IMG/VR virus record: IMGVR_UViG_3300033571_024374
Coordinates: 1-64,000 of that record
Length of the DNA: 64,000 nt
Source: a virus
Direction: 5' to 3' (one strand)
Shown: piece by piece, positions 1 to 64,000 of the stretch
Position numbering within the stretch: position 1 is the first letter of the stretch
How the letters are laid out: each line of letters starts with the position of its first letter
Notes under the pieces: generated by a model
What the model was told of the DNA's origin: nothing
Database searches by the model: none
What the model saw: only the letters and a program-made list of their open reading frames with translations
Translations under genes and position numbers: made by a program

Positions 1-74
1 AACATTTCTCTGTGGTTATCTCCAGTCCATTGCACGGCTTCAATCTCTATTGGTTTTTTTCTGAATTTTGGCAT
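1..74 (-). CDS. Partial phage protein, N-terminus only (PGDYG-type leader)
   Basis: An open frame starts with ATG at 74 and runs off the left edge, encoding 24 complete residues beginning MPKFRKKPIEIEAVQWTGDN. This R-K-K-P-x-x-x-E-A-x-Q-W-T-G-D start is very common in small phage proteins of unknown function, some of which carry a PGDYG domain. It is the last visible gene of a minus-strand run of small accessory genes. Only the N-terminus is available, so the rest of the protein cannot be judged. Confidence 0.7.
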   Translation of the reverse strand, partial: MPKFRKKPIEIEAVQWTGDNHREM

Positions 75-142
75 AGTTTTATTTGGTCATTTAATTAATT
101 ACATTAATTGGTTTTATATTAAATCAGAGCATTATTTATTAA

Positions 143-877
143 TTACATATCAGAAACATCATTATCGTATATCTTATGTTCATAATTGATATTAAAACAA
201 TCTATACAAGCATTGTAACCTTCAACATATCCTTTCTTAAATTCATCTTCTTTGCATACTTCATATCCTCTTTTGAATGCTTCTTCAAGTGGTTTTTTTC
301 TGCTTATCGGTTTAACTATTTCAGAAACCATTCTATCCATACCTTTTTTATAACCTCTGTAGAATGCTTCATCTTTGTTACATTTACAATTGCTGAATTT
401 ACCATTATTAAAACCTTGTTCATACCATTCTTTTTTCAATTCAGCCAGTTGTTCATCATCAAAATAATGTTCAGTTGGTTGTGATTCTTTCTTAGCATCT
501 TTCATTCCAATATCATGACCTTCTGAAAAACCTCTTCCGTAACCTTTCCCAAATCCATCGCACTCGCCTTGTTTATATCCTTCATTATACCCATTCTTCT
601 TACCAGCAAAATATCCATCTTGGTATGCTGTATATCCATCACCATATTTTAAAGCATCATTGATGATACTTTCACATTTATCAGGTGATGATGGTTCTGA
701 AATTTCATTTCTGCAAAGTTCTAATCCTACTTTGGATAATTCCAGATTTACTTCGGATAGGTTTTGTGATGAATCAAATAGTTTTGATGAGAAATATTCT
801 ATACCATTCATCGTAATTGATAATGGTAGATCTTCATTTGATTTTGAGTTGAAATCTAATGTCATTGTATTGTCCAT
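143..877 (-). CDS. Glycine-tyrosine repeat protein, function unknown
   Basis: The frame is open from a TTG at 979, but that stretch overlaps the preceding small gene (913-1065) in another frame, so I place the start at ATG 877 (MDNTMTLDF), giving 244 residues. The central part is a run of short repeats of the form GYxxGxxxG or GxxDGxxxGYxxG (for example DGYFAGKKNGYNEGYKQG), and two weaker blocks follow nearer the C-terminus. Such G-Y-x-x-G heptad or octad repeats are typical of low-complexity amphipathic segments, also seen in Yae1-type proteins. A CKC motif lies between the repeat blocks. No enzyme motif is visible. Confidence 0.7.
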   Translation of the reverse strand: MDNTMTLDFNSKSNEDLPLSITMNGIEYFSSKLFDSSQNLSEVNLELSKVGLELCRNEISEPSSPDKCESIINDALKYGDGYTAYQDGYFAGKKNGYNEGYKQGECDGFGKGYGRGFSEGHDIGMKDAKKESQPTEHYFDDEQLAELKKEWYEQGFNNGKFSNCKCNKDEAFYRGYKKGMDRMVSEIVKPISRKKPLEEAFKRGYEVCKEDEFKKGYVEGYNACIDCFNINYEHKIYDNDVSDM

Positions 878-912
878 GTTTGTAAGATTTAATAGTGAAT
901 ATGGAGATAATA

Positions 913-1065
913 TTACGATTCGTTTTTCATATTTTTTTCGTTCTCTTTCTCCATTTGCTTGGCTTTCGCAAAGAGCCAATCAATTTTTTCTTGCTTTATT
1001 TCATCAAAAGTAAATACATAACTAAATGCATCCTCCAACCACTCCACTACTGTTTACTTACTCAT
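913..1065 (-). pseudogene. Small phage protein gene with an in-frame TAA at codon 4
   Basis: Read from ATG 1065, the frame gives MSK, then TAA (bases 1056-1054), then an open frame with TVVEWLEDAF, later IDWLFAKAKQMEKE, ending at TAA 915-913. Widespread small phage proteins start M-S-K-Q-T-A-V-E-W and contain F-x-x-A-K-x-M-E-K, so the TAA stands exactly where CAA (Gln) is expected. The gene is either broken by one C-to-T change, restarts at a downstream GTG, or the base is an error. It sits neatly between its neighbours at 1105 and 877. Confidence 0.65.
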
Positions 1066-1104
1066 ATCAAATCCTTTCGGTAAATAAAATAAAAATTCTC
1101 TATA

Positions 1105-1389
1105 TCAATACTCACAAAACCATTCAGTTAAAACAAATGATAAGTTTAATGCTTCACCTTTTTTATTAGATTCATATTGGACATAAAAACCACCAGTTCC
1201 AACGGTTGTTTTTTCCATAATTGCTTCTTTAAGAAGTTTTCTTACTGTATGTTTCATTTGTTGAATAGATGGAACTCCATTATCTCGCCATTCCAAATTC
1301 AAGTGTGTCATAACATCATGGACTTTATCAAAATCAAACCAGTCCATAATTTCATCTATCGCTTCTTGTTGTTTTTCTGTTATACTCAT
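1105..1389 (-). CDS. Conserved small phage protein of unknown function
   Basis: The protein has 94 residues. It resembles a family of uncharacterised phage proteins with the pattern FDFDKVHxxMTxLNxxW in the N-terminal half and TGGFxVxY plus LSFVLxxW near the C-terminus; here FDFDKVHDVMTHLNLEW and GTGGFYVQY are visible. The family has no known function that I can name. It is the first gene of the minus-strand run that continues to the left edge and probably shares its transcript. ATG 1389 follows a 117-base AT-rich gap shared with the divergent gene at 1507. Confidence 0.75.
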   Translation of the reverse strand: MSITEKQQEAIDEIMDWFDFDKVHDVMTHLNLEWRDNGVPSIQQMKHTVRKLLKEAIMEKTTVGTGGFYVQYESNKKGEALNLSFVLTEWFCEY

Positions 1390-1475
1390 ATTATTTATTA
1401 TCTTTTAATATAATGATAGTATGTGCAATATAACTATTTTTAGGAAAATAACAAATATTTTCTTAGAAAATGAAC

Positions 1476-1483
1476 GATATATA
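1476..1483 (+). promoter_or_regulatory. Putative late promoter GATATATA
   Basis: GATATATA ends 23 bases before ATG 1507 of a leader-bearing gene. It is the same octamer, at a similar distance, as upstream of many virion-type genes in this window. Confidence 0.55.
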
Positions 1484-1506
1484 GTAAATAATAATAAAAA
1501 ACCACT

Positions 1507-1926
1507 ATGAAACTAAAATTGAACTTTGAAGAATACTTGAGAGAATCAAAAATCTCTAATGAAACTAATGGTTATTGGTTTGTAGTAAGTGAAGACCAAA
1601 TAGTCGCAGTTTATGATAACCTAAAAGATGCTAAATCTTATTATGAAAAAGAAATAGACTTTAAAAAAGATCTATATTTCGATAAGTTTGTAGAGGATTT
1701 ACAGGATTCTGGTAGAAAAGTATGGGACTACGATTATCCACAAACATCGCCCTCAGAAATGATTTTAACAGATGAGGAATACGATGAGTATTTTGAAGAT
1801 AACTATGGTCATGAGATATTTTTAACGGGACCACATACCCTGACAGAATTACCTAAAGACATAGAATCACTTATGAATGAACAAATAATAGAAGATATTA
1901 AAAAGTTTGGTGCATTTGAATTGTAA
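1507..1926 (+). CDS. Leader-bearing small acidic protein, possibly packaged in the capsid
   Basis: The protein has 139 residues and starts MKLKLNFEEYLRESKISNE, a version of the leader shared by many proteins here; S-N-E at residues 17-19 could be a prohead-protease site. The rest is acidic and aromatic (WDYDYP, DEEYDEYFED) and resembles no domain I know. A GATATATA promoter lies just upstream and a hairpin terminator just downstream, so it is probably its own transcription unit. Packaging in the capsid is an inference from the leader alone. Confidence 0.75.
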   Translation: MKLKLNFEEYLRESKISNETNGYWFVVSEDQIVAVYDNLKDAKSYYEKEIDFKKDLYFDKFVEDLQDSGRKVWDYDYPQTSPSEMILTDEEYDEYFEDNYGHEIFLTGPHTLTELPKDIESLMNEQIIEDIKKFGAFEL

Positions 1927-1951
1927 ATATTCAAAAATATTCTTATATTAG

Positions 1952-1976
1952 ACCCATTGGGATATTCCTAATGGGT
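1952..1976 (+). terminator. Rho-independent terminator
   Basis: An 11-base stem (ACCCATTGGGA paired with TCCTAATGGGT, one G-T pair) with a 3-base loop is followed by a T-run. It lies 26 bases after the stop at 1926. Confidence 0.8.
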
Positions 1977-2011
1977 TTTTTATTATTTTTTCATAGTAAT
2001 TACGGTGCTTT

Positions 2012-2326
2012 ATGGATAAATCTATTTTGTTTTTTTATCATGCTTGTATTGTTGGTAATATAGAAATGATAGAATCTTTATTAGAATCTAGTGAAAATTT
2101 AAATATAAGCTACGCTGATGAATATGGAGATACCGCTTTACATAAGGCTGTTCTTTTTAACCAATATGATGTTGTTAAATATCTTCTTGATTTAGGATGT
2201 TCAAAAAATAAAAAGAATAGTTATGGCTGGACAGCACTAGATATGGCAATCGTAGATCAGAACGATTCTATCAGTAATCTATTACGTGATTATGGAGCTA
2301 CTGAATATTGTGTCAAATGGCAATAA
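2012..2326 (+). CDS. Ankyrin-repeat protein
   Basis: This 104-residue protein consists almost entirely of about three ankyrin repeats. The clearest unit contains DEYGDTALHKAV followed by YDVVKYLLDLG, and the next begins NSYGWTALDMA. Ankyrin repeats are protein-binding scaffolds. No signal peptide, leader or catalytic domain is present. It is one of six ankyrin genes in the window, which makes a role in binding host or phage proteins likely but unproven. It converges on the endolysin gene, with a shared terminator between them. Confidence 0.85.
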   Translation: MDKSILFFYHACIVGNIEMIESLLESSENLNISYADEYGDTALHKAVLFNQYDVVKYLLDLGCSKNKKNSYGWTALDMAIVDQNDSISNLLRDYGATEYCVKWQ

Positions 2327-2351
2327 TTTGATACCTTCAAGATAAACTAAA

Positions 2352-2376
2352 AAAGCCGAGAAAATATCTCGGCTTT
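2352..2376. terminator. Bidirectional terminator
   Basis: A perfect stem (AAAGCCGAGA and its complement) with a short A/T loop is flanked by A-runs on the left and T-rich sequence on the right. It lies between the convergent genes ending at 2326 and 2400. Confidence 0.85.
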
Positions 2377-2399
2377 ACTATTTAGTATTTGAGTATATC

Positions 2400-3185
2400 T
2401 TAAATAATATTAAACCATCCTTGAAGAATAAGACCTTTACCTTTACCTATTACGGCTGCTCTAGTTTTCTTAGCAACAGAATCCCCTTCTCTTGATCCTT
2501 CCGCATTAGTATTTCCTTCAATTGTAATCATCTTAGTTCCATTTTCAATAAACTCGACTAAAATTCCAGTATGCCCCTTAGTTCTGTCAGAAGAACTCAC
2601 CCATGAAATATAAGCACCTGGTTTAACTTGTTTCCAATCTGTTATAATTGGATATCCAGCTTTGATAAAATTATTTCTCGTTTGCTGAACACTTGGGGAA
2701 ATGTATTTTGTCATTCTTTTATGATCTAATCCAGCCTTTGTGTATGCTTCTGTATACACTAATTTACAGAACATACTACACCAAGCCCATTTTTTCTTCC
2801 AACCGACGCTTTCCATAAGTCTTTGAAAAAATGACTGTTTAAATCCCATATTACCTGAAATTTCCTTTTGACCTACAAACGATTTTGCAGTCTCAAGAAC
2901 AACTTGGTTTATATTCGAATTAGTTGGAGTAGATGCTGTGGTCCCACTTGTAGCTGCAGTTTTCTCTTTTATTTTCTTTTCTAAAGCGGACAATGTTTTA
3001 GGCCCGACTACCCCGTCTGCTTTTAATCCGCATGATGCTTGAAATGCCTTCACTACCGCTTCTGTCGAACCATCAAATACACCATTAACTTTAACGTTGT
3101 ATTTACCGAGAGAATTGAGAGAATTTTGTAAATGACGGACATCAACACCAGTCATATCCTTTTTGAGAATTCTTTGAATTTTCAT
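2400..3185 (-). CDS. Endolysin: peptidoglycan-binding domain plus CHAP amidase/peptidase
   Basis: The protein has 261 residues. Residues 8-70 are a PG_binding_1 domain (VDVRHLQNSLNSLG, GVFDGSTEAVVKAFQ, ADGVVGPKTLSAL). A Thr/Ser/Asn linker spans 74-95. The C-terminal half is a CHAP-type hydrolase with the catalytic Cys in WAWCSMF (C136), His in GHTGIL (H205) and an acidic/Asn stretch in TIEGNTN. CHAP enzymes cut peptide or amide bonds in the cell wall. No signal peptide is present, so export would need a holin or a role inside the particle. A variant of the late motif (AATATATA, 3205-3212) lies 19 bases upstream. Confidence 0.88.
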   Translation of the reverse strand: MKIQRILKKDMTGVDVRHLQNSLNSLGKYNVKVNGVFDGSTEAVVKAFQASCGLKADGVVGPKTLSALEKKIKEKTAATSGTTASTPTNSNINQVVLETAKSFVGQKEISGNMGFKQSFFQRLMESVGWKKKWAWCSMFCKLVYTEAYTKAGLDHKRMTKYISPSVQQTRNNFIKAGYPIITDWKQVKPGAYISWVSSSDRTKGHTGILVEFIENGTKMITIEGNTNAEGSREGDSVAKKTRAAVIGKGKGLILQGWFNII

Positions 3186-3303
3186 GATTGTGTTGTTTTT
3201 TTATTATATATTGAATAAATGCAAATTTTTATGAGTCCCTATAAATGAACTAAAATTGTATTATGGGTATAATAAGTTAAATTTCATAAAATAAAGAAGC
3301 ACT

Positions 3304-4521
3304 ATGCCAAATCAACAACAACTGGACAATTTGAGGAATAATGCCCTCCACATAACTGATTTTATAAATCATCTTCATGATTACTTTCAAGATGTGGTTA
3401 ATACTGTATTTTCAAAAATTAATCAAGAACAAAACTATGATCCTAGTCAAAAATGGATTAGTTTTGTGTATAGTTTAACAATGTCAGCATTCGCAGATGT
3501 GGAGTTAAAAGGTTCAGATACATTCGCTTCATTTTTATCTACGATACTATCTTCATATGATAATAATACTCCTTCTCAAGAAGGTTTGAACGGAACCATT
3601 GGAGATGTTTGGGAAAGATTATCAAAGACATTCCTACAGGCAAATGATGATTTGGCGTTAATTGCAATGAACCCAGAGGCATACTGGAATAAATCATATT
3701 GGAGCGAAACTCTTAATAAAACATTTTATTTAAGTAATTTAGGTGATATTACATTTCCTGCAAAAGATGATGTAGCTAATAATGGTCCTATTATTTTTGC
3801 AAATGGTACAGATATTCTTATTCAAAAATTCAAGTACGCCCTAACGAAATATGCACTCGGTAAAAAGTGGTCTATACTTCATGATCCAGATAAGTTATTT
3901 TGGCCACATGGAAATGATAAACAATTAACAGATTTTGCAAAAAATATGATAAAGAACAATCAGGATATCATAGTTCTTTGGAAATCTGATGAATCTGGAT
4001 CATGTGCGTCATGTCCAACACAAGGTTTAAGTTCTTTTGAACCAAGATTGGGTATTGGTGACTGGTATTCTAATTGGGATTATTTCCACGGTGCTTCACC
4101 TAGTAAGGATATGCTCGTATGGTTAATAAAAGATGATGGATATGGTACCATACTCAATCCTGATGCAGTAGCAACAAGACATGAAGTTTTCTACGAGTGG
4201 GGTTTAGAAGGTAGCCTTTCCGAGCACCCTAACTCAGTAATGGTTATCGAAGAAAAGGAATCTAGAACTCCTACGACAGAAGATAAAGAGCGTGCTCTAG
4301 AGTGGTTTAAACTATTCAAAGATCAAGGGAGAAAGAATTTAGAAGAAAGAATAATTGAAAAAGCTAAAAATGACCCTCAATTCTATAGAGACTTAGTTAA
4401 AGACTCAAAACAAACACTCGAAAAGGAATTTGGAATATTATTTCCAGAATCTGTATCAGTAGAAGTTTTGGTTGAAGATGTAGGAAGCTATAAAATTGTT
4501 TTACCCGCAGTTGGAATGTAA
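3304..4521 (+). CDS. Large protein ending in an NHLP (nitrile-hydratase-like leader peptide) domain
   Basis: The protein has 405 residues. Residues 345-405 match the NHLP/TOMM propeptide pattern: an amphipathic helix with ERIIEKAKNDPQFYRDL, then LEKEFGILFPESVSVEV, then YKIVLP near the end. In RiPP pathways this domain is an N-terminal leader recognised by modifying enzymes, with a core peptide after it; here it follows a 340-residue N-terminal region and almost nothing comes after it (AVGM). The N-terminal region is not recognised; it has a small Cys cluster (SCASCPTQG). No signal peptide or capsid leader is visible. It stands alone between the endolysin and a cluster of small genes. Confidence 0.75.
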   Translation: MPNQQQLDNLRNNALHITDFINHLHDYFQDVVNTVFSKINQEQNYDPSQKWISFVYSLTMSAFADVELKGSDTFASFLSTILSSYDNNTPSQEGLNGTIGDVWERLSKTFLQANDDLALIAMNPEAYWNKSYWSETLNKTFYLSNLGDITFPAKDDVANNGPIIFANGTDILIQKFKYALTKYALGKKWSILHDPDKLFWPHGNDKQLTDFAKNMIKNNQDIIVLWKSDESGSCASCPTQGLSSFEPRLGIGDWYSNWDYFHGASPSKDMLVWLIKDDGYGTILNPDAVATRHEVFYEWGLEGSLSEHPNSVMVIEEKESRTPTTEDKERALEWFKLFKDQGRKNLEERIIEKAKNDPQFYRDLVKDSKQTLEKEFGILFPESVSVEVLVEDVGSYKIVLPAVGM

Positions 4522-4552
4522 TTTTTATTAATTTTTGTGTATCTATAATCTT

Positions 4553-4678
4553 ATGAAAATGACAAAAATCAATCTATCTAAAGAAAATCGAATGCTTCGA
4601 TTTGGGTTCGGATTACATGAAGGCCAATGGTTCATTAGGATTGACTTATGGTCAATTGGATTTAGAATTACTGATTAA
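4553..4678 (+). CDS. Tiny conserved phage protein, 41 residues
   Basis: ATG 4553 opens a 41-residue frame. Its second half contains RFGFGLHEGQWFIRIDLWS and ends GFRITD. This pattern (G-x-x-x-G-x-W-F-x-R-I-D-L-W-x-x-G-x-R-x-T) recurs in very small proteins of many phages, so I think it is a real gene despite its length. Its function is unknown. The start could also be the internal ATG at the third codon. Confidence 0.65.
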   Translation: MKMTKINLSKENRMLRFGFGLHEGQWFIRIDLWSIGFRITD

Positions 4679-4742
4679 GGTATGAATACTTGTCGCAAAA
4701 GTTTACTTAATTTACGACAATTTTTAATTATGGAATAGAACA

Positions 4743-5060
4743 ATGACATTTGAAGAATTTCAATATCATATTGACAGCATCAAACATTTTATAAATGATT
4801 TAGATGCATTTGACAATGTGTTAAAGGTAATATCCCCTAGTGGAACTTGCGTTTGTGAAATAGGCGGTAAATTTATTGATGATTACATCACTTTACTTGA
4901 AAAGCTTTTAAACGACAATGATAATAACGTATCATGGTTTGTGTTTGACAATAAATTTGGTGAAAAGGGATTATCATTTTATATTGAAGGAATTGAATAT
5001 ATTATTGCCAACGAAAAGGATTTTTACGATGTTATACAGAAAATATCAGAAAAAAATTAA
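4743..5060 (+). CDS. Conserved small phage/prophage protein
   Basis: The protein has 105 residues and matches the layout of a family found in many phages and prophages: MTFEEFQxxIxxIK at the start, a central DDYITLLEKLLND helix, then WFVFDNKFGEKGLSF. Members of this family are uncharacterised. It heads a tight plus-strand run of short genes from 4743 to 6015 in which neighbours overlap or abut, so they are probably co-transcribed. Confidence 0.72.
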   Translation: MTFEEFQYHIDSIKHFINDLDAFDNVLKVISPSGTCVCEIGGKFIDDYITLLEKLLNDNDNNVSWFVFDNKFGEKGLSFYIEGIEYIIANEKDFYDVIQKISEKN

Positions 5061-5166
5061 TGAATTAGAAATAAATATTGTGAAATTAGAAGGAAAAGTG
5101 TTATTTTTATTATCAATATTTTCAATTCAATTCTTACTTATCATTGCATTATTTTTTAAAAAATGA
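5029..5166 (+). CDS. Small single-pass membrane protein
   Basis: A longer frame is open from 4918, but it overlaps the gene at 4743 deeply; ATG 5029 gives a sensible 45-residue protein. It has a charged helix (YRKYQKKINELEINIVKLEG) followed by one hydrophobic segment (VLFLLSIFSIQFLLIIALFF) and KK at the end. It overlaps the upstream stop by 32 bases, and its stop overlaps the next start as ATGA at 5163-5166, the usual sign of translational coupling. A membrane role is inferred; the topology is unknown. Confidence 0.5.
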   Translation: MLYRKYQKKINELEINIVKLEGKVLFLLSIFSIQFLLIIALFFKK

Positions 5167-5381
5167 ATCAAGAACAAAAAACCTGGCTAGAAAATACAAT
5201 AAAAGAAATTAAACTCGTCAACCCCCACATGATTCCAATGAATCCACAAATTGGACTTTTCTTTAAAGTAAATAATTTAGAAATCCCCCAAGAGCTTTTC
5301 AATGAAGAGTTCAACCAAATATCAAAAGCATATTTTTCAGTAATCGAAAAACTACTTTCTCAACAGCATAAAGGTTTTTAA
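5163..5381 (+). CDS. Small protein of unknown function
   Basis: The protein has 72 residues starting MNQEQKTWLENTIKEIKLVN. I do not recognise a family. It appears soluble and mostly helical, with a proline-rich middle (NPHMIPMNPQ). It is coupled to the previous gene by an ATGA overlap and is followed after 3 bases by the gene at 5385. Confidence 0.65.
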   Translation: MNQEQKTWLENTIKEIKLVNPHMIPMNPQIGLFFKVNNLEIPQELFNEEFNQISKAYFSVIEKLLSQQHKGF

Positions 5382-5384
5382 CGA

Positions 5385-5747
5385 ATGAATGAGTTCTTAC
5401 AAAAAGAATGTGTATCCCTAGAGCATGCGGAGGGATTAAAGGATTTGGGTTTTAATGAACCCTATTGTATAGGTTATTATGAGAATGGTCTACTCAATCA
5501 CAATGATGCATTCCATACAAATGAATCGTTTACTAGCATTTCGGAATCTTTAGGGGATGTGTCTTTGATAACAGCTCCTACATTCCAGCAAGCGTTTAGA
5601 TGGATAAGAGATACATTTGGACATCATCACATAGCACTATTTAATAGATTTTATGTGGATCGAATGTTTACATTTGAAGTAGCAGAAAACAGAGCATTAA
5701 GTGAATTAATAGATACAATCAAAGAGAGGAAGACAAATGAAGTTTGA
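5385..5747 (+). CDS. Conserved phage protein of unknown function
   Basis: The protein has 120 residues. It carries the signature seen in many Bacteroidetes phage and prophage proteins of unknown role: xxxLKDLGFNEPYCIGYY near the start, and ITAPTFQQAFRWIRDTFG in the middle. I know no assigned function. The last 11 bases overlap the next gene (5737), again suggesting a shared transcript. Confidence 0.72.
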   Translation: MNEFLQKECVSLEHAEGLKDLGFNEPYCIGYYENGLLNHNDAFHTNESFTSISESLGDVSLITAPTFQQAFRWIRDTFGHHHIALFNRFYVDRMFTFEVAENRALSELIDTIKERKTNEV

Positions 5748-6015
5748 ACAAGAAGTAAACGATACCACATATGGAGATGGTAAGTTCTCCGAAAAGTATA
5801 GATTAATGACACACTTATTTCACAGTAAATTAGAAAGAAATAAGTCTAATGTAAATTATGAAAATGTAGATTCTATACAAAAATTCATTAAAAATAATGC
5901 GTCACTATTGCTTAAAATCAAAAGAAGTATTTTCAGAGAATACGACTATAAAATCACTAATTTTCAAGTAAATGTTGCATGTTGCTTTTTTCTTAACAAA
6001 AAGATGATTAAATGA
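5737..6015 (+). CDS. Small basic protein of unknown function
   Basis: The protein has 92 residues and no family I can name. It is basic, and a Cys pair (NVACCFFLNKK) lies near the C-terminus. It overlaps the gene before it by 11 bases and ends the run of small genes; the next gene has its own GATATATA promoter directly after this stop. Confidence 0.6.
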   Translation: MKFEQEVNDTTYGDGKFSEKYRLMTHLFHSKLERNKSNVNYENVDSIQKFIKNNASLLLKIKRSIFREYDYKITNFQVNVACCFFLNKKMIK

Positions 6016-6022
6016 TGAATTT

Positions 6023-6030
6023 GATATATA
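6023..6030 (+). promoter_or_regulatory. Putative late promoter GATATATA
   Basis: The octamer lies 8 bases after the stop at 6015 and 45 bases before ATG 6076 of a leader-bearing gene, a longer gap than most other copies. Confidence 0.5.
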
Positions 6031-6075
6031 ATATTCATTGATCTATATTATGATTAATGTAAAATTATTATCTGA

Positions 6076-6990
6076 ATGAAATATATCAAGCTTTTTGAAG
6101 AGTTATTCAACGATGATGCGAAAAAGAAATTATCCTTTAATTCTACATTATTTCATTATTTTGAATATGGTGATTTAGATGATCTATCTATACCTATATT
6201 TGAATCTGATAAAGAAAAATGGTTCTTTAATCAGATGCTTGAACTTATTGATGAATTAAAGGATAATAACATAAACACAGATGATTATAAGAATGTTTAT
6301 AATCTAGGATTTAAGCCAAATGGTGGCTTAGCAATGTTTGATTTGGGATTTGGGGATTACTTTGAACACTTTGAAGAAGATCCTGCATCTATAGAGCTTC
6401 AAGAGAATAATACTATAATCGATAGATTATTAAAAACAATGAACATACCATTCTCCGAATTCATAGGTAAGGGAATGTTTGGATTCGCACATGATATTGG
6501 CGATAATAAAATCCTAAAAATAACTAAAGATAAATCAGAGGCAGTCAATTCAAATAAAATTAAAGGGAAAAAACTAAAACATATAGCAAATATTTACGAT
6601 GTTAAACAATTCATTGAAAACGAAGTTACATATTATGTTATAGTTCTTGAGAAACTAAGGTTAGACCCAACTATTGAAACTACTTATAGTAGTTTAGAGG
6701 GATTATTTGAAGATGCCAGGAATGAAAATTTACCCCAGAGTATAATAGAAGAGATAGGTAAAAAGCATAAACGAGTGTCTGAGTTTTTAAAAGATATGAT
6801 TCTATTAGGATATAAAGAAACTTGGGATAAATGGAGAGATCCACTCGAAGAGGAGGGTCTTCATGATATGTATGATTTTAATGAAATATCGGATTTGTCC
6901 GAATGGATTTACGGATCAGTAACAAACTTCAATGATATTGATGATGAACCCCCACAATATATTATAGATATATTAAAAAAATTACTTTAA
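6076..6990 (+). CDS. Leader-bearing protein with kinase-like motifs in permuted order
   Basis: The protein has 304 residues. It starts MKYIKLFEELFND, the capsid-leader type, but without a clear L-x-E site. Residues 128-150 resemble the N-lobe of protein kinases: a glycine loop (FIGKGMFGFAHDIG) followed by NKILKIT with a candidate ATP-binding Lys, then YYVIVLEKL as the hinge strand. No HRD or DFG motif follows. Instead NVYNLGFKPNGG followed by LAMFDLGFGD, which looks like the N and D(F/L)G elements of the catalytic C-lobe, lies before the glycine loop at residues 73-94. This suggests a circular permutation or a degenerate pseudokinase. It heads a unit with the genes at 6997 and 7638. Confidence 0.6.
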   Translation: MKYIKLFEELFNDDAKKKLSFNSTLFHYFEYGDLDDLSIPIFESDKEKWFFNQMLELIDELKDNNINTDDYKNVYNLGFKPNGGLAMFDLGFGDYFEHFEEDPASIELQENNTIIDRLLKTMNIPFSEFIGKGMFGFAHDIGDNKILKITKDKSEAVNSNKIKGKKLKHIANIYDVKQFIENEVTYYVIVLEKLRLDPTIETTYSSLEGLFEDARNENLPQSIIEEIGKKHKRVSEFLKDMILLGYKETWDKWRDPLEEEGLHDMYDFNEISDLSEWIYGSVTNFNDIDDEPPQYIIDILKKLL

Positions 6991-6996
6991 ATACTC

Positions 6997-7635
6997 GTGG
7001 AATCTTCACATCTAAAACAGTTTAATAATTTTCTTACAGCCAATGAGCGTTCAGAAATTATAGAATATGTTAATACGATAAATCATAAGAGTCAAGCAGA
7101 GAATGTGCATTTGAGCCATCTGATTAAAAAGATTAATGGAAATTCTCATATGTATGATATTTCAAAAACTGACTCAACAAAAAATATAACATCATTTCAG
7201 TCTGGGGGTAATGATGTGATGAAAGAAGAATTACCTGATATTTTCTATAATCTCATAGATAGAATAACAACTACCGTAAATATTCCAAAGGAAAATATGT
7301 TTCTTCAAATTGTTGATATGGATGAAGGAGGAACAATCGGTGGGCATTATGATGCAGCGATAGATGGTTATATTAATTATAAATGTAATATCAGTGTACT
7401 TTCTGATGATTACATTTTTGTTGTAGATGGTGAAGAGCTTACAATTAAGGAAAATGATATATATTGCTTTGAGGCTTCACTGTATAAGCATTGGACACTC
7501 AATCCATTTCATTCAAGAAGAATCCTTTTAAGTTTTGGATTTATCTTACCCTATTCCGTATTGGGTAGAAATGAGAATGATCCTAGAGTAAGATTAAGTA
7601 AAAGAATTGAAAAAATATTCCAAAAGGATAAATAA
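6997..7635 (+). CDS. 2-oxoglutarate/Fe(II)-dependent dioxygenase-like protein
   Basis: The protein has 212 residues and begins at GTG 6997, six bases after the previous stop. It has the double-stranded beta-helix metal triad: His117 and Asp119 in GGHYDAA, and His165 in LYKHWT, followed by Arg in SRRILLSFGF for 2-oxoglutarate binding. The overall spacing resembles AlkB-like and prolyl-hydroxylase-like enzymes. The substrate (nucleic acid base or protein side chain) cannot be told from sequence. It sits between a kinase-like protein and a phosphoesterase with gaps of 6 and 2 bases. Confidence 0.72.
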   Translation: MESSHLKQFNNFLTANERSEIIEYVNTINHKSQAENVHLSHLIKKINGNSHMYDISKTDSTKNITSFQSGGNDVMKEELPDIFYNLIDRITTTVNIPKENMFLQIVDMDEGGTIGGHYDAAIDGYINYKCNISVLSDDYIFVVDGEELTIKENDIYCFEASLYKHWTLNPFHSRRILLSFGFILPYSVLGRNENDPRVRLSKRIEKIFQKDK

Positions 7636-7637
7636 AC

Positions 7638-8216
7638 ATGATTTACTACACTTCAGATTGGCATTTAGGAGAAACAAGACTAGGGGTTGGGAATAAACCC
7701 AATGTATTTTATAGGCCATTTGCATCAACGATTGAGAATGATAACTCTATAATGAATAATTTCTATCAGGTATTTAAGGATGGTGATATATTATGGCATC
7801 TTGGAGATGTTATTTCAGGCGATATAAAGGCTTCTGAGAGGTATTTGGAAGAAATGCGGAGAATGTACCCAAATTCAAAATTTAACTTGATAGTGGGCAA
7901 TTATGACACGGATAAAGTAGATTTACTATCTAAATATTTCGATACCTTGCATGATGAATTTAGTTTGGTTGATTTTAATGATAATATGCTGATATATCTC
8001 AATCATTATCCTACTAAATGTAAAAGGAAATTAACTGAAGAATCCGCTGATTATACATTTGCTATTACTGGTCATATACACAGTCTATGGAAGGTTAAAC
8101 CTAACATAATAAATGTTGGAGTTGATGCTTGGCATTTTAAACCTGTTTCTCATAATGAAATAATGTTTTGCTGGAATGCTATGCAAAATCATTACGATGA
8201 TGATGTATTCCTTTAA
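7638..8216 (+). CDS. Calcineurin-like metallophosphoesterase
   Basis: The protein has 192 residues. The metal-binding motifs appear in order: SDWHLG (Asp7, His9), HLGDV, VGNYD (usually GNHD; here Tyr replaces His), LNHYP and TGHIHS. It resembles small phosphoesterases common in large phages, which act on nucleotides or nucleic acid ends; the exact substrate is unknown. The Tyr in GNYD may change the reaction because that His normally acts as proton donor. It is the last gene of the 6076-8216 unit. Confidence 0.85.
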   Translation: MIYYTSDWHLGETRLGVGNKPNVFYRPFASTIENDNSIMNNFYQVFKDGDILWHLGDVISGDIKASERYLEEMRRMYPNSKFNLIVGNYDTDKVDLLSKYFDTLHDEFSLVDFNDNMLIYLNHYPTKCKRKLTEESADYTFAITGHIHSLWKVKPNIINVGVDAWHFKPVSHNEIMFCWNAMQNHYDDDVFL

Positions 8217-8233
8217 TTATTTTAGAATTTCAT

Positions 8234-8264
8234 TTTGAAATTTCATTTATTTTTCTTATTTTTG
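8234..8264 (+). promoter_or_regulatory. Bacteroidetes-type promoter (TTTG, 19 bases, TATTTTTG)
   Basis: TTTG at 8234-8237 and TATTTTTG at 8257-8264 fit the Bacteroidetes primary-sigma consensus TTTG/TAnnTTTG with a 19-base spacer. ATG 8305 lies 40 bases downstream. Confidence 0.65.
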
Positions 8265-8304
8265 TTTCAATTAATTATCTGTTTTAATAATAAAGAGAAA
8301 CGAT

Positions 8305-8787
8305 ATGGGACATGATATAACTGCCTATATTAAAACAAAAAATAGTTCGGAGCGATCTGAGGTAGCATATTTTAGAATAAGTGCATTCGATGCTTTACGT
8401 AGAAAATTATTTTATGGAACTTTAAATGGTTCTGAAGATGCCAATGGTGGTGTATCTGGAACTGCTATAACTATTAAATTTACCCGAAAAGAAATAGATA
8501 CTGCAAAAGAAGGTTGCAAATACTTCTTAAATGATATAGATGCGCTCAAGGAATTCGTATTGAATACATACAATGAAAAGTCCGAACAGACGGTAAAGAA
8601 GTTTGAAGAAATAATTACATTAGTTTTTGGTGATCAGAGTGAACCCTCTGAAATGGAGTCTGAAGATTCAATCGAAGAGATAAAAGAAAATTTGGTAGAT
8701 ATCGTCATTTTCCACCATAAGATTATACAGGCTTATGATGATGCTGCAAGAGTAAGTAATATAGAAATCGAAATAGACTTTTATTGA
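8305..8787 (+). CDS. Conserved protein of the MGHD(I/V)TAY type, function unknown
   Basis: The protein has 160 residues. It starts MGHDITAYI and contains VAYFRISAFDALRRKLFY and then NGGVSGTAI, a layout seen in uncharacterised proteins of several phages and bacteria. The C-terminal half is acidic and helical. A host-type promoter lies directly upstream, so it may be expressed early by the host RNA polymerase. It is a single-gene unit that converges on the minus-strand gene at 8809. Confidence 0.7.
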   Translation: MGHDITAYIKTKNSSERSEVAYFRISAFDALRRKLFYGTLNGSEDANGGVSGTAITIKFTRKEIDTAKEGCKYFLNDIDALKEFVLNTYNEKSEQTVKKFEEIITLVFGDQSEPSEMESEDSIEEIKENLVDIVIFHHKIIQAYDDAARVSNIEIEIDFY

Positions 8788-8808
8788 TCTGAGTTTCGAT
8801 ATTTTATT

Positions 8809-9033
8809 TCAGAGAAGATTGTATTTTTGTGCCACCTCAAACAAATACATAAAGCTTCTCGTTATTCGTATGTAATATGCTGAGTCATATTTAGGCGAAA
8901 TACTAAATTCCTCAAAAGAAAATAAAGATAACCCATGGCTATTCCTCTCGCATGAAAGGATTTCCCCATGGGTTTTCTTATTTAATTCAACTTCTTTGAG
9001 TTCTATATCAATGTAATTTAAACGTATCTTCAT
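8809..9033 (-). CDS. Small protein of unknown function
   Basis: The protein has 74 residues and no family I recognise. The start ATG at 9033 lies within the end of the gene at 9008 (26-base overlap), so the two are probably translated together. An inverted repeat (AACCCATGG at 8930 and its complement at 8966) lies inside the coding region. Confidence 0.5.
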   Translation of the reverse strand: MKIRLNYIDIELKEVELNKKTHGEILSCERNSHGLSLFSFEEFSISPKYDSAYYIRITRSFMYLFEVAQKYNLL

Positions 9034-9319
9034 ATATTATCGGTGGGGATAACCATAAACAAAATCCTTCAGATAATTCAACGGCTTCCATCAGTTCTAA
9101 ACTTAAATCCTCGTTACTTAAACTAATATACAACTTACCAGTGTGCGCATACTTTTTAAAAAAATACCAGTATGATATAAAGTGATCCGCTGGGTTTTTA
9201 TTTACGGAATCTTCGTAAAAGAGTTTCCAAGAATTATAAATATTCTTCCTATACTGCATCGACCTAATATCATGAGCAGTGCAAAATTCAGATGGAAAAT
9301 GTTTATCTACATATATCAT
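9008..9319 (-). CDS. Small protein of unknown function
   Basis: The protein has 103 residues, rich in aromatic residues (ISYWYFFKKYAHTGKLYISL). I do not recognise it. It starts 5 bases after the stop of the leader-bearing gene at 9325 and overlaps the next gene, so the three form one minus-strand unit whose likely promoter is the GATATATA at 10253-10260. Confidence 0.6.
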   Translation of the reverse strand: MIYVDKHFPSEFCTAHDIRSMQYRKNIYNSWKLFYEDSVNKNPADHFISYWYFFKKYAHTGKLYISLSNEDLSLELMEAVELSEGFCLWLSPPIIYEDTFKLH

Positions 9320-9324
9320 TTGTA

Positions 9325-10227
9325 TTATGCTCTATAACCTTTTATGGCTTCACTAAATGCAATAGAAAAATAGTAAAGTACAAATTCGTAAATGAATTCA
9401 TTAATATAATACAATAAATTCCAGCCGATAGTTTTAGGTGTAGTTTCTGGTCTTTTTTGTTTCATTTGCATAAAACCATTACAACTCGCTAAAGCTTCTG
9501 AATAGTCCTCTAATCCAAATGCTGGATTCTTAATTACACCTTCAGAAGTTTGTTTCATATATGCATTGATACATTCTTCTTTATTATTTATAAATCTCAA
9601 GAAGTCATATGTTGTGAGAATTTCATCTTCCATTTTTAATGCATCTCTTAGCTTCCCTTCTCGTGCTAGTTTCCTTACATTCTTAGGATTTTCTAAGTTA
9701 TATTGCTTTGCTTCTTTTCTTAATGTAAATTCTGAATCATAATACTTATTCATAAGATTTACTACTTTCTCAACAAAATCCCCTAAGTATCCAGAAGTAA
9801 AATAACCAGCATTTATACCTTGTTCTTGATACATTTGTTGATACCATTCAGAGTTTTTGTAGTCTTTAGTTGCACCATCAGAAAGGTATTCCATTCTACC
9901 TTCAAGATCTTGTCTTTCTATATTAGTATCACTTGTATATTGATCTATATTTGCCCAAAGAATATAAAACAACTCTGAGGCTTTCATTTCCCCATCTCCG
10001 TATTTGATAACAACATTGTTATTAAGAGGATCTCCTTGATAACCCTTTCCGTAGATTATATCTTTTGCTACTCTCCACATTCTATCGTGGATATTGTTAT
10101 ACAAATCTTTGTATGTTATAGAGTTCAGACGTAGATTTTTGTATTTATAGACTTCATTTAAAGAAGAAGATGCATTTATTACCTCTTCATGTTCCTTTAA
10201 AAATTGAGCAAAGTTTGATATTTTCAT
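9325..10227 (-). CDS. Leader-bearing internal-type protein, distant paralog of the protein at 22194
   Basis: The protein has 300 residues. The leader is MKISNFAQFLKEHEE with a possible cleavage site at S-L-N-E/V (residues 22-26). The mature part contains RMWRVAKDIIYGKGYQGDP, then SELFYILWANIDQYTSD, and a C-terminal aromatic segment (INEFIYEFVLYYFSIAF). The gene at 22194 shows the same order: MWNKSIEVFYGKDYKGNP, a WVETDQF segment and a C-terminal IGYSFTYWISYYAYQYL. I infer a shared domain of packaged proteins. The function is unknown. Confidence 0.75.
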   Translation of the reverse strand: MKISNFAQFLKEHEEVINASSSLNEVYKYKNLRLNSITYKDLYNNIHDRMWRVAKDIIYGKGYQGDPLNNNVVIKYGDGEMKASELFYILWANIDQYTSDTNIERQDLEGRMEYLSDGATKDYKNSEWYQQMYQEQGINAGYFTSGYLGDFVEKVVNLMNKYYDSEFTLRKEAKQYNLENPKNVRKLAREGKLRDALKMEDEILTTYDFLRFINNKEECINAYMKQTSEGVIKNPAFGLEDYSEALASCNGFMQMKQKRPETTPKTIGWNLLYYINEFIYEFVLYYFSIAFSEAIKGYRA

Positions 10228-10252
10228 GGTTTTAAAATTTATTTAATATTTC

Positions 10253-10260
10253 TATATATC
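10253..10260 (-). promoter_or_regulatory. Putative late promoter GATATATA
   Basis: TATATATC on the plus strand, 25 bases upstream of ATG 10227 of a leader-bearing gene. Confidence 0.55.
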
Positions 10261-10303
10261 AAAATAATGAGCATTCGCGCAAGCGTTCACCCAATAAATA
10301 TAT

Positions 10304-10705
10304 TTAACCGAAAGAAAATGCAATATCTACAACTGAATAAGGTAAAGTACCATGATGTACAAATACAGTTTCATTCAGGTTTTCATTTTGATTATAAATG
10401 AATACATTATTTACATTAAGACTACTGGAATCAATCTGAAGTAAAAATACAGATTCCTTAAGATTTGCATTTACCTTATTGGATGATAATGCGAGATTAC
10501 CAGCATATTCTCTATCGCTTGTTAAAAATATGAAATCCTTTAAGTTCTCGTTCCAGCTAAGGTTTGAAATTTCAGGAGTTAAACCATTTTCTTTAATTTC
10601 TTTGAGGTTCCTAACATAGATGGGTGCATATAGATATTTAGGTATGTCTAATTGATCTTGGAATTCATTAATGTCCGCTTCTTCAATAAGTTCGATATGT
10701 TCCAT
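10304..10705 (-). CDS. ADP-ribosyltransferase/KptA-fold-like small protein
   Basis: The protein has 133 residues. The segments KYLYAPIYVRNLKEIKENGL, then FIFLTSDREYAGNLA, then VFLLQID, and finally HHGTLPYSVVDIAF follow the order of a family of phage and bacterial proteins with an ART/KptA-like fold (LYH-x-T---IL-NGL---YLT-D---A--YA---L-V-I---Y-G-IP). The first His of that pattern is replaced here (LYAP), so activity is doubtful. An ADP-ribosyltransferase-like or tRNA 2'-phosphotransferase-like role is an inference from this pattern only. Confidence 0.5.
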   Translation of the reverse strand: MEHIELIEEADINEFQDQLDIPKYLYAPIYVRNLKEIKENGLTPEISNLSWNENLKDFIFLTSDREYAGNLALSSNKVNANLKESVFLLQIDSSSLNVNNVFIYNQNENLNETVFVHHGTLPYSVVDIAFSFG

Positions 10706-10779
10706 AAAATGCCTAATTTTAAAAACAAAATTTTTTACAAAAGTAATAATTTTTTTCCAAGATTACTACAAATAAAAAA

Positions 10780-10795
10780 GGGGGCAATTGCCCCC
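10780..10795 (-). terminator. Rho-independent terminator of the 10816-11541 gene
   Basis: GGGGGCAATTGCCCCC is a perfect palindrome. On the minus strand it is followed by a T-rich run and lies 20 bases after the stop at 10816. Confidence 0.85.
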
Positions 10796-10815
10796 AAATT
10801 CCGAACAGACCGAAT

Positions 10816-11541
10816 TTACGCTTTTTTCTCTTCTGATGGAAATACATTTGCAGCAAGATTATCCTTTGTTCCAGCATCTGCTTTATCGAGCATTGAAACA
10901 TCAGAAAATTTTGAAGCCGCAATAGCTAAAAGTTGACCGAAATTAGTAACTTTTGATTTACCACCAAATACAATTACAATTGGAAGTTCAACTAATAATC
11001 CTTCTGGATTTACCTTTGTATATCCTTCATTAGGGAAAAATACTAATGATGCAGCTTGAGTAGAAAGTCCATTTTTAACATCGCCAGCTTCCCAGGAGAT
11101 TTTGTTTTCTGGTGTATCTGATGTATGCATGAAAAATCCTTTAGGTGCACTGTCACCAATAGCTTTCGCATCAAGAGCAATTTCATCTAAAGCTTTGATA
11201 AAATCAGCTTCTTTAGGCAACTTCATAGTTTCTAGATTTGAACCAGGTGCTGTACCTTTTAAAAGTGCTTTACCGCTACCCACTTCTTCTATTGCAAGAA
11301 CTCTAACATTTACTGCTGTAGAATCTTTAGAATCTGTTGATTTTTTCTCAACACCTCTACCTACAATACTAGTTAAAAGTTTTCTCATTTCATCTGGATT
11401 TTTAGCGGAATAAAAATCTTTTTGCAAAATGTCTAAAACTGGTGTTGCAAATGATTTTGAAGGACTAAATTCTACTTTTGGGGCAGCCGCAGCTTGATCT
11501 TGTTCATTAAGCCAAGATTCAAAAAGTTTAAGGTATTTCAT
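10816..11541 (-). CDS. Internal-type capsid protein with targeting leader (paralog 1 of 3)
   Basis: The protein has 241 residues. The leader MKYLKLFESWLNE is followed by QDQAAAA, so L-N-E/Q looks like a prohead-protease site. The rest is alternating strand and helix and shares its layout with the genes at 12361 and 16303: VLDI-x2-DF early on, a basic/Ser stretch, a central hydrophobic strand block, and a C-terminal LAIAASKFSDVSMLDKADAG resembling FATTKFANIAMLKNANAG. I infer an abundant internal head protein, comparable in role to T4 internal proteins. It has its own GATATATA promoter and a strong terminator. Confidence 0.8.
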   Translation of the reverse strand: MKYLKLFESWLNEQDQAAAAPKVEFSPSKSFATPVLDILQKDFYSAKNPDEMRKLLTSIVGRGVEKKSTDSKDSTAVNVRVLAIEEVGSGKALLKGTAPGSNLETMKLPKEADFIKALDEIALDAKAIGDSAPKGFFMHTSDTPENKISWEAGDVKNGLSTQAASLVFFPNEGYTKVNPEGLLVELPIVIVFGGKSKVTNFGQLLAIAASKFSDVSMLDKADAGTKDNLAANVFPSEEKKA

Positions 11542-11550
11542 AGAAAAATA

Positions 11551-11584
11551 AAATAATGTTTAATAATTTTAGTTTATATATCAG
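11551..11584. repeat. 34-bp repeat, copy 1, carrying the late promoter
   Basis: The 34 bases are identical to 13099-13132. Both copies sit just upstream of paralogous leader-bearing genes (10816 and 12361) and include the GATATATA octamer. They were probably duplicated together with the genes. Confidence 0.85.
11575..11582 (-). promoter_or_regulatory. Putative late promoter GATATATA
   Basis: 33 bases upstream of ATG 11541, inside the 34-bp repeat. Confidence 0.6.
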
Positions 11585-11694
11585 ATTTTAAATTTGTTTT
11601 TTGGATCTATACAGCTTAAGGTATATTAGACTATATAAAGAGACTATCCATTCATCAGTTTCGATTAAATCAAAATATAATAAATAAAAATAAA

Positions 11695-11726
11695 TTTGCA
11701 TAGTTCAATTCTTTTTATTATCTTTG
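11695..11726 (+). promoter_or_regulatory. Bacteroidetes-type promoter (TTTG, 20 bases, TATCTTTG)
   Basis: TTTG 11695-11698 and TATCTTTG 11719-11726 with a 20-base spacer. ATG 11758 lies 31 bases downstream. Almost the same sequence precedes the paralog at 15706. Confidence 0.75.
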
Positions 11727-11757
11727 TAGTAGAAATCGATAGCAAAGGAATTATGTT

Positions 11758-12318
11758 ATGAAAAAATTAATTTTACTCGTGCTCTTAAGCACATCTATGT
11801 TGGCTCAAAGTCAGTTCAATACTGGTGATACCATCACAGCCATAGACAAACTACGCTTTTTGGATTCCTTAAATAAATATAGAATCCTTGCAGGTGTAAA
11901 ACCTTTACAATACTCTTTTCGCCAAGATAGTTTGGCTAAAATAAGAACAGAAACAATATTTAATCGTATCGATAGCATTACGGAAGATGATTATAAATCA
12001 GAAATCCTTAGTCACATGCATTTTAATTTAAGAAAAGACATCAAAAGATTTGATAAATCCCATATTCCAGTTGATAGTTTTATTCAAATGTATGGTGAAT
12101 GCTCGGCAAGATTGAATAGACTAAATGTTTGTAAAGACCTAATATCTGAACTTTTTAATGGATGGAAAAATAGTAAAGAACACTGGGAAATTATGTTAGA
12201 TCCCAATTATGAATATATCTCTTTGAACTGGTTTATAGATAACCATAGACATATTAGACTACGTAAAGGAACTATTGCTTCATTAGTTTTAATTAAATAT
12301 GATATTGTAAAAAAATAA
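11758..12318 (+). CDS. Secreted CAP/SCP-domain protein (1 of 6)
   Basis: The protein has 186 residues. It has a signal peptide (MKKLILLVLLSTSMLAQ, cut likely before Q). The body follows the CAP (SCP/PR-1) pattern: FLDSLNKYRILAGVKPLQYS, then a His in SHMHFN, GECSARLN, then FNGWKNSKEHWEIMLDPNY and a final strand (GTIASLVLI). CAP proteins are secreted, and their function in bacteria and phages is mostly unclear. The host-type promoter suggests early expression. It is closely related to the genes at 13842 and 15706 and less so to 13224, 14454 and 15059. Confidence 0.8.
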   Translation: MKKLILLVLLSTSMLAQSQFNTGDTITAIDKLRFLDSLNKYRILAGVKPLQYSFRQDSLAKIRTETIFNRIDSITEDDYKSEILSHMHFNLRKDIKRFDKSHIPVDSFIQMYGECSARLNRLNVCKDLISELFNGWKNSKEHWEIMLDPNYEYISLNWFIDNHRHIRLRKGTIASLVLIKYDIVKK

Positions 12319-12322
12319 AAAT

Positions 12323-12344
12323 GGGGAAGTCAAATGACTTCCCC
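12323..12344. terminator. Terminator between convergent genes
   Basis: GGGGAAGTCA/TGACTTCCCC stem with a 2-base loop. The minus-strand side is followed by a long T-rich run, so it best terminates the gene at 12361, but it can serve both directions. Confidence 0.85.
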
Positions 12345-12360
12345 TTAATAGAATCATATA

Positions 12361-13089
12361 TTAATTTTTCTCAACTTCTACACCTTTACCTGGAGCATAG
12401 TTTTCAGGAATTTCATAACCTAGTGCTTTAGCAAGATTTTTTGGATTACCAGCATTTGCATTTTTCAACATTGCAATATTTGCAAATTTGGTTGTCGCGA
12501 ATGCTGCAATATTACCAAGGGTCGATTCAATAATCGTTTCTTTAGCACCTTTAGTGTGATCATATACAATCCAATCAGAACTCAAAACAAAATCTTCAGG
12601 TTTTCCAGCTTTGTCTGAACTTACCAAAACAATCTTTTTCTTTTCGGGATTATTCGTTTGCTCAATGGTGTCTTTATGTGAACCACCTAAAATATCTTCA
12701 CCACCCATTGAAACAACATAAATAGATTTTGCATCTTGAATCTTACCTGCATTTATACAAGTTATGAATGCCGCATTACCATCTTTGTCTTTTAAAGTGA
12801 ATCTAACATTATCAGTTTTGTCCTGACCTGGAACTGTTTTAAAATCAGTTACTGTGAAAAATGAAACTCTGATTTTTGAATCTGTTACTTTTTCACTTTT
12901 ATCAAAGCATTTGGCTAAAATACTACCTATAATTACTCTTTTTTGCTCGTCATCTGCTTTAGTGAAATCTTCATTACTAATATCTACAATGCGAGTGTCA
13001 AATGGTTTGCTGGGGTCAAAAGGTTTTACTTCTGATGTTGCTCCCTCTGCTTCATTCAACCAATTTTCAAAAAGTTTAAGATATTTCAT
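12361..13089 (-). CDS. Internal-type capsid protein with targeting leader (paralog 2 of 3)
   Basis: The protein has 242 residues. The leader MKYLKLFENWLNEAEG fits an L-N-E/A protease site. Downstream it shares with the gene at 16303 the motifs VKPFDPSKPF, DITNxDF-like, IIGSILAKC and a C-terminal LGNIAAFATTKFANIAML, ending KALGYEIPENYAPGKG; paralog 1 (10816) is more distant. No catalytic motif is visible. A prohead-packaged internal protein is the best guess. The upstream 34-bp repeat carries its promoter. Confidence 0.8.
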   Translation of the reverse strand: MKYLKLFENWLNEAEGATSEVKPFDPSKPFDTRIVDISNEDFTKADDEQKRVIIGSILAKCFDKSEKVTDSKIRVSFFTVTDFKTVPGQDKTDNVRFTLKDKDGNAAFITCINAGKIQDAKSIYVVSMGGEDILGGSHKDTIEQTNNPEKKKIVLVSSDKAGKPEDFVLSSDWIVYDHTKGAKETIIESTLGNIAAFATTKFANIAMLKNANAGNPKNLAKALGYEIPENYAPGKGVEVEKN

Positions 13090-13098
13090 AAAAATGTA

Positions 13099-13132
13099 AA
13101 ATAATGTTTAATAATTTTAGTTTATATATCAG
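13099..13132. repeat. 34-bp repeat, copy 2
   Basis: Identical to 11551-11584; see that entry. Located just upstream of ATG 13089. Confidence 0.85.
13123..13130 (-). promoter_or_regulatory. Putative late promoter GATATATA
   Basis: 33 bases upstream of ATG 13089, the same distance as in its repeat partner. Confidence 0.6.
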
Positions 13133-13154
13133 CTTTAAGCTATATTTTTCTAGA

Positions 13155-13186
13155 TTTGGAAAATTTATTATTTTTTATTATGTTTG
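13155..13186 (+). promoter_or_regulatory. Bacteroidetes-type promoter (TTTG, 20 bases, TATGTTTG)
   Basis: TTTG 13155-13158 and TATGTTTG 13179-13186, 37 bases before ATG 13224. Confidence 0.7.
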
Positions 13187-13223
13187 TACCAGACTATTTA
13201 AAAACTTAAACTAAAGGAAACTT

Positions 13224-13826
13224 ATGAAAACGATTATCTATTTCTTAATTATTTTGACATTCCAGACTATCACAGTAGCTCAAGATACTGAAGATTCTGG
13301 TTCTGATACTAATACATACAAGACTGAAGAAATATTTGTAAGTAGTGATTTCGATGTACTTGAAATCAAACAATTATTTTTAGATTCTTTAAATGCCGTA
13401 AGAAAAAGAAATAAATTCCCAGAACTAAAGTATAATTATGAACTTGAAGGATTAGTTAAATTAAGAACTAAAACTATTATAGATCATGTAGATCATATTG
13501 AAGATAAACTATATTACTCTAATTATATTAAGTTTAATCAATATAAGAATATCAGGGACTACAAATACTACTTTAATAATAATCTCTTTTTGGATCCAGC
13601 CCCGATGATTATCCACGAAGGTAATTTGTCAGTACCATCATATTACAAAGTAAAAGAAGTAATATTACATACAATTCAATCAATGAAAGATAATAAAAAA
13701 TCATGGAAAGAATTTTATGATCTTAAATATACCCATGTTGCCTTTGATTTTAGAAAAGGCGTAAGGCGAACAGTAGTATCAGTTATATTCTCTAAAAGAA
13801 GGTTTAATCCTGTCCCTAATAAATAA
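13224..13826 (+). CDS. Secreted CAP-like protein (2 of 6, divergent)
   Basis: The protein has 200 residues. It has a signal peptide (MKTIIYFLIILTFQTITVAQ) and an acidic/Thr-rich insert before the domain. FLDSLNAVRKRNKFPELKYN aligns with the first CAP helix of its neighbours, and KLRTKTIIDHVDHI matches LRTETIFKHIDSI. The C-terminal W-x-x-x-x-H block is degraded (KDNKKSWKEFYDLKYTHVAF), so this is the most divergent copy. It shares a transcript with 13842 and 14454 (gaps of 15 bases each). Confidence 0.72.
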   Translation: MKTIIYFLIILTFQTITVAQDTEDSGSDTNTYKTEEIFVSSDFDVLEIKQLFLDSLNAVRKRNKFPELKYNYELEGLVKLRTKTIIDHVDHIEDKLYYSNYIKFNQYKNIRDYKYYFNNNLFLDPAPMIIHEGNLSVPSYYKVKEVILHTIQSMKDNKKSWKEFYDLKYTHVAFDFRKGVRRTVVSVIFSKRRFNPVPNK

Positions 13827-13841
13827 TTCAATAAGGCTACA

Positions 13842-14438
13842 ATGTATAATCTAATGAATATATCGCTTATCATTTTGTTTGGAACTATGTCTTTAATGGC
13901 TCAAAGCCAATATAAGACTGGTCATACTATTACTAGCCAAGACAAACTACGTTTCTTGGATTCTTTGAATAAGTATAGGATTCTTGCAGGTGTAGAACCA
14001 TTAGAATATTCATTCCAAGAAGATAGTTTGGCTAAATTAAGAACGGAAACTATTTTTAAACATATTGATAGTATCTCTGAAGAAGAATATAGATTAAATC
14101 CTTTAGAAAATCTTCATTTCAATTTCGTAGAAGATATTAAGAAATACATAACCGAAAATATTCATCAGGATAGCGTTCTCTACTGGAGTGCAGAATGCTC
14201 TGCAAGAATTAGCAAATTGAATAATCCAGATGATTTGATTAATGAACTGTTTAACGGATGGAAAAATAGTAAAGACCACTGGAAAGTTATGTTAGACGGC
14301 AGATATACATCTATATCACTCTCATGGCATATAGATAATTATAGGAATATTAGAAAAAGAAAAGGAACTATCGCGTCTCTGGTACTTTTTAAAAAAGATA
14401 TGACAAAAAAAGAAAAAGAAAGACGAAGTAAATTATAA
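13842..14438 (+). CDS. Secreted CAP/SCP-domain protein (3 of 6)
   Basis: The protein has 198 residues with a signal peptide ending LMAQ. The CAP pattern is clear (FLDSLNKYRILAGVEPLEYS, AECSARIS, FNGWKNSKDHWKVML, GTIASLVLF). The stretch from RFLDSLNKYRILAG through LAKLRTETIFKH is nearly identical to the gene at 15706, which implies a recent duplication or gene conversion. It ends with a Lys/Arg-rich tail (KKEKERRSKL). It is the middle gene of the 13224-14954 unit. Confidence 0.8.
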   Translation: MYNLMNISLIILFGTMSLMAQSQYKTGHTITSQDKLRFLDSLNKYRILAGVEPLEYSFQEDSLAKLRTETIFKHIDSISEEEYRLNPLENLHFNFVEDIKKYITENIHQDSVLYWSAECSARISKLNNPDDLINELFNGWKNSKDHWKVMLDGRYTSISLSWHIDNYRNIRKRKGTIASLVLFKKDMTKKEKERRSKL

Positions 14439-14453
14439 TCAGGTTACCTATTT

Positions 14454-14954
14454 ATGAAAGAACTTATCATCTTCTTGTTTACAGTTACATCTGTATTTGC
14501 TCAGGATTCAAATAATGTTAAAATTATTAAAAAAATTAATGAACTCCGTGTATCTAAAGGTTTAGATACTTTAAAATATGATGAAAGCTTATTTTTAGTA
14601 GGTAAAGACTGGAGTAAGTATATTCTCCATAAAATTAATAATTTTTCTGTAAATAAATTATCTTCAAATCATTATAAAAATCCAATGTTTCTTCATATCA
14701 ATTATAATTCACGATTTGACCAAGTTTTAAAAAGAAAAGATGTATTTTCTATTGGAGAAAATATTAACCTTTCACTTGATATTGAAGATACCAATAATAT
14801 TATAGATCATGCATTTGATTGCTGGAAGAAAAGCTCAAACCATTATAATCTCATGGTCAAAAAAGAACAAACTAATGTAGCATTTAGCTTTTCTTATAGT
14901 AAAAAAACAAAAAGAATGCTATGTATATTAGTTATATCTGAAAATATAAAATAA
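14454..14954 (+). CDS. Secreted CAP/SCP-domain protein (4 of 6, most canonical)
   Basis: The protein has 166 residues with a signal peptide MKELIIFLFTVTSVFAQ. It is closest to the textbook CAP layout: KKINELRVSKGLDTLKYDE at the first helix, SIGENINLS (the G-E-N motif), and FDCWKKSSNHYNLM (W-x-x-S-x-x-H-x-x-x-M). This gene is what makes the CAP assignment of the whole cluster convincing. It is the last gene of its unit. Confidence 0.83.
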   Translation: MKELIIFLFTVTSVFAQDSNNVKIIKKINELRVSKGLDTLKYDESLFLVGKDWSKYILHKINNFSVNKLSSNHYKNPMFLHINYNSRFDQVLKRKDVFSIGENINLSLDIEDTNNIIDHAFDCWKKSSNHYNLMVKKEQTNVAFSFSYSKKTKRMLCILVISENIK

Positions 14955-15022
14955 AAAAGGGACATTTACATATACTAATGAATTTAAAATATTTTTCTTA
15001 CATGATCCAATATATTTTTTAT

Positions 15023-15030
15023 TATCTTTG
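15023..15030 (+). promoter_or_regulatory. Bacteroidetes-type -7 element TATCTTTG
   Basis: TATCTTTG lies 28 bases before ATG 15059 in the same context (TTTTTTATTATCTTTGTCTT) as the promoter at 15666. A TTTG -33 element is not evident. Confidence 0.55.
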
Positions 15031-15058
15031 TCTTAGAAATTAAATAAGGATATATGTC

Positions 15059-15628
15059 ATGAAACGACTCATCATCTTTTTATTTGCAGCTACGTCTGTA
15101 TTTGCACAGACTCAGTTCAAAACTGGCGATATGATCACTACTCAGGATAAACTACGTTTCTTGGATTCTTTGAATAAATACCGAAATATGTATGGAATAC
15201 CTGAATTAAAATATTCATTCAAGTATGAAGGTATTTCTGTAAATAGAATAGAGACCATTAGAACTCATATTAAAAAGATAGGTTATGAAGAATGTAGGAA
15301 GGACATCAGAAAACATTTACATATTAATTTTATGGAAGATTTCTGCAAATTTAATATCAATACTCTACCAGAAGACACTACATTTACTTGGAAGGGCGAA
15401 TGCACTCTTTCTGTAAATAATGGCTATGTCCTTGAAAAAAAACTTGATATTATTACTGAAATTTTTACAGCTTGGAAAGAAAGCCAAGACCATTGGTGCA
15501 ATATGCTTGATCCAGATTTTAAATATATTGCTTTGGCTTTTGAATACAAAGACGGAATAATCATTTCGGTACTTAATTCCTTTGATTTAGAATGTACCGA
15601 TGTTGAAAAGAAATCTTGTAATAAATAA
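15059..15628 (+). CDS. Secreted CAP/SCP-domain protein (5 of 6)
   Basis: The protein has 189 residues with a signal peptide (MKRLIIFLFAATSVFAQ). It shows FLDSLNKYRNMYGIPELKYS, GECTLSVN, and TAWKESQDHWCNMLDPDFKYIALAF. It has more cysteines than its paralogs, several near the C-terminus (ECTDVEKKSCNK). Possible disulfides would fit a secreted protein. Its first 45 residues are nearly identical to other copies, while the body has diverged. Confidence 0.78.
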   Translation: MKRLIIFLFAATSVFAQTQFKTGDMITTQDKLRFLDSLNKYRNMYGIPELKYSFKYEGISVNRIETIRTHIKKIGYEECRKDIRKHLHINFMEDFCKFNINTLPEDTTFTWKGECTLSVNNGYVLEKKLDIITEIFTAWKESQDHWCNMLDPDFKYIALAFEYKDGIIISVLNSFDLECTDVEKKSCNK

Positions 15629-15641
15629 TTAATAAAATAAA

Positions 15642-15673
15642 TTTGCATAATTCAATATTTTTTATTATCTTTG
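15642..15673 (+). promoter_or_regulatory. Bacteroidetes-type promoter (TTTG, 20 bases, TATCTTTG)
   Basis: TTTG 15642-15645 and TATCTTTG 15666-15673, 32 bases before ATG 15706. It closely matches the promoter at 11695-11726. Confidence 0.75.
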
Positions 15674-15705
15674 TCTTAGAAATTAAATCAATAAGGAATT
15701 ATGTT

Positions 15706-16278
15706 ATGAAACAACTCGTCATCTTCTTGTTTACATTTACATCTGTATTTGCACAGAATCAATTCAAAACTAGCGATACTATTACAAATGAAGACAAACT
15801 ACGCTTCTTGGATTCTCTAAATAAGTATAGAATCCTTGCAGGTGTAGAACCATTAGAATATTCATTCCAAGAAGATAGTTTGGCTAAATTAAGAACGGAA
15901 ACTATTTTTAAACATGTTGATAGTATTTCTGAAGAAGAATACAAATCAGATTGGATGGAACATCAGCATCATAGATTCATCGAAGATGTTAGAAAATACG
16001 ACAAATCAAATGTTCATAAAGATACTGTTATCAATTGGAGCGCAGAATGCTCCGCTCGAATCAGCAAATTAAATAATCCAGATGATTTAGTTAATGAATT
16101 GTTTCAAGGATGGAAGAATAGTAAAGCACATTGGAAAATGATGCTTGAACCGAAATTTAAATATATTGTATTAGATTGGTTCATCGATAATCAAAGGCAC
16201 ATAAAATTACGCAAAGGAACTATTGCATCTCTCGTACTTTTTAGTAAAAGGTTTAATGAAAATTCAAGGGGTAACTAA
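15706..16278 (+). CDS. Secreted CAP/SCP-domain protein (6 of 6)
   Basis: The frame is open from 15643, but that extension contains the promoter; ATG 15706 gives a clean signal peptide (MKQLVIFLFTFTSVFAQ) and 190 residues. CAP motifs: FLDSLNKYRILAGVEPLEYS, MEHQHHRF (His), AECSARIS, FQGWKNSKAHWKMMLEP, and GTIASLVLF. It is nearly identical to the gene at 13842 in the first half. It converges on the internal-protein gene at 16303 through a shared terminator, just as 11758 converges on 12361. Confidence 0.8.
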   Translation: MKQLVIFLFTFTSVFAQNQFKTSDTITNEDKLRFLDSLNKYRILAGVEPLEYSFQEDSLAKLRTETIFKHVDSISEEEYKSDWMEHQHHRFIEDVRKYDKSNVHKDTVINWSAECSARISKLNNPDDLVNELFQGWKNSKAHWKMMLEPKFKYIVLDWFIDNQRHIKLRKGTIASLVLFSKRFNENSRGN

Positions 16279-16289
16279 TGTTACCCCTT
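16266..16289. terminator. Bidirectional terminator
   Basis: AAGGGGTAAC/GTTACCCCTT stem with a 4-base loop, overlapping the stop codon at 16276-16278 and located before the convergent gene end at 16303. Confidence 0.85.
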
Positions 16290-16302
16290 TGATATTTTTG
16301 TA

Positions 16303-17037
16303 TTATTTAGTTGTAACTTCTATACCACCATCTTTCGGTGCATAATTATCAGGAATCTCATATCCCAATGCTTTAGCAATGTTTTGTGGTTTCCCTGCAT
16401 TTGCATCTTTCAATATAGCCAAATTTTCAAAGTTTGATGTAGCAAAAGCACAAATTCCACCAAGTGTAGTTTTAATAGCTTGGATACTTTCTTTAGGATC
16501 TGACCAATTTATTAAATGACCTTCTTCATAAAGGCAGAAGCCATTACCAGAAGAATCACCACTCATACCACTTGGAAAGAATAAAAATGTTTTAGGTTTC
16601 TTTAAAATATTAGGATAACCCGTTTCTGACACCCAATCTTCTCCACTATATTTACTAATGTAGTATACAGAATCACCTTCTTGCAAATTAAGATCATTTG
16701 GAATGATCATTTTTATTGTCTTAGAAACTCCACTAGCTCTTCCTTCTTTTACAAAAATTGTAGCAGTTTTTAAATATTGAGGTATTCTTATTTCTTCAAT
16801 ATTGAATTTGATAATAGTAAGTTCAGAATCCTTTTCTTTTTCATTTTTCTTTACACATTTTCCCAAAATACTGCCCATAATTCTACTTGAATATTTACCA
16901 TCATCCTGATTAAAATCAAGTGATGTAATATCCACTACAAGAGTTTCTCCTGGTTTTTTAGGATCAAATGGTTTTACTTCTGATTTTCCTTCTTCTGCTT
17001 CGTTGAGCCAATTCTCAAACAATTTTACATATTTCAT
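16303..17037 (-). CDS. Internal-type capsid protein with targeting leader (paralog 3 of 3)
   Basis: The protein has 244 residues. The leader MKYVKLFENWLNEAEE is nearly the same as paralog 2. Shared motifs are VKPFDPKKPG, IMGSILGKC, LGGICAFATSNFENLAIL and KALGYEIPDNYAPKDG. It lacks catalytic motifs. Together with the convergent CAP gene it repeats the arrangement seen at 11758-13089. It has its own GATATATA promoter 30 bases upstream. Packaging is inferred from the leader. Confidence 0.8.
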   Translation of the reverse strand: MKYVKLFENWLNEAEEGKSEVKPFDPKKPGETLVVDITSLDFNQDDGKYSSRIMGSILGKCVKKNEKEKDSELTIIKFNIEEIRIPQYLKTATIFVKEGRASGVSKTIKMIIPNDLNLQEGDSVYYISKYSGEDWVSETGYPNILKKPKTFLFFPSGMSGDSSGNGFCLYEEGHLINWSDPKESIQAIKTTLGGICAFATSNFENLAILKDANAGKPQNIAKALGYEIPDNYAPKDGGIEVTTK

Positions 17038-17067
17038 ATTTACTATATTATTTTTATATGTTGAGTG

Positions 17068-17075
17068 TATATATC
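17068..17075 (-). promoter_or_regulatory. Putative late promoter GATATATA
   Basis: 30 bases upstream of ATG 17037. Confidence 0.6.
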
Positions 17076-17162
17076 AAAACTTAAATACAGTTTTAAAAAT
17101 ATTTTCCTTACATTATAATATAGACTACTTCAATCAAAAGAATATAAAACACTCGTAGATTC

Positions 17163-17170
17163 GATATATA
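17163..17170 (+). promoter_or_regulatory. Putative late promoter GATATATA
   Basis: 21 bases upstream of ATG 17192; divergent partner of the motif at 17068-17075. Confidence 0.55.
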
Positions 17171-17191
17171 CACTAAAATAACCAATTCATT

Positions 17192-17485
17192 ATGGAGTTA
17201 GAACCAATCAAAAAATTTGATGTATTCATTGGAAGTGATTCTGAGCACAAATCAGAACACAAGCCTGAGCACAAGCCTGAACATACATCTAAACTTCACC
17301 ACCATGAAATTGAACCAGAATTTGAAATGATCATGGGACAATTGAAGAACATTATTGACAATGCAAATGACTTAATGAAGATGCTTGACGGAAAGGAAGA
17401 AGTTGAGGACTGGGTACAAAGTAAAATCACTATTGCTGATGATTACCTCCTGAAACTCAGAAACTATTTTAAATACAATCAATAA
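17192..17485 (+). CDS. Small His/Glu/Pro-repeat phage protein
   Basis: The protein has 97 residues. Residues 18-31 are a tandem H-K-x-E-H repeat (EHKSEHKPEHKPEH) that could bind metal. The C-terminal part (WVQSKITIADDYLLKLRNY) matches a motif found near the end of many T4-like marine phage proteins (W-V-x-x-K-I-T-x-A-x-D-Y-I-x-x-V). These are thought to be virion-associated but are uncharacterised. Ten bases separate it from the sugar genes that follow. Confidence 0.72.
   Translation: MELEPIKKFDVFIGSDSEHKSEHKPEHKPEHTSKLHHHEIEPEFEMIMGQLKNIIDNANDLMKMLDGKEEVEDWVQSKITIADDYLLKLRNYFKYNQ
17243..17290 (+). repeat. 12-bp tandem repeat inside the gene at 17192
   Basis: Four imperfect 12-base units of the type GA(G/A)CACAAGCCT encode the H-K-P-E repeat; the fourth is degenerate. 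Confidence 0.7.
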
Positions 17486-17494
17486 CAATATAAT

Positions 17495-18145
17495 ATGGCA
17501 AATGGTGTACACAAAATAACAGAAGAGTTTGAGAATAAACTTTCGGATTATACGGGTGCACCATTTACCATATGTGTTGATAATCAAAGTAATGCCTTAT
17601 TTTTATCGTTAACTTATTACAAATTAAAGCATAATCTTAAAGATTTAGTTGTAAATATACCTCAAAGAACATACCCTTCAGTACCCTGTGAAATAATACA
17701 TACAGGATCAAAAGTAAAGTTTATAGAATCCGAGGGTAAAACATTAAAGGGAGCATATCAACTAGCCCCCACGAATGTTTGGGATTCTGCCCTACGCTTC
17801 ACATCAAATATGTATATTCCGAATTCCTTTATGTGTTTATCATTTACAGGACCCTACAAGCACCTGAAGTTATCTAAAGGTGGAGCAATACTCACAGATG
17901 ATTTTCAGGCCTACAAATGGTTTAAAAAAGCAAGATTCTCAGGGCGTGATGAATGTAGTTATCATGATGATGATTTTGATAACAATCCAGTTATCGGATG
18001 GAATTTTTATATGATGCCAGAAATAGCTACTAGGGGTCTTTTACTATTGCAACAGTTCTATAATGCAGATGGAACAAAGAAAACTAACGAAGATATTGAA
18101 TTGCCATATCCAGACCTAAGTAAGTATAAATTATATCAACAATAA
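17495..18145 (+). CDS. Short DegT/DnrJ/EryC1-type sugar aminotransferase
   Basis: The protein has 216 residues against about 370 for the family. The matching parts are FENKLSDYTGAPFTICVDN (N-terminal), VWDSALRF, and FTGPYKHLKLSKGGAILTDD, which is the region holding the PLP-binding Lys. Family members make amino sugars on nucleotide carriers. The C-terminal small domain seems to be missing, so the protein may be a minimal form, a partner subunit, or inactive. It is followed by an acyltransferase after 1 base and by a glycosyltransferase, which together look like a sugar-decoration unit. Confidence 0.7.
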   Translation: MANGVHKITEEFENKLSDYTGAPFTICVDNQSNALFLSLTYYKLKHNLKDLVVNIPQRTYPSVPCEIIHTGSKVKFIESEGKTLKGAYQLAPTNVWDSALRFTSNMYIPNSFMCLSFTGPYKHLKLSKGGAILTDDFQAYKWFKKARFSGRDECSYHDDDFDNNPVIGWNFYMMPEIATRGLLLLQQFYNADGTKKTNEDIELPYPDLSKYKLYQQ

Positions 18146-18146
18146 T

Positions 18147-18713
18147 ATGTTTTACAATTCTTCAGAGTTATCAAAGTTAGGGTTTAAATCAGTAGGTAAA
18201 AATGTTTTATTATCTGATAAATGTTCAATATACAATCCAAGTAATATATCAATTGGTGATAATGTTAGAATAGATGATTTTTGCGTTCTCAGCGCAGGAA
18301 TTGGGGGTATACATATAGGAAACTATATTCATATTGCAGTTTACTGTAGTTTAATAGGAAATGGTAAAATAACACTTGAAGATTTTTCAGCATTATCGTC
18401 AAGAGTGTCTGTATATAGTTCAACTGATGATTTTAGCGGTGAGTTTTTGACCAACCCAATAATTGATAAACAATACACAAACGTTATTAATGGAGATGTT
18501 AGAATTGGTAAGCATTCAGTCATTGGAGCTGGCTCAATAATATTACCGAATGTAGACGTAGGAAACTTTTCTTCTGTTGGAGCAATGTCCCTTTTAAATA
18601 AAAATGTTGAAGAATATAAAATAGTCGCTGGAATACCAGCAAAGGTAATAAAAAATAGAAGTGCCAAACTAAATGAACTTGAGCGTGAGTTTCTGAAAAA
18701 TAAAAAGTCCTGA
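18147..18713 (+). CDS. Left-handed beta-helix (hexapeptide) acyltransferase
   Basis: The protein has 188 residues. It contains hexapeptide repeats (ISIGDNVRIDDFCVLSAG, IHIGNYIHIAVYCSLIG, VRIGKHSVIGAGSIIL) and the C-terminal VAGIPAKVIKNR typical of sugar O- or N-acetyltransferases of the WbbJ/FdtC kind. The candidate catalytic His lies in the IGNYIHIAV/IGKHSVIG turns. Following a DegT-like aminotransferase, an amino-sugar N-acetyltransferase is the likeliest role, but the substrate is unknown. Confidence 0.82.
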   Translation: MFYNSSELSKLGFKSVGKNVLLSDKCSIYNPSNISIGDNVRIDDFCVLSAGIGGIHIGNYIHIAVYCSLIGNGKITLEDFSALSSRVSVYSSTDDFSGEFLTNPIIDKQYTNVINGDVRIGKHSVIGAGSIILPNVDVGNFSSVGAMSLLNKNVEEYKIVAGIPAKVIKNRSAKLNELEREFLKNKKS

Positions 18714-18746
18714 TTTAAGCAAGTTTAAAATTACACCAGAAATAAT

Positions 18747-19544
18747 ATGATTACAAAAAAACACCTTATTGTATTTTTGGCATTTAAAGAAGTCGATATT
18801 ATTAAAAAAAGTTTTGAGAGTATAAAGGATGTCTCTTCAGATATATTCGTTATCGAAAATAAATCTGAGAACTCTCAAGAAATAGAAGAATACTTTAAGT
18901 CTAAATCAGAATCTTTAATTGGATATATTCAGTTTAATGAAAATACTGAAAATAGCTCGATTCCTCTTTTCAATAAAGCATTCAAGGATTTAGTTACAAG
19001 TTATGAATACATAACATATACAGATGGTGATTTATATGCTTATGATGCAGAAGAAATGTTCAGAGAAATACTTGAAGCATTTAAAAACCCCAGAGTTATG
19101 GTATCTTCAAGTGCAGTATGGGAAGGAAACTATTCTTTTATTAATTCAAAAGAATATATTGATATAATCAAAAAAAATAAGAGTAATTTAAAGCCTTTAG
19201 AATTAAGAAAAGGATTCGAAGATTTTTTAAACGAACAAAAAGATAATAATCGTGATTTTGGAAGTAAAAATTTTCCTGTCAGTTTATCTACTGGTCATTT
19301 TTTTGTTACTTTTAGAAATCAAGACTTAAAACATATTTTTGATATAGAAATCTATATGGATGCATATATTTATAGGAAGGTAATAGAGATGAAAAGGGAA
19401 TGGCATATTACAAATAGAAATATATCATATCATATGTCTTGGGATTTATATTATCAAGGGAGTTCTTATTATGAATGGAAAAGAGAGATCAAAGATACTC
19501 TTTGGAAGATTGTAAAAGAATCTGATTTTAGGGTTATAGTATGA
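18747..19544 (+). CDS. Glycosyltransferase-like protein (GT-A fold)
   Basis: The protein has 265 residues. The N-terminus KKHLIVFLAFKEVDIIKKSF with DIFVIENKSEN, followed by YITYTDGDLYAYDAEEM, resembles a GT-A glycosyltransferase with the metal-binding D-x-D (DGD). The C-terminal part (YMDAYIYRKVI, SYHMSWDLYY) would form the acceptor side. The target may be virion protein, host surface or DNA. It closes the 17192-19544 unit and is followed by a strong terminator. Confidence 0.65.
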   Translation: MITKKHLIVFLAFKEVDIIKKSFESIKDVSSDIFVIENKSENSQEIEEYFKSKSESLIGYIQFNENTENSSIPLFNKAFKDLVTSYEYITYTDGDLYAYDAEEMFREILEAFKNPRVMVSSSAVWEGNYSFINSKEYIDIIKKNKSNLKPLELRKGFEDFLNEQKDNNRDFGSKNFPVSLSTGHFFVTFRNQDLKHIFDIEIYMDAYIYRKVIEMKREWHITNRNISYHMSWDLYYQGSSYYEWKREIKDTLWKIVKESDFRVIV

Positions 19545-19596
19545 GATAAAATATACTTATAGGTTCTGTAGGATTTTCTAGATAAAGCTATAAAAA

Positions 19597-19620
19597 AACC
19601 CAATCGGAATTGATTGGGTT
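19597..19620. terminator. Bidirectional terminator
   Basis: AACCCAATC/GATTGGGTT stem with A-run before and T-rich run after, between the gene ends at 19544 and 19627. Confidence 0.87.
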
Positions 19621-19626
19621 TGTTTT

Positions 19627-20118
19627 TCATTTTACCATTTGAGAATTATTGTAAGCCATTTCATAATTTATTCTCTTAATGACTTTATTCCAATATTTCT
19701 TTGTCGCTTTCTTCTTATGTCCATTTGGACCGCCATTCCATTTTCTTGCTATCAATTCCATTTCCTGTTCAGAAATATTATTGACATTAATATTTGGGTT
19801 ATAGAATTTCTGATATATCCAGAACATTTCTTCTGATTTTTCTTTGTTATTACGATCAGCAAGTGTGAACTTTTTTTCAATTCCTTTAATTTCACAAATT
19901 CTATTAACTTCTTTAACCATGACTGATTTAATCTGGACGATGCCTACTGATCCATCCCTAGACACAGCTTTGGGGTTATGAGTAGATTCGATCCAAGCGA
20001 TAGATGAGAATAAAACATCCTTCATCTTTAAATCTTTTTTCAACGGTGCGGTCGCAGTTGCACAAATAGCTAGGAATATAAATCCTATAAGTGTGCATTT
20101 AACATAATGTTTAATCAT
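19627..20118 (-). CDS. Exported lytic transglycosylase (SLT type)
   Basis: The protein has 163 residues. A hydrophobic N-terminus (CTLIGFIFLAICATATA) looks like a signal peptide. The catalytic Glu44 sits in AWIESTHNP, followed by SVGIVQIK (the G-x-x-Q-I motif) and ARKWNGGPNG. These are hallmarks of the SLT lysozyme fold, which cuts the glycan strand of peptidoglycan. The upstream AAGGAAGG is an unusually good Shine-Dalgarno-like stretch for this genome. It could act in lysis or in wall remodelling. Confidence 0.85.
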   Translation of the reverse strand: MIKHYVKCTLIGFIFLAICATATAPLKKDLKMKDVLFSSIAWIESTHNPKAVSRDGSVGIVQIKSVMVKEVNRICEIKGIEKKFTLADRNNKEKSEEMFWIYQKFYNPNINVNNISEQEMELIARKWNGGPNGHKKKATKKYWNKVIKRINYEMAYNNSQMVK

Positions 20119-20287
20119 TCATCCTTCCTTTTTATTTTTGGTAAAGAGGTCGTATATAGCTGATAAAGATACTGAATTTAACGGATTTTACAAAATTTTT
20201 ATTATTCTTGGTATCCCCAAATGGACTAAAAGTATGAAATAATACTAATAAATTACCATTTATTAAAAGTTTGTAATAAATAGCATT

Positions 20288-20674
20288 TTAGGAGTTGAGT
20301 GGGTTAACTTTAAATTTTATTAAATAGATCGGAGAGGATATGAGACTATGTTCAATTTGAGATGTAAGACCATGTGTAAATACATGAATTACATCATTAT
20401 TTAATAAAATATTCTGGAAAAAATCAAAGTTTAGATTATATTTAAAATTAAACATAATCTGTATATTGAATGAAAAACTCTTACTTTCTTGAATCTTAAT
20501 AAAATCAATAAGTTCAAGACACCTCATGGAACTGAGATAATTCTTATTCACTTTATTAATGTCTAATTCCCTTACTTCAAGATCCTTCTCAAATGCTCTA
20601 TAAATAAGAGTTATAGCCTTTTTATTATATCTAATGTCATCTTTATGCATAATACAATTATATATTGAGAGCAT
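20288..20674 (-). CDS. Protein of unknown function
   Basis: The protein has 128 residues (or 120 if it starts at the ATG at 20650). I recognise no domain. It is hydrophobic and aromatic in the second half (FNFKYNLNFDFFQNILLNN). The gap to the gene at 20118 (169 bases) holds nothing I can identify beyond the SD-like site of that gene. Confidence 0.55.
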   Translation of the reverse strand: MLSIYNCIMHKDDIRYNKKAITLIYRAFEKDLEVRELDINKVNKNYLSSMRCLELIDFIKIQESKSFSFNIQIMFNFKYNLNFDFFQNILLNNDVIHVFTHGLTSQIEHSLISSPIYLIKFKVNPLNS

Positions 20675-20718
20675 TCAATACTTAATGATACTTATGTGAA
20701 AATATCTTTTTAAATCTA

Positions 20719-20726
20719 GATATATA
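20719..20726 (+). promoter_or_regulatory. Putative late promoter GATATATA
   Basis: 30 bases upstream of ATG 20757, first gene of a two-gene leader-bearing unit. Confidence 0.6.
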
Positions 20727-20756
20727 ATGCAATAAACAAACAATACAAGAATTATT

Positions 20757-22190
20757 ATGATCCCTAATTTTAATAATTTTCAGAAATTTAATTCTGAAAA
20801 TCAAAAACTAAACGAAGGAAATTTTATTTCATCGGATATTACAGGACTTGTTGATACTGATGCCGCAGCTAAACTGTCAGCTCTTACAATAGACAAGCTG
20901 TTTGAAGGTTTAGATTTAGAAAAAAGTGACCAGATGCATAGATTTATTGCTACAAATGCTCCGTCACTACAAGAAGTTATGGGACTTAATATAGCAGATG
21001 ATACATTTTCATTTGAGATTATTAAGCAACAACTAAATTATATTGCAGAAAAAATTGCCTTTGTTGAAAAGGATTTTGCGAAATATTATAATTATATCAT
21101 AAGTGCTTACAAAACTACAGCTGATGATAAAGTAGAGGGAGCAGTAGCAGGATTTACTTCACCAGAAGGTTTTTCATCAATAATCCCACAAATAGAAGAA
21201 TTAGTACAAGAAGCAAAAAAATCTGGGATGGACTTTACAAATCCTAGAATTTTAGAAACATTTAATGCTTTACATAGAATTAATATCTCTAATATAATAG
21301 GTGAAATATCTAAAGTATTAGAACAATCTTCATTTACATATGGACTTGTAAATATCTATAAGAAAGTTGACGCTATGGAATTGGAAGAAATAGAATCTAA
21401 TTCTGCGATTTCAAATCCTGATATCTATATTGCTGAATACTTGAATTTAGACGAATTATATAAATCAGAAGATCCAGTTGCTCGAATGGCAGCATTCTTT
21501 GAAGAAGTTTTAAATGTTTATCCTTATATCAAACAACTTAAGAGAAATTTCAATGAAACTTATGATATAATTGAGAGTGATTTAGTTGAAGCTTCTATTC
21601 ATCAATTTATTCCTTCTATGGATTATTCAGCATTTGATCAAATGTCTGAATTATTAAATAAAGTATGCGGATTACTTGTTAATAGAGTTTATGTAAATAA
21701 CCCAGTTGAAGATAATAAAAACATTTTCGTACCAGCATTACAAGCTATTTACATTGGTCTTTTGGCTATTGTTTCAACAAAGTTAATTAACTTTAATATT
21801 CAAGTTCAAACGACTATAACTCAAAAAGAAGAAGAGAAAAAACAGATGTTAGCGAAAACTGCTGAAGATAGAGTTCGTAATGTCTATAACTCTTACAAAC
21901 TTCTTATTGAACAAGGATTCTTTACACCTGGTAGTGGTGTCTATAAAGAAGGTGCTTTAGGTATGAATCCAGAGATTATTAAAAATATCCATTATTTCCT
22001 CAATAGTTTAAAATTATTACCAGATACAAAAGTAGATTCAGATGTATATGACAGAGCTACTGCTGATGCTGTTATTAAGTTTCAAACTATAAATAAGGCT
22101 CAAAAGGTTGATGGTAAAATTGGATCAGAAACAAAAGCTATAATGGACAAAACTGCTAACTTTTTAGCTGATAAATATAATATAATATAA
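20757..22190 (+). CDS. Leader-bearing protein with C-terminal peptidoglycan-binding domain
   Basis: The protein has 477 residues. It starts MIPNFNNFQKFNSENQKLNE/G, a leader with L-N-E at residues 18-20. The long middle is mostly helical, with one hydrophobic stretch (ALQAIYIGLLAIVSTKLINF). The last 80 residues are a PG_binding_1-like domain (MNPEIIKNIHYFLNSLKLL, then TADAVIKFQ, then VDGKIGSETKAIMD). A packaged protein that binds the wall and may insert into membrane fits an ejection (pilot) protein, but this is inferred. The next gene starts 3 bases later. Confidence 0.78.
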   Translation: MIPNFNNFQKFNSENQKLNEGNFISSDITGLVDTDAAAKLSALTIDKLFEGLDLEKSDQMHRFIATNAPSLQEVMGLNIADDTFSFEIIKQQLNYIAEKIAFVEKDFAKYYNYIISAYKTTADDKVEGAVAGFTSPEGFSSIIPQIEELVQEAKKSGMDFTNPRILETFNALHRINISNIIGEISKVLEQSSFTYGLVNIYKKVDAMELEEIESNSAISNPDIYIAEYLNLDELYKSEDPVARMAAFFEEVLNVYPYIKQLKRNFNETYDIIESDLVEASIHQFIPSMDYSAFDQMSELLNKVCGLLVNRVYVNNPVEDNKNIFVPALQAIYIGLLAIVSTKLINFNIQVQTTITQKEEEKKQMLAKTAEDRVRNVYNSYKLLIEQGFFTPGSGVYKEGALGMNPEIIKNIHYFLNSLKLLPDTKVDSDVYDRATADAVIKFQTINKAQKVDGKIGSETKAIMDKTANFLADKYNII

Positions 22191-22193
22191 GAT

Positions 22194-23279
22194 ATGAAAA
22201 GAAGAATTTTAAACTTTGAAAGTTTCTTATTAGAAAATACAAAACCTACAGTTATTAATGAAGATTTAAACTTAAGTGCTATCCCTTCATCAGAACTTCA
22301 GGCAATCATTGATACAGATATGAAATCATATCTTAAAAAAGTTATGTGGAATAAGAGTATTGAAGTATTCTATGGTAAAGATTACAAAGGAAATCCAACA
22401 GAAGACAAAAGAGAAGTCTATACTGGTGCATGGTTCAGTGGTCATGATAAGCACACTATGGGAGAATTTTTCCAAGATGCTTGGGTTGAAACTGATCAAT
22501 TCTGTGATAGAGTAGTTGAACTAGTAGAAACTGGAGAGATTTCAGATACATGGAAATCTGTTGGTAAAACATTGTTCTGGAGTGGAGTTGGTGCTGGTGT
22601 AGTAGCTGGAATAGTATTTACTGGTGGAGGACTTTTAGGATTAGGTGCTGCAGCTGGTACTGGTGCAACTGGAGTATTTACAGCAGCTGGTACTGCAGCT
22701 TTGGGTACTGGTTTTGGAATTAGTTCTACAGTTTTTGGTGGACTAGGAACTATTATTTGGAATATAAAAGGTTCTCTAGATCAAGAAGAATTTAAAAAAT
22801 TGAGCCCTGAGGTAGTCAATGTTTTAAATATGATCAATGATAAAGAAGGAACAATTAGCTATTTTAAAGATAAACTAGAAAGACATTCAGACCACGAAGC
22901 TGATTGGGGATTAGACAGATGGCTTCCTGCAATTCAAGGTATGCCAGGCTGGAGCAAAAGTTCATGGGCTAAAAATGGAGCTGAAAATATAGGGTATTCC
23001 TTCACATATTGGATTTCTTATTATGCTTATCAATATTTACAAGCAAAATTCGGTGCTTCAGTTGCACTAGCGGCTCAAGAAAGTCTGACTAAACAAGCAA
23101 CTCAGCCAGCTCAACCTAAAGTAGAGCCTATATCCACTGAGCCTTCTACACAAGAGAAAGACACTCAAACTGCTCCGAATACAACTACCCCACCCTCTGG
23201 TGGCGTTATGGGTGCAGTTCAGCCTAAACAATATAATATAGTTGTGGATGATTCAACGGTATCTAATTATGATTTGTAA
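22194..23279 (+). CDS. Leader-bearing hydrophobic protein, paralog of the protein at 9325
   Basis: The protein has 361 residues. The leader MKRRILNFESFLLEN is followed by TVINE/D. The FYGKDYKGNP region matches IYGKGYQGDP of the gene at 9325. Between lies a glycine/alanine-rich hydrophobic stretch of about 60 residues (VGAGVVAGIVFTGGGLLGLG onward) that could span a membrane. The C-terminus is Pro/Gln/Thr-rich. It is co-transcribed with the PG-binding protein at 20757, which suggests both act during DNA entry through the envelope. Confidence 0.75.
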   Translation: MKRRILNFESFLLENTKPTVINEDLNLSAIPSSELQAIIDTDMKSYLKKVMWNKSIEVFYGKDYKGNPTEDKREVYTGAWFSGHDKHTMGEFFQDAWVETDQFCDRVVELVETGEISDTWKSVGKTLFWSGVGAGVVAGIVFTGGGLLGLGAAAGTGATGVFTAAGTAALGTGFGISSTVFGGLGTIIWNIKGSLDQEEFKKLSPEVVNVLNMINDKEGTISYFKDKLERHSDHEADWGLDRWLPAIQGMPGWSKSSWAKNGAENIGYSFTYWISYYAYQYLQAKFGASVALAAQESLTKQATQPAQPKVEPISTEPSTQEKDTQTAPNTTTPPSGGVMGAVQPKQYNIVVDDSTVSNYDL

Positions 23280-23300
23280 TTAAAGATTACATAGAAAAAG

Positions 23301-23325
23301 AAAAGGAGACTTTTAGTCTCCTTTT
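23301..23325. terminator. Bidirectional terminator
   Basis: AAAAGGAGACT/AGTCTCCTTTT stem, 3-base loop, followed by T-rich sequence; it touches the stop of the convergent gene at 23325. Confidence 0.87.
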
Positions 23326-23966
23326 TATTTTGTATTAGAACTTTTCCAGATTAAAACATTCGGATACCTATTCCCTTTATTTGAAGAATATTCTTCAACT
23401 CCATTCTGATAATAAAATGTCGATGAACCTCCATCAAAATTAAGAGCTGAAATGCATCCTAATTCTAACATTTTATCCTGTAAACTTTTTAAAGTAGAAG
23501 CAGAACTTATAAATACAAGTACAGTACCATCTTTTAATATACCCACAGCAGTTCTTGGACAGTTTCGTCTAGCAAAATGACTGTTAATTACCCTTTGTTT
23601 CTCTCCATCTTGAATTAATAATGGAAACCCACTAGCCATGTAATTATATTCAAAATCAGGAGATTCATTCCATTTTAATATCTTTATACTTGTATTAGAA
23701 AGATATAATACAGGCCAGCGTTTTGAATTCTTGTGAGAAACTATAGAAGTATCTTTATAGGGACCTACGAAGGTTTTTGTTGTGAAGAAAGAAAGATTGC
23801 ACATTGACATAGCCCCTCTCTTTTCTTTGAACCAAAGAGAAGTTTTTCTGACCGATGATGATTCCATTCTGATTTCATGTGTCTTTACGAAAAATGTCCA
23901 ATCTTTAGAATTTAATGGAATATAACTCGATACTAATAGGGTTAGTATTATTGTTAATATTTTCAT
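23325..23966 (-). CDS. Exported phosphodiester glycosidase (NAGPA-type) protein
   Basis: The protein has 213 residues with a signal peptide (MKILTIILTLLVSSYIPLNS). It carries the NAGPA/DUF2233 features: ASGFPLLIQDGE, CPRTAVGILKDGTVLVF, LQDKMLELGCISALNFDGGS. The N-F-D-G-G-S block is the family signature. The founding enzyme removes GlcNAc from a phosphodiester; in bacteria, relatives act in the envelope. Here it may act on wall or capsule glycans of the host. A GATATATA copy begins 9 bases upstream of the start codon, which would make the mRNA nearly leaderless. Confidence 0.82.
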   Translation of the reverse strand: MKILTIILTLLVSSYIPLNSKDWTFFVKTHEIRMESSSVRKTSLWFKEKRGAMSMCNLSFFTTKTFVGPYKDTSIVSHKNSKRWPVLYLSNTSIKILKWNESPDFEYNYMASGFPLLIQDGEKQRVINSHFARRNCPRTAVGILKDGTVLVFISSASTLKSLQDKMLELGCISALNFDGGSSTFYYQNGVEEYSSNKGNRYPNVLIWKSSNTK

Positions 23967-23974
23967 TACTTTTC

Positions 23975-23982
23975 TATATATC
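23975..23982 (-). promoter_or_regulatory. Possible late promoter GATATATA (very close to the start)
   Basis: The exact octamer lies only 8 bases from ATG 23966, closer than in all other cases, so it may be chance or drive a leaderless mRNA. Confidence 0.35.
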
Positions 23983-24015
23983 CGAAAAGTAACTTAAAAA
24001 TAGGATTTTTAGGTT

Positions 24016-24906
24016 TTACATTCTAAAATAACTGAGGAGAGAACTCACAGCATCAATATTAGTAAGCATGTGATTCATTCCTTTTTTCGAGGTAAATACG
24101 CTGTTTACTATTAAATTTTGAGCATTTAAATTTCTTGATCCGCCTGCTGAGGTTGAGGTTCCAGTATAGTAGTATTCTACCTTGGATGGGTATTTTTTGG
24201 CTAAATCTACATAAAAATCAGCAACACTTTGATTTTTACCAATATAAATATCAACTAAATATATTTTTTCAAATTGTTCAGGACTAACTGATTTTAGCAG
24301 AGTGATACCAGGTCTGAAACCACCTGAAAATAGATATAATATCTTTTTATCAGGATAAATATTTTGACTCTGTACATAATCAGATATCTTCTGATAAGCA
24401 TCTAAACCATTTATTTTATGATTTTTAGCTACAAACAAATTAAACTTTGTACCTGCTTCCTTAAAATAATCGTACATGTAATCGCCACTTTCTCTTCCAT
24501 TTACATTTATACCACCATATACAAATATTAAAGGGGCTTTATCGTACATAGAAGGTGTAAAGTTACCCAAATCTGAAATTTCCTCACTAGTAGTCTTTGG
24601 GTCATGCAATGCTTCTGGATTTTGGGTATATGTATTATTTACAGAACTTAAACCTAATTTATCCAGTGTATCCTTATTTATTACGCCTTTGCTATCTTGT
24701 AACGAATTAGCACTTTGAAATTTTGAAAGTGCTTCACTTGTAGCTTGACCAAATTTACCGTCAATTGAATTTTTCCCATTATACAAAGTAGGAGCAAGAA
24801 AACCTTTATCTACTAGAATCTTTTGGATGTCCATAATTGTAGATTGAGCTTGACCTTGATTATCATAAGATCTAGATTCATTTAAATATTCGTAAAATGT
24901 TCTCAT
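24016..24906 (-). CDS. Leader-bearing protein: peptidoglycan-binding domain plus alpha/beta-hydrolase-like domain
   Basis: The frame is open from ATG 25017, but I prefer ATG 24906 (296 residues): it yields the leader MRTFYEYLNE/SRS, and a GATATATA octamer sits 24 bases before it, inside the longer frame. The extra 37 residues of the long form are a strongly hydrophobic signal-like segment, so both forms may be made. Next comes a PG_binding_1 domain (IMDIQKILVDKGF, SIDGKFGQATSEALSKFQ). The C-terminal domain (PLIFVYGGINV, ILYLFSGGFRPG with a candidate Ser, late His in MNHMLTN) resembles an alpha/beta hydrolase. Confidence 0.65.
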   Translation of the reverse strand: MRTFYEYLNESRSYDNQGQAQSTIMDIQKILVDKGFLAPTLYNGKNSIDGKFGQATSEALSKFQSANSLQDSKGVINKDTLDKLGLSSVNNTYTQNPEALHDPKTTSEEISDLGNFTPSMYDKAPLIFVYGGINVNGRESGDYMYDYFKEAGTKFNLFVAKNHKINGLDAYQKISDYVQSQNIYPDKKILYLFSGGFRPGITLLKSVSPEQFEKIYLVDIYIGKNQSVADFYVDLAKKYPSKVEYYYTGTSTSAGGSRNLNAQNLIVNSVFTSKKGMNHMLTNIDAVSSLLSYFRM

Positions 24907-24930
24907 ATCAACGGAATTTTTTATCACACC

Positions 24931-24938
24931 TATATATC
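24931..24938 (-). promoter_or_regulatory. Putative late promoter GATATATA inside a longer open frame
   Basis: 24 bases upstream of ATG 24906. Its position supports the internal start with the LNE leader. Confidence 0.5.
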
Positions 24939-25028
24939 TAGAATCACTACTTAAAGTTAAGTCTAAAGATACAACAATGAGTATAACGATCAATATTACT
25001 ACTTTTTTTATATTCATACTTACTATTT

Positions 25029-26216
25029 TTAATTATATGGCTTCTGTAAAAGAAATTCAAATAATTCACCATCTCGTTCCCATATTATATGAGAAATATT
25101 AGATTTGTTTTTTAATCTACTATCTGCTAAAGCATTTAAACTTGGAACTGGATATTCTTCTCTAAATTTCTTTATATCAAAATCTGGAGTGAAATCATCA
25201 AATAAGGGTAGCTCTATATTTTTATCAGGGATAACACCAATACCGTTCACTTTAACCTTCCCTAAAGGATAATATTCCTGTGAAGTTACAAAAACTCTCC
25301 CACCCTTTACGTCAAATTGAGATTGTACTAATCCCTTTCCATAAGATGTATCTCCAATAATTATGGCGTTTTTGCCATATTTGAGAACTGCTGAAAGTAG
25401 TTCACTAGCAGATGCTGTATAATGGTTTTGCAATACAATTATAGTTTTTACATCAGACCATATACCTTTATCCTTTTGACTAAAATCAAATGCAGTATCA
25501 GTTCTAGAAATTCTAGTTACCATAAGTTCGTCTTTAGAGAAGAATTCTTCCGATATTCTCAAGCATTTGTACAAAAGACCACCCCCATTATATTGAAGAT
25601 CTATTATGAGAGTATCTATCGTTTTTGGATTCAAAGCAACAGAATGCAAATAAAATTCAAAATCTACATTGTCAGTAAAACCTGTAATTTGCAAAATGGC
25701 TGTTTTATCTTTCTTTTGAGAAAAAACACTAGGTTCTTCTAATACGATTCTTTGTAAATTAAATTCTAATATTTTTTTACCTCGTGATACTTCTAGTTTT
25801 AATTTCGTCCCTATTCTACCTGTCATTAAATAAAAAATATCAGAATGGGTTTTAGGTTTTTTACCGTTTATTCTTTCTATTATATCTCCTCTAGTAACTC
25901 CCTGATTATAAGCATTCCCATCTTTAAAAACTTCGTCAATATAAAAACCATTTTCACTTGAATCGACACTTATTCCAACTACACCTTCCATCCTATTACC
26001 CATTCTTTTATCAAATTCTTCAGCCTCTTTGAAATCTAAAATACGGGTATATTTATCTAAGTGCTTTTGATATTCGGACCAAGGGAGATGTTTTATACTA
26101 TCTGGTAGATTCTTATAATAGTTTTTGGAAATAACTTCTTTAACTTGAAGCATATTTATACTTGTTTCATGAGGCTTTGCGAACAGCAAACAAGAGAGGA
26201 GAATGTGAAGAAGCAT
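25029..26216 (-). CDS. Exported C-terminal-processing protease (PDZ plus peptidase S41)
   Basis: The frame is open from 26297, but ATG 26216 gives a signal peptide (MLLHILLSCLLFA) and 395 residues. An N-terminal helical region precedes a PDZ domain (GVVGISVDSSENGFYIDEVF, GDIIERINGKK). The S41 core follows: DLQYNGGGLL, catalytic Ser in NHYTASASELLSA and Lys in GDTSYGKGLVQS. Such Ctp/Tsp proteases act in the periplasm and cleave C-terminal tails. The phage copy may adjust wall hydrolases or receptors, or act in lysis. Cys in the signal region might make it a lipoprotein, though the lipobox is imperfect. Confidence 0.87.
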   Translation of the reverse strand: MLLHILLSCLLFAKPHETSINMLQVKEVISKNYYKNLPDSIKHLPWSEYQKHLDKYTRILDFKEAEEFDKRMGNRMEGVVGISVDSSENGFYIDEVFKDGNAYNQGVTRGDIIERINGKKPKTHSDIFYLMTGRIGTKLKLEVSRGKKILEFNLQRIVLEEPSVFSQKKDKTAILQITGFTDNVDFEFYLHSVALNPKTIDTLIIDLQYNGGGLLYKCLRISEEFFSKDELMVTRISRTDTAFDFSQKDKGIWSDVKTIIVLQNHYTASASELLSAVLKYGKNAIIIGDTSYGKGLVQSQFDVKGGRVFVTSQEYYPLGKVKVNGIGVIPDKNIELPLFDDFTPDFDIKKFREEYPVPSLNALADSRLKNKSNISHIIWERDGELFEFLLQKPYN

Positions 26217-26286
26217 ATATGTGTTTATATTAAATTTATTGCTATATTTGCATACTTTGTATTTTAATCTATATAGCAATAATTTT

Positions 26287-26502
26287 ATGAAAATCACGAA
26301 AAAAAGAAATTCTGAGGCCGATACTAAAAAAATTGAAGAGTTAAAGAAAATTACTATGGATTTGATCCATAATGGCTACGGCTCAGATATGATAGGAATG
26401 GACCCTGAGAGTTTAGTAAAAATGGCTCTGAAACATGCAAAACATGTTTACAAATCTAAACAGATTTTAAACTCTTTTACTAATGAACACTTTTTAGACT
26501 GA
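26287..26502 (+). CDS. Small charged protein of unknown function
   Basis: ATG 26287 gives 71 residues (the frame is open from 26221, inside the divergent promoter region). It is Lys-rich and helical (DTKKIEELKKITMDLIHNGY). TATATTTG at 26242-26249 resembles the host-type -7 element. No family is recognised. Confidence 0.6.
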   Translation: MKITKKRNSEADTKKIEELKKITMDLIHNGYGSDMIGMDPESLVKMALKHAKHVYKSKQILNSFTNEHFLD

Positions 26503-26519
26503 TTAATATTTATCAGTCT
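26496..26519. terminator. Possible terminator between convergent genes
   Basis: AGACTGAT/ATCAGTCT stem with an 8-base AT loop spans both stop codons (26502 and 26513). The stem is short and AT-rich, so the call is weaker than the others. Confidence 0.5.
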
Positions 26520-28105
26520 TTACTCTTCAATGAATGTGCAATGAAATCATAAAAAAGAGGATGTCCTTCTGGTACAACTGATTTCAATTCTGGATGAAAT
26601 TGTACACCAACGAACCATTTATGATCTCTCAATTCAATAGATTCAACTATATTTAGGTTTGGCTCTTTTCCAGAAATAACCAAACCATATTCCTGCAGAA
26701 GCTGTTCATAATTTGAATTAAATTCCCATCTATGACGATGGCGTTCTTTAATCAAGTCTTTTTTATATGCTCTATGAATTGCGGTATTAGATTCTAATAA
26801 ACAATCATATGAACCTACTCGTAATGTCCCACCCATATCGGTAATCTCAAGCTGACTATCCATAAGGCAAATAACAGGGTTTTTAGTATCTGGATTCATT
26901 TCAGTTGAATTTGCACCATCTAAATTAGCAACATTTCTTGCGAACTCAACTACAGCAGCTTGCATACCTAAGCATATACCTAAAAATGGTATATTATTTT
27001 CTCTAGCATATTTAACAGCCTCTACTTTACCTTCAAATCCTCTGACACCAAAACCACCAGCCACTACGATTCCATCATAATCTTTTAGAATATGGCTTCC
27101 GACTTCTTCTATTTGATCTGCTGAAACTAATGTAATTTTACAACCTGCTGAATTTAATGTAGAAGCATGATAAAGAGCTTCATAAAGAGATTTATACGAA
27201 TCCTTTACATCAAAATATTTACCAACTATAGCAATATTTACATTGTGTTCTGGTCTATGGAATTTACTAATATAACTTTTCCAGGATTCCATATTTGGTT
27301 TGGAATCATTTAGTTTTAATACTTTATTTAATGCTTCATTCATTCCATTATTGTATAAGTTCAAAGGAACTTCGTATACCGTGGATACATCGGGAGCTTC
27401 AACTACCATAGATTCGTTTACTCCACCGAACAAAGCTAGTTTATGTATAGCTTCTCTACTTAACTTATGGTCAGATCTACAAACTAAAATATTAGGAACA
27501 AGACCATGCTCCATAAGAGTACGGACCGAAGCTTGGGCTGGTTTTGTTTTGGTTTCTCCTGCTGAATCTACCCAGGGTACCCAAACTAAGTGAACTATTG
27601 CACTCCTATCTTTCTTTTCCGTTATAATTTGGCGGATAGACTCCAAAAAAGGCATAGATTCAACATCACCTACAGTCCCTCCCAATTCTACAATAACCAC
27701 ATCATATTTAGATTCAAATCTTTCTAATCTAGATTTAATTTCATCTGTTATATGTGGAATAGTTTGAATAGTAGATCCTAAATAATCGCCTCTACGTTCT
27801 CTATGTAGAACTTCCCAATATACAGATCCAGAAGTTATTGAGTTTTGTTTTGAAAGATCAACCTGTGCAAATCTAGAATAATGTCCCAAATCTAGATCTG
27901 TTTCAGTTCCATCATCGAGCACAAAAACCTCACCATGTTGTGATGGTGACATTGTAGAAGTATCTACATTTAGATACGGATCCATTTTTACCATATTTAC
28001 AGACAATCCGCGTGCTTTCATCAAAGCACCTATAGAAGCGGATGCAATGCCTTTACCTAATGATGATAAAACTCCACCCGTTACGAATATCCAATTAGTT
28101 TCCAT
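26513..28105 (-). CDS. pyrG: CTP synthase
   Basis: The protein has 530 residues, close to the bacterial length of about 545. The synthetase domain starts FVTGGVLSSLGKGIASA, with GTVGDVESMPF downstream. The class I glutaminase domain has GGFGVRGFEGK, the catalytic Cys in GICLGMQAAV and His/Glu in GVQFHPELK. It makes CTP from UTP, ATP and glutamine, feeding the phage DNA precursor pool together with ThyX (30305) and guanylate kinase (38483). All key motifs are intact. It is probably co-transcribed after the reductase at 28172. Confidence 0.97.
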   Translation of the reverse strand: METNWIFVTGGVLSSLGKGIASASIGALMKARGLSVNMVKMDPYLNVDTSTMSPSQHGEVFVLDDGTETDLDLGHYSRFAQVDLSKQNSITSGSVYWEVLHRERRGDYLGSTIQTIPHITDEIKSRLERFESKYDVVIVELGGTVGDVESMPFLESIRQIITEKKDRSAIVHLVWVPWVDSAGETKTKPAQASVRTLMEHGLVPNILVCRSDHKLSREAIHKLALFGGVNESMVVEAPDVSTVYEVPLNLYNNGMNEALNKVLKLNDSKPNMESWKSYISKFHRPEHNVNIAIVGKYFDVKDSYKSLYEALYHASTLNSAGCKITLVSADQIEEVGSHILKDYDGIVVAGGFGVRGFEGKVEAVKYARENNIPFLGICLGMQAAVVEFARNVANLDGANSTEMNPDTKNPVICLMDSQLEITDMGGTLRVGSYDCLLESNTAIHRAYKKDLIKERHRHRWEFNSNYEQLLQEYGLVISGKEPNLNIVESIELRDHKWFVGVQFHPELKSVVPEGHPLFYDFIAHSLKSKD

Positions 28106-28171
28106 GCTTATAAAATCCTAAAAATTTTCTTTTCTATAAAAATTAAGAATTAAGTTTCTAATAATTTAAAT

Positions 28172-29392
28172 TTATTTATTTAAAAATGTATAGACACTAT
28201 TGATAAATGTATCTATAGTTTCATCAGTATAAATATCTCCAACATGCAGGTTTAAATTTGTGTCATTTGATGTATAAAGTAATCCTGAATACGAATTTAA
28301 CCCTATTTCAATTTCCGACCAAATATTTTTACCTTGCAATAAAACTGAAATGGTTTTATGTGGATTCTTTTTACAAGTAATGAATACACTTTTACGTAAT
28401 TCATTTGGTATTTTTCTGAGTAATGTAACGAGCTTTTTAAATACAATAAAGTGAGATTCTAAACCTTCTTGATTTAAATTTGAAGTCTCTATAAAATAAT
28501 CATAAATACCTTTAAAACTCATGCCTAGAATAGATTCAGATTCTGAAATATCTAAGCCACCATACATAGGTCTGACTGCTTTTTGATTCATATCTTTGGT
28601 TGATATGGATTTCATATTTAAAGTTTCTGGATTTTTACCCATTGAAAGTGCTAGTACTTGTGCTAATTCCCATCTACTAATCCAATCTCTGCCACCAGTA
28701 TGAACGATTCCTTTTATATCCTTTTCTATAACATTTATAACTGATTTCACTAGGTCATTATAAGATGTTGGATTATTAAATTGATCATACACAATTGAAA
28801 CTTCATTATCTATTTCTATCTGTTCTTTAAGCCACTTTACAAAATCTTGAGAACCATTATCAGTATCATATAACACATTGGTTCTAATCACACATCCATC
28901 TGATTCCAATACTCTAGACTCACTATCTTTTTTGGATAAAGCATACCAAGAAAGAAGAGAATCGGATGGAGTATCATTTAGTTTATAAAGACCATCTTTA
29001 CCATCAAACACATAATCCGTTGAAATATGGATTAACTTTACTGGAGTATTTAAGCAGATTTTTGATAATAAACTAGGTAGTTCATAGTTAATCTGATGTG
29101 AATGAAACTTATCATCCTCACAACCATCTACATTCGTATAAGCCGCTAAATTAACTATAACATCAGGTTTATTATTTTTTATAACATCTTCTATAAAATT
29201 AGAATCCGTTATATCTCCTATAATCCATTCCTGATTGTGTATCCATTCTGGTTTTTCTTTAGAAGAAATGCATACCACAGAATATGATTCATGTTCATTT
29301 AATAACATATTAAGAGCACGTGATGTTTTTGATCCAGCTCCAAATATTAAAATACTTTTGATGTCTTTCAATTCTGTTCCATTTTTGCTCAT
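28172..29392 (-). CDS. RmlD-like dTDP-4-dehydrorhamnose reductase with an extra C-terminal domain
   Basis: The protein has 406 residues. Residues 12-300 are an extended SDR: nucleotide loop in ILIFGAGSKTSRAL, VNLAAYTNVDGCED, ISTDYVFDGKDG and the catalytic WYALSKKDSE (Y-x-x-x-K). This layout matches RmlD/RfbD and related sugar reductases. The last 100 residues (from about FIVFKKLVTLLRKIPNEL) are not part of that family and are not recognised. With the UDP-glucose dehydrogenase and the 17.5-19.5 kb sugar genes, it points to synthesis of a special sugar by the phage. Confidence 0.82.
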   Translation of the reverse strand: MSKNGTELKDIKSILIFGAGSKTSRALNMLLNEHESYSVVCISSKEKPEWIHNQEWIIGDITDSNFIEDVIKNNKPDVIVNLAAYTNVDGCEDDKFHSHQINYELPSLLSKICLNTPVKLIHISTDYVFDGKDGLYKLNDTPSDSLLSWYALSKKDSESRVLESDGCVIRTNVLYDTDNGSQDFVKWLKEQIEIDNEVSIVYDQFNNPTSYNDLVKSVINVIEKDIKGIVHTGGRDWISRWELAQVLALSMGKNPETLNMKSISTKDMNQKAVRPMYGGLDISESESILGMSFKGIYDYFIETSNLNQEGLESHFIVFKKLVTLLRKIPNELRKSVFITCKKNPHKTISVLLQGKNIWSEIEIGLNSYSGLLYTSNDTNLNLHVGDIYTDETIDTFINSVYTFLNK

Positions 29393-29408
29393 TTTAAAAT
29401 ATTTCCAA

Positions 29409-29636
29409 TTAATTTACTTTTCGTATTCTTGGTGGGTATCTTCTTCCAATTAATAATCTATTATTACCTTTACATAAAACTCTAAACGTACCTTTCTTTC
29501 CTAAATAAATTAAATCAATAGTATATCCATAAAATTCTTCATTAATTCCATGGGCTGCCATATTTTCAAGCATCATCAAAATATAAAATTCAAAATATCT
29601 TATTCTTCTAGTTTCTACAAATGAATCATTAGACAT
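29409..29636 (-). CDS. Small protein of unknown function
   Basis: The protein has 75 residues, basic at the C-terminus (LLIGRRYPPRIRKVN). I do not recognise it. It is 50 bases after the sigma-like gene and 16 bases before the reductase, so it probably shares their transcript. Confidence 0.6.
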   Translation of the reverse strand: MSNDSFVETRRIRYFEFYILMMLENMAAHGINEEFYGYTIDLIYLGKKGTFRVLCKGNNRLLIGRRYPPRIRKVN

Positions 29637-29686
29637 ACATTAGTAAATAGTATTTTTACTATATATGGTCTATACCCGACCACCAA

Positions 29687-30160
29687 TTACTCAAACTCAG
29701 ATTTAAGCTTAGTTTTAATTCTGTGCCAACGAACTTTCATTGAATTTTCATTTATTCCAAAGGCATCTGCACATTCTTTCGTGCTATAACCTTCTATTTT
29801 CATATTTATTAATTTAACCATTTCATCTGGATAAGGTTCCATAACCTTTTGGAGATCGAATGATTCAAATGATAAAACATAGTTATAGGCATAATCATAA
29901 TCTTCTTCTAAAACATTTAGAGGCACTATGTTTTTATTTTTTCTTTTTATATTTTTACATATATTAAAAACAATCTGATTAATATATGGACTTGGATCTT
30001 TTTTAATTTCGGTTGGATTATCTGATTTAAGAATTAATAATAATCTTAAAATAGATTCAGAAGCTATATCACATGCTTCGTCATGACACTTCACAATACT
30101 CTTTGCAGTTTTATAGCATTTATTATAATGGTACCAGATTTTATCTTCTATTGCGTTCAT
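29687..30160 (-). CDS. Sigma-70-family (ECF-like) transcription factor
   Basis: The protein has 157 residues, the size of ECF sigma factors and of T4 gp55. The N-terminal half is helical with ACDIASESILRLLLIL and PYINQIVFNICKNIKRKNK, resembling region 2. The C-terminal PDEMVKLINMKIEGYSTKEC and NENSMKVRWHRIKTKLK is a region-4 helix-turn-helix. I infer that it directs RNA polymerase to phage promoters, with the GATATATA octamer as the natural candidate target. It lies upstream of the nucleotide-metabolism genes on the minus strand. Confidence 0.78.
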   Translation of the reverse strand: MNAIEDKIWYHYNKCYKTAKSIVKCHDEACDIASESILRLLLILKSDNPTEIKKDPSPYINQIVFNICKNIKRKNKNIVPLNVLEEDYDYAYNYVLSFESFDLQKVMEPYPDEMVKLINMKIEGYSTKECADAFGINENSMKVRWHRIKTKLKSEFE

Positions 30161-30304
30161 ATATTATTTTTGAAATATTTTCTTTTTAAAATGTAAGAAA
30201 TATATTCTTTAGTTCTAATCTTTTTCTTATATTTGTAAAACTACGAATTTTATTCTAGAAATCATAGAACTTTTATTAATTTTAATCATTAAGGTTTATT
30301 TTAT

Positions 30305-31138
30305 ATGAATGAATCACTAAATGTATCCATACCCTGCTTGGATGGTTTTGTTCGTCTAGTTGATGTTATGGGCGATGACTCTTCTATTGTACAAGCAGCA
30401 AGGGTATCATATGGAGAAGGAACGAAAAAAATTCACGAGGATAGAGGTTTAATAAGATATCTCATACGTCATCAACATTGGACTCCCGTTGAGATGGTAG
30501 AATTTAAGTTTCATGTAAAAATACCTGTATTTGTCGCAAGACAGTGGATTAGACATAGAACTGCAAATGTGAATGAGATAAGTGCAAGATACTCAGAAAT
30601 GAGGGATGAAATGTATCTACCACCTTTGGAGCACATTAGTGCCCAGTCTAAAGATAATAAACAAGGTAGAGATACAAATCCATTTCCTATTGAGGATGCT
30701 GAAGAAATTCAATCAATTATTTCTAAATCAAATGAAGCACAATATGAAGTATATCAAAAACTTCTTGAGAAGGGTGTTGCAAGAGAATTAGCGAGAACTG
30801 TTTTACCAGTTGGTCATTATACAGAATGGTACTGGAAGATTGATCTCCGTAATCTAATGAATTTTTTGGCTTTACGATTAGATCCTCATGCACAGTGGGA
30901 AATTAGAGTATATGCCGAAGCTATGGCTTCTTTAGTAAAGAAAGTTGTACCTGTTGCATGGGAAGCATTTGAAGATTATATTTTGAATAGTGCTCATTTT
31001 TCTAAATATGAAGTTGATATCGTAAAAGAAGTTATACAAAATTCTGCTTTAAATATTGAAGAAATTGCGAAAGAAAAAGGTCTCAAAGGTAGAGAGTTAA
31101 ATGAGTTTTTATCAAAAATCAATTTCAGTCATGAGTAA
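30305..31138 (+). CDS. thyX: FAD-dependent thymidylate synthase ThyX
   Basis: The protein has 277 residues, a little longer than most ThyX proteins. The signature R-H-R-x7-S is present as RHRTANVNEIS (R83-S93), followed by ARYSE. The C-terminal block VLPVGHYTEWYWKIDLRNLM and LALRLDPHAQWEIR is typical. It methylates dUMP to dTMP using methylene-folate and FAD. TATATTTG at 30228-30235 resembles the host -7 element. Its end overlaps the next gene by 8 bases. Confidence 0.96.
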   Translation: MNESLNVSIPCLDGFVRLVDVMGDDSSIVQAARVSYGEGTKKIHEDRGLIRYLIRHQHWTPVEMVEFKFHVKIPVFVARQWIRHRTANVNEISARYSEMRDEMYLPPLEHISAQSKDNKQGRDTNPFPIEDAEEIQSIISKSNEAQYEVYQKLLEKGVARELARTVLPVGHYTEWYWKIDLRNLMNFLALRLDPHAQWEIRVYAEAMASLVKKVVPVAWEAFEDYILNSAHFSKYEVDIVKEVIQNSALNIEEIAKEKGLKGRELNEFLSKINFSHE

Positions 31139-31628
31139 TACATTTTTTCAAAAAGTGGTTAGACTCTTTAAAAAGACAGACCAACCAAACATAAGTAGTC
31201 CCAGTATTTCTAAAAATGAATTTTGGACTGATGAAGAATTAAATGAGTTTAAAGAAAAACTTTTAATTGAAAAAGATATTACAATGTCAGAGATTGAATC
31301 TTTAAAAGATAGAATTATTGACATTGATGAATATACTTCCAGTGGAAAGATTGAAAATTTTAATTCTGAATATAATACATTCGAAACTGAAAGGATAACT
31401 TCTGAGATCGAATTAAATAGATTGCAAAACTATTTAAATGAAATAAATAAAGCACTTATGAGGATTAAAGAAGGAAAATATGGTATTTGCTCTAAATGTA
31501 ATTGTAAAATTAATAAAGAAAGACTGATAGCCGTACCAACTACAACATTAAGTGCTAGTTGGAAGATTCAAGGTAAATGTCCTGAAAATGGTTTAGATGT
31601 TTTAAAATCAAGAACTAAAAATGCCTAG
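31131..31628 (+). CDS. DksA/TraR-like protein with half a zinc finger
   Basis: I take ATG 31131 (165 residues), which overlaps the ThyX stop. The long coiled-coil region (TSEIELNRLQNYLNEINKAL) followed by RIKEGKYGICSKCNCKINKE and RLIAVPTTTLS matches the DksA/TraR layout. The first C-x-x-C is present (CSKCNC), but the second is replaced by TTTLS, so normal zinc binding is doubtful. DksA proteins bind in the RNA polymerase secondary channel. A phage version could alter host transcription. Confidence 0.75.
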   Translation: MSNTFFQKVVRLFKKTDQPNISSPSISKNEFWTDEELNEFKEKLLIEKDITMSEIESLKDRIIDIDEYTSSGKIENFNSEYNTFETERITSEIELNRLQNYLNEINKALMRIKEGKYGICSKCNCKINKERLIAVPTTTLSASWKIQGKCPENGLDVLKSRTKNA

Positions 31629-31866
31629 GTATAGGATAATATCCGAATCAACTAGTAAAAAAACTCAGTTAGAAGAAATTCATTTAAATGATTATGAAGA
31701 AAGAAAATATAGATTATCACATGGTCTTTATGAATTTTTAGATTTAGATATAATGCCAACTGAAACCAACCTTTTGGTCGGAAAAGTGGGTTTAGCATTC
31801 ATTAAAAGTTGGAAACTAAGAAGACGCAGAAAAGAAGTGTATTCTATGGCAACAAATAAGGTATAG
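31621..31866 (+). CDS. Small basic protein of unknown function
   Basis: The protein has 81 residues starting MPRYRIISESTSKK and overlaps the upstream stop by 8 bases. The C-terminal half is basic (KSWKLRRRRKEVYS). No family is recognised. It belongs to the thyX transcript. Confidence 0.62.
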   Translation: MPRYRIISESTSKKTQLEEIHLNDYEERKYRLSHGLYEFLDLDIMPTETNLLVGKVGLAFIKSWKLRRRRKEVYSMATNKV

Positions 31867-31893
31867 TGAATATATACAAAAAAATTCAATATA

Positions 31894-32301
31894 TTGAGTA
31901 ATAAACTTGAAACCTTAATAAAGAAGCTAATTAGTAAACCTTCGAGAACTCAGGTGTGGGAAGAAGAACACAATGATTCTATTGATTGTTATTCTCATGG
32001 TTTGATGATAGTTAATTCAAGTTTAAATTTTTATAGTTCCATAAAAACTTGGACATTTGATAAAACTAATTATAAGAGAGATCGTCACTTTAAAGATAAC
32101 TTCTTAACGTTGTTTATCAATGTTTATTATTTTCAAAACAAAGAAGATTACAAACTCCAAGACGCTAGTTTTACAGAATTACGGTTAAAAAGAACTGGTA
32201 AAAAACTTCAAGATTTTTCCGTAGAAATTAATAAAATTGAGAAATTTCTAAGAATAAATCGAGGGCATAGTCTTATTAAAGAAAATCGGAACAATTCGTA
32301 A
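31894..32301 (+). CDS. Protein of unknown function
   Basis: The frame begins with TTG at 31894, giving 135 residues; no ATG is near. A variant of the late motif (GAATATATA, 31868-31876) lies between the genes. The protein is mixed strand and helix with a lysine-rich end. I do not recognise a domain. Confidence 0.55.
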   Translation: MSNKLETLIKKLISKPSRTQVWEEEHNDSIDCYSHGLMIVNSSLNFYSSIKTWTFDKTNYKRDRHFKDNFLTLFINVYYFQNKEDYKLQDASFTELRLKRTGKKLQDFSVEINKIEKFLRINRGHSLIKENRNNS

Positions 32302-32351
32302 ATTTACCTTTTATTATTAAATATATTTTTTTATATTTGAAAAAAAATAGA

Positions 32352-32359
32352 GATATATA
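32352..32359 (+). promoter_or_regulatory. Putative late promoter GATATATA
   Basis: 44 bases upstream of ATG 32404 (14 bases from the earlier ATG 32374), which favours the later start with the leader. Confidence 0.5.
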
Positions 32360-32403
32360 AGTTTAGGCTTAAAATGAGAAAAAGAAAAATTAAACGAGAA
32401 AAA

Positions 32404-34071
32404 ATGTTATCCTTTGAACAATTTCAGAGTATATTCGAATCGAGAAATCCCGAAAGCGTTTATACAAAAAACAAAGACTTGATGTCTAAAGATGGAAAAC
32501 CACTTGAACTTCAAGACGTAGAGAAAATATTTCAAGCTGATCCGTCAATACAGAAATCTTATGTAAACTGGTTAATTCAATTATATAGAAAAACTGATAA
32601 AAATTTGTTTTTTGAAGATTTATATAAGGCTACTAATTATCTTCAAATATATGATGACGCTAAGAAAAAGAACAAGATCGAAGATGAAAGAGCAAAAAAT
32701 ATTTCTAATATCAAAACTCTTCCAGAACTCTTTAATATCATTGAGCCTTTCAAAGAAGATGAAACTAAACTTTTATCTAAAAAACAATTACGCGGAGACT
32801 CACCAGTTGAAGGTCAATATGAATTGATTTATTCTGATGACGAATGGGATGTAGTTATACCTAGAACGCACCCAGCTTCTTGTTATTGGGGTAGCGGTAC
32901 ACAATGGTGTACAGCAGTAGATGAAAATCCAAGTTATTTCAATGGATATACTAAAGATGGTCCCCTTTATATCTTTAGACATAAATCTGATAAAAAACTA
33001 CGCTATCAATTACACTTTGAAAGTTCTCAGTTTAAAGATGTAAAGGATGATGAATATCCACCAATTTCAGTATTTGAAAAATACCCAGTATTAAAAAATG
33101 CATTGGTTGAGTATTGGAGTGAAAATCCAAAAGTATTGGAGAATAGCACCAAGAATCCTTTAAGTATGGTTTTAGATAGAGATTCAAAAGAATGGTCAGT
33201 ATTTATACCTATGATTATTGATTCTGGATATAATTTGAATAGCGAAGATACTAATGGTAATACAGTTCTTATTAATTTGTGTAAGAAACTTAAAGTTGAA
33301 CTAATTGATTTCGTTTGTTCAAAAGGTGCTGATCCTAAAAAGGCTAATGCAAAAGGTTTAACAGCACTTATGGCAGCAGTTGCAGCAACAGCTTCAAATA
33401 TAAGCGGTAGACCATCTGTAAGTGATTTAGATACCTTAACATTGAAAGTTGCAGAAATCTTGTTTAAGTATGGTGCTGATGCAAGTGGTATAAATCCTAA
33501 TGGTGCCCAAAGCACAGTATTTGAAGCAATCCTTCAGAACAAAATTCAAACTGCTTTGTTCTTGGTAGATAAAGACGGTTACGATGTTAATGCTCCTGAT
33601 AATAAAGGAGATGCTGGCAGAAACTTAGCATTGTATTTACCAGGTTTGAATGTTACACCTACAGGTGCTAACTATTCTCTTAATTTTGATCAAGCTAAAT
33701 TCTTTATAGAAACTTTAATTAAAAAGGGATTAGATATTAATAAGATTAGCGAAAGTAATTTCTCTAATTCTCCACTTCATTTACTTTCACATTTTGCTGG
33801 TCTTCGTGCAAATGATAAAGCTGCTGTTGAAGTACTTTGTTTCATTGCTAAAATTCTCTTAGAGAATGGAGCAAATCCATGGTTAGAGGATAAGTCTAAA
33901 GGAATGAAAGTTAAATTAAGCGGAATGGAAGAACTTCCAAAATCTAATCTTTTAGCTATTGAAAAGCCAATTGGAAGACCAAAGAGTCCTGAAATGGTAG
34001 CATTATTAACAGAATATATGAAAAAGGCTAACCCAAGGAAGAAAATTCCTGCGGTTGATGTTTTAAGTTAA
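32404..34071 (+). CDS. Leader-bearing protein with phage WCTA-type domain and ankyrin repeats
   Basis: I choose ATG 32404 (555 residues): it exposes the leader MLSFEQFQSIFE/SRN and fits the promoter distance; the frame is open from 32374. Residues about 120-230 hold a domain seen in many T4-like phage proteins (KKQLRGDSPVEGQYELIY, WDVVIPRTHPASCYWGSGTQ, WCTAVDENPSYFNGY). The C-terminal half is ankyrin repeats (DTNGNTVLINLCKKLKVELI, ANAKGLTALMAAVA). The protein at 37242 has the same two parts. I infer a packaged ankyrin protein. Confidence 0.78.
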   Translation: MLSFEQFQSIFESRNPESVYTKNKDLMSKDGKPLELQDVEKIFQADPSIQKSYVNWLIQLYRKTDKNLFFEDLYKATNYLQIYDDAKKKNKIEDERAKNISNIKTLPELFNIIEPFKEDETKLLSKKQLRGDSPVEGQYELIYSDDEWDVVIPRTHPASCYWGSGTQWCTAVDENPSYFNGYTKDGPLYIFRHKSDKKLRYQLHFESSQFKDVKDDEYPPISVFEKYPVLKNALVEYWSENPKVLENSTKNPLSMVLDRDSKEWSVFIPMIIDSGYNLNSEDTNGNTVLINLCKKLKVELIDFVCSKGADPKKANAKGLTALMAAVAATASNISGRPSVSDLDTLTLKVAEILFKYGADASGINPNGAQSTVFEAILQNKIQTALFLVDKDGYDVNAPDNKGDAGRNLALYLPGLNVTPTGANYSLNFDQAKFFIETLIKKGLDINKISESNFSNSPLHLLSHFAGLRANDKAAVEVLCFIAKILLENGANPWLEDKSKGMKVKLSGMEELPKSNLLAIEKPIGRPKSPEMVALLTEYMKKANPRKKIPAVDVLS

Positions 34072-34100
34072 TTTGTTTATTTATATTTTGTGAGTTTGAT

Positions 34101-34691
34101 ATGTCTTTTTCCATGGATCAATTAATTTATACTTTAAATTATATTGATAAAACAGATTGGCCAGATGGCCCTTGGAAACTCGAACCTGATAAAATGTTGT
34201 GGATAGATGATTCCACAGGTTATGAATGCTTAATAAAGAGAATTCGAAACATCAGTCATTTATGCGGTTATGTGGGTGTTACTAAAGAACACCCACTATA
34301 CGGCACCTCCCTTTTACAGTTCAGAAGAGATGAAACGCTTGAAAAGTTTTTTGATGTCCATGGTAAAATTACAATGTCTTACCCTGGAAAGCTTTTCTCA
34401 GAAGAACCTGGTCCAGATAATAAGTTAGGTAGGGCATTTATTGAAAATAGAGTTCATCCACAGGAAATCTGGTGGATCGGTATGGACTTTGTTCAGAATG
34501 AAGATATTATACCAATAATATCTGATGATCCAAATGATAATAATGGTGAAAGAATCTACAGAGACATCGGATATGTAACAAAGGAAGTTACCAAACTAGC
34601 TTATCTTTTGAAAAAGTTTCATGAAGAATTCGATAGTGGTGAAATTAAATTTGAAAAATTAAATCATCCAATACCTAGTTGGGCATTATAA
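34101..34691 (+). CDS. Conserved hypothetical protein
   Basis: The protein has 196 residues. The pattern GPWKLEPDKMLWIDDSTGYE, LCGYVGVTKEHPLYG, FDVHGKITMSYPG, and EIWWIGMDFVQNEDIIP, then YRDIGYVTKEV, is that of a widespread uncharacterised family in bacteria and phages (often annotated simply as hypothetical). No catalytic role is established. It lies between two ankyrin genes and starts 29 bases after the first. Confidence 0.78.
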   Translation: MSFSMDQLIYTLNYIDKTDWPDGPWKLEPDKMLWIDDSTGYECLIKRIRNISHLCGYVGVTKEHPLYGTSLLQFRRDETLEKFFDVHGKITMSYPGKLFSEEPGPDNKLGRAFIENRVHPQEIWWIGMDFVQNEDIIPIISDDPNDNNGERIYRDIGYVTKEVTKLAYLLKKFHEEFDSGEIKFEKLNHPIPSWAL

Positions 34692-34704
34692 TTTAAGCAA
34701 ATTT

Positions 34705-35244
34705 ATGACAAAGGAACAATTTATCAAATATCTAAATGGTTCTTCTCAAGAAACTTTAGATACCTTAGCTTTTAAATCTACTATGAAGCTAGAATATCTT
34801 CAGTTTCTTAAGCTTTTAATTTCAAAACGATTTATAAACAACCCTAAAAATCGAGTAGGACAAAGTTTATTGCATACGTCAGTTATTCATAATAACGTAG
34901 AAGCATTACGTTTCTTAATAGATTCTGGTCTTAATATTAATGAAACTGATGATGACTATAGAACGCCATTGCATCTATCAGTAATATATCCAGTTAATTC
35001 AGAAATAATTTCTCTTTTAATTTCCAATGAAGCTGATATAAATGCTAAGACTGAAAGATTAGAAACACCTTTGTTTTTAGCATGTCAATCTAATAATACA
35101 GATGCAGCAAGGATACTATTAGAAACAAATAAATGCGATATTTCTTTTCCTAATGATTTAGGGCAAGAAGCGATGTTTTTAGCTTATAAAAATGATAATA
35201 AAGAGATACTAAGACTACTTAAAAAATTCAAAGAGGCAGTTTAA
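34705..35244 (+). CDS. Ankyrin-repeat protein
   Basis: The protein has 179 residues with about four ankyrin repeats: GQSLLHTSVIHNNVEALRFL, DDDYRTPLHLSVI, TERLETPLFLACQSNNTDAA, and NDLGQEAMFLA. It has no leader or signal peptide, so it probably acts in the host cytoplasm. Its stop overlaps the next start by one base (TAATG). Confidence 0.87.
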   Translation: MTKEQFIKYLNGSSQETLDTLAFKSTMKLEYLQFLKLLISKRFINNPKNRVGQSLLHTSVIHNNVEALRFLIDSGLNINETDDDYRTPLHLSVIYPVNSEIISLLISNEADINAKTERLETPLFLACQSNNTDAARILLETNKCDISFPNDLGQEAMFLAYKNDNKEILRLLKKFKEAV

Positions 35245-36008
35245 TGTTTTCAGTTGTTATTCCAACACTCTGGCGTTCTCCATATTTATTAGATTTACTT
35301 AATTATTTAGATTCAATACATGAGATAGGTGAAATAATAATTATAGATAATGATCGAAATAAATCACAAAATTTAGATCAATTCTCAAAAGTAATACACA
35401 TTAAAAATCCTCAAAATAATTTTGTAAGTCCAAGTTGGAATCAAGGCGTAAAGTTAGCCTCATTCGATAAGATATGTCTCTTAAATGACGATGTTATTAT
35501 ACATAAAGATGTATTCTTATTGATGGATAATTTCATAAGCGAATCGGTAGGTTTAGTTGGTCTCTCTTCAGATGTCTATGAAAACTGTAAAGAATTTTTT
35601 AATAGTCTGGAAAAGCCTAGTAATTTAAAAATTTATCCAACTACTCAAAGAAACTTTGGATATGGGTGTTGTATGTTTATACACAAAAACAACTATAAGC
35701 ATATACCAGATGAAATGAAAATTCAATACGGTGACGATTATATCTTTTACTCATTAGAGAAGATAAACTATGTTTTAGATGGGTTTACAATAGTAGGTAA
35801 AATCAGTGCGTCTCTATTAGATGAAAATTTACAAATCATAGATAAGGATTATGTAAATTCTATTTGTAAAAATGACCATAATGTATTCTGGAATGAAATG
35901 GAAAAAGGTGCCCTAACAAGAACACCTTTACACTCATACGACTCTGATAAACTTCAAGAATTATCTAATTATAAATGGAAATCTTCTAGTAACTATTATT
36001 TTGATTAA
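35244..36008 (+). CDS. Family-2-like glycosyltransferase
   Basis: The protein has 254 residues. It begins FSVVIPTLWRSPYLLDLLNY, with EIIIIDND and then SPSWNQGVKLASFDKICLLN followed by DDV, the nucleotide-sugar and metal-binding elements of a GT-A/GT2 fold. The C-terminal part contains GYGCCMFIHK and QYGDDYIFY. The acceptor is unknown. It overlaps the ankyrin gene by 1 base and the convergent gene at 36005 by 4 bases. Confidence 0.78.
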   Translation: MFSVVIPTLWRSPYLLDLLNYLDSIHEIGEIIIIDNDRNKSQNLDQFSKVIHIKNPQNNFVSPSWNQGVKLASFDKICLLNDDVIIHKDVFLLMDNFISESVGLVGLSSDVYENCKEFFNSLEKPSNLKIYPTTQRNFGYGCCMFIHKNNYKHIPDEMKIQYGDDYIFYSLEKINYVLDGFTIVGKISASLLDENLQIIDKDYVNSICKNDHNVFWNEMEKGALTRTPLHSYDSDKLQELSNYKWKSSSNYYFD

Positions 36009-36595
36009 TCTTCAGATTTACCATACATTTCTTCAAAACTTTTAATGTGCTTACTCGTTCTGTGCATTTTTTTACCCTTTGTATCACCAGGTAATTCTTT
36101 ATATGCTTCTGGATCATCATCAGGCATCTCTGCTTGTTTCTTCATCATTTCTTTCTTCTTCTCAATCGTAGATTTAGATAAACCTTTGAAATATTTATGT
36201 TCGCTTTCAGCTTCATTCGTTTTCTTTTTAATAAATTTCAATCCATCAGTATGTCCATTTCTAATGATGTCTTTAGCAACATCAGAATCTGATCCTCCTT
36301 TTGGATTTGATTTAGGACTACCCCACGTTGTCGATTTACCTGTCAAAAAACTTGCTAAACGAGCATAACCCCATTGTTGCTGACCAGCACCAGGTCTGTG
36401 TCCAGATTTCCAAGCAGCCATTCCTCTTCTCATTATTATCCTCAAATAAGAAATTGGAACACCAGTAGTTTCTGATTTTTTCTTTAATGCCTTTTCAATA
36501 GCGGGAGAATCTATTGGAGAACGGTCCCCTTTAGCTTTATTTTCATTTAATTCATAGTCATTAATGAATTCTTCAAATAGTTTTATATTACTCAT
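36005..36595 (-). CDS. Leader-bearing DUF5824-type phage protein
   Basis: The protein has 196 residues. The leader MSNIKLFEEFINDYELNE/N ends in L-N-E. The middle (TGVPISYLRIIMRRGMAAWK, HRPGAGQQQWGYARLASFLT) is the DUF5824 pattern common in T4-like phages. The C-terminus (YFKGLSKSTIEKKK, DPEAYKELPGD) is another piece commonly found with it. It is basic overall, which fits a DNA-associated internal head protein. The function is unknown. A variant of the late motif (GAATATATA) lies about 25 bases upstream. Confidence 0.82.
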   Translation of the reverse strand: MSNIKLFEEFINDYELNENKAKGDRSPIDSPAIEKALKKKSETTGVPISYLRIIMRRGMAAWKSGHRPGAGQQQWGYARLASFLTGKSTTWGSPKSNPKGGSDSDVAKDIIRNGHTDGLKFIKKKTNEAESEHKYFKGLSKSTIEKKKEMMKKQAEMPDDDPEAYKELPGDTKGKKMHRTSKHIKSFEEMYGKSED

Positions 36596-36644
36596 TCTAT
36601 CTATTATGTTACTAGTCTAATATATATTCAAAATCTTAGGATTA

Positions 36645-37205
36645 TTATACCTTTAAAATGGCTTGCAGTTCTTTAGTTCCTGCGAACTCGTAGGGAGTTT
36701 CACCATGATTATTTTGAATATCTCTATTGGCACCTGCATCTATAAGCATCAGGGCGATTTCTGGGCGATAATATTCAACAGCATAGTGTAATGCAGTATT
36801 ACCAATTTCATCCTGTATATTCAAATCCGCCTTTGCATCAATCAACATTTGAACTATTTCTATGTAGTTCCATTTTGTAGCAAAAATCAAAGCAGTCCTA
36901 CCTTTTTCATTTTGTACATTAACATCTACACCTGCATCTATAAGCATTTTTGCAATAATCTGCCTAATTTCTGTTCTATGGTCACTTGCAACCCAATGTA
37001 ATATCGTATTACCTTGATTAAAACCTTCTTCATCTTGCCAATCCAGCTTCGCACCTAATATAATTAAGTCCTGTATAAGATTGATATTTGGTTTATAAGA
37101 TTGAACTTCACGTTTAATCATCTCAGCCTTCTTATTCGGTGGGATAATCATTAGTTCATAGGGGTCATGAGAATCAAAATCTTCAAAGAGTCGTAGATAT
37201 TTCAT
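36645..37205 (-). CDS. Leader-bearing ankyrin-repeat protein
   Basis: The protein has 186 residues. The leader is MKYLRLFEDFDSH, without a clear L-x-E site. Four ankyrin repeats follow (EGFNQGNTILHWVASDHRTE, NEKGRTALIFATKWNYIEIV, DEIGNTALHYAVEYYRPEIA, NNHGETPYEFAG). A GATATATA promoter stands 21 bases before the start. If the leader works, the ankyrin repeats enter the host with the DNA and could bind host proteins at once. Confidence 0.83.
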   Translation of the reverse strand: MKYLRLFEDFDSHDPYELMIIPPNKKAEMIKREVQSYKPNINLIQDLIILGAKLDWQDEEGFNQGNTILHWVASDHRTEIRQIIAKMLIDAGVDVNVQNEKGRTALIFATKWNYIEIVQMLIDAKADLNIQDEIGNTALHYAVEYYRPEIALMLIDAGANRDIQNNHGETPYEFAGTKELQAILKV

Positions 37206-37226
37206 GGACTACATATATTTTGGAAG

Positions 37227-37234
37227 TATATATC
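37227..37234 (-). promoter_or_regulatory. Putative late promoter GATATATA
   Basis: 21 bases upstream of ATG 37205, in the 36-base gap after the gene at 37242. Confidence 0.6.
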
Positions 37235-37241
37235 TATACTA

Positions 37242-38480
37242 CTATTTAATATCATCCATTACTATACTTTTCATTTCTTTTGCTAAATCTAATGGTGTTT
37301 TACCATAATTGTCTTTTTCATTAGCATCTAACCCCAAATTTATAAGTACCCTAGCCATATCAACTTTACCTAACATAAATGCAGAATGTAATGGGGTTCT
37401 ACCCAAAAAATCTTTTACATGTATATTCATACCATTCTTTATCAAAAGCTCTAATACATTTATTTTACCAGTAGATGCTACCATATGAGCCAAATTTACA
37501 AAACCATCTTGAACATTTGTCATAGCACCATATTTCAATAACATCTTAATTAACTTAATAGATTCTTTTTCATCAGTAATATACACAGCTTTACAAATAG
37601 GAATACCCGAAACACAATCATTATCAATACCATCTACGTCTGCCCCATATGCTAAATATATTCTAGATAGTGATGATTTACCTTTTTCTAAAGCATTTAA
37701 AAATGCCTTTTGATAAAAAGATAACTCAGGCCTTTTAATGAATTCATATTCATTGCGTTCTATGTAATCTACAAACGCATCTAACACATCTGGATATTTA
37801 GCAAACATTCCTTCTGGATCTATAGGTCTATCTTCTAAATCCATATATTGAGAGGTCTCTATATGAAATTGAATATTATTCTTAATCTCTCCATTTTTAT
37901 AGTATATGATTACAACAGGACCTTTTTCTGCATATCCCCAATATGTTCTATCATATCCTGAATGAGCAGTACACCAACGACTCCCAGAACCCCAAAAACA
38001 CGCAGCACGATGTGTTTTGGGAACAACAACAGAATATCTATCATTGTCTAATAGTACGTCAAACTCTCCATCAACTGCTGTATCTCCCTTTAATTGCTTT
38101 TTAGATAGTGTTTCTTCTTTATTATCTTTATATTCTTTGATCTTATCCCAAAGATCATTCAAATTCTTGTAGTTAAGAATGTTACGCTCATCTAAACTTA
38201 ATTTATTCTGAACCTTTTCAAATAATTCAAGAGATTCTGTTATTTTGTACAAATCTTCTATAAAAATTTCATACGGTGTATGTTTAAATAGATCTGTCAT
38301 CCAACGCAAATACTTGCCTCTATTTGTTGGATCCGCATGGAACATTAAAAGAAGCGAGTCGGCATCCAATTCAATATTATTGATGTCTTTGATGTTTTGC
38401 TGTAAGATTCTTATAAATCTTTCTTTAACTTTATCATTTACATCAAATGATTTTATTTTACGTATTTGCTTATTTTCCAT
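37242..38480 (-). CDS. Phage WCTA-domain protein with ankyrin repeats (paralog of 32404)
   Basis: The protein has 412 residues. The N-terminus MENKQIRKIKSFDVND is only faintly leader-like. The first 250 residues match the protein at 32404 in order: FHADPTNRGKYLRWMTDLFK, LSKKQLKGDTAVDGEFDVLL, and VVVPKTHRAACFWGSGSRWC. The C-terminal 160 residues are ankyrin repeats (DFLGRTPLHSAFMLGKVDMA, DNYGKTPLDLA). It follows the guanylate kinase gene by 2 bases. Confidence 0.8.
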   Translation of the reverse strand: MENKQIRKIKSFDVNDKVKERFIRILQQNIKDINNIELDADSLLLMFHADPTNRGKYLRWMTDLFKHTPYEIFIEDLYKITESLELFEKVQNKLSLDERNILNYKNLNDLWDKIKEYKDNKEETLSKKQLKGDTAVDGEFDVLLDNDRYSVVVPKTHRAACFWGSGSRWCTAHSGYDRTYWGYAEKGPVVIIYYKNGEIKNNIQFHIETSQYMDLEDRPIDPEGMFAKYPDVLDAFVDYIERNEYEFIKRPELSFYQKAFLNALEKGKSSLSRIYLAYGADVDGIDNDCVSGIPICKAVYITDEKESIKLIKMLLKYGAMTNVQDGFVNLAHMVASTGKINVLELLIKNGMNIHVKDFLGRTPLHSAFMLGKVDMARVLINLGLDANEKDNYGKTPLDLAKEMKSIVMDDIK

Positions 38481-38482
38481 TA

Positions 38483-39037
38483 TTATTTGAAAAGTTTATC
38501 TTGTTCTATTATAGATTTAATTCTATTGATACTATCTTCCAGCACATCATTTTCTACTACAATATCAAATAAGTTAGATGCTTCCATTTCCATTTCATAT
38601 CGTTCTAATCTTTTATTAGCATCTTTTACTGATTCCGTAGATCTTTTCATTATTCTTTTCATCAATTCTTCTTTGCTAGGTGGTTTTAAAAAAATCAGGA
38701 CTTTTTTATTTTTTAATAACCTTTGTATTCTTTTTGCACCAAGCACATCTATGATTAAAAATGAAACCTCAGAATCGGAATTAAATTCGGATTTCAAGGT
38801 ACCATATAATTCACCATGTACATCTTGCCATTCTATGAATTCATTATTCTCAATTTTATCCAAAAATTCTTTTCTTGAAACATAATAATAACTAATACCA
38901 TGCACCTCTCCTTCTCTTTTTCTTCGAGTGGTGCATGTTATTATTTTCTTTGAATTTGGTATTATTGATAATAAAGAGCGAACTATGGTATCTTTACCAC
39001 AGCCACTTGGGGAAGATATAATAATTGTTTTGTTCAT
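38483..39037 (-). CDS. gmk: Guanylate kinase
   Basis: The protein has 184 residues, slightly short for the family. The P-loop is IISSPSGCGKDTI, the GMP-binding part is TTRRKREGEVHGISYYYVS and the lid is MKRIMKRSTES. It phosphorylates GMP/dGMP and supports phage DNA synthesis. CAAATATA at 39085-39092 on the plus strand corresponds to a host-type TATATTTG -7 element about 50 bases upstream, so expression may be early. It overlaps no gene but is 2 bases from the next. Confidence 0.93.
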   Translation of the reverse strand: MNKTIIISSPSGCGKDTIVRSLLSIIPNSKKIITCTTRRKREGEVHGISYYYVSRKEFLDKIENNEFIEWQDVHGELYGTLKSEFNSDSEVSFLIIDVLGAKRIQRLLKNKKVLIFLKPPSKEELMKRIMKRSTESVKDANKRLERYEMEMEASNLFDIVVENDVLEDSINRIKSIIEQDKLFK

Positions 39038-39098
39038 TATTATTATATGCTTAGTTGTAGATTAGTTTATATTTCTGTTAACTTCAAATATAAGAAAT

Positions 39099-39764
39099 TT
39101 ACAGAGAATTTAACATACTAATAAGCTCAGGTTGTGGATGGCAATCAGTTTTATCCTTTCTATAGTTAACATGTGTCCATAAACCACCTGCGCCATTTAG
39201 AGCAGCCTTTGATACATTAAATGTATCTATGCTCCAAGGAGTCTCGCGTTTTAATGATATTCCAAATTCTTGAGAAATCCATCCTAATACATGACGCAAT
39301 GATTCTAGTTGTTTTTCAGTATATTTATGGAAATATCTATATCCCCTCCAATTTACACCTAAATCATAAACATCAGTATCTGCCATTGGTTTTTTTACAT
39401 AATTATAGAATTTACCATCTTTACCTAAAGTAATTGGACCATAATTACATATTTCTATACCTATACTTTTCTTATCTAATCGACCATTAGTTCCCTTAAC
39501 GCCTAAATGCCATGCCCAATATTTAGGTTCAAATGCCATTACAACCACGCCATCGTGAGTTGTATCTATTTTAGTAGTGCTTCTACCACCTATTGTAAAT
39601 GCAGTTGCTACCCTACCTCTAGTATCATTACCCCAAGAGTTTACAGTCCAGACTGGATTATGACCTCCAGCCGTATGATGAATCACTATAGAATCCTTTT
39701 TGGATTCCTTCTTAACGTACTCACTTTCTGCTAAAAAATGTTGTTGTATCACAGTCCAAGACAT
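39099..39764 (-). CDS. N-acetylmuramoyl-L-alanine amidase (Amidase_2)
   Basis: The protein has 221 residues. Zinc-binding residues are visible: His29/30 in IVIHHTAGG, His in WAWHLG and the C-terminal TDCHPQPEL. The core IGIEICNYG supports the amidase_2 (PGRP) fold. It cleaves between muramic acid and the stem peptide. It has no signal peptide. Its GATATATA promoter is back to back with that of the giant tail protein, so it may be a tail-associated lysin rather than the main endolysin. Confidence 0.92.
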   Translation of the reverse strand: MSWTVIQQHFLAESEYVKKESKKDSIVIHHTAGGHNPVWTVNSWGNDTRGRVATAFTIGGRSTTKIDTTHDGVVVMAFEPKYWAWHLGVKGTNGRLDKKSIGIEICNYGPITLGKDGKFYNYVKKPMADTDVYDLGVNWRGYRYFHKYTEKQLESLRHVLGWISQEFGISLKRETPWSIDTFNVSKAALNGAGGLWTHVNYRKDKTDCHPQPELISMLNSL

Positions 39765-39794
39765 AATTTTAAATTAGGTTTCTAATTGTATTTC

Positions 39795-39802
39795 TATATA
39801 TC
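39795..39802 (-). promoter_or_regulatory. Putative late promoter GATATATA (amidase)
   Basis: 30 bases upstream of ATG 39764; divergent partner of 39824-39831. Confidence 0.62.
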
Positions 39803-39823
39803 CTTTCACAATATTTTTTAATA

Positions 39824-39831
39824 GATATATA
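39824..39831 (+). promoter_or_regulatory. Putative late promoter GATATATA (tail protein)
   Basis: 27 bases upstream of ATG 39859 of a clear structural gene, which supports the late reading of the motif. Confidence 0.65.
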
Positions 39832-39858
39832 CTAAAACACATAAAGGATAATATACTT

Positions 39859-42800
39859 ATGCCAAGCGTTTCTTTAAATAATTTAAGATTTTTTGATAAA
39901 TCAGGTTCTGATATTAGCCCTATCATTTCAAATGATATTTGGACAGCTTCATTAAGAATACCTGATACTTCTGTTGGATTACATGAAGTTGCACATGTAT
40001 TTATAGGTGAAGATGTAATAAACTCTTCAAATATAGTTACTAGAAGTGCTACAACTGTATTAAACTCCCCATTGGTCACTTTCACAAGCGGTACTACGAA
40101 AAATGTGAAAGCTGGTATGTGGATTCAAGGAAATAATATACCAACAGGTAGTTCTGTACAATCTGTAAAAAATCAAACACAAATATTTATAGATTCTGAA
40201 CTAGGTGCAAGTGCTACAGGAAGCACTACATTAGAAATGCATCCCAAAAGATATGATTTGACATTTCCTAGAACTAATAATTCATCCAAGATCAGAGCAA
40301 GACTTGAACAAGAATCTGAAATTTTTTATTTATTTGATGTTGCTTATGAAGAAACTTTACCTGTAATTAATAAAGTCAATTCATTTACTTTTAATCTAGA
40401 TGATGGGAGTTCTGATACAGAATTGTTTAATCATAGAGAATTAAGTTCATCTGATATTAGAAAAGAACTTATTCAAATTAATATTGCATCCACTTCAAAA
40501 GTTGAAGGTGCTTATACAAGTACTCTCATTATAGAAGAAATAGATACAAATGAAAATGTTACAACATTAGCTCAAATTTCTCTAATTTTTGAATCAATAG
40601 GAGAAGATGAAAGATTTAAGAGTATGTTGGAAAACTTCGGTAAATCAATAGATTCTAAAGAATATATCGCATTTAGAAATACTGATATAAAAGAAGATAA
40701 AGTTAATTATAAAGAACTCAATACTAAGCGTAAAGAAATGCTACTTGCTGGTGGAGATATTTGGCCTTACTTGGGTTCTTATAAAGGTTTAATTAATGCT
40801 CTAAAGTATTTTGGATATGGTGATTTGCGTTTAAAAGAATATTGGCTTAATGTAGACCAAAATTCTAAGAATGAAGGTAAGATGATCACTATGAATGTTC
40901 CTTTATCTTTAGATTATACTGACAAAGAATTTGAAGATTATAAACGTTTCATAAATGGAATAGTACCAAATCAGCCATCTAAGGTATTTAGAAAAACTGC
41001 AAAGTTTGGTTTATTTTATGATTTAAATAGAGATACAGGGGATTTTGATGAAGATGGTTTACCTATTACCGAAGATGTTTTCGAATTTACAAATGAAGAA
41101 ATTCTTGTAAAACTTTTCAGTCTTAAAAATATATTAAAAGAAAAGTTTTTACCACTTAATGCGAGAATCGTTGATATCACTGGAGAAGGTGTATATTACG
41201 ATAATATAGGAATTAATACATGGAATATACCTACACCTACAATTCATGTAGATGTTGAAAAGGATTTAGAATTTGAGGCTTCACCTATTAGAGGATATTT
41301 AGAAGATTTAACAAGCCAATTTACAAATAATTGTGATTTAACCATATCAACAAAACTATCTGAAAAAGCAGATATGGATGTTTTGGATTATGCGTATTGT
41401 ATGATTGAAACAGAACTTGATGCAGATGGTAATCCAATAGTTGAAAAACATCCAAGATATGCTAGAAAAATTGGTTTTCAAACCACAATAACCAACCTTA
41501 CAGATGACTATGTTTGGGATGAATTAACTATGTCATGGGAAGAGGCTGGAGAAAGAACTTGGGATAATCTTCGTTATCAAGATTATCAAACTATGCGTTG
41601 GATTGTTAGGTCAGTAGAACGCAATGTAATAGTATATGATAAAGGAGGAGCTATCGGTGAACTCGATATTATTACTGTAACTTTACCATATCTCGGTTTT
41701 TATGATGTAACTTTAGAATTAGTTGATCACTTTAATTTCCCACATAGACAAACTAAGAGAAATTATATCGAAGTAAGACCTAAGGAAGCTGATATCTCTG
41801 CAATATTTAGGTCTCACGAGGTTTACGAAACTTGGGAAGAAATAGAAGACACAGAATCCGACCTAGCATTAGCGGATATGCATGGAACCTGGATGGATAT
41901 TACAATAAATGAAGATACTACATGGACAGAAGTTGGAGATTTAACATGGGAAGCTGTAGATTTTAATAGATATTCAAATCAAGATAACCTATTCGATTAT
42001 TTCGATGGTTCTTTAGTAAATAATTCTAACGAAAAGGTTGGACAAGTTTCAGGTATTGATCCAGATAAACAAATAGTAAAGGTTAAAGGATTTAATAACT
42101 CTCTTTTACGCAATGCTAGACAACAAAATGCTTATTTTTTCAAAGACAGAAACAATTCAGATGTGCTTTTGTTAGATATTGTTGCAAATGCAGCTGGATC
42201 AGCATTTTCTGTTAAAACTTTTGATAATTATGATATCTTTTTCGTTTCAGCTAATGAGGGTTTCATTGCTGGTAAAAATGGAAAGTTGATGAGTACAAAT
42301 AATGGTGGTTTAACTTGGGAAGCTGAAGATAGTGATACAGTAAATAATTTAAACTCTATTTATTTTACAAGTCCTAAAAACGGATGGATTGTAGGTAATT
42401 ATGGTACTGTTGTTAACTATAGGATTGACAACGATGGTATAAAGACTATAACCCCAAGATTTATAGCAGCATTAAAAAATTTGAATGGCGTTCATTTTAT
42501 TGATGAATCAACAGGCTATATCGCTGGAGATTCTACTATACTTAAAACTACCGACGGTGGAAACATTTGGAATACTGTTGCACCAAATTCATTTAACGAA
42601 ATTGTAAATGATATTTATTTCCCATCTTCAATTTTAGGTGTAATCGTTACTCAAAATGGAAAAATTTATAGAACTATAGATGGTGGAGAGAATTGGATAA
42701 ATGTAGCGAGTTATAACGGTGCAATAACTAGTGTACATTTTTATGATAATCTTTACGGTTGGGCTGCATTTAGTGATGGGACTAACCATAAAGTTTTAAG

Positions 42801-45546
42801 AACTGTTAATGGTGGTCTTACTTGGACTGAAAATATAATACCTGTACCTTCAGATTCTATAAGATTTATCAGCAGGCAAGTAGGATATGCTTCAGGATTA
42901 TTCACATCGCCATCATCGTTTGGGGTTGTTTTGAGAACTCAAGATGGAGGGAGCACATGGCAAATACTCTATTCAAGTTCAGTAGAAATAGTCAATAAAG
43001 TATTCCCTATTAATTTTCAAACTATTTATGCCTGTGGTTTAAATGGTTCAATCATTAAAACAGTTAATGGTGGCGTAGGTCCTCTCCAATGGACAAGTCA
43101 AACAGCAAATCAGAAAGATTATTTCCCATTAGGTGATGAAAATAATGTATGGATAACTCAAGCTTATAATGGTACTATTTTTCAACATGAACAAGCTATT
43201 TTAGTTATTAAACATACACCTAGTACAATTAATTGGTTGAATGAAAATACAATAATCACAACTTGGCCAGTAGGTTCTATTCAATCTGCAATCGATGCAC
43301 GTTATATATTTTTCAATACAAATAATGGAAGAAAACAATTTACAATTAAATCCTCTAAATTATCAATAACAAATGAAGTCGAATTTACTTTAGATCAATA
43401 TGTTTATAATAATAATGAATATACTTCTGGTTTTGTAGTTCAACATTATTCATCTGTTGTTATTGATAATAAGCCTAAGTCTGAATCTGGAGGATTAAGA
43501 ATACGATGGTCTAACACTTGGACTGGAAGTATAGTTGATTTTCTTCAAAATATGATGATAATGCTAAGATTAGAGTCAAAGGATTTATATTGTAATGTTC
43601 TAGATATGGAATTTATTGGCGATGAAGCAATATTAACTATGGATTATAGTTGTAATGTCATTAAAAAATTAGATCCTAATTACAACGTAGCATTAAAAGA
43701 ATATGATATAGAACAAGCTAATACAAAAATGGGTACACTCAACCTTTCATGGGAGACTTTCTGTAAAGATGTAACATGGAATGATATGAGATCTAAAACT
43801 TGGAATGATTTTGAATTTAATGGTTATTCTTATTGTTCTTTTGTTATTACAAAAGTTTCTCGCGGTGGAGTCATTAAAATAGACGATAAACACTTTTTCC
43901 AATTTCCTACAGAAGAAGTAAAAGAGCTAGAAGGTCAAATCACTCAAGGTAGTGGTTTTGTAACAGTTGGTACATATGAATTTACAGCCGAAACTGAAGC
44001 TGATAGTGTATATGTGTATGTAGATGATATTAAAGATTTAGTAGTCGGTATGCTTGTTACTGGTGGAGGTATTCAATCTGATACATTTATAGAAGCAATA
44101 GAAGATGAAACTCCTTATCACGCAAAACGTTTTAAAATGACAAAAAATGCAACCGCAACTGGAACAGCAAGCGTAATATGTTCTATCGTAAATGTTCTAA
44201 CTATGGAATTGGGCATGCAGGTGCATGGAGAGGGTATTGAGCCTGGATCTGTTATCACATATCTAGATGGTATCACCCCATATTATTACAATACATTCAT
44301 CATGTCATTACCAGCAACTCAAACTGGTTCAACTAAAATTAAGTTTTCAGCACCAAATCTAACATTGTTAGAAGCTGTGGATTATCTTAATAAAAGTGAT
44401 GTAGAAGGTATCAAAGATTTTTATTATTCAGTCCCCCTCCTTGATGATGGTGTAACTTATGCTGATTTCATATTAGCACAAGCTAAAACCCCAGGAGTTT
44501 CTGGATTACATTATTTTGAATTTTTATATGGCGTGGAATCCGATTGGGAAGATGATCCATCACACTCACATTCATATCCACTTGGTATAATGAAACAATG
44601 GACAAAATCTGAAGCCGATGGTGGTGAACCTCTAGGTATAAATAATCCCCCACTATGGAATTATTTGTATTCTACATATTATGAATTTGGAGAATGGTTC
44701 CCAGTCCCAGAACTGCTTGGTGAATATTCTGAAGCTTTAGAATCTACCCGTGCTCTTTATACACAAGCATTAGATGGATCATTTAATTGGCAAGACACAA
44801 AAATTAAGAGATGGAAATCTAAAATAACACCAGGTACAACTGTATTCTTCAATTCATTTCCTTCCAGAATCGCTGGCATAAATAATCATGAATGGAAAAT
44901 TTATGACAATAGAAATCAACTTATGGCAAGTGTTAAAAATGAATTTCTTATTTGGACATTTTGTGAACCAGGTAACTATTCTATAGAATTACAAGTATCT
45001 GATATAGAAGATAATACTTATTTAGTAAGAAGAAATGGATTCGTAGAAGTGGAAAGTCCTGAAGTTATAAATCATTATTTACCTGGATTAGGTTGGTCAC
45101 CACCAGAAATACCACCAAGTGCTCCAGTTCCTCCAGCTGTAACTCCACCTTTAGTGGTTGAACCTGAGCCTGCACCACCAGTGTACAGAAATACAAATAC
45201 TGATACACCACTAAAGTATGAATTTACTTTCAGTTATGTACCAGTACTTGCAACAGGTATCTATGGAAATACATTCGGGGTCGTGTGGCCAAGTCTTGAG
45301 ATAAAAGCAGCTGCACTTACAGTAAAAGAATTTTATGTTGAATATAAGGATAATGGTGTAATAAAAACTAAAAAGTTTGATATTGAAAGAATAACCGTAC
45401 CAGAAAATTATCCGTTATTTACAATTTTTGAAGCCACTACTGAAAGTGTTCAAGAATATTACAACTTAAAAGAGTTTGGAACATTCTATGATGTTATCTT
45501 AACTGAAAGAACATATATTATCCCTAAATCAAATTTCAATCAATAA
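39859..45546 (+). CDS. Giant tail/baseplate protein with a Ycf48-like beta-propeller
   Basis: The protein has 1895 residues. The N-terminal 450 residues (including DIWPYLGSYKGLINALKYFG) look like a baseplate or tail structural region. Residues about 780-1080 are a beta-propeller of Ycf48/BNR type, with repeats such as GFIAGKNGKLMSTNNGGLTW, TTDGGNIW, TIDGGENW and TQDGGSTW. Three repeats of the form GMxVxGxGIxxGS/T lie at about 62-125 and 1374-1500, and a PKD-like strand region at about 1650-1735. A Pro-rich linker (PPSAPVPPAVTPP) precedes the C-terminal domain. Short W-rich units (SWEEAG, TWDNL) recur. It is probably an adhesin-like part of the baseplate. Confidence 0.82.
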   Translation: MPSVSLNNLRFFDKSGSDISPIISNDIWTASLRIPDTSVGLHEVAHVFIGEDVINSSNIVTRSATTVLNSPLVTFTSGTTKNVKAGMWIQGNNIPTGSSVQSVKNQTQIFIDSELGASATGSTTLEMHPKRYDLTFPRTNNSSKIRARLEQESEIFYLFDVAYEETLPVINKVNSFTFNLDDGSSDTELFNHRELSSSDIRKELIQINIASTSKVEGAYTSTLIIEEIDTNENVTTLAQISLIFESIGEDERFKSMLENFGKSIDSKEYIAFRNTDIKEDKVNYKELNTKRKEMLLAGGDIWPYLGSYKGLINALKYFGYGDLRLKEYWLNVDQNSKNEGKMITMNVPLSLDYTDKEFEDYKRFINGIVPNQPSKVFRKTAKFGLFYDLNRDTGDFDEDGLPITEDVFEFTNEEILVKLFSLKNILKEKFLPLNARIVDITGEGVYYDNIGINTWNIPTPTIHVDVEKDLEFEASPIRGYLEDLTSQFTNNCDLTISTKLSEKADMDVLDYAYCMIETELDADGNPIVEKHPRYARKIGFQTTITNLTDDYVWDELTMSWEEAGERTWDNLRYQDYQTMRWIVRSVERNVIVYDKGGAIGELDIITVTLPYLGFYDVTLELVDHFNFPHRQTKRNYIEVRPKEADISAIFRSHEVYETWEEIEDTESDLALADMHGTWMDITINEDTTWTEVGDLTWEAVDFNRYSNQDNLFDYFDGSLVNNSNEKVGQVSGIDPDKQIVKVKGFNNSLLRNARQQNAYFFKDRNNSDVLLLDIVANAAGSAFSVKTFDNYDIFFVSANEGFIAGKNGKLMSTNNGGLTWEAEDSDTVNNLNSIYFTSPKNGWIVGNYGTVVNYRIDNDGIKTITPRFIAALKNLNGVHFIDESTGYIAGDSTILKTTDGGNIWNTVAPNSFNEIVNDIYFPSSILGVIVTQNGKIYRTIDGGENWINVASYNGAITSVHFYDNLYGWAAFSDGTNHKVLRTVNGGLTWTENIIPVPSDSIRFISRQVGYASGLFTSPSSFGVVLRTQDGGSTWQILYSSSVEIVNKVFPINFQTIYACGLNGSIIKTVNGGVGPLQWTSQTANQKDYFPLGDENNVWITQAYNGTIFQHEQAILVIKHTPSTINWLNENTIITTWPVGSIQSAIDARYIFFNTNNGRKQFTIKSSKLSITNEVEFTLDQYVYNNNEYTSGFVVQHYSSVVIDNKPKSESGGLRIRWSNTWTGSIVDFLQNMMIMLRLESKDLYCNVLDMEFIGDEAILTMDYSCNVIKKLDPNYNVALKEYDIEQANTKMGTLNLSWETFCKDVTWNDMRSKTWNDFEFNGYSYCSFVITKVSRGGVIKIDDKHFFQFPTEEVKELEGQITQGSGFVTVGTYEFTAETEADSVYVYVDDIKDLVVGMLVTGGGIQSDTFIEAIEDETPYHAKRFKMTKNATATGTASVICSIVNVLTMELGMQVHGEGIEPGSVITYLDGITPYYYNTFIMSLPATQTGSTKIKFSAPNLTLLEAVDYLNKSDVEGIKDFYYSVPLLDDGVTYADFILAQAKTPGVSGLHYFEFLYGVESDWEDDPSHSHSYPLGIMKQWTKSEADGGEPLGINNPPLWNYLYSTYYEFGEWFPVPELLGEYSEALESTRALYTQALDGSFNWQDTKIKRWKSKITPGTTVFFNSFPSRIAGINNHEWKIYDNRNQLMASVKNEFLIWTFCEPGNYSIELQVSDIEDNTYLVRRNGFVEVESPEVINHYLPGLGWSPPEIPPSAPVPPAVTPPLVVEPEPAPPVYRNTNTDTPLKYEFTFSYVPVLATGIYGNTFGVVWPSLEIKAAALTVKEFYVEYKDNGVIKTKKFDIERITVPENYPLFTIFEATTESVQEYYNLKEFGTFYDVILTERTYIIPKSNFNQ

Positions 45547-46112
45547 CCAAATAGATTGTGAAATGTCCAAGTATGTAAACTTGGAAATATAAACCAAAGT
45601 ATAAGCCACAATGTTAATCCTATGAAAGATATTGTGGCTAATTCTTTTCCAGTTGTATCTCTACCCATTATTCTGTTGTATATTCCCAGAGGTGTCCACC
45701 AAACCCATGGCATATTTCCATAGCTATACAAATCATCTTGTTTTTTGAGTAAGTAATAAAATAAAACATCACACAATCCAATCCACCAAAGAATAATATA
45801 GCCAATAGTTACCCATATTAAACCACCTGAGACTGATGTTGCCAAAGCTGCTACAATATATTGATATGTCGTCTGATCAATCCTATATCGAACTATATTC
45901 ATACGTTCTTCAGAATGTACTACACTTTCCCAGCCAATTGAATCAAACGCTGTAAATGACATAAGTGCATATGCAAGAATAAGAGGGGGATAAATTGGAG
46001 TAAAACTCGCATAAATTAAACCAAAAAGAGAAATCACAAGAGTTAAAAACGCATAATCTTTTGTGGCTAATTTTATAAAAAGCTCCATATCATTTGAGAA
46101 ATCTTTAAACAT
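45540..46112 (-). CDS. Multi-pass membrane protein
   Basis: The protein has 190 residues with about five hydrophobic segments: FLTLVISLFGLIYASF, LILAYALMSFTAF, YIVAALATSVSGGLIWVTIG, IILWWIGLCDVLFYYLL and ISFIGLTLWLILWFIF. I recognise no transporter or holin family. Membrane roles in lysis or superinfection exclusion are possible but unsupported. It overlaps the convergent end of the tail gene by 7 bases. Confidence 0.72.
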   Translation of the reverse strand: MFKDFSNDMELFIKLATKDYAFLTLVISLFGLIYASFTPIYPPLILAYALMSFTAFDSIGWESVVHSEERMNIVRYRIDQTTYQYIVAALATSVSGGLIWVTIGYIILWWIGLCDVLFYYLLKKQDDLYSYGNMPWVWWTPLGIYNRIMGRDTTGKELATISFIGLTLWLILWFIFPSLHTWTFHNLFGY

Positions 46113-46142
46113 AAACTTTCCTTTTTAAAGTATATAGCTTAA

Positions 46143-46619
46143 TTAAAAAATTCTCTTTTTTAAAAATGTAGATATAATTAGGATATAAATTTTAAATAAT
46201 GAATCCTTGTATGCAACCCCTATAAACGTTTTCCCAAATTTATCTTTAATAAGCCAACGTTTGCTATGTTCTAAAAGTATTTTTAAAGAATGCATATTAC
46301 CATTTGCTGATGCAATATGCAGTGGAGTCATTCCTTTAGCATCTGCCCTATCTACTTCACACCCAAGATATATTAAACATTTTATTACATCGGGGTTATT
46401 TGAATAAGATGCATGATGTAAAAGATTAGAGCCATCGTCATCACAATGCACTAAATCTACCCCATTAATAGCTAAATTGTGAAGCTTCTCTACTAAATCC
46501 CCTTCTAGCATATTAAATAATAGAGTTCGTTGCTTTGCATCGTTTAAAGATTTCCAAAGATTCAAAAATTCGCCCACATTCGCTTTTGAATGTGGTATTT
46601 TACTGTTTCCGTCTGTCAT
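46143..46619 (-). CDS. Ankyrin-repeat protein
   Basis: The protein has 158 residues. Repeats are visible as DDDGSNLLHHASYSNNPDVI, DAKGMTPLHIASANGNMHSL and a weaker final DKFGKTFIGVAYK. The N-terminus is helical and not leader-like. It starts 4 bases after the stop of the gene at 46624, so the two are one unit. Confidence 0.83.
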   Translation of the reverse strand: MTDGNSKIPHSKANVGEFLNLWKSLNDAKQRTLLFNMLEGDLVEKLHNLAINGVDLVHCDDDGSNLLHHASYSNNPDVIKCLIYLGCEVDRADAKGMTPLHIASANGNMHSLKILLEHSKRWLIKDKFGKTFIGVAYKDSLFKIYILIISTFLKKRIF

Positions 46620-46623
46620 ATTA

Positions 46624-46935
46624 TCAGTTGGACCCTCTTGACTTCTTCAATCCATATTTTTTACGAACGTCTGGATTTTCTAATGAATATAGTATTATAT
46701 CATACTCACTAATCCTAAATGTCCCCCCCTTTACGCCAGACAATTTATACGAAATATCTCCATTCACTAAATTTCTTATTCGGGTTACAGTTCCAAAAGC
46801 AATTGAATCTGTTTCCATCCCCCTACCTTTTGGAAAAACTTTTGCGAAAGTACCTACAAAAGGTATGTTGTTATCAGGTAAATTTCCTTGTACACCAATA
46901 TAATCCGTACAGGATTCTGCGTTAGATTTGGGCAT
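46624..46935 (-). CDS. Small protein of unknown function
   Basis: The protein has 103 residues, with a strand-rich, SH3-like look (IAFGTVTRIRNLVNGDISYK, GGTFRISEYDIILY) and a basic end (KKYGLKKSRGSN). I do not recognise a named domain. A late-motif variant AATATATA (46962-46969) lies 26 bases upstream. Confidence 0.62.
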   Translation of the reverse strand: MPKSNAESCTDYIGVQGNLPDNNIPFVGTFAKVFPKGRGMETDSIAFGTVTRIRNLVNGDISYKLSGVKGGTFRISEYDIILYSLENPDVRKKYGLKKSRGSN

Positions 46936-47077
46936 AAAGAGATTTCATTTTTAATATCTCTTATATATTTATTATCGTAAGTCTTTTTTTTATTATTTTG
47001 ATAATAAACTTCAAACATTTTCTCTATCATATTGTATAATATATTAGTAGTTTTCTAGTAAATTTAATAGACTTAAT

Positions 47078-48919
47078 ATGGATAAAATAGCCATAGTTGG
47101 GACAGGTTATGTTGGATTAGTAACTGGCTTGTGTTTAGCCGACAAGAATAATTCAGTCATTTGTGTGGATATAGACGAAGAAAAGATAAAAAGGCTAAAA
47201 TGTGGGGAAAGTCCTATTTATGAGCCAGACTTAGAAATGCTTCTACAAAAATATATCTTAAATGGTAAAATAAGTTTCAGCACTGATTTAGAACTAGCTG
47301 TAAGAAAAAGCTGGTGTATATTTCTTTGTTTACCTACACCTTCAGATGAAGATGGATCAGCGGATTTGAAATATGTATTAAGAGCTTCCGAGGATATAGC
47401 AAATATAATTGCACAACAAGGTGACAGGGAATTTCTTATTGTAAACAAATCGACAGTTCCCGTTGGAACCTCAGAAAAAATAAAAAATATATTTAAGTCT
47501 AAGGGTCTTTCAAAAGTTGTAGTTGCTTCAAACCCTGAATTTTTAAGAGAGGGATATGCGATTTACGATTTTATGAATCCAGACAGAATTGTCATAGGGA
47601 CAGAAAATGAATGGGCTAAAAAAGAATTTCTAGAATTATATTTACCATTTACTCATACAGATAAGAATATTTTGTTTATGGATGAAAAAAGCGCAGAGCT
47701 TACAAAATATGCTTCTAATTCTTTCCTAGCTGTAAAAATATCATATATGAATGATTTAGCAAAGTTATGTGAAAGTATAGGTGCTGACATAGATTCAATT
47801 CGTTTAGGTATGGGACTCGATGAAAGGATAGGGGAAAAATTTTTATTTGCTGGTTTAGGCTACGGTGGTTCTTGTTTTATGCCAAATGAAACCATAAGTA
47901 TCGTAATCGATGGTGCATACAAGAAAATATCATTTGAAAATTTATGGAAAGAATTTGAAACTGAGGAAATCCAAAGAACCGAAAACTTCGAATTAATTAA
48001 TCTAGAAAGTAAAGATTTTTATACATTAGGATTTGATTTCTTCAATTACGTTTCTGAAAACCAAAAGATTTATTATCTAACAAGAAGAAGTTACAATCAA
48101 AAGGTCCTTTCATATGAAACTAAAAATGGACACAAACAGATGCTAACATTAGATCACCCAGTGATTTTTAATGCAGAAAACAATATACCTACATTATGTT
48201 TAGCTAAAGATGTCAAAGTCGGTTTCGTGATCTACTCATTCAATGAAAATTCTATGCCCTCTAATTTCAATTTAGATGAGATTATAAAAGTAGAACATAT
48301 AGATACACCTACCGATATCGTTTATAGTATAGAAACTCAGAATGAAACAGTTATTACTGGAAACGGTATAGTTTCACATAATTGTTTTCCAAAAGATGTT
48401 AGAGCTATTCTAAAAACTGGTTCAGATAATAACATAGATTTAAGTATAATTAAATCAGCTATGGAAATCAATCAGGAGCAACGGAATATTTTTATACATA
48501 ACATAGATCAAAAATTAAAAGAACTATCACTGGAAAGTCCAGAAATAGCAATTTGGGGCATTTCCTTTAAACCTAATACCGATGATATACGAGAAGCCCC
48601 TTCAATTGAGGTGATCGAACATTTATTAGATAAAGGTCTTAAAGTAAGGGCCTATGATCCGCAAGCTAAAGACATCCCATTCAATAAAAATAAAAACTTC
48701 CGTAGAAGCTCAAGTGTCCTTGAGTCTACGGAAGATGCTGATCTTTTAATTATATGTACAGAGTGGGAAGAATTTAAGAATATTGATTTGCAACAACTTA
48801 AATCTTCTATGCGAGGTTCTACCATAATCGATGGTAGAAATATTTGGGATTTAGAGCATATGCAAAACTCTGGACTTAATTATATTTCTATCGGAAGAAA
48901 AGAAATTAAGAAATCTTAA
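47078..48919 (+). CDS. ugd: UDP-glucose 6-dehydrogenase interrupted by an intein
   Basis: The protein has 613 residues; removing a 170-residue intein leaves 443, the normal length. The N-terminal Rossmann fold is IAIVGTGYVGLVTGLCL. NKSTVPVGTS and SNPEFLREGYAIYDFMNPDR follow. The active-site motif G-G-S-C-F-P-K-D is split: GYGGS precedes the intein and CFPKD follows. The C-terminal domain has ISFKPNTDDIREAPS. The enzyme makes UDP-glucuronate from UDP-glucose, for surface sugars or protein decoration. Until the intein splices, the catalytic Cys is not in place. Confidence 0.95.
   Translation: MDKIAIVGTGYVGLVTGLCLADKNNSVICVDIDEEKIKRLKCGESPIYEPDLEMLLQKYILNGKISFSTDLELAVRKSWCIFLCLPTPSDEDGSADLKYVLRASEDIANIIAQQGDREFLIVNKSTVPVGTSEKIKNIFKSKGLSKVVVASNPEFLREGYAIYDFMNPDRIVIGTENEWAKKEFLELYLPFTHTDKNILFMDEKSAELTKYASNSFLAVKISYMNDLAKLCESIGADIDSIRLGMGLDERIGEKFLFAGLGYGGSCFMPNETISIVIDGAYKKISFENLWKEFETEEIQRTENFELINLESKDFYTLGFDFFNYVSENQKIYYLTRRSYNQKVLSYETKNGHKQMLTLDHPVIFNAENNIPTLCLAKDVKVGFVIYSFNENSMPSNFNLDEIIKVEHIDTPTDIVYSIETQNETVITGNGIVSHNCFPKDVRAILKTGSDNNIDLSIIKSAMEINQEQRNIFIHNIDQKLKELSLESPEIAIWGISFKPNTDDIREAPSIEVIEHLLDKGLKVRAYDPQAKDIPFNKNKNFRRSSSVLESTEDADLLIICTEWEEFKNIDLQQLKSSMRGSTIIDGRNIWDLEHMQNSGLNYISIGRKEIKKS
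47873..48382 (+). other. Mini-intein in UDP-glucose dehydrogenase
   Basis: The intein spans residues 266-435. It begins with Cys (CFMPNETISIVIDGAY, block A), has block B as MLTLDHPVIF, block F as DIVYSIETQNETVITGNG and ends VSHN before the +1 Cys (block G). About 170 residues with no LAGLIDADG or HNH motif indicate a mini-intein without a homing endonuclease. The +1 residue is the dehydrogenase's own catalytic Cys. Confidence 0.93.
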
Positions 48920-50720
48920 AGGCTTCAAAATAATTCAATACTACGATAGGAACATGTTTTCTAAAATCTGACCATAAATCATTAATAATGTAACTATACA
49001 ATTTTTTATAGTCTGGATCTTTATCAAGAGTAATCAAAGAAAAGTCAGAGCCATGTAAATCAGCTGATTCTAATTGCTTTTCAAAATAATCTTTATCTTT
49101 ATTCTGAACGATCATATGCTCAGGTTCATAGCCTTTAGACAATAAGACTGCTACTATTTCAGAAATATCGCTGCTTCTAACATTCACTACATCTTCAATA
49201 AGAGTATTATATTCTCTTTCAATTGAATTAAGCATACGTATTTGAACTTCTTCTTGTGTAAGATTATAGTTCGTTCTAATATTTACTAGAACTACCTTAT
49301 TGCTATGTTCTGATTGCATATCTTCTATTCTCTTCAAATGTTCATTTGTGAAAAGTTCAAAGCTATCAACTATAACGCATACTTTCTTTAGTTCCCTATT
49401 ATATTTTTGACCATCTTCTGACAAAAGCTTGAATTGATCAAAAAGTTTTTTTGATATCTTTTGGTTCTTAGATTCTATGGTATCTTCCGATTCTTTCACG
49501 TCATGAATTTTACCATAGCGTTTCATTTCATCGAAAGTCAAAATACCTAATTCATTATCATCAGCTTCATTAACTGGAGATGAGCATAAATCTGATATTT
49601 CTTGTACAATTGTATTAAAGCGAGTTAATACATATTCTGTGAAGAAATGATTTGTGCCTTTTTTTCTTTTTCTAAAAGCAGCTAATATTACTTTAAATAC
49701 ATTTTCCCAACTTTCTTCAGATGTAATAAGTTTAGATGTCTGTTTATTTGGAATATATTCTAAACCAACCTTAAATGCTTCTTTCTGCATAAATTTAGGA
49801 AGTTCGAAATCAACATCCTTATACTTACTACCATATTTTTTAATAAAATCATTGAAGATACTACAAATTAAAGAAAGATACCTTTCTTCTGGACTTTCTC
49901 CTTCGATGTTATAGTTTGAAATATCCTCACCCTGCAAAAATTCAACAATATCTAAAAGAGTAAGCCAATAAATATCAGAAGGTAAAGATGACTTTTTTGT
50001 ATTATTTTCTATTTTTCTTGAATAGAAAACAGGATCCAAAATTTTAGCAGTATAATTTTCAGAATCATTATCAAATCTAAAAACTACACCTTCAATTAAA
50101 CCTCTATCGCTATCTCTTAAGAAAGATGAACTTTTGTCTGGATTTAAAATTGAAAGAAGATGTCTAATAAATGAATTTGTTTCAAACTTTTCTTTTAATT
50201 TATCATTAGGAGTTCTTATAAACTCAACTATTTTATTCTTTTGGGGTTCAGATAAAAGTCCCTGAAAAATTAAAGGAGGAGTTTCAATTTCAAGAAAATC
50301 TGCCCACTCTTCAAGTAAATTTTTATTGTCTAAAACTTTTTTTGCATTTTTGCTATTATCTATGATGTTAATCAACACCAATCCATTTTTTGGCATTTTA
50401 TCATAAGATATATAAACAGGATTCTTATCGATGAAATACTCACAACAAAATCTCCAATTAGTAGGAATAATTTTTATCTTTTCCAAAGGGAGATTTTGAA
50501 AATGCTTTATAGCATTATTATAGTATTGAGATAAAGTAATATCGATTTTAGAAATAGGAGTATTTTGATCCTGTTTGTAAAAACTAAAATTACCTTCTTC
50601 ATCGATTTCGAAACTAAATTGAGAAGCATCGAGTTTCTCATATACAGTTACTGGTAAAGTAAAAAGACGATTTATAAATTCGTCACCTTTATTATTTATT
50701 AATTCTTGAAAGGTTACCAT
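48906..50720 (-). CDS. Nucleic-acid ligase domain fused to a nucleotidylyltransferase-like domain
   Basis: The protein has 604 residues. The N-terminal half has ligase/nucleotidyltransferase motifs: VYEKLDASQF (motif I, Lys29, with Ala in place of the usual Gly), RFCCEYF (motif III), IEGVVFRF (motif IV, E210) and TAKILDP (motif V). The C-terminal 160 residues from 445 start VCVIVDSFELFTNEHLKRIE, resembling G-R-F-x-P-F-T-x-G-H of cytidylyltransferase-like enzymes, but the G and the HxGH His are altered. RNA or DNA end repair is likely for the first domain; the second may be inactive. The end overlaps ugd by 14 bases. Confidence 0.72.
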   Translation of the reverse strand: MVTFQELINNKGDEFINRLFTLPVTVYEKLDASQFSFEIDEEGNFSFYKQDQNTPISKIDITLSQYYNNAIKHFQNLPLEKIKIIPTNWRFCCEYFIDKNPVYISYDKMPKNGLVLINIIDNSKNAKKVLDNKNLLEEWADFLEIETPPLIFQGLLSEPQKNKIVEFIRTPNDKLKEKFETNSFIRHLLSILNPDKSSSFLRDSDRGLIEGVVFRFDNDSENYTAKILDPVFYSRKIENNTKKSSLPSDIYWLTLLDIVEFLQGEDISNYNIEGESPEERYLSLICSIFNDFIKKYGSKYKDVDFELPKFMQKEAFKVGLEYIPNKQTSKLITSEESWENVFKVILAAFRKRKKGTNHFFTEYVLTRFNTIVQEISDLCSSPVNEADDNELGILTFDEMKRYGKIHDVKESEDTIESKNQKISKKLFDQFKLLSEDGQKYNRELKKVCVIVDSFELFTNEHLKRIEDMQSEHSNKVVLVNIRTNYNLTQEEVQIRMLNSIEREYNTLIEDVVNVRSSDISEIVAVLLSKGYEPEHMIVQNKDKDYFEKQLESADLHGSDFSLITLDKDPDYKKLYSYIINDLWSDFRKHVPIVVLNYFEAFKIS

Positions 50721-50721
50721 A

Positions 50722-51291
50722 ATGGGAACTACCTTAAATTTTGTTGAATTTTTTGAAATAATTCTCTCAGAAGAGAATCAAGACTTTGAACATAAAGTAT
50801 ATATCTTAAAACAATTATCTTCTAAAATCCGCAAGGAGTTTTTTAATAATAACTTCATGCCTTTTTTAAAAGATCTTATGTCAATTTTAGGTGTAATTGA
50901 TAAAGCTATTTCTACAAAAAGTATAGAATTACCTGGAAAACCTAAAAGAGTATTAGATATTGACGATTCTCTTTCAATAGATATATTAGAAGCATCCAGA
51001 GTAATATTTAAAGATCTATTAGTAGAGGGCACAAAACGCTGGAACATTCTACTAGATTCAATTGAATTTACACCCAATTCTAACAACGGGACATTAAAGA
51101 TCAACATGCCTAGTTCTAATGTAGGTTTATTTTTCAATATAACAACATTAGACAATAGAAGAATAATACTTTTCAAAGACATAGGTTTAGATTCGAATAA
51201 TGAATGGGAATGGGAAATTAATTGGGAATATGATATTCCTAAAGAAACCATTAAACATGCATTAAAAGAAAAGATAACAAATTTATTTTAA
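50722..51291 (+). CDS. Protein of unknown function
   Basis: The protein has 189 residues. It starts MGTTLNFVEFFEIILSEENQ, and one base separates it from the divergent start at 50720. L-S-E at 15-17 is faintly leader-like. The C-terminal half is strand-rich (IILFKDIGLDSNNEWEWEIN). I recognise no domain. It lies as the only plus-strand gene within the minus-strand replication block. Confidence 0.6.
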   Translation: MGTTLNFVEFFEIILSEENQDFEHKVYILKQLSSKIRKEFFNNNFMPFLKDLMSILGVIDKAISTKSIELPGKPKRVLDIDDSLSIDILEASRVIFKDLLVEGTKRWNILLDSIEFTPNSNNGTLKINMPSSNVGLFFNITTLDNRRIILFKDIGLDSNNEWEWEINWEYDIPKETIKHALKEKITNLF

Positions 51292-52811
51292 ATAGTTACA
51301 TCATAAATTTTGTAAGGAAATCCTTGAGTTTCATAAATCTCAAGTCTTTTTTCCATATGCCTAATTAAGAAGTTCTTATCCCCGTTATATGAAAAGTCGT
51401 CAACTATATCAATAATATTTGTTTTTTCTTTAGTAGAGTGCAGTCTCATACCTCTACCTATAGATTGTCTGATTATCTTATCAGATTTGAATGATTCTGC
51501 AAAAACAATATTATGGATATTCTTAACACTAATACCTGTTGAAAATGTACCAAAGGAAGCAATCAGAACCTTATTCTCCCCATGTTCTAACGATTGCTTA
51601 TAGTATTCTCTTTTTTCAATATCAGTTTCACCATCTACATAAAACACATCCTTATCTTTTGATATTTCAATAATTCTTTCTTGTATCTTTTTACCATAAT
51701 CAGCTTTTACATTATGGAACAATACCAAAGTATTCTTTGTAGTTTTATTTACAAGATCACAGATATATTTTAATCTTATATCTGATTCTATCACAAGTTT
51801 TCTCTCAATATCTAAAATCTTTGCACCGTCTATACTATTCCTTCTTTTTCTAATCTGTTGAAGTTTATCTCTCGTATCTTCGTCCAAATAGTTTAGTTTA
51901 ATTACTTTTACTTGAACTGGAGTAGCATATTTGTTTTGAAATAGAAACTCGGCTGATACTTTATTTATCAAAGGTCCTAAAAATGCCTGTAGCGTAAGCC
52001 TTTCTGCAAAATCATCCTTCTCCAAAGTACCTGAGAGACCAAATCTATATACAACATTTCTACATTTAGCCAAAGTCTCCTTTACAGACTTTGCTTGCGT
52101 AAAATGCGCTTCGTCCACACATACTACATCAAAACTTTCAAAAAACTGATTTCCCTGTTTGACTAAAGATTGAAATGTACCAATAACGACATGGGTATCT
52201 GATTTCAATTCTTTATCAGTTTGACCTGAAATCATTTGTATATTCAAAGACGCATCATTATTTGAATAGTCTTGAAAATCTTCATATGTCTGAATGATAA
52301 GAGAAATATTCGGTACAATTATAAGCATCTTATTTAAAAGACCCTTATGCCTTAAAAATGCCAGCACCATATACATTATCAATGTTTTACCCGCACTAGT
52401 TGCGATCTCAGATATTGATAATTTATATTTTAATATAAGCCAAACTGAATTAATCTGATAATCTCTAGGTTCAATCTTATTACCACTTTTATCAAAAAAA
52501 GAAGTCGCATTAATCCAAGAAAGATATTCTTCCTTAGTATAAGGCGACTTAAATAAATCGAAATTTTCGAAATTTACAGCAAATCCATGCTCTTTACAAA
52601 CTTCTGTCAATTCATGCCATAGACCAACTGGTATTCTACCAGCACTATCGATATACGTAATATATCCATCCCAAAGTTTTCTTTTAACTTGAGGATTAAA
52701 TCTCCAGTTTTTTACTCTTTTTCTAAAAGACATTTGAAGCTGCTTAAACTCTATATCTGTGCATTCTATGACTTGTAGAAAGTTTTTATTTTCAGAAAGT
52801 TTAACAAGCAT
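51288..52811 (-). CDS. uvsW: UvsW-like superfamily 2 DNA helicase
   Basis: The protein has 507 residues against 587 in T4 UvsW. The N-terminus (RKRVKNWRFNPQVKRKLWDG) matches the UvsW start region. Helicase motifs: EPRDYQINSV (Q-like), EIATSAGKTLIM (I), VVCVDEAHF (II, DEAH), RFGLSGTL (III), FGTFSTGISV (V) and QSIGRGMRLH (VI). UvsW unwinds branched DNA and R-loops and moves the phage from origin- to recombination-based replication. Its presence beside the UvsY-like gene repeats the T4 order. Confidence 0.88.
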   Translation of the reverse strand: MLVKLSENKNFLQVIECTDIEFKQLQMSFRKRVKNWRFNPQVKRKLWDGYITYIDSAGRIPVGLWHELTEVCKEHGFAVNFENFDLFKSPYTKEEYLSWINATSFFDKSGNKIEPRDYQINSVWLILKYKLSISEIATSAGKTLIMYMVLAFLRHKGLLNKMLIIVPNISLIIQTYEDFQDYSNNDASLNIQMISGQTDKELKSDTHVVIGTFQSLVKQGNQFFESFDVVCVDEAHFTQAKSVKETLAKCRNVVYRFGLSGTLEKDDFAERLTLQAFLGPLINKVSAEFLFQNKYATPVQVKVIKLNYLDEDTRDKLQQIRKRRNSIDGAKILDIERKLVIESDIRLKYICDLVNKTTKNTLVLFHNVKADYGKKIQERIIEISKDKDVFYVDGETDIEKREYYKQSLEHGENKVLIASFGTFSTGISVKNIHNIVFAESFKSDKIIRQSIGRGMRLHSTKEKTNIIDIVDDFSYNGDKNFLIRHMEKRLEIYETQGFPYKIYDVTI

Positions 52812-52831
52812 TCAATTACTCAAAAAGAAGA

Positions 52832-53029
52832 TTACTGTAATTTAGACTCTTTTTCTTCAGAAGGTTCGATAGGAGCGTTTGATGATGCTGCCTTTACGAA
52901 TTGTTCATAAGACATCAAATGTGATTTAGGTGTCTTAATGGAATAACCCATGTTTTTACCGATTTCAGAAGCAACTACGTTAGCGTCTGTAGTTTGAAGT
53001 TCAATCGGGTGTTCTGACTCATGTTTCAT
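52832..53029 (-). CDS. Small protein of unknown function
   Basis: The protein has 65 residues, hydrophilic, containing PIELQTTDANVVASEIGKNM and an acidic C-terminus (EPSEEKESKLQ). It does not match a family I know. A GATATATA octamer lies 36 bases upstream, so it may begin a late unit with uvsW. Confidence 0.6.
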   Translation of the reverse strand: MKHESEHPIELQTTDANVVASEIGKNMGYSIKTPKSHLMSYEQFVKAASSNAPIEPSEEKESKLQ

Positions 53030-53065
53030 AATGAAATGTATTATTTTTGAATATATTCTAGATAT

Positions 53066-53073
53066 TATATATC
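53066..53073 (-). promoter_or_regulatory. Putative late promoter GATATATA
   Basis: 36 bases upstream of ATG 53029. Confidence 0.5.
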
Positions 53074-53110
53074 ATTCTAAATACTATATATCTATTTTAA
53101 TTTACGTTTT

Positions 53111-53581
53111 TTACTTACCACTTAAAAATTGTTCAATTTGTAATTTATTTCTTACACCATAAAGCATAGAATCTAAATTCTTAACAGTTTCTTTATAATA
53201 GTCTATATGATGTTCTATGAGGCTTATCTTCTTTTGGAGATCTGCCAGATCACCTTCAACCATGATTGTTTTTTCTCCCTGACCTAATTTTATGTCAGAA
53301 TCTATGGTATATTTAATAAATAATTCTTTTTTCTTAGATTTATACACAGAATTATAAAGAGCTAGATATTGATAAAGTTTTGAGATTCTCTCAATAATGA
53401 TTTGCCTTGAGGAATATAAATCTACTTGTAATCCCGCCACTTGATCGAGTTTATTCACTCGATTTGCCATATCAATTACCTTATCCTTCCATTTAAGGCG
53501 TTCTTCTTCAAATTCCTCAGAGATACTTCGTTTCGAAGTATTATCGGAATCTATCTCAAATATTGAATCGTTATCTTCCAT
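53111..53581 (-). CDS. UvsY-like recombination mediator (tentative)
   Basis: The protein has 156 residues; T4 UvsY has 137. It is mostly helical: YSSRQIIIERISKLYQYLAL with a Lys cluster (KSKKKELF), then a helix IEHHIDYYKETVKNLDSMLY and RNKLQIEQFLSGK at the very end, like the R-x-F-E-A-G-K end of UvsY. UvsY loads UvsX on gp32-covered DNA. Position next to uvsW, primase and SSB supports this. The sequence match is weak, so a general coiled-coil protein is the alternative. Confidence 0.55.
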   Translation of the reverse strand: MEDNDSIFEIDSDNTSKRSISEEFEEERLKWKDKVIDMANRVNKLDQVAGLQVDLYSSRQIIIERISKLYQYLALYNSVYKSKKKELFIKYTIDSDIKLGQGEKTIMVEGDLADLQKKISLIEHHIDYYKETVKNLDSMLYGVRNKLQIEQFLSGK

Positions 53582-53792
53582 TAATATTCTTTCTCTTTAA
53601 ATTTATTTCTTTTAATGGTAATTCTTTGACCTTACCATCTTCAAAGTTTACTGACCAATTATCCTGAATTGAAAATGGTTTTCCATCTTTGTATTTCCAA
53701 ATCATATCTATAGGATAATAAATTTTTTCTTCTGGTACATCTAGATAAAATGAATCTAAACCTTTCTCTTCTTTTCTGTCTTCCCAATCCAT
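53571..53792 (-). CDS. Small protein of unknown function
   Basis: The protein has 73 residues containing YYPIDMIWKYKDGKPFSIQD. It overlaps the primase gene by 37 bases and the UvsY-like gene by 11, so it is embedded in the replication unit. It does not match a family I can name. Confidence 0.6.
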   Translation of the reverse strand: MDWEDRKEEKGLDSFYLDVPEEKIYYPIDMIWKYKDGKPFSIQDNWSVNFEDGKVKELPLKEINLKRKNINGR

Positions 53793-54874
53793 AAAGCATT
53801 TAAATAATTATTTGTAAAGTATTTATTATAATCAAATTTTTTATTACTCTTTTTAGCGTATATAACAATATCCGAAAAATCAACTTTTGGCTTATCTAAA
53901 AATTGTTCCATACCTATGTTTTCAGTAAAAAATTTAGACCACATGAAAACAGTTAAACCTTCTTTCAAATAACTAACAGATTTTTCAATACCAGGCTTAT
54001 CATAATCAAACATAAATCTCATAGATTTAGTAAGAAAAGGTGGTTTTCTTTGCAAAGAACAGAGTGCTATAGAATTAGGCATTAGAAAAGAATCCATAGG
54101 TCCTTCAAAAACTGTTATAGGTAAAGATAAGTCCACAGACAAACAACCAAAGGTTGTTGAGAGTGGATCCAATCTTTTCATAAGAGTTTCATCATAATTA
54201 ATCTTCAATAATTTATACATTGCCGACATTTCATATGTCAAATATTTAGGACCACTATTGTCAAATGTTCTAATTTGAAAACCAATAATCTTTTGTTCTT
54301 GGTGATCCATATTTAAAATATACAGAAGATTTCTCTTTGGGCTCCAAGCAAAATTCTTAAAATCTCTTTGCTCCCTACCTAAAAGATATCGCATGCCTGC
54401 ATTAGTTTCTTCTATCGGAACTAAATTTAATTTAGACATAAATAAATCTTTAGGTATAGCAGAATTTAATATATCGTCACCAAATATATCAGAAATTCTC
54501 TCTGAAGAATTTGATGAAAATCCTATATCTCCACTTTCCTGTTTAGATTTTTCTACAAAAGAAACTACAGATCCATTCTTAACATCAACATCTAGTTTCT
54601 TAAGAAACCACATGAGAGTTTGATGTTCACCACAATTAAAACAATGATAATGAAAATCAGTTAGATAAATATTACCCCTTTTCTTCGTATGATCTGCGCT
54701 CGAATCACCGCAAAATGGACATGCGAAATTCCATCTATCATCATAAAAATCGATTTTAGTTTTAGGACCACTCGAAAAACGTTCTTTTAAAGAATCAAGT
54801 ACAAACGTCTTAATATCATCTGAATTTAATTCTTGATTTTTAAGTTCATATTTGAAATTGGTAATTTGGTTCAT
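53756..54874 (-). CDS. DNA primase, T4 gp61-like
   Basis: The protein has 372 residues (T4 gp61 has 342). An N-terminal zinc finger is formed by CPFCGDSS and YHCFNCGEHQ. The TOPRIM core shows ITVFEGPMDSFLMPN and MRFMFDYDKPG (the D-x-D element). It makes RNA primers on the lagging strand and would work with a replicative helicase encoded elsewhere. It follows the SSB gene but is separated from it by a terminator, so part of its transcription must read through or start nearby. Confidence 0.86.
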   Translation of the reverse strand: MNQITNFKYELKNQELNSDDIKTFVLDSLKERFSSGPKTKIDFYDDRWNFACPFCGDSSADHTKKRGNIYLTDFHYHCFNCGEHQTLMWFLKKLDVDVKNGSVVSFVEKSKQESGDIGFSSNSSERISDIFGDDILNSAIPKDLFMSKLNLVPIEETNAGMRYLLGREQRDFKNFAWSPKRNLLYILNMDHQEQKIIGFQIRTFDNSGPKYLTYEMSAMYKLLKINYDETLMKRLDPLSTTFGCLSVDLSLPITVFEGPMDSFLMPNSIALCSLQRKPPFLTKSMRFMFDYDKPGIEKSVSYLKEGLTVFMWSKFFTENIGMEQFLDKPKVDFSDIVIYAKKSNKKFDYNKYFTNNYLNALWIGKTEKKRKV

Positions 54875-54890
54875 TGCTTTAATAAAAAAT

Positions 54891-54917
54891 AAGGGGCATA
54901 ATCAAATTATGCCCCTT
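54891..54917 (-). terminator. Rho-independent terminator after the SSB gene
   Basis: AAGGGGCATAAT/ATTATGCCCCTT stem with a 3-base loop; on the minus strand a T-rich run follows. It would keep SSB transcripts high relative to the primase. Confidence 0.85.
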
Positions 54918-54933
54918 TGTGGAGTAAACTCAA

Positions 54934-55896
54934 TTAGTCGTCACTGAGACCTTTGTAAAAATCATCATCATCATCGTCAAAATTAATATCATCGTCATCT
55001 AATGAAGTAGATGATACCAAGTCATCTTCAATATTCAATGAAGATGCTGATGTTTTTTGAGCAGATGCTTTAGGAGCAGATGGCTTATTTTCAATAACCA
55101 CTTCTCTTGTCTTAGAAGACAAAGCAGACTCGATTAAAGCTCCGTTAGGTACGGTGTTTCTAATAAATTCATTCACAAAATCTTGGGTTTGGTCATCCCA
55201 TTTTTTGTACATGTAAGAATCGAGACTTGGAGAATTTTCCTTCAACCAGTTCAACAATTCATCAGGTTCTATACTTTCTTTATCGATATGCTTACCATCG
55301 ATCTTCAATGGCCAAGGCTCATCCAAGAAATATGAATCATCATAATTAGTATATCCACCTTTCTTTGTAACAATCAAAGAGAAAGGACGACCCATAAATG
55401 GATCAAATGGTTTTCTAGGCTTACCTAATAGAGGTGGTTCCAATTCATTTTGGATTTTATCAAAAATCTTTTGACCGAACTTGAACACCATGATTTTACC
55501 TTCAAGCTCTGGCTTGTTTTCATCTTTAACGATATAAACAAGAGAGTAACAAGTCTTTTTACGCTTAAACTTTTCAGCCAATTCTTTTTCTCTTACTGAA
55601 TTAGACTTATAAAGTTTGAAGAACATATCTCGTAATACAGACTTTTCATTTTCAGTTGAAGGACAATCTACAGTACGTTTTTTACCAGAAATTGGATCTT
55701 CAAGAAAATATGTCCATTTATTAATGATAGACTTTTTAGCGTCTTTCCAAAGAGGGATGAAACGGACAATAGAACTATAGCTTCCATTTCTACCATTTTC
55801 AGGTGAGGGCTTGTACAGATTGGAATCTGATACAACGATGTTGGTTTCTTTGATATCAGCACTGGTAACATCAAAGATGTCGAAATTTGTTCCCAT
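54934..55896 (-). CDS. gp32-like single-stranded DNA-binding protein
   Basis: The protein has 320 residues (T4 gp32 has 301). The OB-fold core contains RFIPLWKDAKKSI, KRKKTCYSLVYIVKDENKPE, and EGKIMVFKFGQKIFDKIQ, the last being the best match to gp32. The full set of zinc ligands of T4 gp32 is not evident. The C-terminal tail is very acidic (DDDDINFDDDDDDFYKGLSDD in part), as expected for contact with partner proteins. A terminator directly after the gene suggests separate, strong expression. Confidence 0.88.
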   Translation of the reverse strand: MGTNFDIFDVTSADIKETNIVVSDSNLYKPSPENGRNGSYSSIVRFIPLWKDAKKSIINKWTYFLEDPISGKKRTVDCPSTENEKSVLRDMFFKLYKSNSVREKELAEKFKRKKTCYSLVYIVKDENKPELEGKIMVFKFGQKIFDKIQNELEPPLLGKPRKPFDPFMGRPFSLIVTKKGGYTNYDDSYFLDEPWPLKIDGKHIDKESIEPDELLNWLKENSPSLDSYMYKKWDDQTQDFVNEFIRNTVPNGALIESALSSKTREVVIENKPSAPKASAQKTSASSLNIEDDLVSSTSLDDDDINFDDDDDDFYKGLSDD

Positions 55897-56026
55897 ACAG
55901 GACTCCTTTAATTAATTTTAAAAACTTGCAAAACTTGACCTTACGGCACTAACTGCAAAAACTTTACTTATACTTACTATATCGAATGTTTTTTTAAACT
56001 ATTCGTTTAATAACATGCAATATACG

Positions 56027-56034
56027 GATATATA
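56027..56034 (+). promoter_or_regulatory. Putative late promoter GATATATA
   Basis: 37 bases upstream of ATG 56072. It lies within the upstream extension of that frame and so favours the later start. Confidence 0.5.
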
Positions 56035-56071
56035 TATTAGATTCCAAATAAAGTTGAAAATAATTTTTATT

Positions 56072-57409
56072 ATGACTCCAGAACTACAACACGAAGCTCT
56101 AAATGCCTGTAGAATAGGCTTTGAATTTGAGTTTTTTACAAATTATGAACGTCAAGAAGCAGCTAGACTGCTTTCTAAAGAATTAGAGCCAAAGGTTGTT
56201 TTAGGTCGCGGTAAGGCTATTGATAAAAAAACTAATATGGGTTCTAGCACCAAACCTACATCTAACCTTTTCAGACTTATACCTGATTTCTCAGGAGGCG
56301 GTCAAATGAAAGAACTGGTAACAGGACCACTACCTTATCATGAAGCTAGACTCATTTTAAAAAGAGTGCTAAAATGGATTTCTGAAAATGGATGGACTAC
56401 AGAAAAATGTGGTCTCCATATTAATATATCATTTGACGAATTTTATGTGAAGTTAGCATGTAAACTATCACATTTAGATAAACTCAAATTTATTCTTTCT
56501 TATGATGAAAATAAAATTTTCAAGGCATTCCCAAATAGAGAGAATAATATCTATGCTAGAGGAATTAAACAAATATTCCCAGTAAATAGATTTATGAATC
56601 TTGAAAACGTCAAAGGCGTATCAAAAGATATGTATTTAATTCCAAATACCAAATATTACTCTGTAAATTTTGATAAAATCAAAAATAACTATTTGGAATT
56701 TCGATCAATTGGTGGTGCTGGATATGAAAAAAAATCCGATGAAATTCTGGACATTATGCAATATAATGCTTTAACGCTTTTTGAATGTTTACATAATCCT
56801 TCTTACACAGAAGAGAATCTGTTCACACTAAATAAAATATTATCAGAGCACAAAAACTCTATAGGTGCATTTTCAAATTTAGAAGTGTTTATGCTGAAAT
56901 TCCCAAAGATTAAAATATTTGTTGATTTAAAGGGTGATGTTGAAATAATCAAGCAGTATTTCGCCTTGATAAAAGATAAACTATTTGATTTGATTTTATT
57001 CGGTGGAATTGATAATGCTTTAATAAACTATGATACAGATATTGCTAGAATTCAAGTTAAAGGTGCTGTATTTAAAGATTCCTTTTTAATTAAAGATGTC
57101 GACTTAGTAAACTGTAATGCATCTGGTATTTTAGAACATTGTAAATTATGGAATTGTAATATTTCAAAAGCACACTTGGAAAATTGTGATTTGATTATTT
57201 CAAACACAATCAAAGATTCGAAAATAACTAGATGTGAAATGGGAGTTAAATCGTTTATAGATAATTGTTATATTGAAAATGGTTCAAAAACTATAAATGG
57301 TAAAATAAATAATTCTATAATTAGATCTGGGCAAATAGCAGATACTGCAAAAATGGATGATAAGACTGAAGTGATAAAACTTACACGAAAAGTAAAGAAA
57401 TATACATGA
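56072..57409 (+). CDS. Amidoligase (phage COOH-NH2 ligase) with C-terminal beta-helix-like repeats
   Basis: I choose ATG 56072 (445 residues; the frame is open from 56015, upstream of the promoter motif). The N-terminal part has the amidoligase_2 signature: RIGFEFEFF (residues 14-22), KELVTGPLPYHEA and CGLHINIS (His116). These glutamine-synthetase-like enzymes join amines to carboxyl groups on peptides or cell-wall stems. Residues about 335-430 are short repeats rich in C/N/I (VFKDSFLIKDVDLVNCNASG, LENCDLIISNTIKDSKITRC), resembling a pentapeptide or right-handed beta-helix. The next gene overlaps by 4 bases. Confidence 0.78.
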   Translation: MTPELQHEALNACRIGFEFEFFTNYERQEAARLLSKELEPKVVLGRGKAIDKKTNMGSSTKPTSNLFRLIPDFSGGGQMKELVTGPLPYHEARLILKRVLKWISENGWTTEKCGLHINISFDEFYVKLACKLSHLDKLKFILSYDENKIFKAFPNRENNIYARGIKQIFPVNRFMNLENVKGVSKDMYLIPNTKYYSVNFDKIKNNYLEFRSIGGAGYEKKSDEILDIMQYNALTLFECLHNPSYTEENLFTLNKILSEHKNSIGAFSNLEVFMLKFPKIKIFVDLKGDVEIIKQYFALIKDKLFDLILFGGIDNALINYDTDIARIQVKGAVFKDSFLIKDVDLVNCNASGILEHCKLWNCNISKAHLENCDLIISNTIKDSKITRCEMGVKSFIDNCYIENGSKTINGKINNSIIRSGQIADTAKMDDKTEVIKLTRKVKKYT

Positions 57410-58827
57410 TAACGAATCTTATTGAATTTCAATTTTGTAAAATACTAGAATCTTTAGTACAGTTAGATGCGCAATTTATTGAAATGCTACATCAAATAGA
57501 TCATCCGATTTCTCAAGAAATAATCGGTATGATTGATGACAGAAATTTTATAGATACTGAAAGTGACTTAAAAGATATATCTACTATTTATTTAAGCCAA
57601 AGTCCCGATGAGATAAACTATAAGAGAAGCAATAGAGACCTCAACTCTTCTGACAAGATGAAGATAGGTAAGTTTGTTAAAAAGATAAATAATAAATACA
57701 ATTCAACAGATATAGAGAAATTTGTTACTATCTATAAGTCAATTTATCTTGAAAAAGAAGCTGATCCTGTTATTTTAACAGGAGATGACTTGAGAAAGTC
57801 TTTCTTAATTAAAAATGTTGCAGCAGAGGTTGGGGATTATGCTACTAATTGTATGCGCTTTGAATCAACTCAGGAATACTTAGATATTTATGTTCATAAT
57901 CCAGATAAAGTATCAAGTGTTGTTTTAAAAAATGAGGATAATAAAATCCTTAGTAGAGCTTTATTATGGAATACAGACGACGGTAGCATAGTAATGGATA
58001 GAGTTTATGCTGTAGATCCAGGGTGGAAAAGAGTTTTACACAATTGGGCTAATTCTCAGGGATATTATTATAGAGCCAAAGATGACACTAAACCATTTAA
58101 TAGCGATATATTCATACACAAAGGTAGAGAAGTCACAAAGAACTTTACAATCACATTAAAAAATTTCAAATTCAAATCATATCCTTATTTAGATACATTC
58201 TTTTATCTTGATACGGATGGAAAACTCCAGAATTTTGCACCAGAGAATAAAAACTATTTTGAATTAAGAAATAGTGATGGTTTATTATCATCACTTATTG
58301 AATTCGAATGGTGGATGAATCGGAAAGCCGAAACAAAAGAAGAGGTTAAAGAGTTTTTAGAAAAGGTCTTAATAGTTGATTATAAAATACTTGATGATAT
58401 GAGCATTGATGTTTTTCAAAAGGTTAGCATAATATGGGAAAACATGAAACTTATACCAGTTAATTTTAATAGTATTAAAGGTAGCGTTATTTTATCAGGT
58501 AATAAATTACAATCTCTAGAAGGTTTGCCTAATGAAATTTTTGGTGATTTAGACTTATCTAGTAATCAGCTCAGAACTTTGAAAGGATGCCCAGAAGTTG
58601 TACATGGTACTTTCGATGTCAGCGATAATTTCTTAAAATCATTTGAGTATGGACCTAAAATAGTAGATGAAGATTATTTAGCGGAAAAGAATGAAATTAT
58701 AAATGTCGAACATTTACCTCAAGTAATCCAAGGGGATTTAGATCTTAAAAATCAAAAGTCAAATAAGAAGTTCAAAAAAAGTGATTTTACACCCATAACT
58801 AAAATAAAAGGTGATGTAATAATATAA
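57406..58827 (+). CDS. Leucine-rich-repeat protein with an N-terminal phage domain
   Basis: The protein has 473 residues. The middle part (SRALLWNTDDGSIVMDRVYA, WANSQGYYYRAK) is a domain I have seen in large T4-like phage proteins, without known function. The C-terminal 120 residues are LRR-like: ILSGNKLQSLEGLPNEIFG, DLDLSSNQLRTLKGCPEVV, and QGDLDLKNQ. LRRs bind proteins. It is coupled to the amidoligase by ATGA at 57406 and closed by a strong terminator. Confidence 0.78.
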   Translation: MITNLIEFQFCKILESLVQLDAQFIEMLHQIDHPISQEIIGMIDDRNFIDTESDLKDISTIYLSQSPDEINYKRSNRDLNSSDKMKIGKFVKKINNKYNSTDIEKFVTIYKSIYLEKEADPVILTGDDLRKSFLIKNVAAEVGDYATNCMRFESTQEYLDIYVHNPDKVSSVVLKNEDNKILSRALLWNTDDGSIVMDRVYAVDPGWKRVLHNWANSQGYYYRAKDDTKPFNSDIFIHKGREVTKNFTITLKNFKFKSYPYLDTFFYLDTDGKLQNFAPENKNYFELRNSDGLLSSLIEFEWWMNRKAETKEEVKEFLEKVLIVDYKILDDMSIDVFQKVSIIWENMKLIPVNFNSIKGSVILSGNKLQSLEGLPNEIFGDLDLSSNQLRTLKGCPEVVHGTFDVSDNFLKSFEYGPKIVDEDYLAEKNEIINVEHLPQVIQGDLDLKNQKSNKKFKKSDFTPITKIKGDVII

Positions 58828-58846
58828 AAGCCCCGATTGGGGCTTT
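58827..58846 (+). terminator. Rho-independent terminator
   Basis: AAAGCCCC-GATT-GGGGCTTT stem followed by further T residues, directly after the stop at 58827; also faces the convergent gene end at 58849. Confidence 0.9.
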
Positions 58847-58848
58847 TT

Positions 58849-59280
58849 TTAATTCAATGGTAAGTATCTTTTAGATTTTAACTTATAAACTTTACCGTCA
58901 TATTCATAAATCAGAATAAATGGTTTCTTTCCACCTTCAGGTAATAAAGAAACTTCTATAGTTAGGATTTCTTTCAATGGGAAATTATATGGTGAATAAT
59001 TCTTTTGAAGATAATTCATAAGGTGATTACCTAAATTCTCATCAATCCATTGTCTGTGTAAATCAAAAGAATATCCAGTATTGTCATTATTTGTGTAATA
59101 AACATCCCCGACCAAATAACCTTCGCTTTCATCTTGATTATAAATCATTTCAACGCCATCTTCATCAATAAATTTGATGGTTTTAACTGCACAATTTTTT
59201 GAGGTAGGAATATCCCATTGATCTACACTATCTGTTTCTTTTGGGGTAAACTCTTCAAATAATAAAAAGTACTTTTTCAT
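58849..59280 (-). CDS. Leader-bearing protein of unknown function
   Basis: The protein has 143 residues starting MKKYFLLFEEFTPKETD, leader-like but without an L-x-E site. The rest (DEDGVEMIYNQDESEGYLVG, GYSFDLHRQWIDENLGNHLM, and KPFILIYEYDGKVYKLKSKR) is strand-rich and unrecognised. GATATAAA, a variant of the late motif, lies 36 bases upstream (59317-59324). Confidence 0.7.
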   Translation of the reverse strand: MKKYFLLFEEFTPKETDSVDQWDIPTSKNCAVKTIKFIDEDGVEMIYNQDESEGYLVGDVYYTNNDNTGYSFDLHRQWIDENLGNHLMNYLQKNYSPYNFPLKEILTIEVSLLPEGGKKPFILIYEYDGKVYKLKSKRYLPLN

Positions 59281-59370
59281 AATTATATGTTATATTTTTG
59301 AATAGCAAAATCGTATTTTATATCATTCGAAAGAATTTTCGGATAAATATAATTTTTACTACAAAATCTG

Positions 59371-59378
59371 GATATATA
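59371..59378 (+). promoter_or_regulatory. Putative late promoter GATATATA
   Basis: 27 bases upstream of ATG 59406, within a longer TA run. Confidence 0.55.
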
Positions 59379-59405
59379 TATATCTAAACAATTAAACTTT
59401 TTACT

Positions 59406-60095
59406 ATGAGAAATTTTAAAGAATTTTTGACACTATTAAGCGAGTCCTCAATCATTGAGCAGGATTCCTTAAAAGAGCAATACCAAATAGAGGAAATTCT
59501 TTTGGAAAATGGATGTAATATATGTCTATTTAGTTCAGCAGGGATGGAACCAGATAATCGTGGATTAGTTAATCCCGACATAAGAAGGCTTAAAGGCACT
59601 TTAGGGGCTGTACAAACGCTGAATAACACAAAAGCAGGTCATATTATCAATCAAGCAGCAAAGATGTTCTCAGAGCATATGGTTGATAAAAATTTCGATG
59701 TTGTTGGAACAATCAAGACCATGAAAACTAACTTAGCAGGTGATCTAGTCGATAAAATAGATTTCTCAGATGGTCGAAAGCCTATGGTATTGAAAAACCT
59801 TATCTATTTGACAAAAACTAGAGACGATGTTAAAACAACTAGCGAAAACATCGATAAGAAGGTTTCTAGAATGTTTAAGTTCGGAGATTTTGATATTGAA
59901 AAGATCGGTAAGGACGATAAGGCGAATGTAAAAGGTTTCTTGGGTGTAAATCCATCACTTGAGCATAAAATTATGGGTAAAAACATCGCAATCATCGATG
60001 ACTATGCTGAAACTGGCACAACATTGAGAGAAGCATGTGATGCGTTGCTCAAATGCGGTGCTAAATCAGTTTCTGGATATGCTATATTGAAATAA
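59406..60095 (+). CDS. Leader-bearing phosphoribosyltransferase-like protein
   Basis: The protein has 229 residues. The leader MRNFKEFLTLLSE/SS is close to the T4-type MKxFxEFL form with an L-S-E site. The C-terminal part holds the PRPP-binding motif IAIIDDYAETGTTLREA (about residues 194-210). Upstream KGTLGAVQTLNNTKAGHIIN would form the hood or core strands. Type I PRTases use PRPP to attach or remove bases; the specific reaction is unknown. A packaged PRTase would act at once after DNA entry. Confidence 0.78.
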   Translation: MRNFKEFLTLLSESSIIEQDSLKEQYQIEEILLENGCNICLFSSAGMEPDNRGLVNPDIRRLKGTLGAVQTLNNTKAGHIINQAAKMFSEHMVDKNFDVVGTIKTMKTNLAGDLVDKIDFSDGRKPMVLKNLIYLTKTRDDVKTTSENIDKKVSRMFKFGDFDIEKIGKDDKANVKGFLGVNPSLEHKIMGKNIAIIDDYAETGTTLREACDALLKCGAKSVSGYAILK

Positions 60096-60119
60096 TGTTT
60101 AAATATACCTAACTCATAA

Positions 60120-60153
60120 AAAAAGGAATTATTCTTGTGAATAATTCCTTTTT
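60120..60153. terminator. Bidirectional terminator
   Basis: AAAAAGGAATTATTC/GAATAATTCCTTTTT stem with a 4-base loop between the gene ends at 60095 and 60157. Confidence 0.88.
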
Positions 60154-60156
60154 CTT

Positions 60157-60744
60157 TTAGTTCCATCTTTCATTCAATTCTTTTTCTTTCTGTTCTAGTA
60201 ATTCATTGTATCGACTTAAAGAAATTTTCATATTGCTTTCATTGTCATCTTCAATATCTTTAAATTTCTGTTCGAATACTAATGAACGAGTGAAATTATA
60301 TCCGATACCGCCAGTAAAGAATGAAACAGTTTCTTCTTCTAAGTCTACAATATAGAGGTGGTTGGTCAAACTGAAATCAGATTCATCCTGAGGATCTATG
60401 CTTTCAGAAATATCAGGTAATTCAGAAAAAGAACCTGAAAATAGCATATCTACTAATGAAAGTTCAGAAGATTCATGTCTACGTGATAATTGAATCCAAG
60501 TATCGCCTTCTAAAACATTAGGAAGAGCTTTTCTATCTTCTTCATTAATTATTGAGTTTTCTGAAACTATTTTGATTTTGTCAAAATATTCATTAAAATG
60601 ATTATTAAATGTCGAATCTTTCAATTTTGAGATAAATCCAAACAACTGCATTGAAAAATCATAGGGACTTAAATTTTGATGGAAAAATAGTCCACCAGTT
60701 TTATTTCCTTTTTTGATCATTAAGATACCGCTGTGCATTAACAT
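60157..60744 (-). CDS. Protein of unknown function
   Basis: The protein has 195 residues starting MLMHSGILMIKKGNKTG. It is acidic with a glutamate-rich C-terminal helix (SRYNELLEQKEKELNERWN). No domain is recognised. A good host-type promoter lies upstream, so it may be an early gene that acts on the host. Confidence 0.65.
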   Translation of the reverse strand: MLMHSGILMIKKGNKTGGLFFHQNLSPYDFSMQLFGFISKLKDSTFNNHFNEYFDKIKIVSENSIINEEDRKALPNVLEGDTWIQLSRRHESSELSLVDMLFSGSFSELPDISESIDPQDESDFSLTNHLYIVDLEEETVSFFTGGIGYNFTRSLVFEQKFKDIEDDNESNMKISLSRYNELLEQKEKELNERWN

Positions 60745-60791
60745 ATTAGCTTCCTTTAATTAATTATTTTTATTATCGTTATCTCTTAATA

Positions 60792-60823
60792 CAAACATAA
60801 TAAAAAAATTTGAAATAAACAAA
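60792..60823 (-). promoter_or_regulatory. Bacteroidetes-type promoter (TTTG, 20 bases, TATGTTTG)
   Basis: On the minus strand TTTG (60823-60820) and TATGTTTG (60799-60792) are 20 bases apart, 47 bases before ATG 60744. Confidence 0.72.
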
Positions 60824-60866
60824 TATTAATAAAAATATATACAATAAATCAAATAACAACTTACAA

Positions 60867-61451
60867 ATGAAGTATATCAAACGATTAGATGAAATGGAAG
60901 AAATCTTGAATAAAGATAAAACTATCATTTCCAGAATAGCATTTTATGATTTTGATGGAACTATTATAGATTCCCCTATGCCAGAACTTGGGAAATTATT
61001 ATGGGCTAAAGAGAAAGGTATGAAATACCCCCATGTAGGTTGGTGGTCTAAACCAGAAAGTTTAGACTTGAATATTTTCGATATTAAAACTATAAAGAAT
61101 GTTGAAATAAGATTACAACGAGATATAGATGATAAAAATTGTTGGGTAGTATTATTGACTAATAGGTTATTAAAGTTACAACCTGACGTTTTAAACGTTC
61201 TTAATTATTTAAATATAAAGGTAGATGAATTTCAGATGAAAGATCAGCTACATTATACTAAAAACATAAGAATAAAAAATGTTATACAAGACTTTCCACA
61301 ATTGACACAAATAGATATTTTAGACGATGACCAAAAGAATATCGATGATTTTATTGAACTTAGAGATGAATTACAACAAGAGGGTATAGCCGTTTCTATA
61401 TACAAAGTAACGGCTCAAGATAAAGAAAACCCAATAAGACGAATAGACTAA
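60867..61451 (+). CDS. Leader-like HAD phosphatase (HAD_SAK type)
   Basis: The protein has 194 residues. The N-terminus MKYIKRLDEMEEIL resembles the leader. The HAD motif I is FYDFDGTIIDSPMPE (Asp28, Asp30), motif II lies in WVVLLTNRLL, and the acidic motif IV is IDILDDDQKN. The D-F-D-G-T-x-x-x-S-P-x-P form matches the HAD_SAK group linked to RNA and DNA repair (end phosphatases). A late-motif variant AATATATA lies 25 bases upstream. The convergent gene ends 1 base later. Confidence 0.78.
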   Translation: MKYIKRLDEMEEILNKDKTIISRIAFYDFDGTIIDSPMPELGKLLWAKEKGMKYPHVGWWSKPESLDLNIFDIKTIKNVEIRLQRDIDDKNCWVVLLTNRLLKLQPDVLNVLNYLNIKVDEFQMKDQLHYTKNIRIKNVIQDFPQLTQIDILDDDQKNIDDFIELRDELQQEGIAVSIYKVTAQDKENPIRRID

Positions 61452-61452
61452 A

Positions 61453-62109
61453 TTATTCATTAGGCGAACACCACAATAAACCTCTACTTCTGTTTACATA
61501 AAAGAAGTCTGGAGATCCTCCATAATGTAGCATAGTTTCAGACATATGCGAATGGTTTGGGTAATAAAGCATTGAGTTCCAAATTAATTCTTTGTTTATG
61601 TATTTCATATATTCCCCTATAGCATATGATATGTGCTTATGTTTTTCTACTGTACCCATATCAAAAAAATCATGAACCGCCATATATCCATCTTCAGCGA
61701 TGTATGGGGTATAATCTACAAAATCTCTTAAATGCTGTTCTCCATTTGCATCCCAGTCTATAAAAACTAAAGCACAATTCTTCAAAACATATTTTGTTAA
61801 GTTTATATGTGCTTCATAAGATTTTTTCTCAATATGTGCTATTCTACCAGATTGTAAATGTTCTGCACAATTCTCATAAAATTTATCTTTGGCTAACTTA
61901 TTATCATTATCTACCATCTCATAGGGGTCAATAGCAATAATGCGTTTATTTGTATTTTCTGCAAGATATTTGGTAGTTTCTCCCTTTAAAACTCCAACCT
62001 CAATAATAAATTCACCTTTAGAAGAGTTAGCTAGTTCAACTAGTTTTTTCTTTTCTACAGGCCATAAAGAAGCGTTAAAATAAGCGTGCATTTCTTCTGA
62101 AACTTGCAT
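61453..62109 (-). CDS. Class I SAM-dependent methyltransferase
   Basis: The protein has 218 residues. Motif I is FIIEVGVLKGETTKYLAE, followed by RIIAIDPYE (acidic motif II) and ALVFIDWDANGEQHLRDF. This is the Methyltransf_24 layout, often used on sugars or small molecules. The C-terminal AVHDFFDMGTVEKHKH contains a candidate metal-binding D-F. The substrate is not evident; a sugar acceptor would fit the other sugar genes in the window. Confidence 0.8.
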   Translation of the reverse strand: MQVSEEMHAYFNASLWPVEKKKLVELANSSKGEFIIEVGVLKGETTKYLAENTNKRIIAIDPYEMVDNDNKLAKDKFYENCAEHLQSGRIAHIEKKSYEAHINLTKYVLKNCALVFIDWDANGEQHLRDFVDYTPYIAEDGYMAVHDFFDMGTVEKHKHISYAIGEYMKYINKELIWNSMLYYPNHSHMSETMLHYGGSPDFFYVNRSRGLLWCSPNE

Positions 62110-62159
62110 AAAAATTTCTTTTTAGTAATATAGGTTATTTAAAAATTATGTTCATAAAA

Positions 62160-62183
62160 AAAGCCTATCCGAAGATAGGCTTT
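62160..62183 (-). terminator. Rho-independent terminator with TTCG-type loop
   Basis: AAAGCCTATC paired with GATAGGCTTT. On the minus strand the loop reads TTCG and a T-run follows, directly after the stop at 62188. Confidence 0.9.
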
Positions 62184-62187
62184 TTGT

Positions 62188-63759
62188 TTAGAATCTGTTT
62201 CTGTATTCTAGTAGAATATTGAACTTTTCAAAGTTTATCACTCTCGACATATTTTGTGAATATTTTTTCAAGAGTTCTTTTTCTTCATCGGTAAGAGAAT
62301 CAAAACCAAGTTCAGAAATTTTGTCTAAAAGTTGATCCAATGTAGGCTTAGATTCCTTTTCTTTTGCCATTTTTTGAATCTTACTTATTTCATCTTCCAT
62401 TTCTGTTTCAGGCGATTCCTCATATCTAGGCTCTTCCATTTCTGGCTCTTCTGAAGTAGCACCCATCGCATTTGCATAAATTGTAGCTACTTCTTCGATT
62501 GGCCACATATCTCTATCTATTTCTTCATTAAATATTCTTTTGAACAAATCCATAAATACAGCATCAGGTGTTATTTGTTGATCATATAGATCACGTAAAA
62601 CATTATACATCATGGTTTCATCATGTTCCGTAATAACACCTTTCTTAATCAAATGATTCTCGACATCAATAAAGAACTCTCTGAATATATTTACGATCAT
62701 AGGTCCATAAACAAATCCCTGTTGTTCCTTAAACCAATTCTCAGTCTTTGCTTTAATTCTTTCTAGCTTCTCTTTTTCATACTTCATACCAAAATGAGAG
62801 ATTACTTCAAATACTCCTTTAATCATCTCTTGAATTGCTAAGATTAAGCAAAAAGCTTTAACTTCAATAACAGGCTTACCGTCTTTATAGATAACATGCA
62901 TTCTCGCTGGAACGATAGCTCCACCACCGCCCATTTGACCACCTTGTTGATCTTGCATTTTTTGCATATATTCCATCATTTGCTTGAACATTTCAATATC
63001 CATATACTTATGAGACTCTAAACTAGTTCTCATAAATTTAAAATACTTTTCAAGTAAATCTGAATTTATTTGATCAACGAGGTCTTGCATATCCTCATCA
63101 AACATACGACCTTGACTAGTTAAAGCAAATCCTTGTGTAAGTGCATTTATAATTTCTCTTTTGCTAATTGCTAGTTTAATGTCTTCGTCAGTTTCTTCTT
63201 TTCCCTTTTCTGCTTTAGGTACATCTCCACCCAAATTACTTTCAGGATCTCTTACAAACTCTACATCAAATTCTAAATCAGAGAATTGAGGTCCCTTTTT
63301 CATCAATGCGGAACCATCAATAATCTTCTTAACAATTTCTCTAGCTATATTTTCAAGTTCTTCATCAGAAAACGTTTCTTGTTCAATTCGACCTATTTCC
63401 ATCATTGTTTGCATGGCTTCCATACCCATACGTTGAAATTGCATTTGGTCAGGTCTAGGTAAACTCTTTTTAAACTTGCCAAAAGATGGAAGGTCTTCCA
63501 AACCTTCTTTAATAGAATATTTAGAATCTGATTTATATAAAGAATTAAAACGTTCAATACATTTCTTTAACTCTTCCTTCCAGTTTTTAGGAACTGGATT
63601 AATACTTGGTTGAGGTGGATTAAATGGTGAAGGTCTCTCTGGAGTTCTTTCTGGAGTCTCTACAGGTGCTTCTTTTGGGGCTGGTTTAGTTTCAGGTTCA
63701 GCTGCTGGCATATTATATGCATACTCATTTAATCCAAGTAGATATTTCATTTTTTTCAT
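62188..63759 (-). CDS. Large leader-bearing internal/structural-type protein
   Basis: The protein has 523 residues. The start MKKMKYLLGLNE/YAY carries an L-N-E site (or it may start at the second Met). A Pro/Glu-rich linker (residues 18-58) precedes a helical body with a Met/Gln-rich segment (MMEYMQKMQDQQGGQMGGGG). Near the end, LDQLLDKISELGFDSLTDEE is a short helix pair seen in many proteins. The last 20 residues (MSRVINFEKFNILLEYRNRF) look like a second leader at the C-terminus. A head core, portal-associated or internal role is possible. It has its own promoter and terminator. Confidence 0.72.
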   Translation of the reverse strand: MKKMKYLLGLNEYAYNMPAAEPETKPAPKEAPVETPERTPERPSPFNPPQPSINPVPKNWKEELKKCIERFNSLYKSDSKYSIKEGLEDLPSFGKFKKSLPRPDQMQFQRMGMEAMQTMMEIGRIEQETFSDEELENIAREIVKKIIDGSALMKKGPQFSDLEFDVEFVRDPESNLGGDVPKAEKGKEETDEDIKLAISKREIINALTQGFALTSQGRMFDEDMQDLVDQINSDLLEKYFKFMRTSLESHKYMDIEMFKQMMEYMQKMQDQQGGQMGGGGAIVPARMHVIYKDGKPVIEVKAFCLILAIQEMIKGVFEVISHFGMKYEKEKLERIKAKTENWFKEQQGFVYGPMIVNIFREFFIDVENHLIKKGVITEHDETMMYNVLRDLYDQQITPDAVFMDLFKRIFNEEIDRDMWPIEEVATIYANAMGATSEEPEMEEPRYEESPETEMEDEISKIQKMAKEKESKPTLDQLLDKISELGFDSLTDEEKELLKKYSQNMSRVINFEKFNILLEYRNRF

Positions 63760-63786
63760 AATAAATAAATGTTTTTTGTGATATAC

Positions 63787-63794
63787 TATATATC
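63787..63794 (-). promoter_or_regulatory. Putative late promoter GATATATA
   Basis: 27 bases upstream of ATG 63759, between it and the stop of the next gene. Confidence 0.6.
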
Positions 63795-63803
63795 CGTTTA
63801 ATC

Positions 63804-64000
63804 CTATTGTTTTACAAAAATAGGATTTTTTGTTTTAATGAAGAAATTTACGAGATAGTCGAAATATTGTTGTCCACCATACTCTACTAAAACAGGTGGA
63901 CCCATCTTTTCAACATTTTCTAATCCATCTACTGTTAAAGTGTTCCATACCCAATATGGTTGTGGATTATCAGGTGTCCCTCTTTTACCTAACTCTAGAT
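63804..64000 (-). CDS. Partial protein, C-terminus only
   Basis: The frame is open from the right edge to the TAG at 63804 and gives 65 residues, including PQPYWVWNTLTVDGLENVEK and LVEYGGQQYFDYLVNFFIKT. It is cut by the window, so the start and the family are unknown. Confidence 0.65.
   Translation of the reverse strand, partial: LELGKRGTPDNPQPYWVWNTLTVDGLENVEKMGPPVLVEYGGQQYFDYLVNFFIKTKNPIFVKQ

Follow-up and report, generated by a model that had tools for sequence, protein, structure and literature searches.

A short N-terminal leader, probably a capsid-targeting propeptide, on about thirty mostly unrelated proteins of a giant phage of Bacteroidota type with a gp23-type capsid

Introduction

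The closest described counterpart of the leaders reported here is the capsid targeting sequence (CTS) of phage T4, a short N-terminal propeptide with an aromatic/hydrophobic core that is carried by the unrelated proteins IPI-III and Alt and is removed after L/I-x-E by the S77 protease gp21 (PMC9026906). Ten residues of it are enough to have a protein packaged; positions 4 and 7 contribute mainly to targeting and positions 8 and 10 control cutting. A review of T4 has already raised the possibility that T4-like phages use the CTS to carry a variety of proteins (PMC9026906). The phages phiKZ and SPN3US, a group separate from the gp23-type phages considered here, represent a second system in which giant-phage head proteins bear N-terminal propeptides that are cut by a gp21-related protease; these propeptides are mostly longer than 100 residues, with motifs of the A/S-x-E type and no shared short tag (PMC5694885), whereas the leaders described below measure ~8-25 aa.

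The system that we report shares with the T4 CTS the short N-terminal segment on unrelated proteins, the aromatic/hydrophobic core and, as predicted from sequence, cleavage after L/I-x-E by a protease of the S77 family. It differs in scale (~30 cargo proteins against about four in T4), in a consensus that is specific to each lineage, in a protease that is fused to a repeat scaffold and in a cargo rich in enzymes, muralytic proteins and ankyrin proteins. The principle is known; what appears to be new in the literature searched is its scale, together with the codes specific to each lineage and the phage group concerned. In that literature, which covered few subscription journals, we found neither descriptions of such leaders in Bacteroidota phages nor virion proteomics on the leader proteins of the relatives.

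Sequences and approach

The window, that is the whole stretch of DNA analysed, comprises bases 1-64,000 of a 123,972-base virus record; a 199,927-base record (G001) includes the window sequence together with head genes that are absent from the shorter one. Blind EM motif finding was unsuccessful when given half of the genes of the window phage, and out-of-sample and leave-one-out profiles were used instead. In the latter, each listed leader was scored against a profile of the others, with 2,037 internal windows from the phage's own proteome as background and a cut-off of 0.5% false positives. The closest annotated relatives of the capsid protein belong to phages that infect Bacteroidota and to giant phages from metagenomes. 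The relatives in which leader clusters were compared are LR756500, phage PAU, Lak and one IMG/VR phage (G002). The host of PAU was deposited as Sphingomonas, and we take it to be really a member of the Bacteroidota.

A common leader on most of the listed genes

The preliminary description had attributed a common leader to sixteen genes of the window, and in the window translations all 16 N-termini are as listed. They are given below with the predicted cut as a slash, the evidence ('profile' denotes a score above the cut-off) and the promoter-like site, where present:

1507-1545, + strand: gene 1507, leader MKLKLNFEEYLRE/S of a 139-aa protein; profile (0.2% of internal windows); promoter 1476-1483
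6076-6099, + strand: gene 6076, leader MKYIKLFE/ELFND of a 304-aa protein; profile; promoter 6023-6030
10153-10227, - strand: gene 9325, leader MKISNFAQFLKE..SSSLNE/V of a 300-aa protein; profile; promoter 10253-10260
11503-11541, - strand: gene 10816, leader MKYLKLFESWLNE/Q, paralogue 1 of 3; profile; promoter 11575-11582
13051-13089, - strand: gene 12361, leader MKYLKLFENWLNE/A, paralogue 2 of 3; profile; promoter 13123-13130
16999-17037, - strand: gene 16303, leader MKYVKLFENWLNE/A, paralogue 3 of 3; profile; promoter 17068-17075
20757-20816, + strand: gene 20757, leader MIPNFNNFQKFNSENQKLNE/GNFISSD of a 477-aa PG-binding protein; weak profile, homologues keep the junction; promoter 20719-20726
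22194-22262, + strand: gene 22194, leader MKRRILNFESFLLENTKPTVINE/D of a 361-aa protein; profile and junction comparison
24877-24906, - strand: leader MRTFYEYLNE/S of a PG-binding protein starting at 24906; profile; promoter 24931-24938, within a longer ORF
32404-32439, + strand: gene 32404, leader MLSFEQFQSIFE/S of an ankyrin protein; profile; promoter 32352-32359
36542-36595, - strand: gene 36005, leader MSNIKLFEEFINDYELNE/N of a DUF5824 protein; profile, G002 homology from residue 19
37182-37205, - strand: gene 36645, leader MKYLRLFE/D of an ankyrin protein; profile; promoter 37227-37234
59254-59280, - strand: gene 58849, leader MKKYFLLFE/E of a 143-aa protein; profile; promoter site 59377-59384
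59406-59444, + strand: gene 59406, leader MRNFKEFLTLLSE/S of a phosphoribosyltransferase-like protein; profile; promoter 59371-59378
60867-61451, + strand: gene 60867, HAD-like protein, leader not supported; 9% of internal windows score as high
62188-63759, - strand: gene 62188, 523-aa protein, N-terminus MKKMKYLLGLNE/Y unsupported by profile, LNE present; late-type promoter 63787-63794

Thirteen of the sixteen (1507, 6076, 9325, 10816, 12361, 16303, 22194, 24906, 32404, 36005, 36645, 58849 and 59406) score above 99.5% of internal windows when left out of the profile. Gene 20757 is borderline, 2% of internal windows scoring as well, and is retained on other evidence; 60867 (9%) and 62188 (22%) are not supported and should be dropped from the list. 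The start at 24906 inside a longer ORF, as proposed earlier, is backed by the promoter-like GATATATA at 24931-24938.

The signal is real and reproducible out of sample, and is also apparent in an unsupervised, profile-free triplet test, in which LFE occurs within the first 20 residues of 14 genes (0.6 expected) and Y..LF within those of 10 genes (0.2 expected). The pattern is an aromatic/hydrophobic F-x-x-F/W-L-x-E preceded by K and Y/L residues; it resembles that of T4 MKTYQEFIAE, the residues being particular to each lineage. [LI]NE ending at residues 8-45 is enriched 2.7-fold in the window phage proteome (p=7e-5) and 3.2-fold in the relative G002, and [LI]ND, [LI]NQ and [LI]NK, tested likewise, are not enriched. 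In the leaders of 6076, 36645 and 58849, L-F-E lies within the core motif only and no LNE follows downstream. A C-terminal version of the tag, hinted at by the C-termini of the 62188 product and of a neighbouring protein, gave 0 matches and was not enriched.

A profile trained on the listed leaders also recovers 9 of the 139 genes outside the window, where 0.7 would be expected, so that the genome-wide search suggested in the preliminary description extends the set. About ten further leader genes are backed by junction conservation, which brings the total to about thirty among 220 genes; the strict profile accounts for 22 of them, and junctions and promoters support the others. No leader is present on the replication, tail and baseplate genes examined.

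Late-type promoters and the level of conservation

Of 33 leader genes, 18 are preceded at a distance of ~30 nt by the motif GATATATA (leader genes versus the rest, p=3e-5), which also lies upstream of sheath, tube, fibre and other structural genes. The window contains 23 copies against 7.8 expected, and the 199.9-kb record contains 64 (e.g. window 1476, 11575 and 20719), mostly intergenic and ~30 nt before start codons. A host-type element, TTTG-N17-21-TAnnTTTG, is located upstream of nine other genes and of no leader or structural gene. The canonical T4 late promoter TATAAATA, from which GATATATA differs, is not enriched. The phage encodes a gp55-like late sigma factor, and we infer from this and the shared GATATATA that the leader genes are made late, together with the head proteins. 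Another gene with a late-type promoter (L003:12544-15450, - strand) encodes a 968-aa protein with repeated CarD/KOW-like segments.

This coincidence with late-type promoters is what one would also see if the common N-terminus reflected the translation or the mRNA of late genes, a matter of start-region composition and not a protein signal. The leader is absent, however, from sheath, tube, fibre and other late genes that have this promoter too, and conserved residues are encoded by several codons: the invariant leader leucine uses four different codons, so that conservation resides at the protein and not the DNA level and selection therefore acts on the peptide. Together with homology boundaries that fall at the predicted cut, these observations render an mRNA feature extremely improbable.

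The leader as a separable module

Comparisons of homologues place those boundaries precisely. In the family of 20757 the junctions read KLNE/GNFISSD, RLNE/SNFISSD, RVDE/SNFISSD and NISE/GNFISAD, preceded by a segment that varies in length and sequence. Where MITRYSKFKEAKLNE/IAGIYDGYYG is set against its relative MITKFDIYSNNKLNE/IAGIYDGYYG, 4 of 12 leader residues are common compared to 23 of the first 25 mature residues. Residue 1 of the leaderless paralogue G001 78103 aligns with residue 17 of leader-bearing 77120, right after LNE16, and homology between the DUF5824 protein 36005 and its G002 homologue, which bears the G002 leader instead, begins at residue 19, right after LNE18. The leader thus behaves as a discrete, separable module ending at the predicted cut. 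AlphaFold models of the 20757 family were confident for the PG-binding domain only (mean pLDDT 49).

Some of the leader-bearing families are paralogous, as would be the case had a neutral N-terminus been spread by recent gene duplication or 5'-end recombination. Most carriers are mutually unrelated, though, the leader DNA differs while the pattern is kept, and five phages maintain different consensus leaders, each on many genes; we give this explanation hardly any weight.

A prohead protease and its predicted cut sites

The preliminary description would have been refuted by a full genome devoid of any prohead protease; the genome does encode one, beside the capsid gene. A Pfam search for S77 on the 124-kb contig alone gave no match because this contig is without the head genes, which the longer record supplies: a gp23-type major capsid protein (PF07068, 8e-40) and, as the first part of a 672-residue protein, a Peptidase_S77 prohead protease (PF03420; G001 166459-168477, L015:14459-16477). 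Aligned with T4 gp21 and with cyanophage and relatives' proteases, it retains the catalytic residues, namely the histidine in GxLxHP, the serine in SSR and an aspartate downstream. The remainder of the protein resembles a scaffold and is built of tandem repeats with endings such as YLAE, YIAE and HIAE; it has 2.49 [LI][AN]E per 100 aa compared to 0.20 in the proteome. Long protease-scaffold proteins are also found in LR756500, G002, pT24, PTm1 and Lak.

The capsid protein has a predicted site, HTLNE43/SSAYQ, at the position where T4 gp23 is cleaved during maturation, and LNE43/S44 is invariant in relatives that are 77-84% identical. Its L-N-E is the tripeptide that closes many leaders, and the leader segment in general ends at L/I-x-E like the other predicted substrates of the same protease (LNE43 of the capsid protein and the [LI]AE repeats of the scaffold). 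The mature capsid protein of PAU comprises 520 of 585 residues by N-terminal sequencing (PMC5646251); the cut predicted from its sequence, LME64/N65, leaves 521, within one residue of the measured value. A phage lysozyme gene adjoins the protease gene (G001 168648-169532, L015:16648-17532); the N-terminus of its product, MKSLILE/N (MRYLILE/S in relatives), contains L-x-E, and the lysozyme may be packaged as well.

Different leaders in several relatives

The relatives carry leaders of different consensus: MKYIKEYEEFLNE on 32 genes of LR756500, MKSYKSFLNE on 15 genes of G002, MKTLSKLYE (MK[TS][LI]xxLYE) on 20 of 290 genes of PAU and NKxIKxLLESLFDD on 14 genes within the 70% of the Lak-A1 genome that was read, where internal-window controls give 3-9 genes. 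In the same N-terminal test T4, unlike the window phage, shows no cluster beyond 4-5 genes, and nor do P-SSM2, Syn9, PTm1 and MaF61; pT24 has a weak cluster of 7 genes. Three of these phages (pT24, PTm1 and MaF61) possess gp23-type capsids despite a weak or absent leader cluster.

In the deposited record of PAU, which leaves the basis unstated, five proteins are labelled 'internal capsid protein', and four of the five bear the leader (p=8e-5); other PAU leader genes lack the label, which argues that the labels were not derived from the leader. Many PAU leader genes cluster around the portal, protease and capsid genes. PAU differs from the window phage in its consensus, in a separate protease gene and in a cargo that is not homologous to that of the window.

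The cargo and its destination

Recognised cargo domains include PG_binding_1, Peptidase_M15, ankyrin repeats, DUF5824, phosphoribosyltransferase, RimK-like ATP-grasp and FMN-reductase-like domains. Of the broad cargo originally proposed, ankyrin, phosphoribosyltransferase-like and PG-binding proteins have a supported leader; the leader of the HAD-like 60867 protein is unsupported by profile, and the 6076 protein, described as kinase-like, has no Pfam match. The leader-bearing RimK-like ATP-grasp ligase (L002:15596-17014, - strand) has a C-terminal segment with a weak match to a retropepsin-like peptidase (NF052263). Between phages the cargo is almost wholly different, a turnover that fits an arms-race or host-adaptation set, as expected.

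Peptidoglycan-binding and M15 peptidase domains would act in the periplasm, and their presence on several cargo proteins is compatible with a leader that sends proteins elsewhere, to the host envelope or another compartment. We deem this very unlikely: the leader is not a secretion-signal pattern, secreted proteins of the window (e.g. 11758 and 13224) have signal-peptide-like N-termini, the cut sites fit the prohead protease that the phage itself encodes and the PAU labels point to the capsid interior. Proteins with signal peptides form a tandem of five at 11758-16278 (+ strand), the two tested being of the CAP superfamily (PF00188). Elsewhere in the window there is an S41 peptidase with a PDZ domain, unusual for a phage (25029-26297, - strand), and a UDP-glucose 6-dehydrogenase with an intein at the GGSC motif region (47078-48919, + strand; TIGR01445, TIGR01443; residues ~266-436).

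Discussion

By far the best reading of the leader is that of a capsid-targeting propeptide, as first proposed, and we hold it to be very probable; the protease, the cut-site chemistry, the late promoters, the paralogue boundaries, the lineage-specific leaders and the PAU labels all point to it. The leaders that lack a downstream LNE, and the weak or absent clusters of pT24, PTm1 and MaF61, speak against it. Late in infection, tagged proteins would be made from the late-type promoters of structural proteins, with which their genes are associated. By analogy with T4, the N-terminal segment would dock on the core scaffold while the prohead grows, and the scaffold-fused protease, recognised like its sites by sequence, would cut after (L/I)-x-E and free the cargo inside the head. 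The same protease would degrade the scaffold at its many L/I-A-E repeats, and the cargo would presumably enter the next host together with the ejected DNA.

Alternatively, the leader could target the scaffold while most of the cargo comprises head-assembly or core factors that are degraded or kept in the head and not delivered: leader-bearing PAU gp152 is annotated as 'scaffolding', and the family of 20757, 70509 and 72301 consists of large, helical proteins whose genes lie close to structural ones. Many cargo proteins, however, contain enzyme, ankyrin or peptidase domains, and almost none is common to different phages, unlike core head parts, which makes this alternative possible but rather unlikely. 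For the gp23-type clade of Bacteroidota phages (the window phage, LR756500, PAU and Lak) we lean, with little better than even confidence, towards a leader that has turned into an address code of general use. It would evolve fast, in step with the scaffold and protease of each phage, and would bring dozens of effectors, themselves quickly exchanged, into the host at infection, among them muralytic enzymes, ankyrin proteins and protein-modifying and nucleotide enzymes.

Phage-injected proteins are normally known only via virion proteomics of cultured phages. If the address-code reading is true, the injected proteome of uncultured giant phages would be readable from sequence: the leader of each genome would yield a list of likely injected proteins, including those of the gut Lak megaphages, and with it candidate early effectors and anti-defence proteins. 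The lineage-specific leaders would furthermore offer orthogonal address tags for loading proteins into the heads of Bacteroidota phages.

What the first reader, a model, noticed from the sequence alone, without database searches (positions are those of the whole stretch)
11758..16278. Six tandem secreted CAP/SCP-domain proteins in a phage
Six plus-strand genes (11758, 13224, 13842, 14454, 15059, 15706) each have a signal peptide and CAP motifs (N-x-x-R early, G-E-N or G-E-C, W-x-x-S-x-x-H-W late). CAP proteins are mostly known from eukaryotic secreted proteins and some bacteria, and an array of diverging paralogs in a phage is unexpected. Host-type promoters suggest they are made early and exported, perhaps to alter the envelope, block other phages, or bind sterol or lipid-like ligands.
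Basis: partly seen in the sequence, partly recalled or inferred. Interest (0 to 1): 0.72.

Follow-up and report, generated by a model that had tools for sequence, protein, structure and literature searches.

The report
Phage array of exported CAP proteins
A large virus of Bacteroidota bacteria carries six tandem copies of one small exported protein of the CAP family, made from host-type promoters, which probably act on the envelope of the infected cell; other large phages examined carry only one copy or none, and the function is untested.

Summary
Five of the six genes (11758, 13842, 14454, 15059, 15706) pass Pfam's CAP cut-off, and a model of one matches bacterial CAP structures. The sixth (13224) is a divergent paralog without the CAP histidines, grouped by alignment and tree only. 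All six have signal peptides ending in Ala|Gln, the Bacteroidota 'Q-rule' pattern, and are the only such proteins a heuristic found in ~198 kb of this phage. Promoters matching the Bacteroidota sigma-A consensus sit 37-46 nt before genes 11758, 13224, 15059 and 15706. The six form one clade, so one ancestor was probably captured and amplified, and they look under purifying selection. CAP genes are ordinary in Bacteroidota (123 of 297 genomes, at most 4 each). Three other lineages of large phages each carry one exported CAP, also with Gln after the cleavage site. The phage CAP is therefore a recurring accessory gene, expanded sixfold here. Likely role: envelope change during infection, perhaps exclusion of competing phages; this last step is inference.

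The parts
11712..11727 (+). Bacteroidota-type promoter (TTTTTATTATCTTTGT, with TTTG box upstream) for CAP gene A
11758..12318 (+). CAP gene A, 186 aa, signal peptide ..MLA|QSQF (Q-rule)
   Evidence: PF00188 26.8 bits over cut-off 21.1
12323..12344 (.). Stem-loop between convergent genes A and 12361-13089, terminator-like (scored on the - strand)
13172..13187 (+). Bacteroidota-type promoter (TTTTTATTATGTTTGT) for the B-C-D run
13224..13826 (+). Gene B, 200 aa, divergent paralog with signal peptide TVA|Q; both CAP histidines lost; no Pfam CAP hit
13842..14438 (+). CAP gene C, 198 aa (inner ATG at 13854), signal peptide LMA|Q; predicted CAP fold
   Evidence: PF00188 32.9 bits; AlphaFold2 pLDDT 70.8, Foldseek best PDB match BB0689
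14454..14954 (+). CAP gene D, 166 aa, signal peptide VFA|Q; most canonical member, GEN kept
   Evidence: PF00188 36.9 bits
15016..15031 (+). Bacteroidota-type promoter (TTTTTATTATCTTTGT) for CAP gene E
15059..15628 (+). CAP gene E, 189 aa, signal peptide VFA|Q
   Evidence: PF00188 28.8 bits
15659..15674 (+). Bacteroidota-type promoter (TTTTTATTATCTTTGT) for CAP gene F
15706..16278 (+). CAP gene F, 190 aa, signal peptide VFA|Q; shares a near-identical N-terminal tract with gene C
   Evidence: PF00188 28.6 bits
16266..16289 (.). Stem-loop terminator at the end of gene F, scored on both strands
10816..11541 (-). Neighbour, not part of the CAP family: paralog 1 of 3 starting MKYLKLFE.WLNE (perhaps capsid-targeted)
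   Evidence: function inferred
12361..13089 (-). Neighbour: paralog 2 of 3 of the MKYLKLFE family
16303..17037 (-). Neighbour: paralog 3 of 3 of the MKYLKLFE family

Best explanation
The locus is a phage accessory array of six exported CAP-domain proteins. Supported by sequence: five are CAP proteins and the sixth is a degenerate paralog; all carry signal peptides of the Bacteroidota Q-rule type; four promoters of Bacteroidota sigma-A type precede them; they form one clade and look under purifying selection. Inferred: host RNA polymerase transcribes them soon after entry; the proteins leave by the host Sec pathway, are cut by signal peptidase I, and the exposed N-terminal Gln is cyclised to pyroglutamate, which would make them long-lived in the periplasm or outside. 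There they act on the envelope of the infected cell. The most likely service is to change a surface or periplasmic component so that competing phages cannot adsorb or inject (exclusion), with the copies giving dose and perhaps several binding specificities. The nearest functional precedent is the CAP-domain surface protein PrgA of a conjugative plasmid, which gives surface exclusion.
For: CAP profile over cut-off in five; CAP structures top the fold search. Q-rule signal peptides in all six and, by the heuristic used, in no other protein of ~198 kb; Q-rule and its stabilising effect: PMC5837995, PMC10653852. Promoters: 12 TTATNTTTGT sites in 198 kb on both strands, four of them 37-46 nt before CAP starts; TAnnTTTG is the sigma-A -7 consensus in Flavobacterium (PMC9723704). 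One clade 97/92; dN below dS in every block with a finite estimate. Exported CAPs recur singly in three other large-phage lineages, one with a similar TTTGCATAAT...TATCTTTGT promoter. Nearby exported or wall-related genes: SLT transglycosylase, two PG-binding proteins, phosphodiester glycosidase, S41 peptidase. PrgA: mobile-element CAP protein with surface exclusion (PMC10588982).
Against: No experiment known to me links a phage CAP protein to exclusion. PrgA is a large wall-anchored protein of a Gram-positive; these are single-domain proteins of 166-200 aa. Nothing shows timing, final location or partner. The exclusion step rests on analogy. Signal peptides were judged by a heuristic, not by SignalP.
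Confidence: 0.4

Rival explanations
1. Ligand traps or envelope effectors: each CAP protein binds a small hydrophobic ligand, peptide or envelope component in the CAP cavity and so shields the infected cell from envelope stress, antimicrobial peptides or host envelope-sensing defence. Copies differ in ligand.
For: CAP family members bind lipids and sterols in eukaryotes (PMC4921858, PMC5893428); the H-E-H residues of bacterial CAPs are kept in five of six; the middle segment and C-terminal tail diverge faster than the N-terminal block among genes A, C and F; export and host-type promoters as above.
Against: No ligand known to me for a Bacteroidota CAP; no sign of positive selection, and dS is near saturation between most pairs; sterols are not expected in the host.
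Confidence: 0.3
2. Wall or lysis helpers: the CAP proteins work with the nearby transglycosylase and PG-binding proteins to weaken or remodel peptidoglycan at entry or lysis.
For: SLT and PG_binding genes 3-9 kb downstream; a nearest cellular relative, and neighbours of two huge-phage CAP genes, have OmpA-type domains; Bacillus phage CAPs carry LysM (PMC4541274, PMC3861416).
Against: No muralytic CAP enzyme is known to me; host-type promoters do not fit a lysis cassette; no OmpA gene was found in this phage; no PG-binding domain in the six.
Confidence: 0.15
3. Secreted public goods or weapons that act outside the cell, for example on neighbouring bacteria or on grazers.
For: Predicted export with a stabilised N terminus; CAP proteins act as secreted proteins in plant-pathogen contests (PMC10189770).
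Against: No type IX secretion domain was found in the six by Pfam, so periplasmic location is simpler.
Confidence: 0.1
4. A decaying tandem expansion with no present function beyond one or two copies.
For: Gene B has lost both CAP histidines and has no Pfam CAP hit.
Against: All six frames are open with intact signal peptides, four promoters are kept, dN is below dS among A, C, E and F.
Confidence: 0.05

Closest known systems
CAP superfamily, bacterial branch (Pfam PF00188; BB0689 4d53, SAV1118 4h0a, 4ifa)
   Same: Profile match over cut-off in five, predicted fold, N-x-x-R, G/A-E-N/C, W-x-x-S-x-x-H, signal peptide
   Different: Low identity (12-17% in the top structural alignments); gene 13224 lacks the histidines; six tandem copies
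PrgA of conjugative plasmid pCF10 (6z9k)
   Same: CAP domain, exported, encoded by a mobile element
   Different: PrgA has a long stalk, is cell-wall anchored, is described as a likely protease on PrgB (PMC10588982), and sits in a Gram-positive
LysM/YkwD-like CAP proteins of Bacillus megaterium phages Stills and Slash
   Same: Secreted CAP protein in a phage, role unknown
   Different: LysM fused, Gram-positive host; no array reported
Single exported CAPs of huge phages LR756504 and LR756501 and of IMG/VR contigs L194-L201
   Same: Small, signal peptide with Q at the cut, encoded by large phages; one with a similar promoter
   Different: One copy each; those of LR756504 and LR756501 do not group with the array in the tree
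Cellular CAP and CAP-OmpA proteins of Bacteroidota (G115, G317)
   Same: Nearest cellular branch to the array (95/83), up to 27% identity
   Different: In two of the three rows the CAP is the N-terminal part of a long protein (open frames of 777 and 815 aa); they were picked by the array's own profile

Membership tests
CAP superfamily (PF00188) | Match to the family profile over the curated cut-off | tested here: met
   Five of six; not met by 13224
CAP superfamily (PF00188) | CAP alpha-beta-alpha sandwich fold | tested here: met
   Model of 13842 (pLDDT 70.8, shallow alignment): six of the top seven PDB matches are bacterial CAP chains, best E 1e-3, TMt 0.66. 13224: poor model (60.3), weak CAP matches, inconclusive. 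The other four were not modelled
CAP superfamily (PF00188) | Cavity His-Glu-His residues of bacterial CAPs | tested here: met
   Kept in A, C, D, E, F by alignment; histidines lost in B; that these are the cavity residues is from my own knowledge
CAP superfamily (PF00188) | Exported protein | tested here: met
   Heuristic signal peptide in all six; no SignalP available
Bacteroidota Q-rule substrates | Gln directly after the signal peptidase I site | tested here: met
   Six of six
Bacteroidota Q-rule substrates | Pyroglutamate N terminus in the mature protein | not testable with these tools
   Needs mass spectrometry
PrgA-type surface exclusion protein | Stalk and wall anchor presenting the CAP domain | tested here: not met
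   Single-domain proteins of 166-200 aa
PrgA-type surface exclusion protein | Exclusion of competing elements | not testable with these tools
   Needs infection assays
LysM/YkwD-like phage CAP (Stills, Slash) | LysM domain beside CAP | tested here: not met
   No LysM in Pfam scan
Known anti-phage defence proteins | Match to a PADLOC model | tested here: not met
   No match at E 0.01 for the six

The most novel reading that the evidence does not exclude
Large phages of Bacteroidota share an unrecognised class of exported CAP proteins, acquired several times from their hosts, made early and placed in the envelope to shut out rival phages, with copy number raised by tandem duplication under competition.
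Probability: 0.25. Interest if true: 0.75.

Novelty: new variant of a known kind. Interest (0 to 1): 0.5.

Why it matters
The biochemical role of bacterial CAP proteins is poorly known. A phage that keeps six copies, from host-type promoters, gives a compact system in which that role could be tested, and points to exported proteins as a tool of Bacteroidota phages during infection.

Tried and rejected
DNA and tblastn searches of 50,697 phage records found no relative of genes C or D. A degenerate motif scan of viral contigs gave seven hits outside this phage; the frames read at them show no CAP protein and I take them as chance; one of the seven records has a sub-cut-off CAP match elsewhere, the other six none. 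A genome-collection scan with the close paralogs found nothing. Sequence search of PDB chains gave no CAP hit; only the fold search did. Positive selection between paralogs was looked for and not found: dN stays below dS; the sharp contrast between genes C and F comes from a tract with low dS (0.24 against about 1-1.7 elsewhere), which reads as gene conversion. The related phage contig G009 (helicase 84%) has no CAP gene, but it is an 86.8-kb fragment with rearranged gene order, so absence from that phage is not shown; G014 (162.9 kb, helicase 47%) has none, but it too may be incomplete. A late-promoter-like TATATAAACT appeared only before two of the MKYLKLFE genes and was not pursued.

Full report
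What is there. The window belongs to a virus record of 123,972 bases. A second public contig of 199,927 bases is identical over the stretches compared, including the array, and supplies the rest of the genome; it adds no independent evolutionary evidence. The phage has T4-type replication genes in the window and a tail sheath, topoisomerase II and SbcCD-like genes elsewhere. Its helicase is nearest to uncultured huge phages and Prevotella Lak phages among annotated records. Most cellular relatives of its CTP synthase found by a scan are from Bacteroidota.

The six genes. Five pass the CAP cut-off of Pfam. Gene 13224 does not; it aligns with the others at 24-30% identity and keeps N-x-x-R but not the two histidines. 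The AlphaFold2 model of 13842 has moderate confidence (pLDDT 70.8, pTM 0.64, only six sequences) and finds CAP proteins at the top of the PDB (BB0689, SAV1118, 4ifa, PrgA) and SCP-domain proteins of phages and giant viruses in BFVD. The model of 13224 is poor (60.3) and its CAP matches are weak. A profile seeded only with bacterial-type CAP sequences found gene D in its first round, four more in its second and 13224 in the third, by then trained on its paralogs.

Export. All six N termini are signal-peptide-like and put Gln right after an Ala cleavage site. In Bacteroidota most signal peptidase I substrates expose Gln, which becomes pyroglutamate and stabilises the protein (PMC5837995, PMC10653852). 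A simple heuristic over 216 ORFs of ~198 kb found this pattern in the six CAP proteins only (for genes A and C it placed the cut a few residues later; the MLA|Q and LMA|Q sites are read by eye). Most other plausible exported proteins lie just downstream, at 19.6-26.2 kb; that stretch encodes a transglycosylase, a phosphodiester glycosidase, PG-binding proteins and an S41 peptidase.

Expression. TTTTTATTATNTTTGT, which contains the TAnnTTTG sigma-A box of flavobacteria (PMC9723704), lies before genes A, B, E and F; genes B, C and D are 15 nt apart and probably one transcript. Seven sites with up to one mismatch occur in the window against 0.22 expected, and four of the twelve TTATNTTTGT sites in ~198 kb are CAP promoters. 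The looser TAnnTTTG alone is no more frequent in the window than chance, so the claim rests on the longer motif and its position. This suggests transcription by unmodified host polymerase, hence early, but timing is not shown. Part of the promoter likeness is due to duplication with the genes. Stem-loop terminators close gene A and gene F.

Origin. In a tree of 49 CAP domains the six group together (97/92) beside CAP domains of Bacteroidota proteins (95/83, nine rows), one of which also has a weak, below-cut-off OmpA match. Long branches and a bootstrap that had not settled make this moderate evidence for one acquisition and later duplication. The nearest cellular rows were selected by the array's own profile, which favours that placement. 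CAP genes occur in 123 of 297 sampled Bacteroidota genomes with at most four per genome in the listing; six in 4.5 kb is beyond any of them. Among A, C, E and F dN is below dS in all blocks with a finite estimate.

Other phages. Of six huge-phage records, three have one CAP gene. Those of LR756504 and LR756501 have signal peptides followed by Gln; the first also has a TTTGCATAAT...TATCTTTGT promoter, and both lie beside an OmpA-domain gene, over the cut-off in the genome search for both. Further contigs carry copies of these (L194 and L195 identical; L201 at 82%), and a third lineage (L196-L200) has a single exported CAP with Q next to a gene that I read by eye as a gp23-like capsid gene. So single exported CAPs recur in several large-phage lineages; an array was found only here. 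The survey is not exhaustive: no profile scan of all viral contigs was possible.

How it probably works. Export to the envelope is well supported by sequence; the target is not known. I prefer exclusion of competing phages because the genes look host-transcribed, exported, repeated and dispensable (not found in several related records), and because a CAP-domain protein of a conjugative plasmid, PrgA, provides surface exclusion (PMC10588982). Ligand trapping at the envelope is nearly as likely. Neither is shown.

Verdict. A real, well-defined array; identity as CAP proteins secure for five; function inferred. Phage CAP proteins as such are known (PMC4541274, PMC3861416); the sixfold array and the recurring Q-rule export are the new elements.

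Noticed in passing
10816-11541, 12361-13089, 16303-17037 (-): Three paralogs (28-29% identity to the first) interleaved with the CAP genes start MKY[LV]KLFE.WLNE; similar N termini occur on several otherwise unlike proteins of this phage (for example at 6076, 36645, 65814, 182320). This resembles a capsid-targeting leader of the T4 internal-protein type; inference only.
   Followed up: partly
19627-26297: A cluster of exported or wall-related genes: SLT transglycosylase, two PG_binding proteins, NAGPA phosphodiester glycosidase, S41 peptidase with PDZ.
   Followed up: partly
17495-19544, 28172-29392 and 47078-48919: Surface-sugar type genes: DegT aminotransferase, hexapeptide transferase, a possible glycosyltransferase, RmlD-like reductase, UDP-glucose dehydrogenase.
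   Followed up: no
26513-28105 (-): Phage CTP synthase, up to about 50% identical to bacterial ones.
   Followed up: partly
32374-34071 (+) and 37242-38480 (-): Two ankyrin-repeat proteins in the phage.
   Followed up: no
13924-14285 and 15776-16137: Stretch shared by genes C and F at 82.9% DNA identity; its N-terminal block has low synonymous divergence (dS 0.24), consistent with gene conversion.
   Followed up: yes
L044 and L045: In huge phages LR756504 and LR756501 the single CAP gene lies next to an OmpA-domain gene on the opposite strand.
   Followed up: partly
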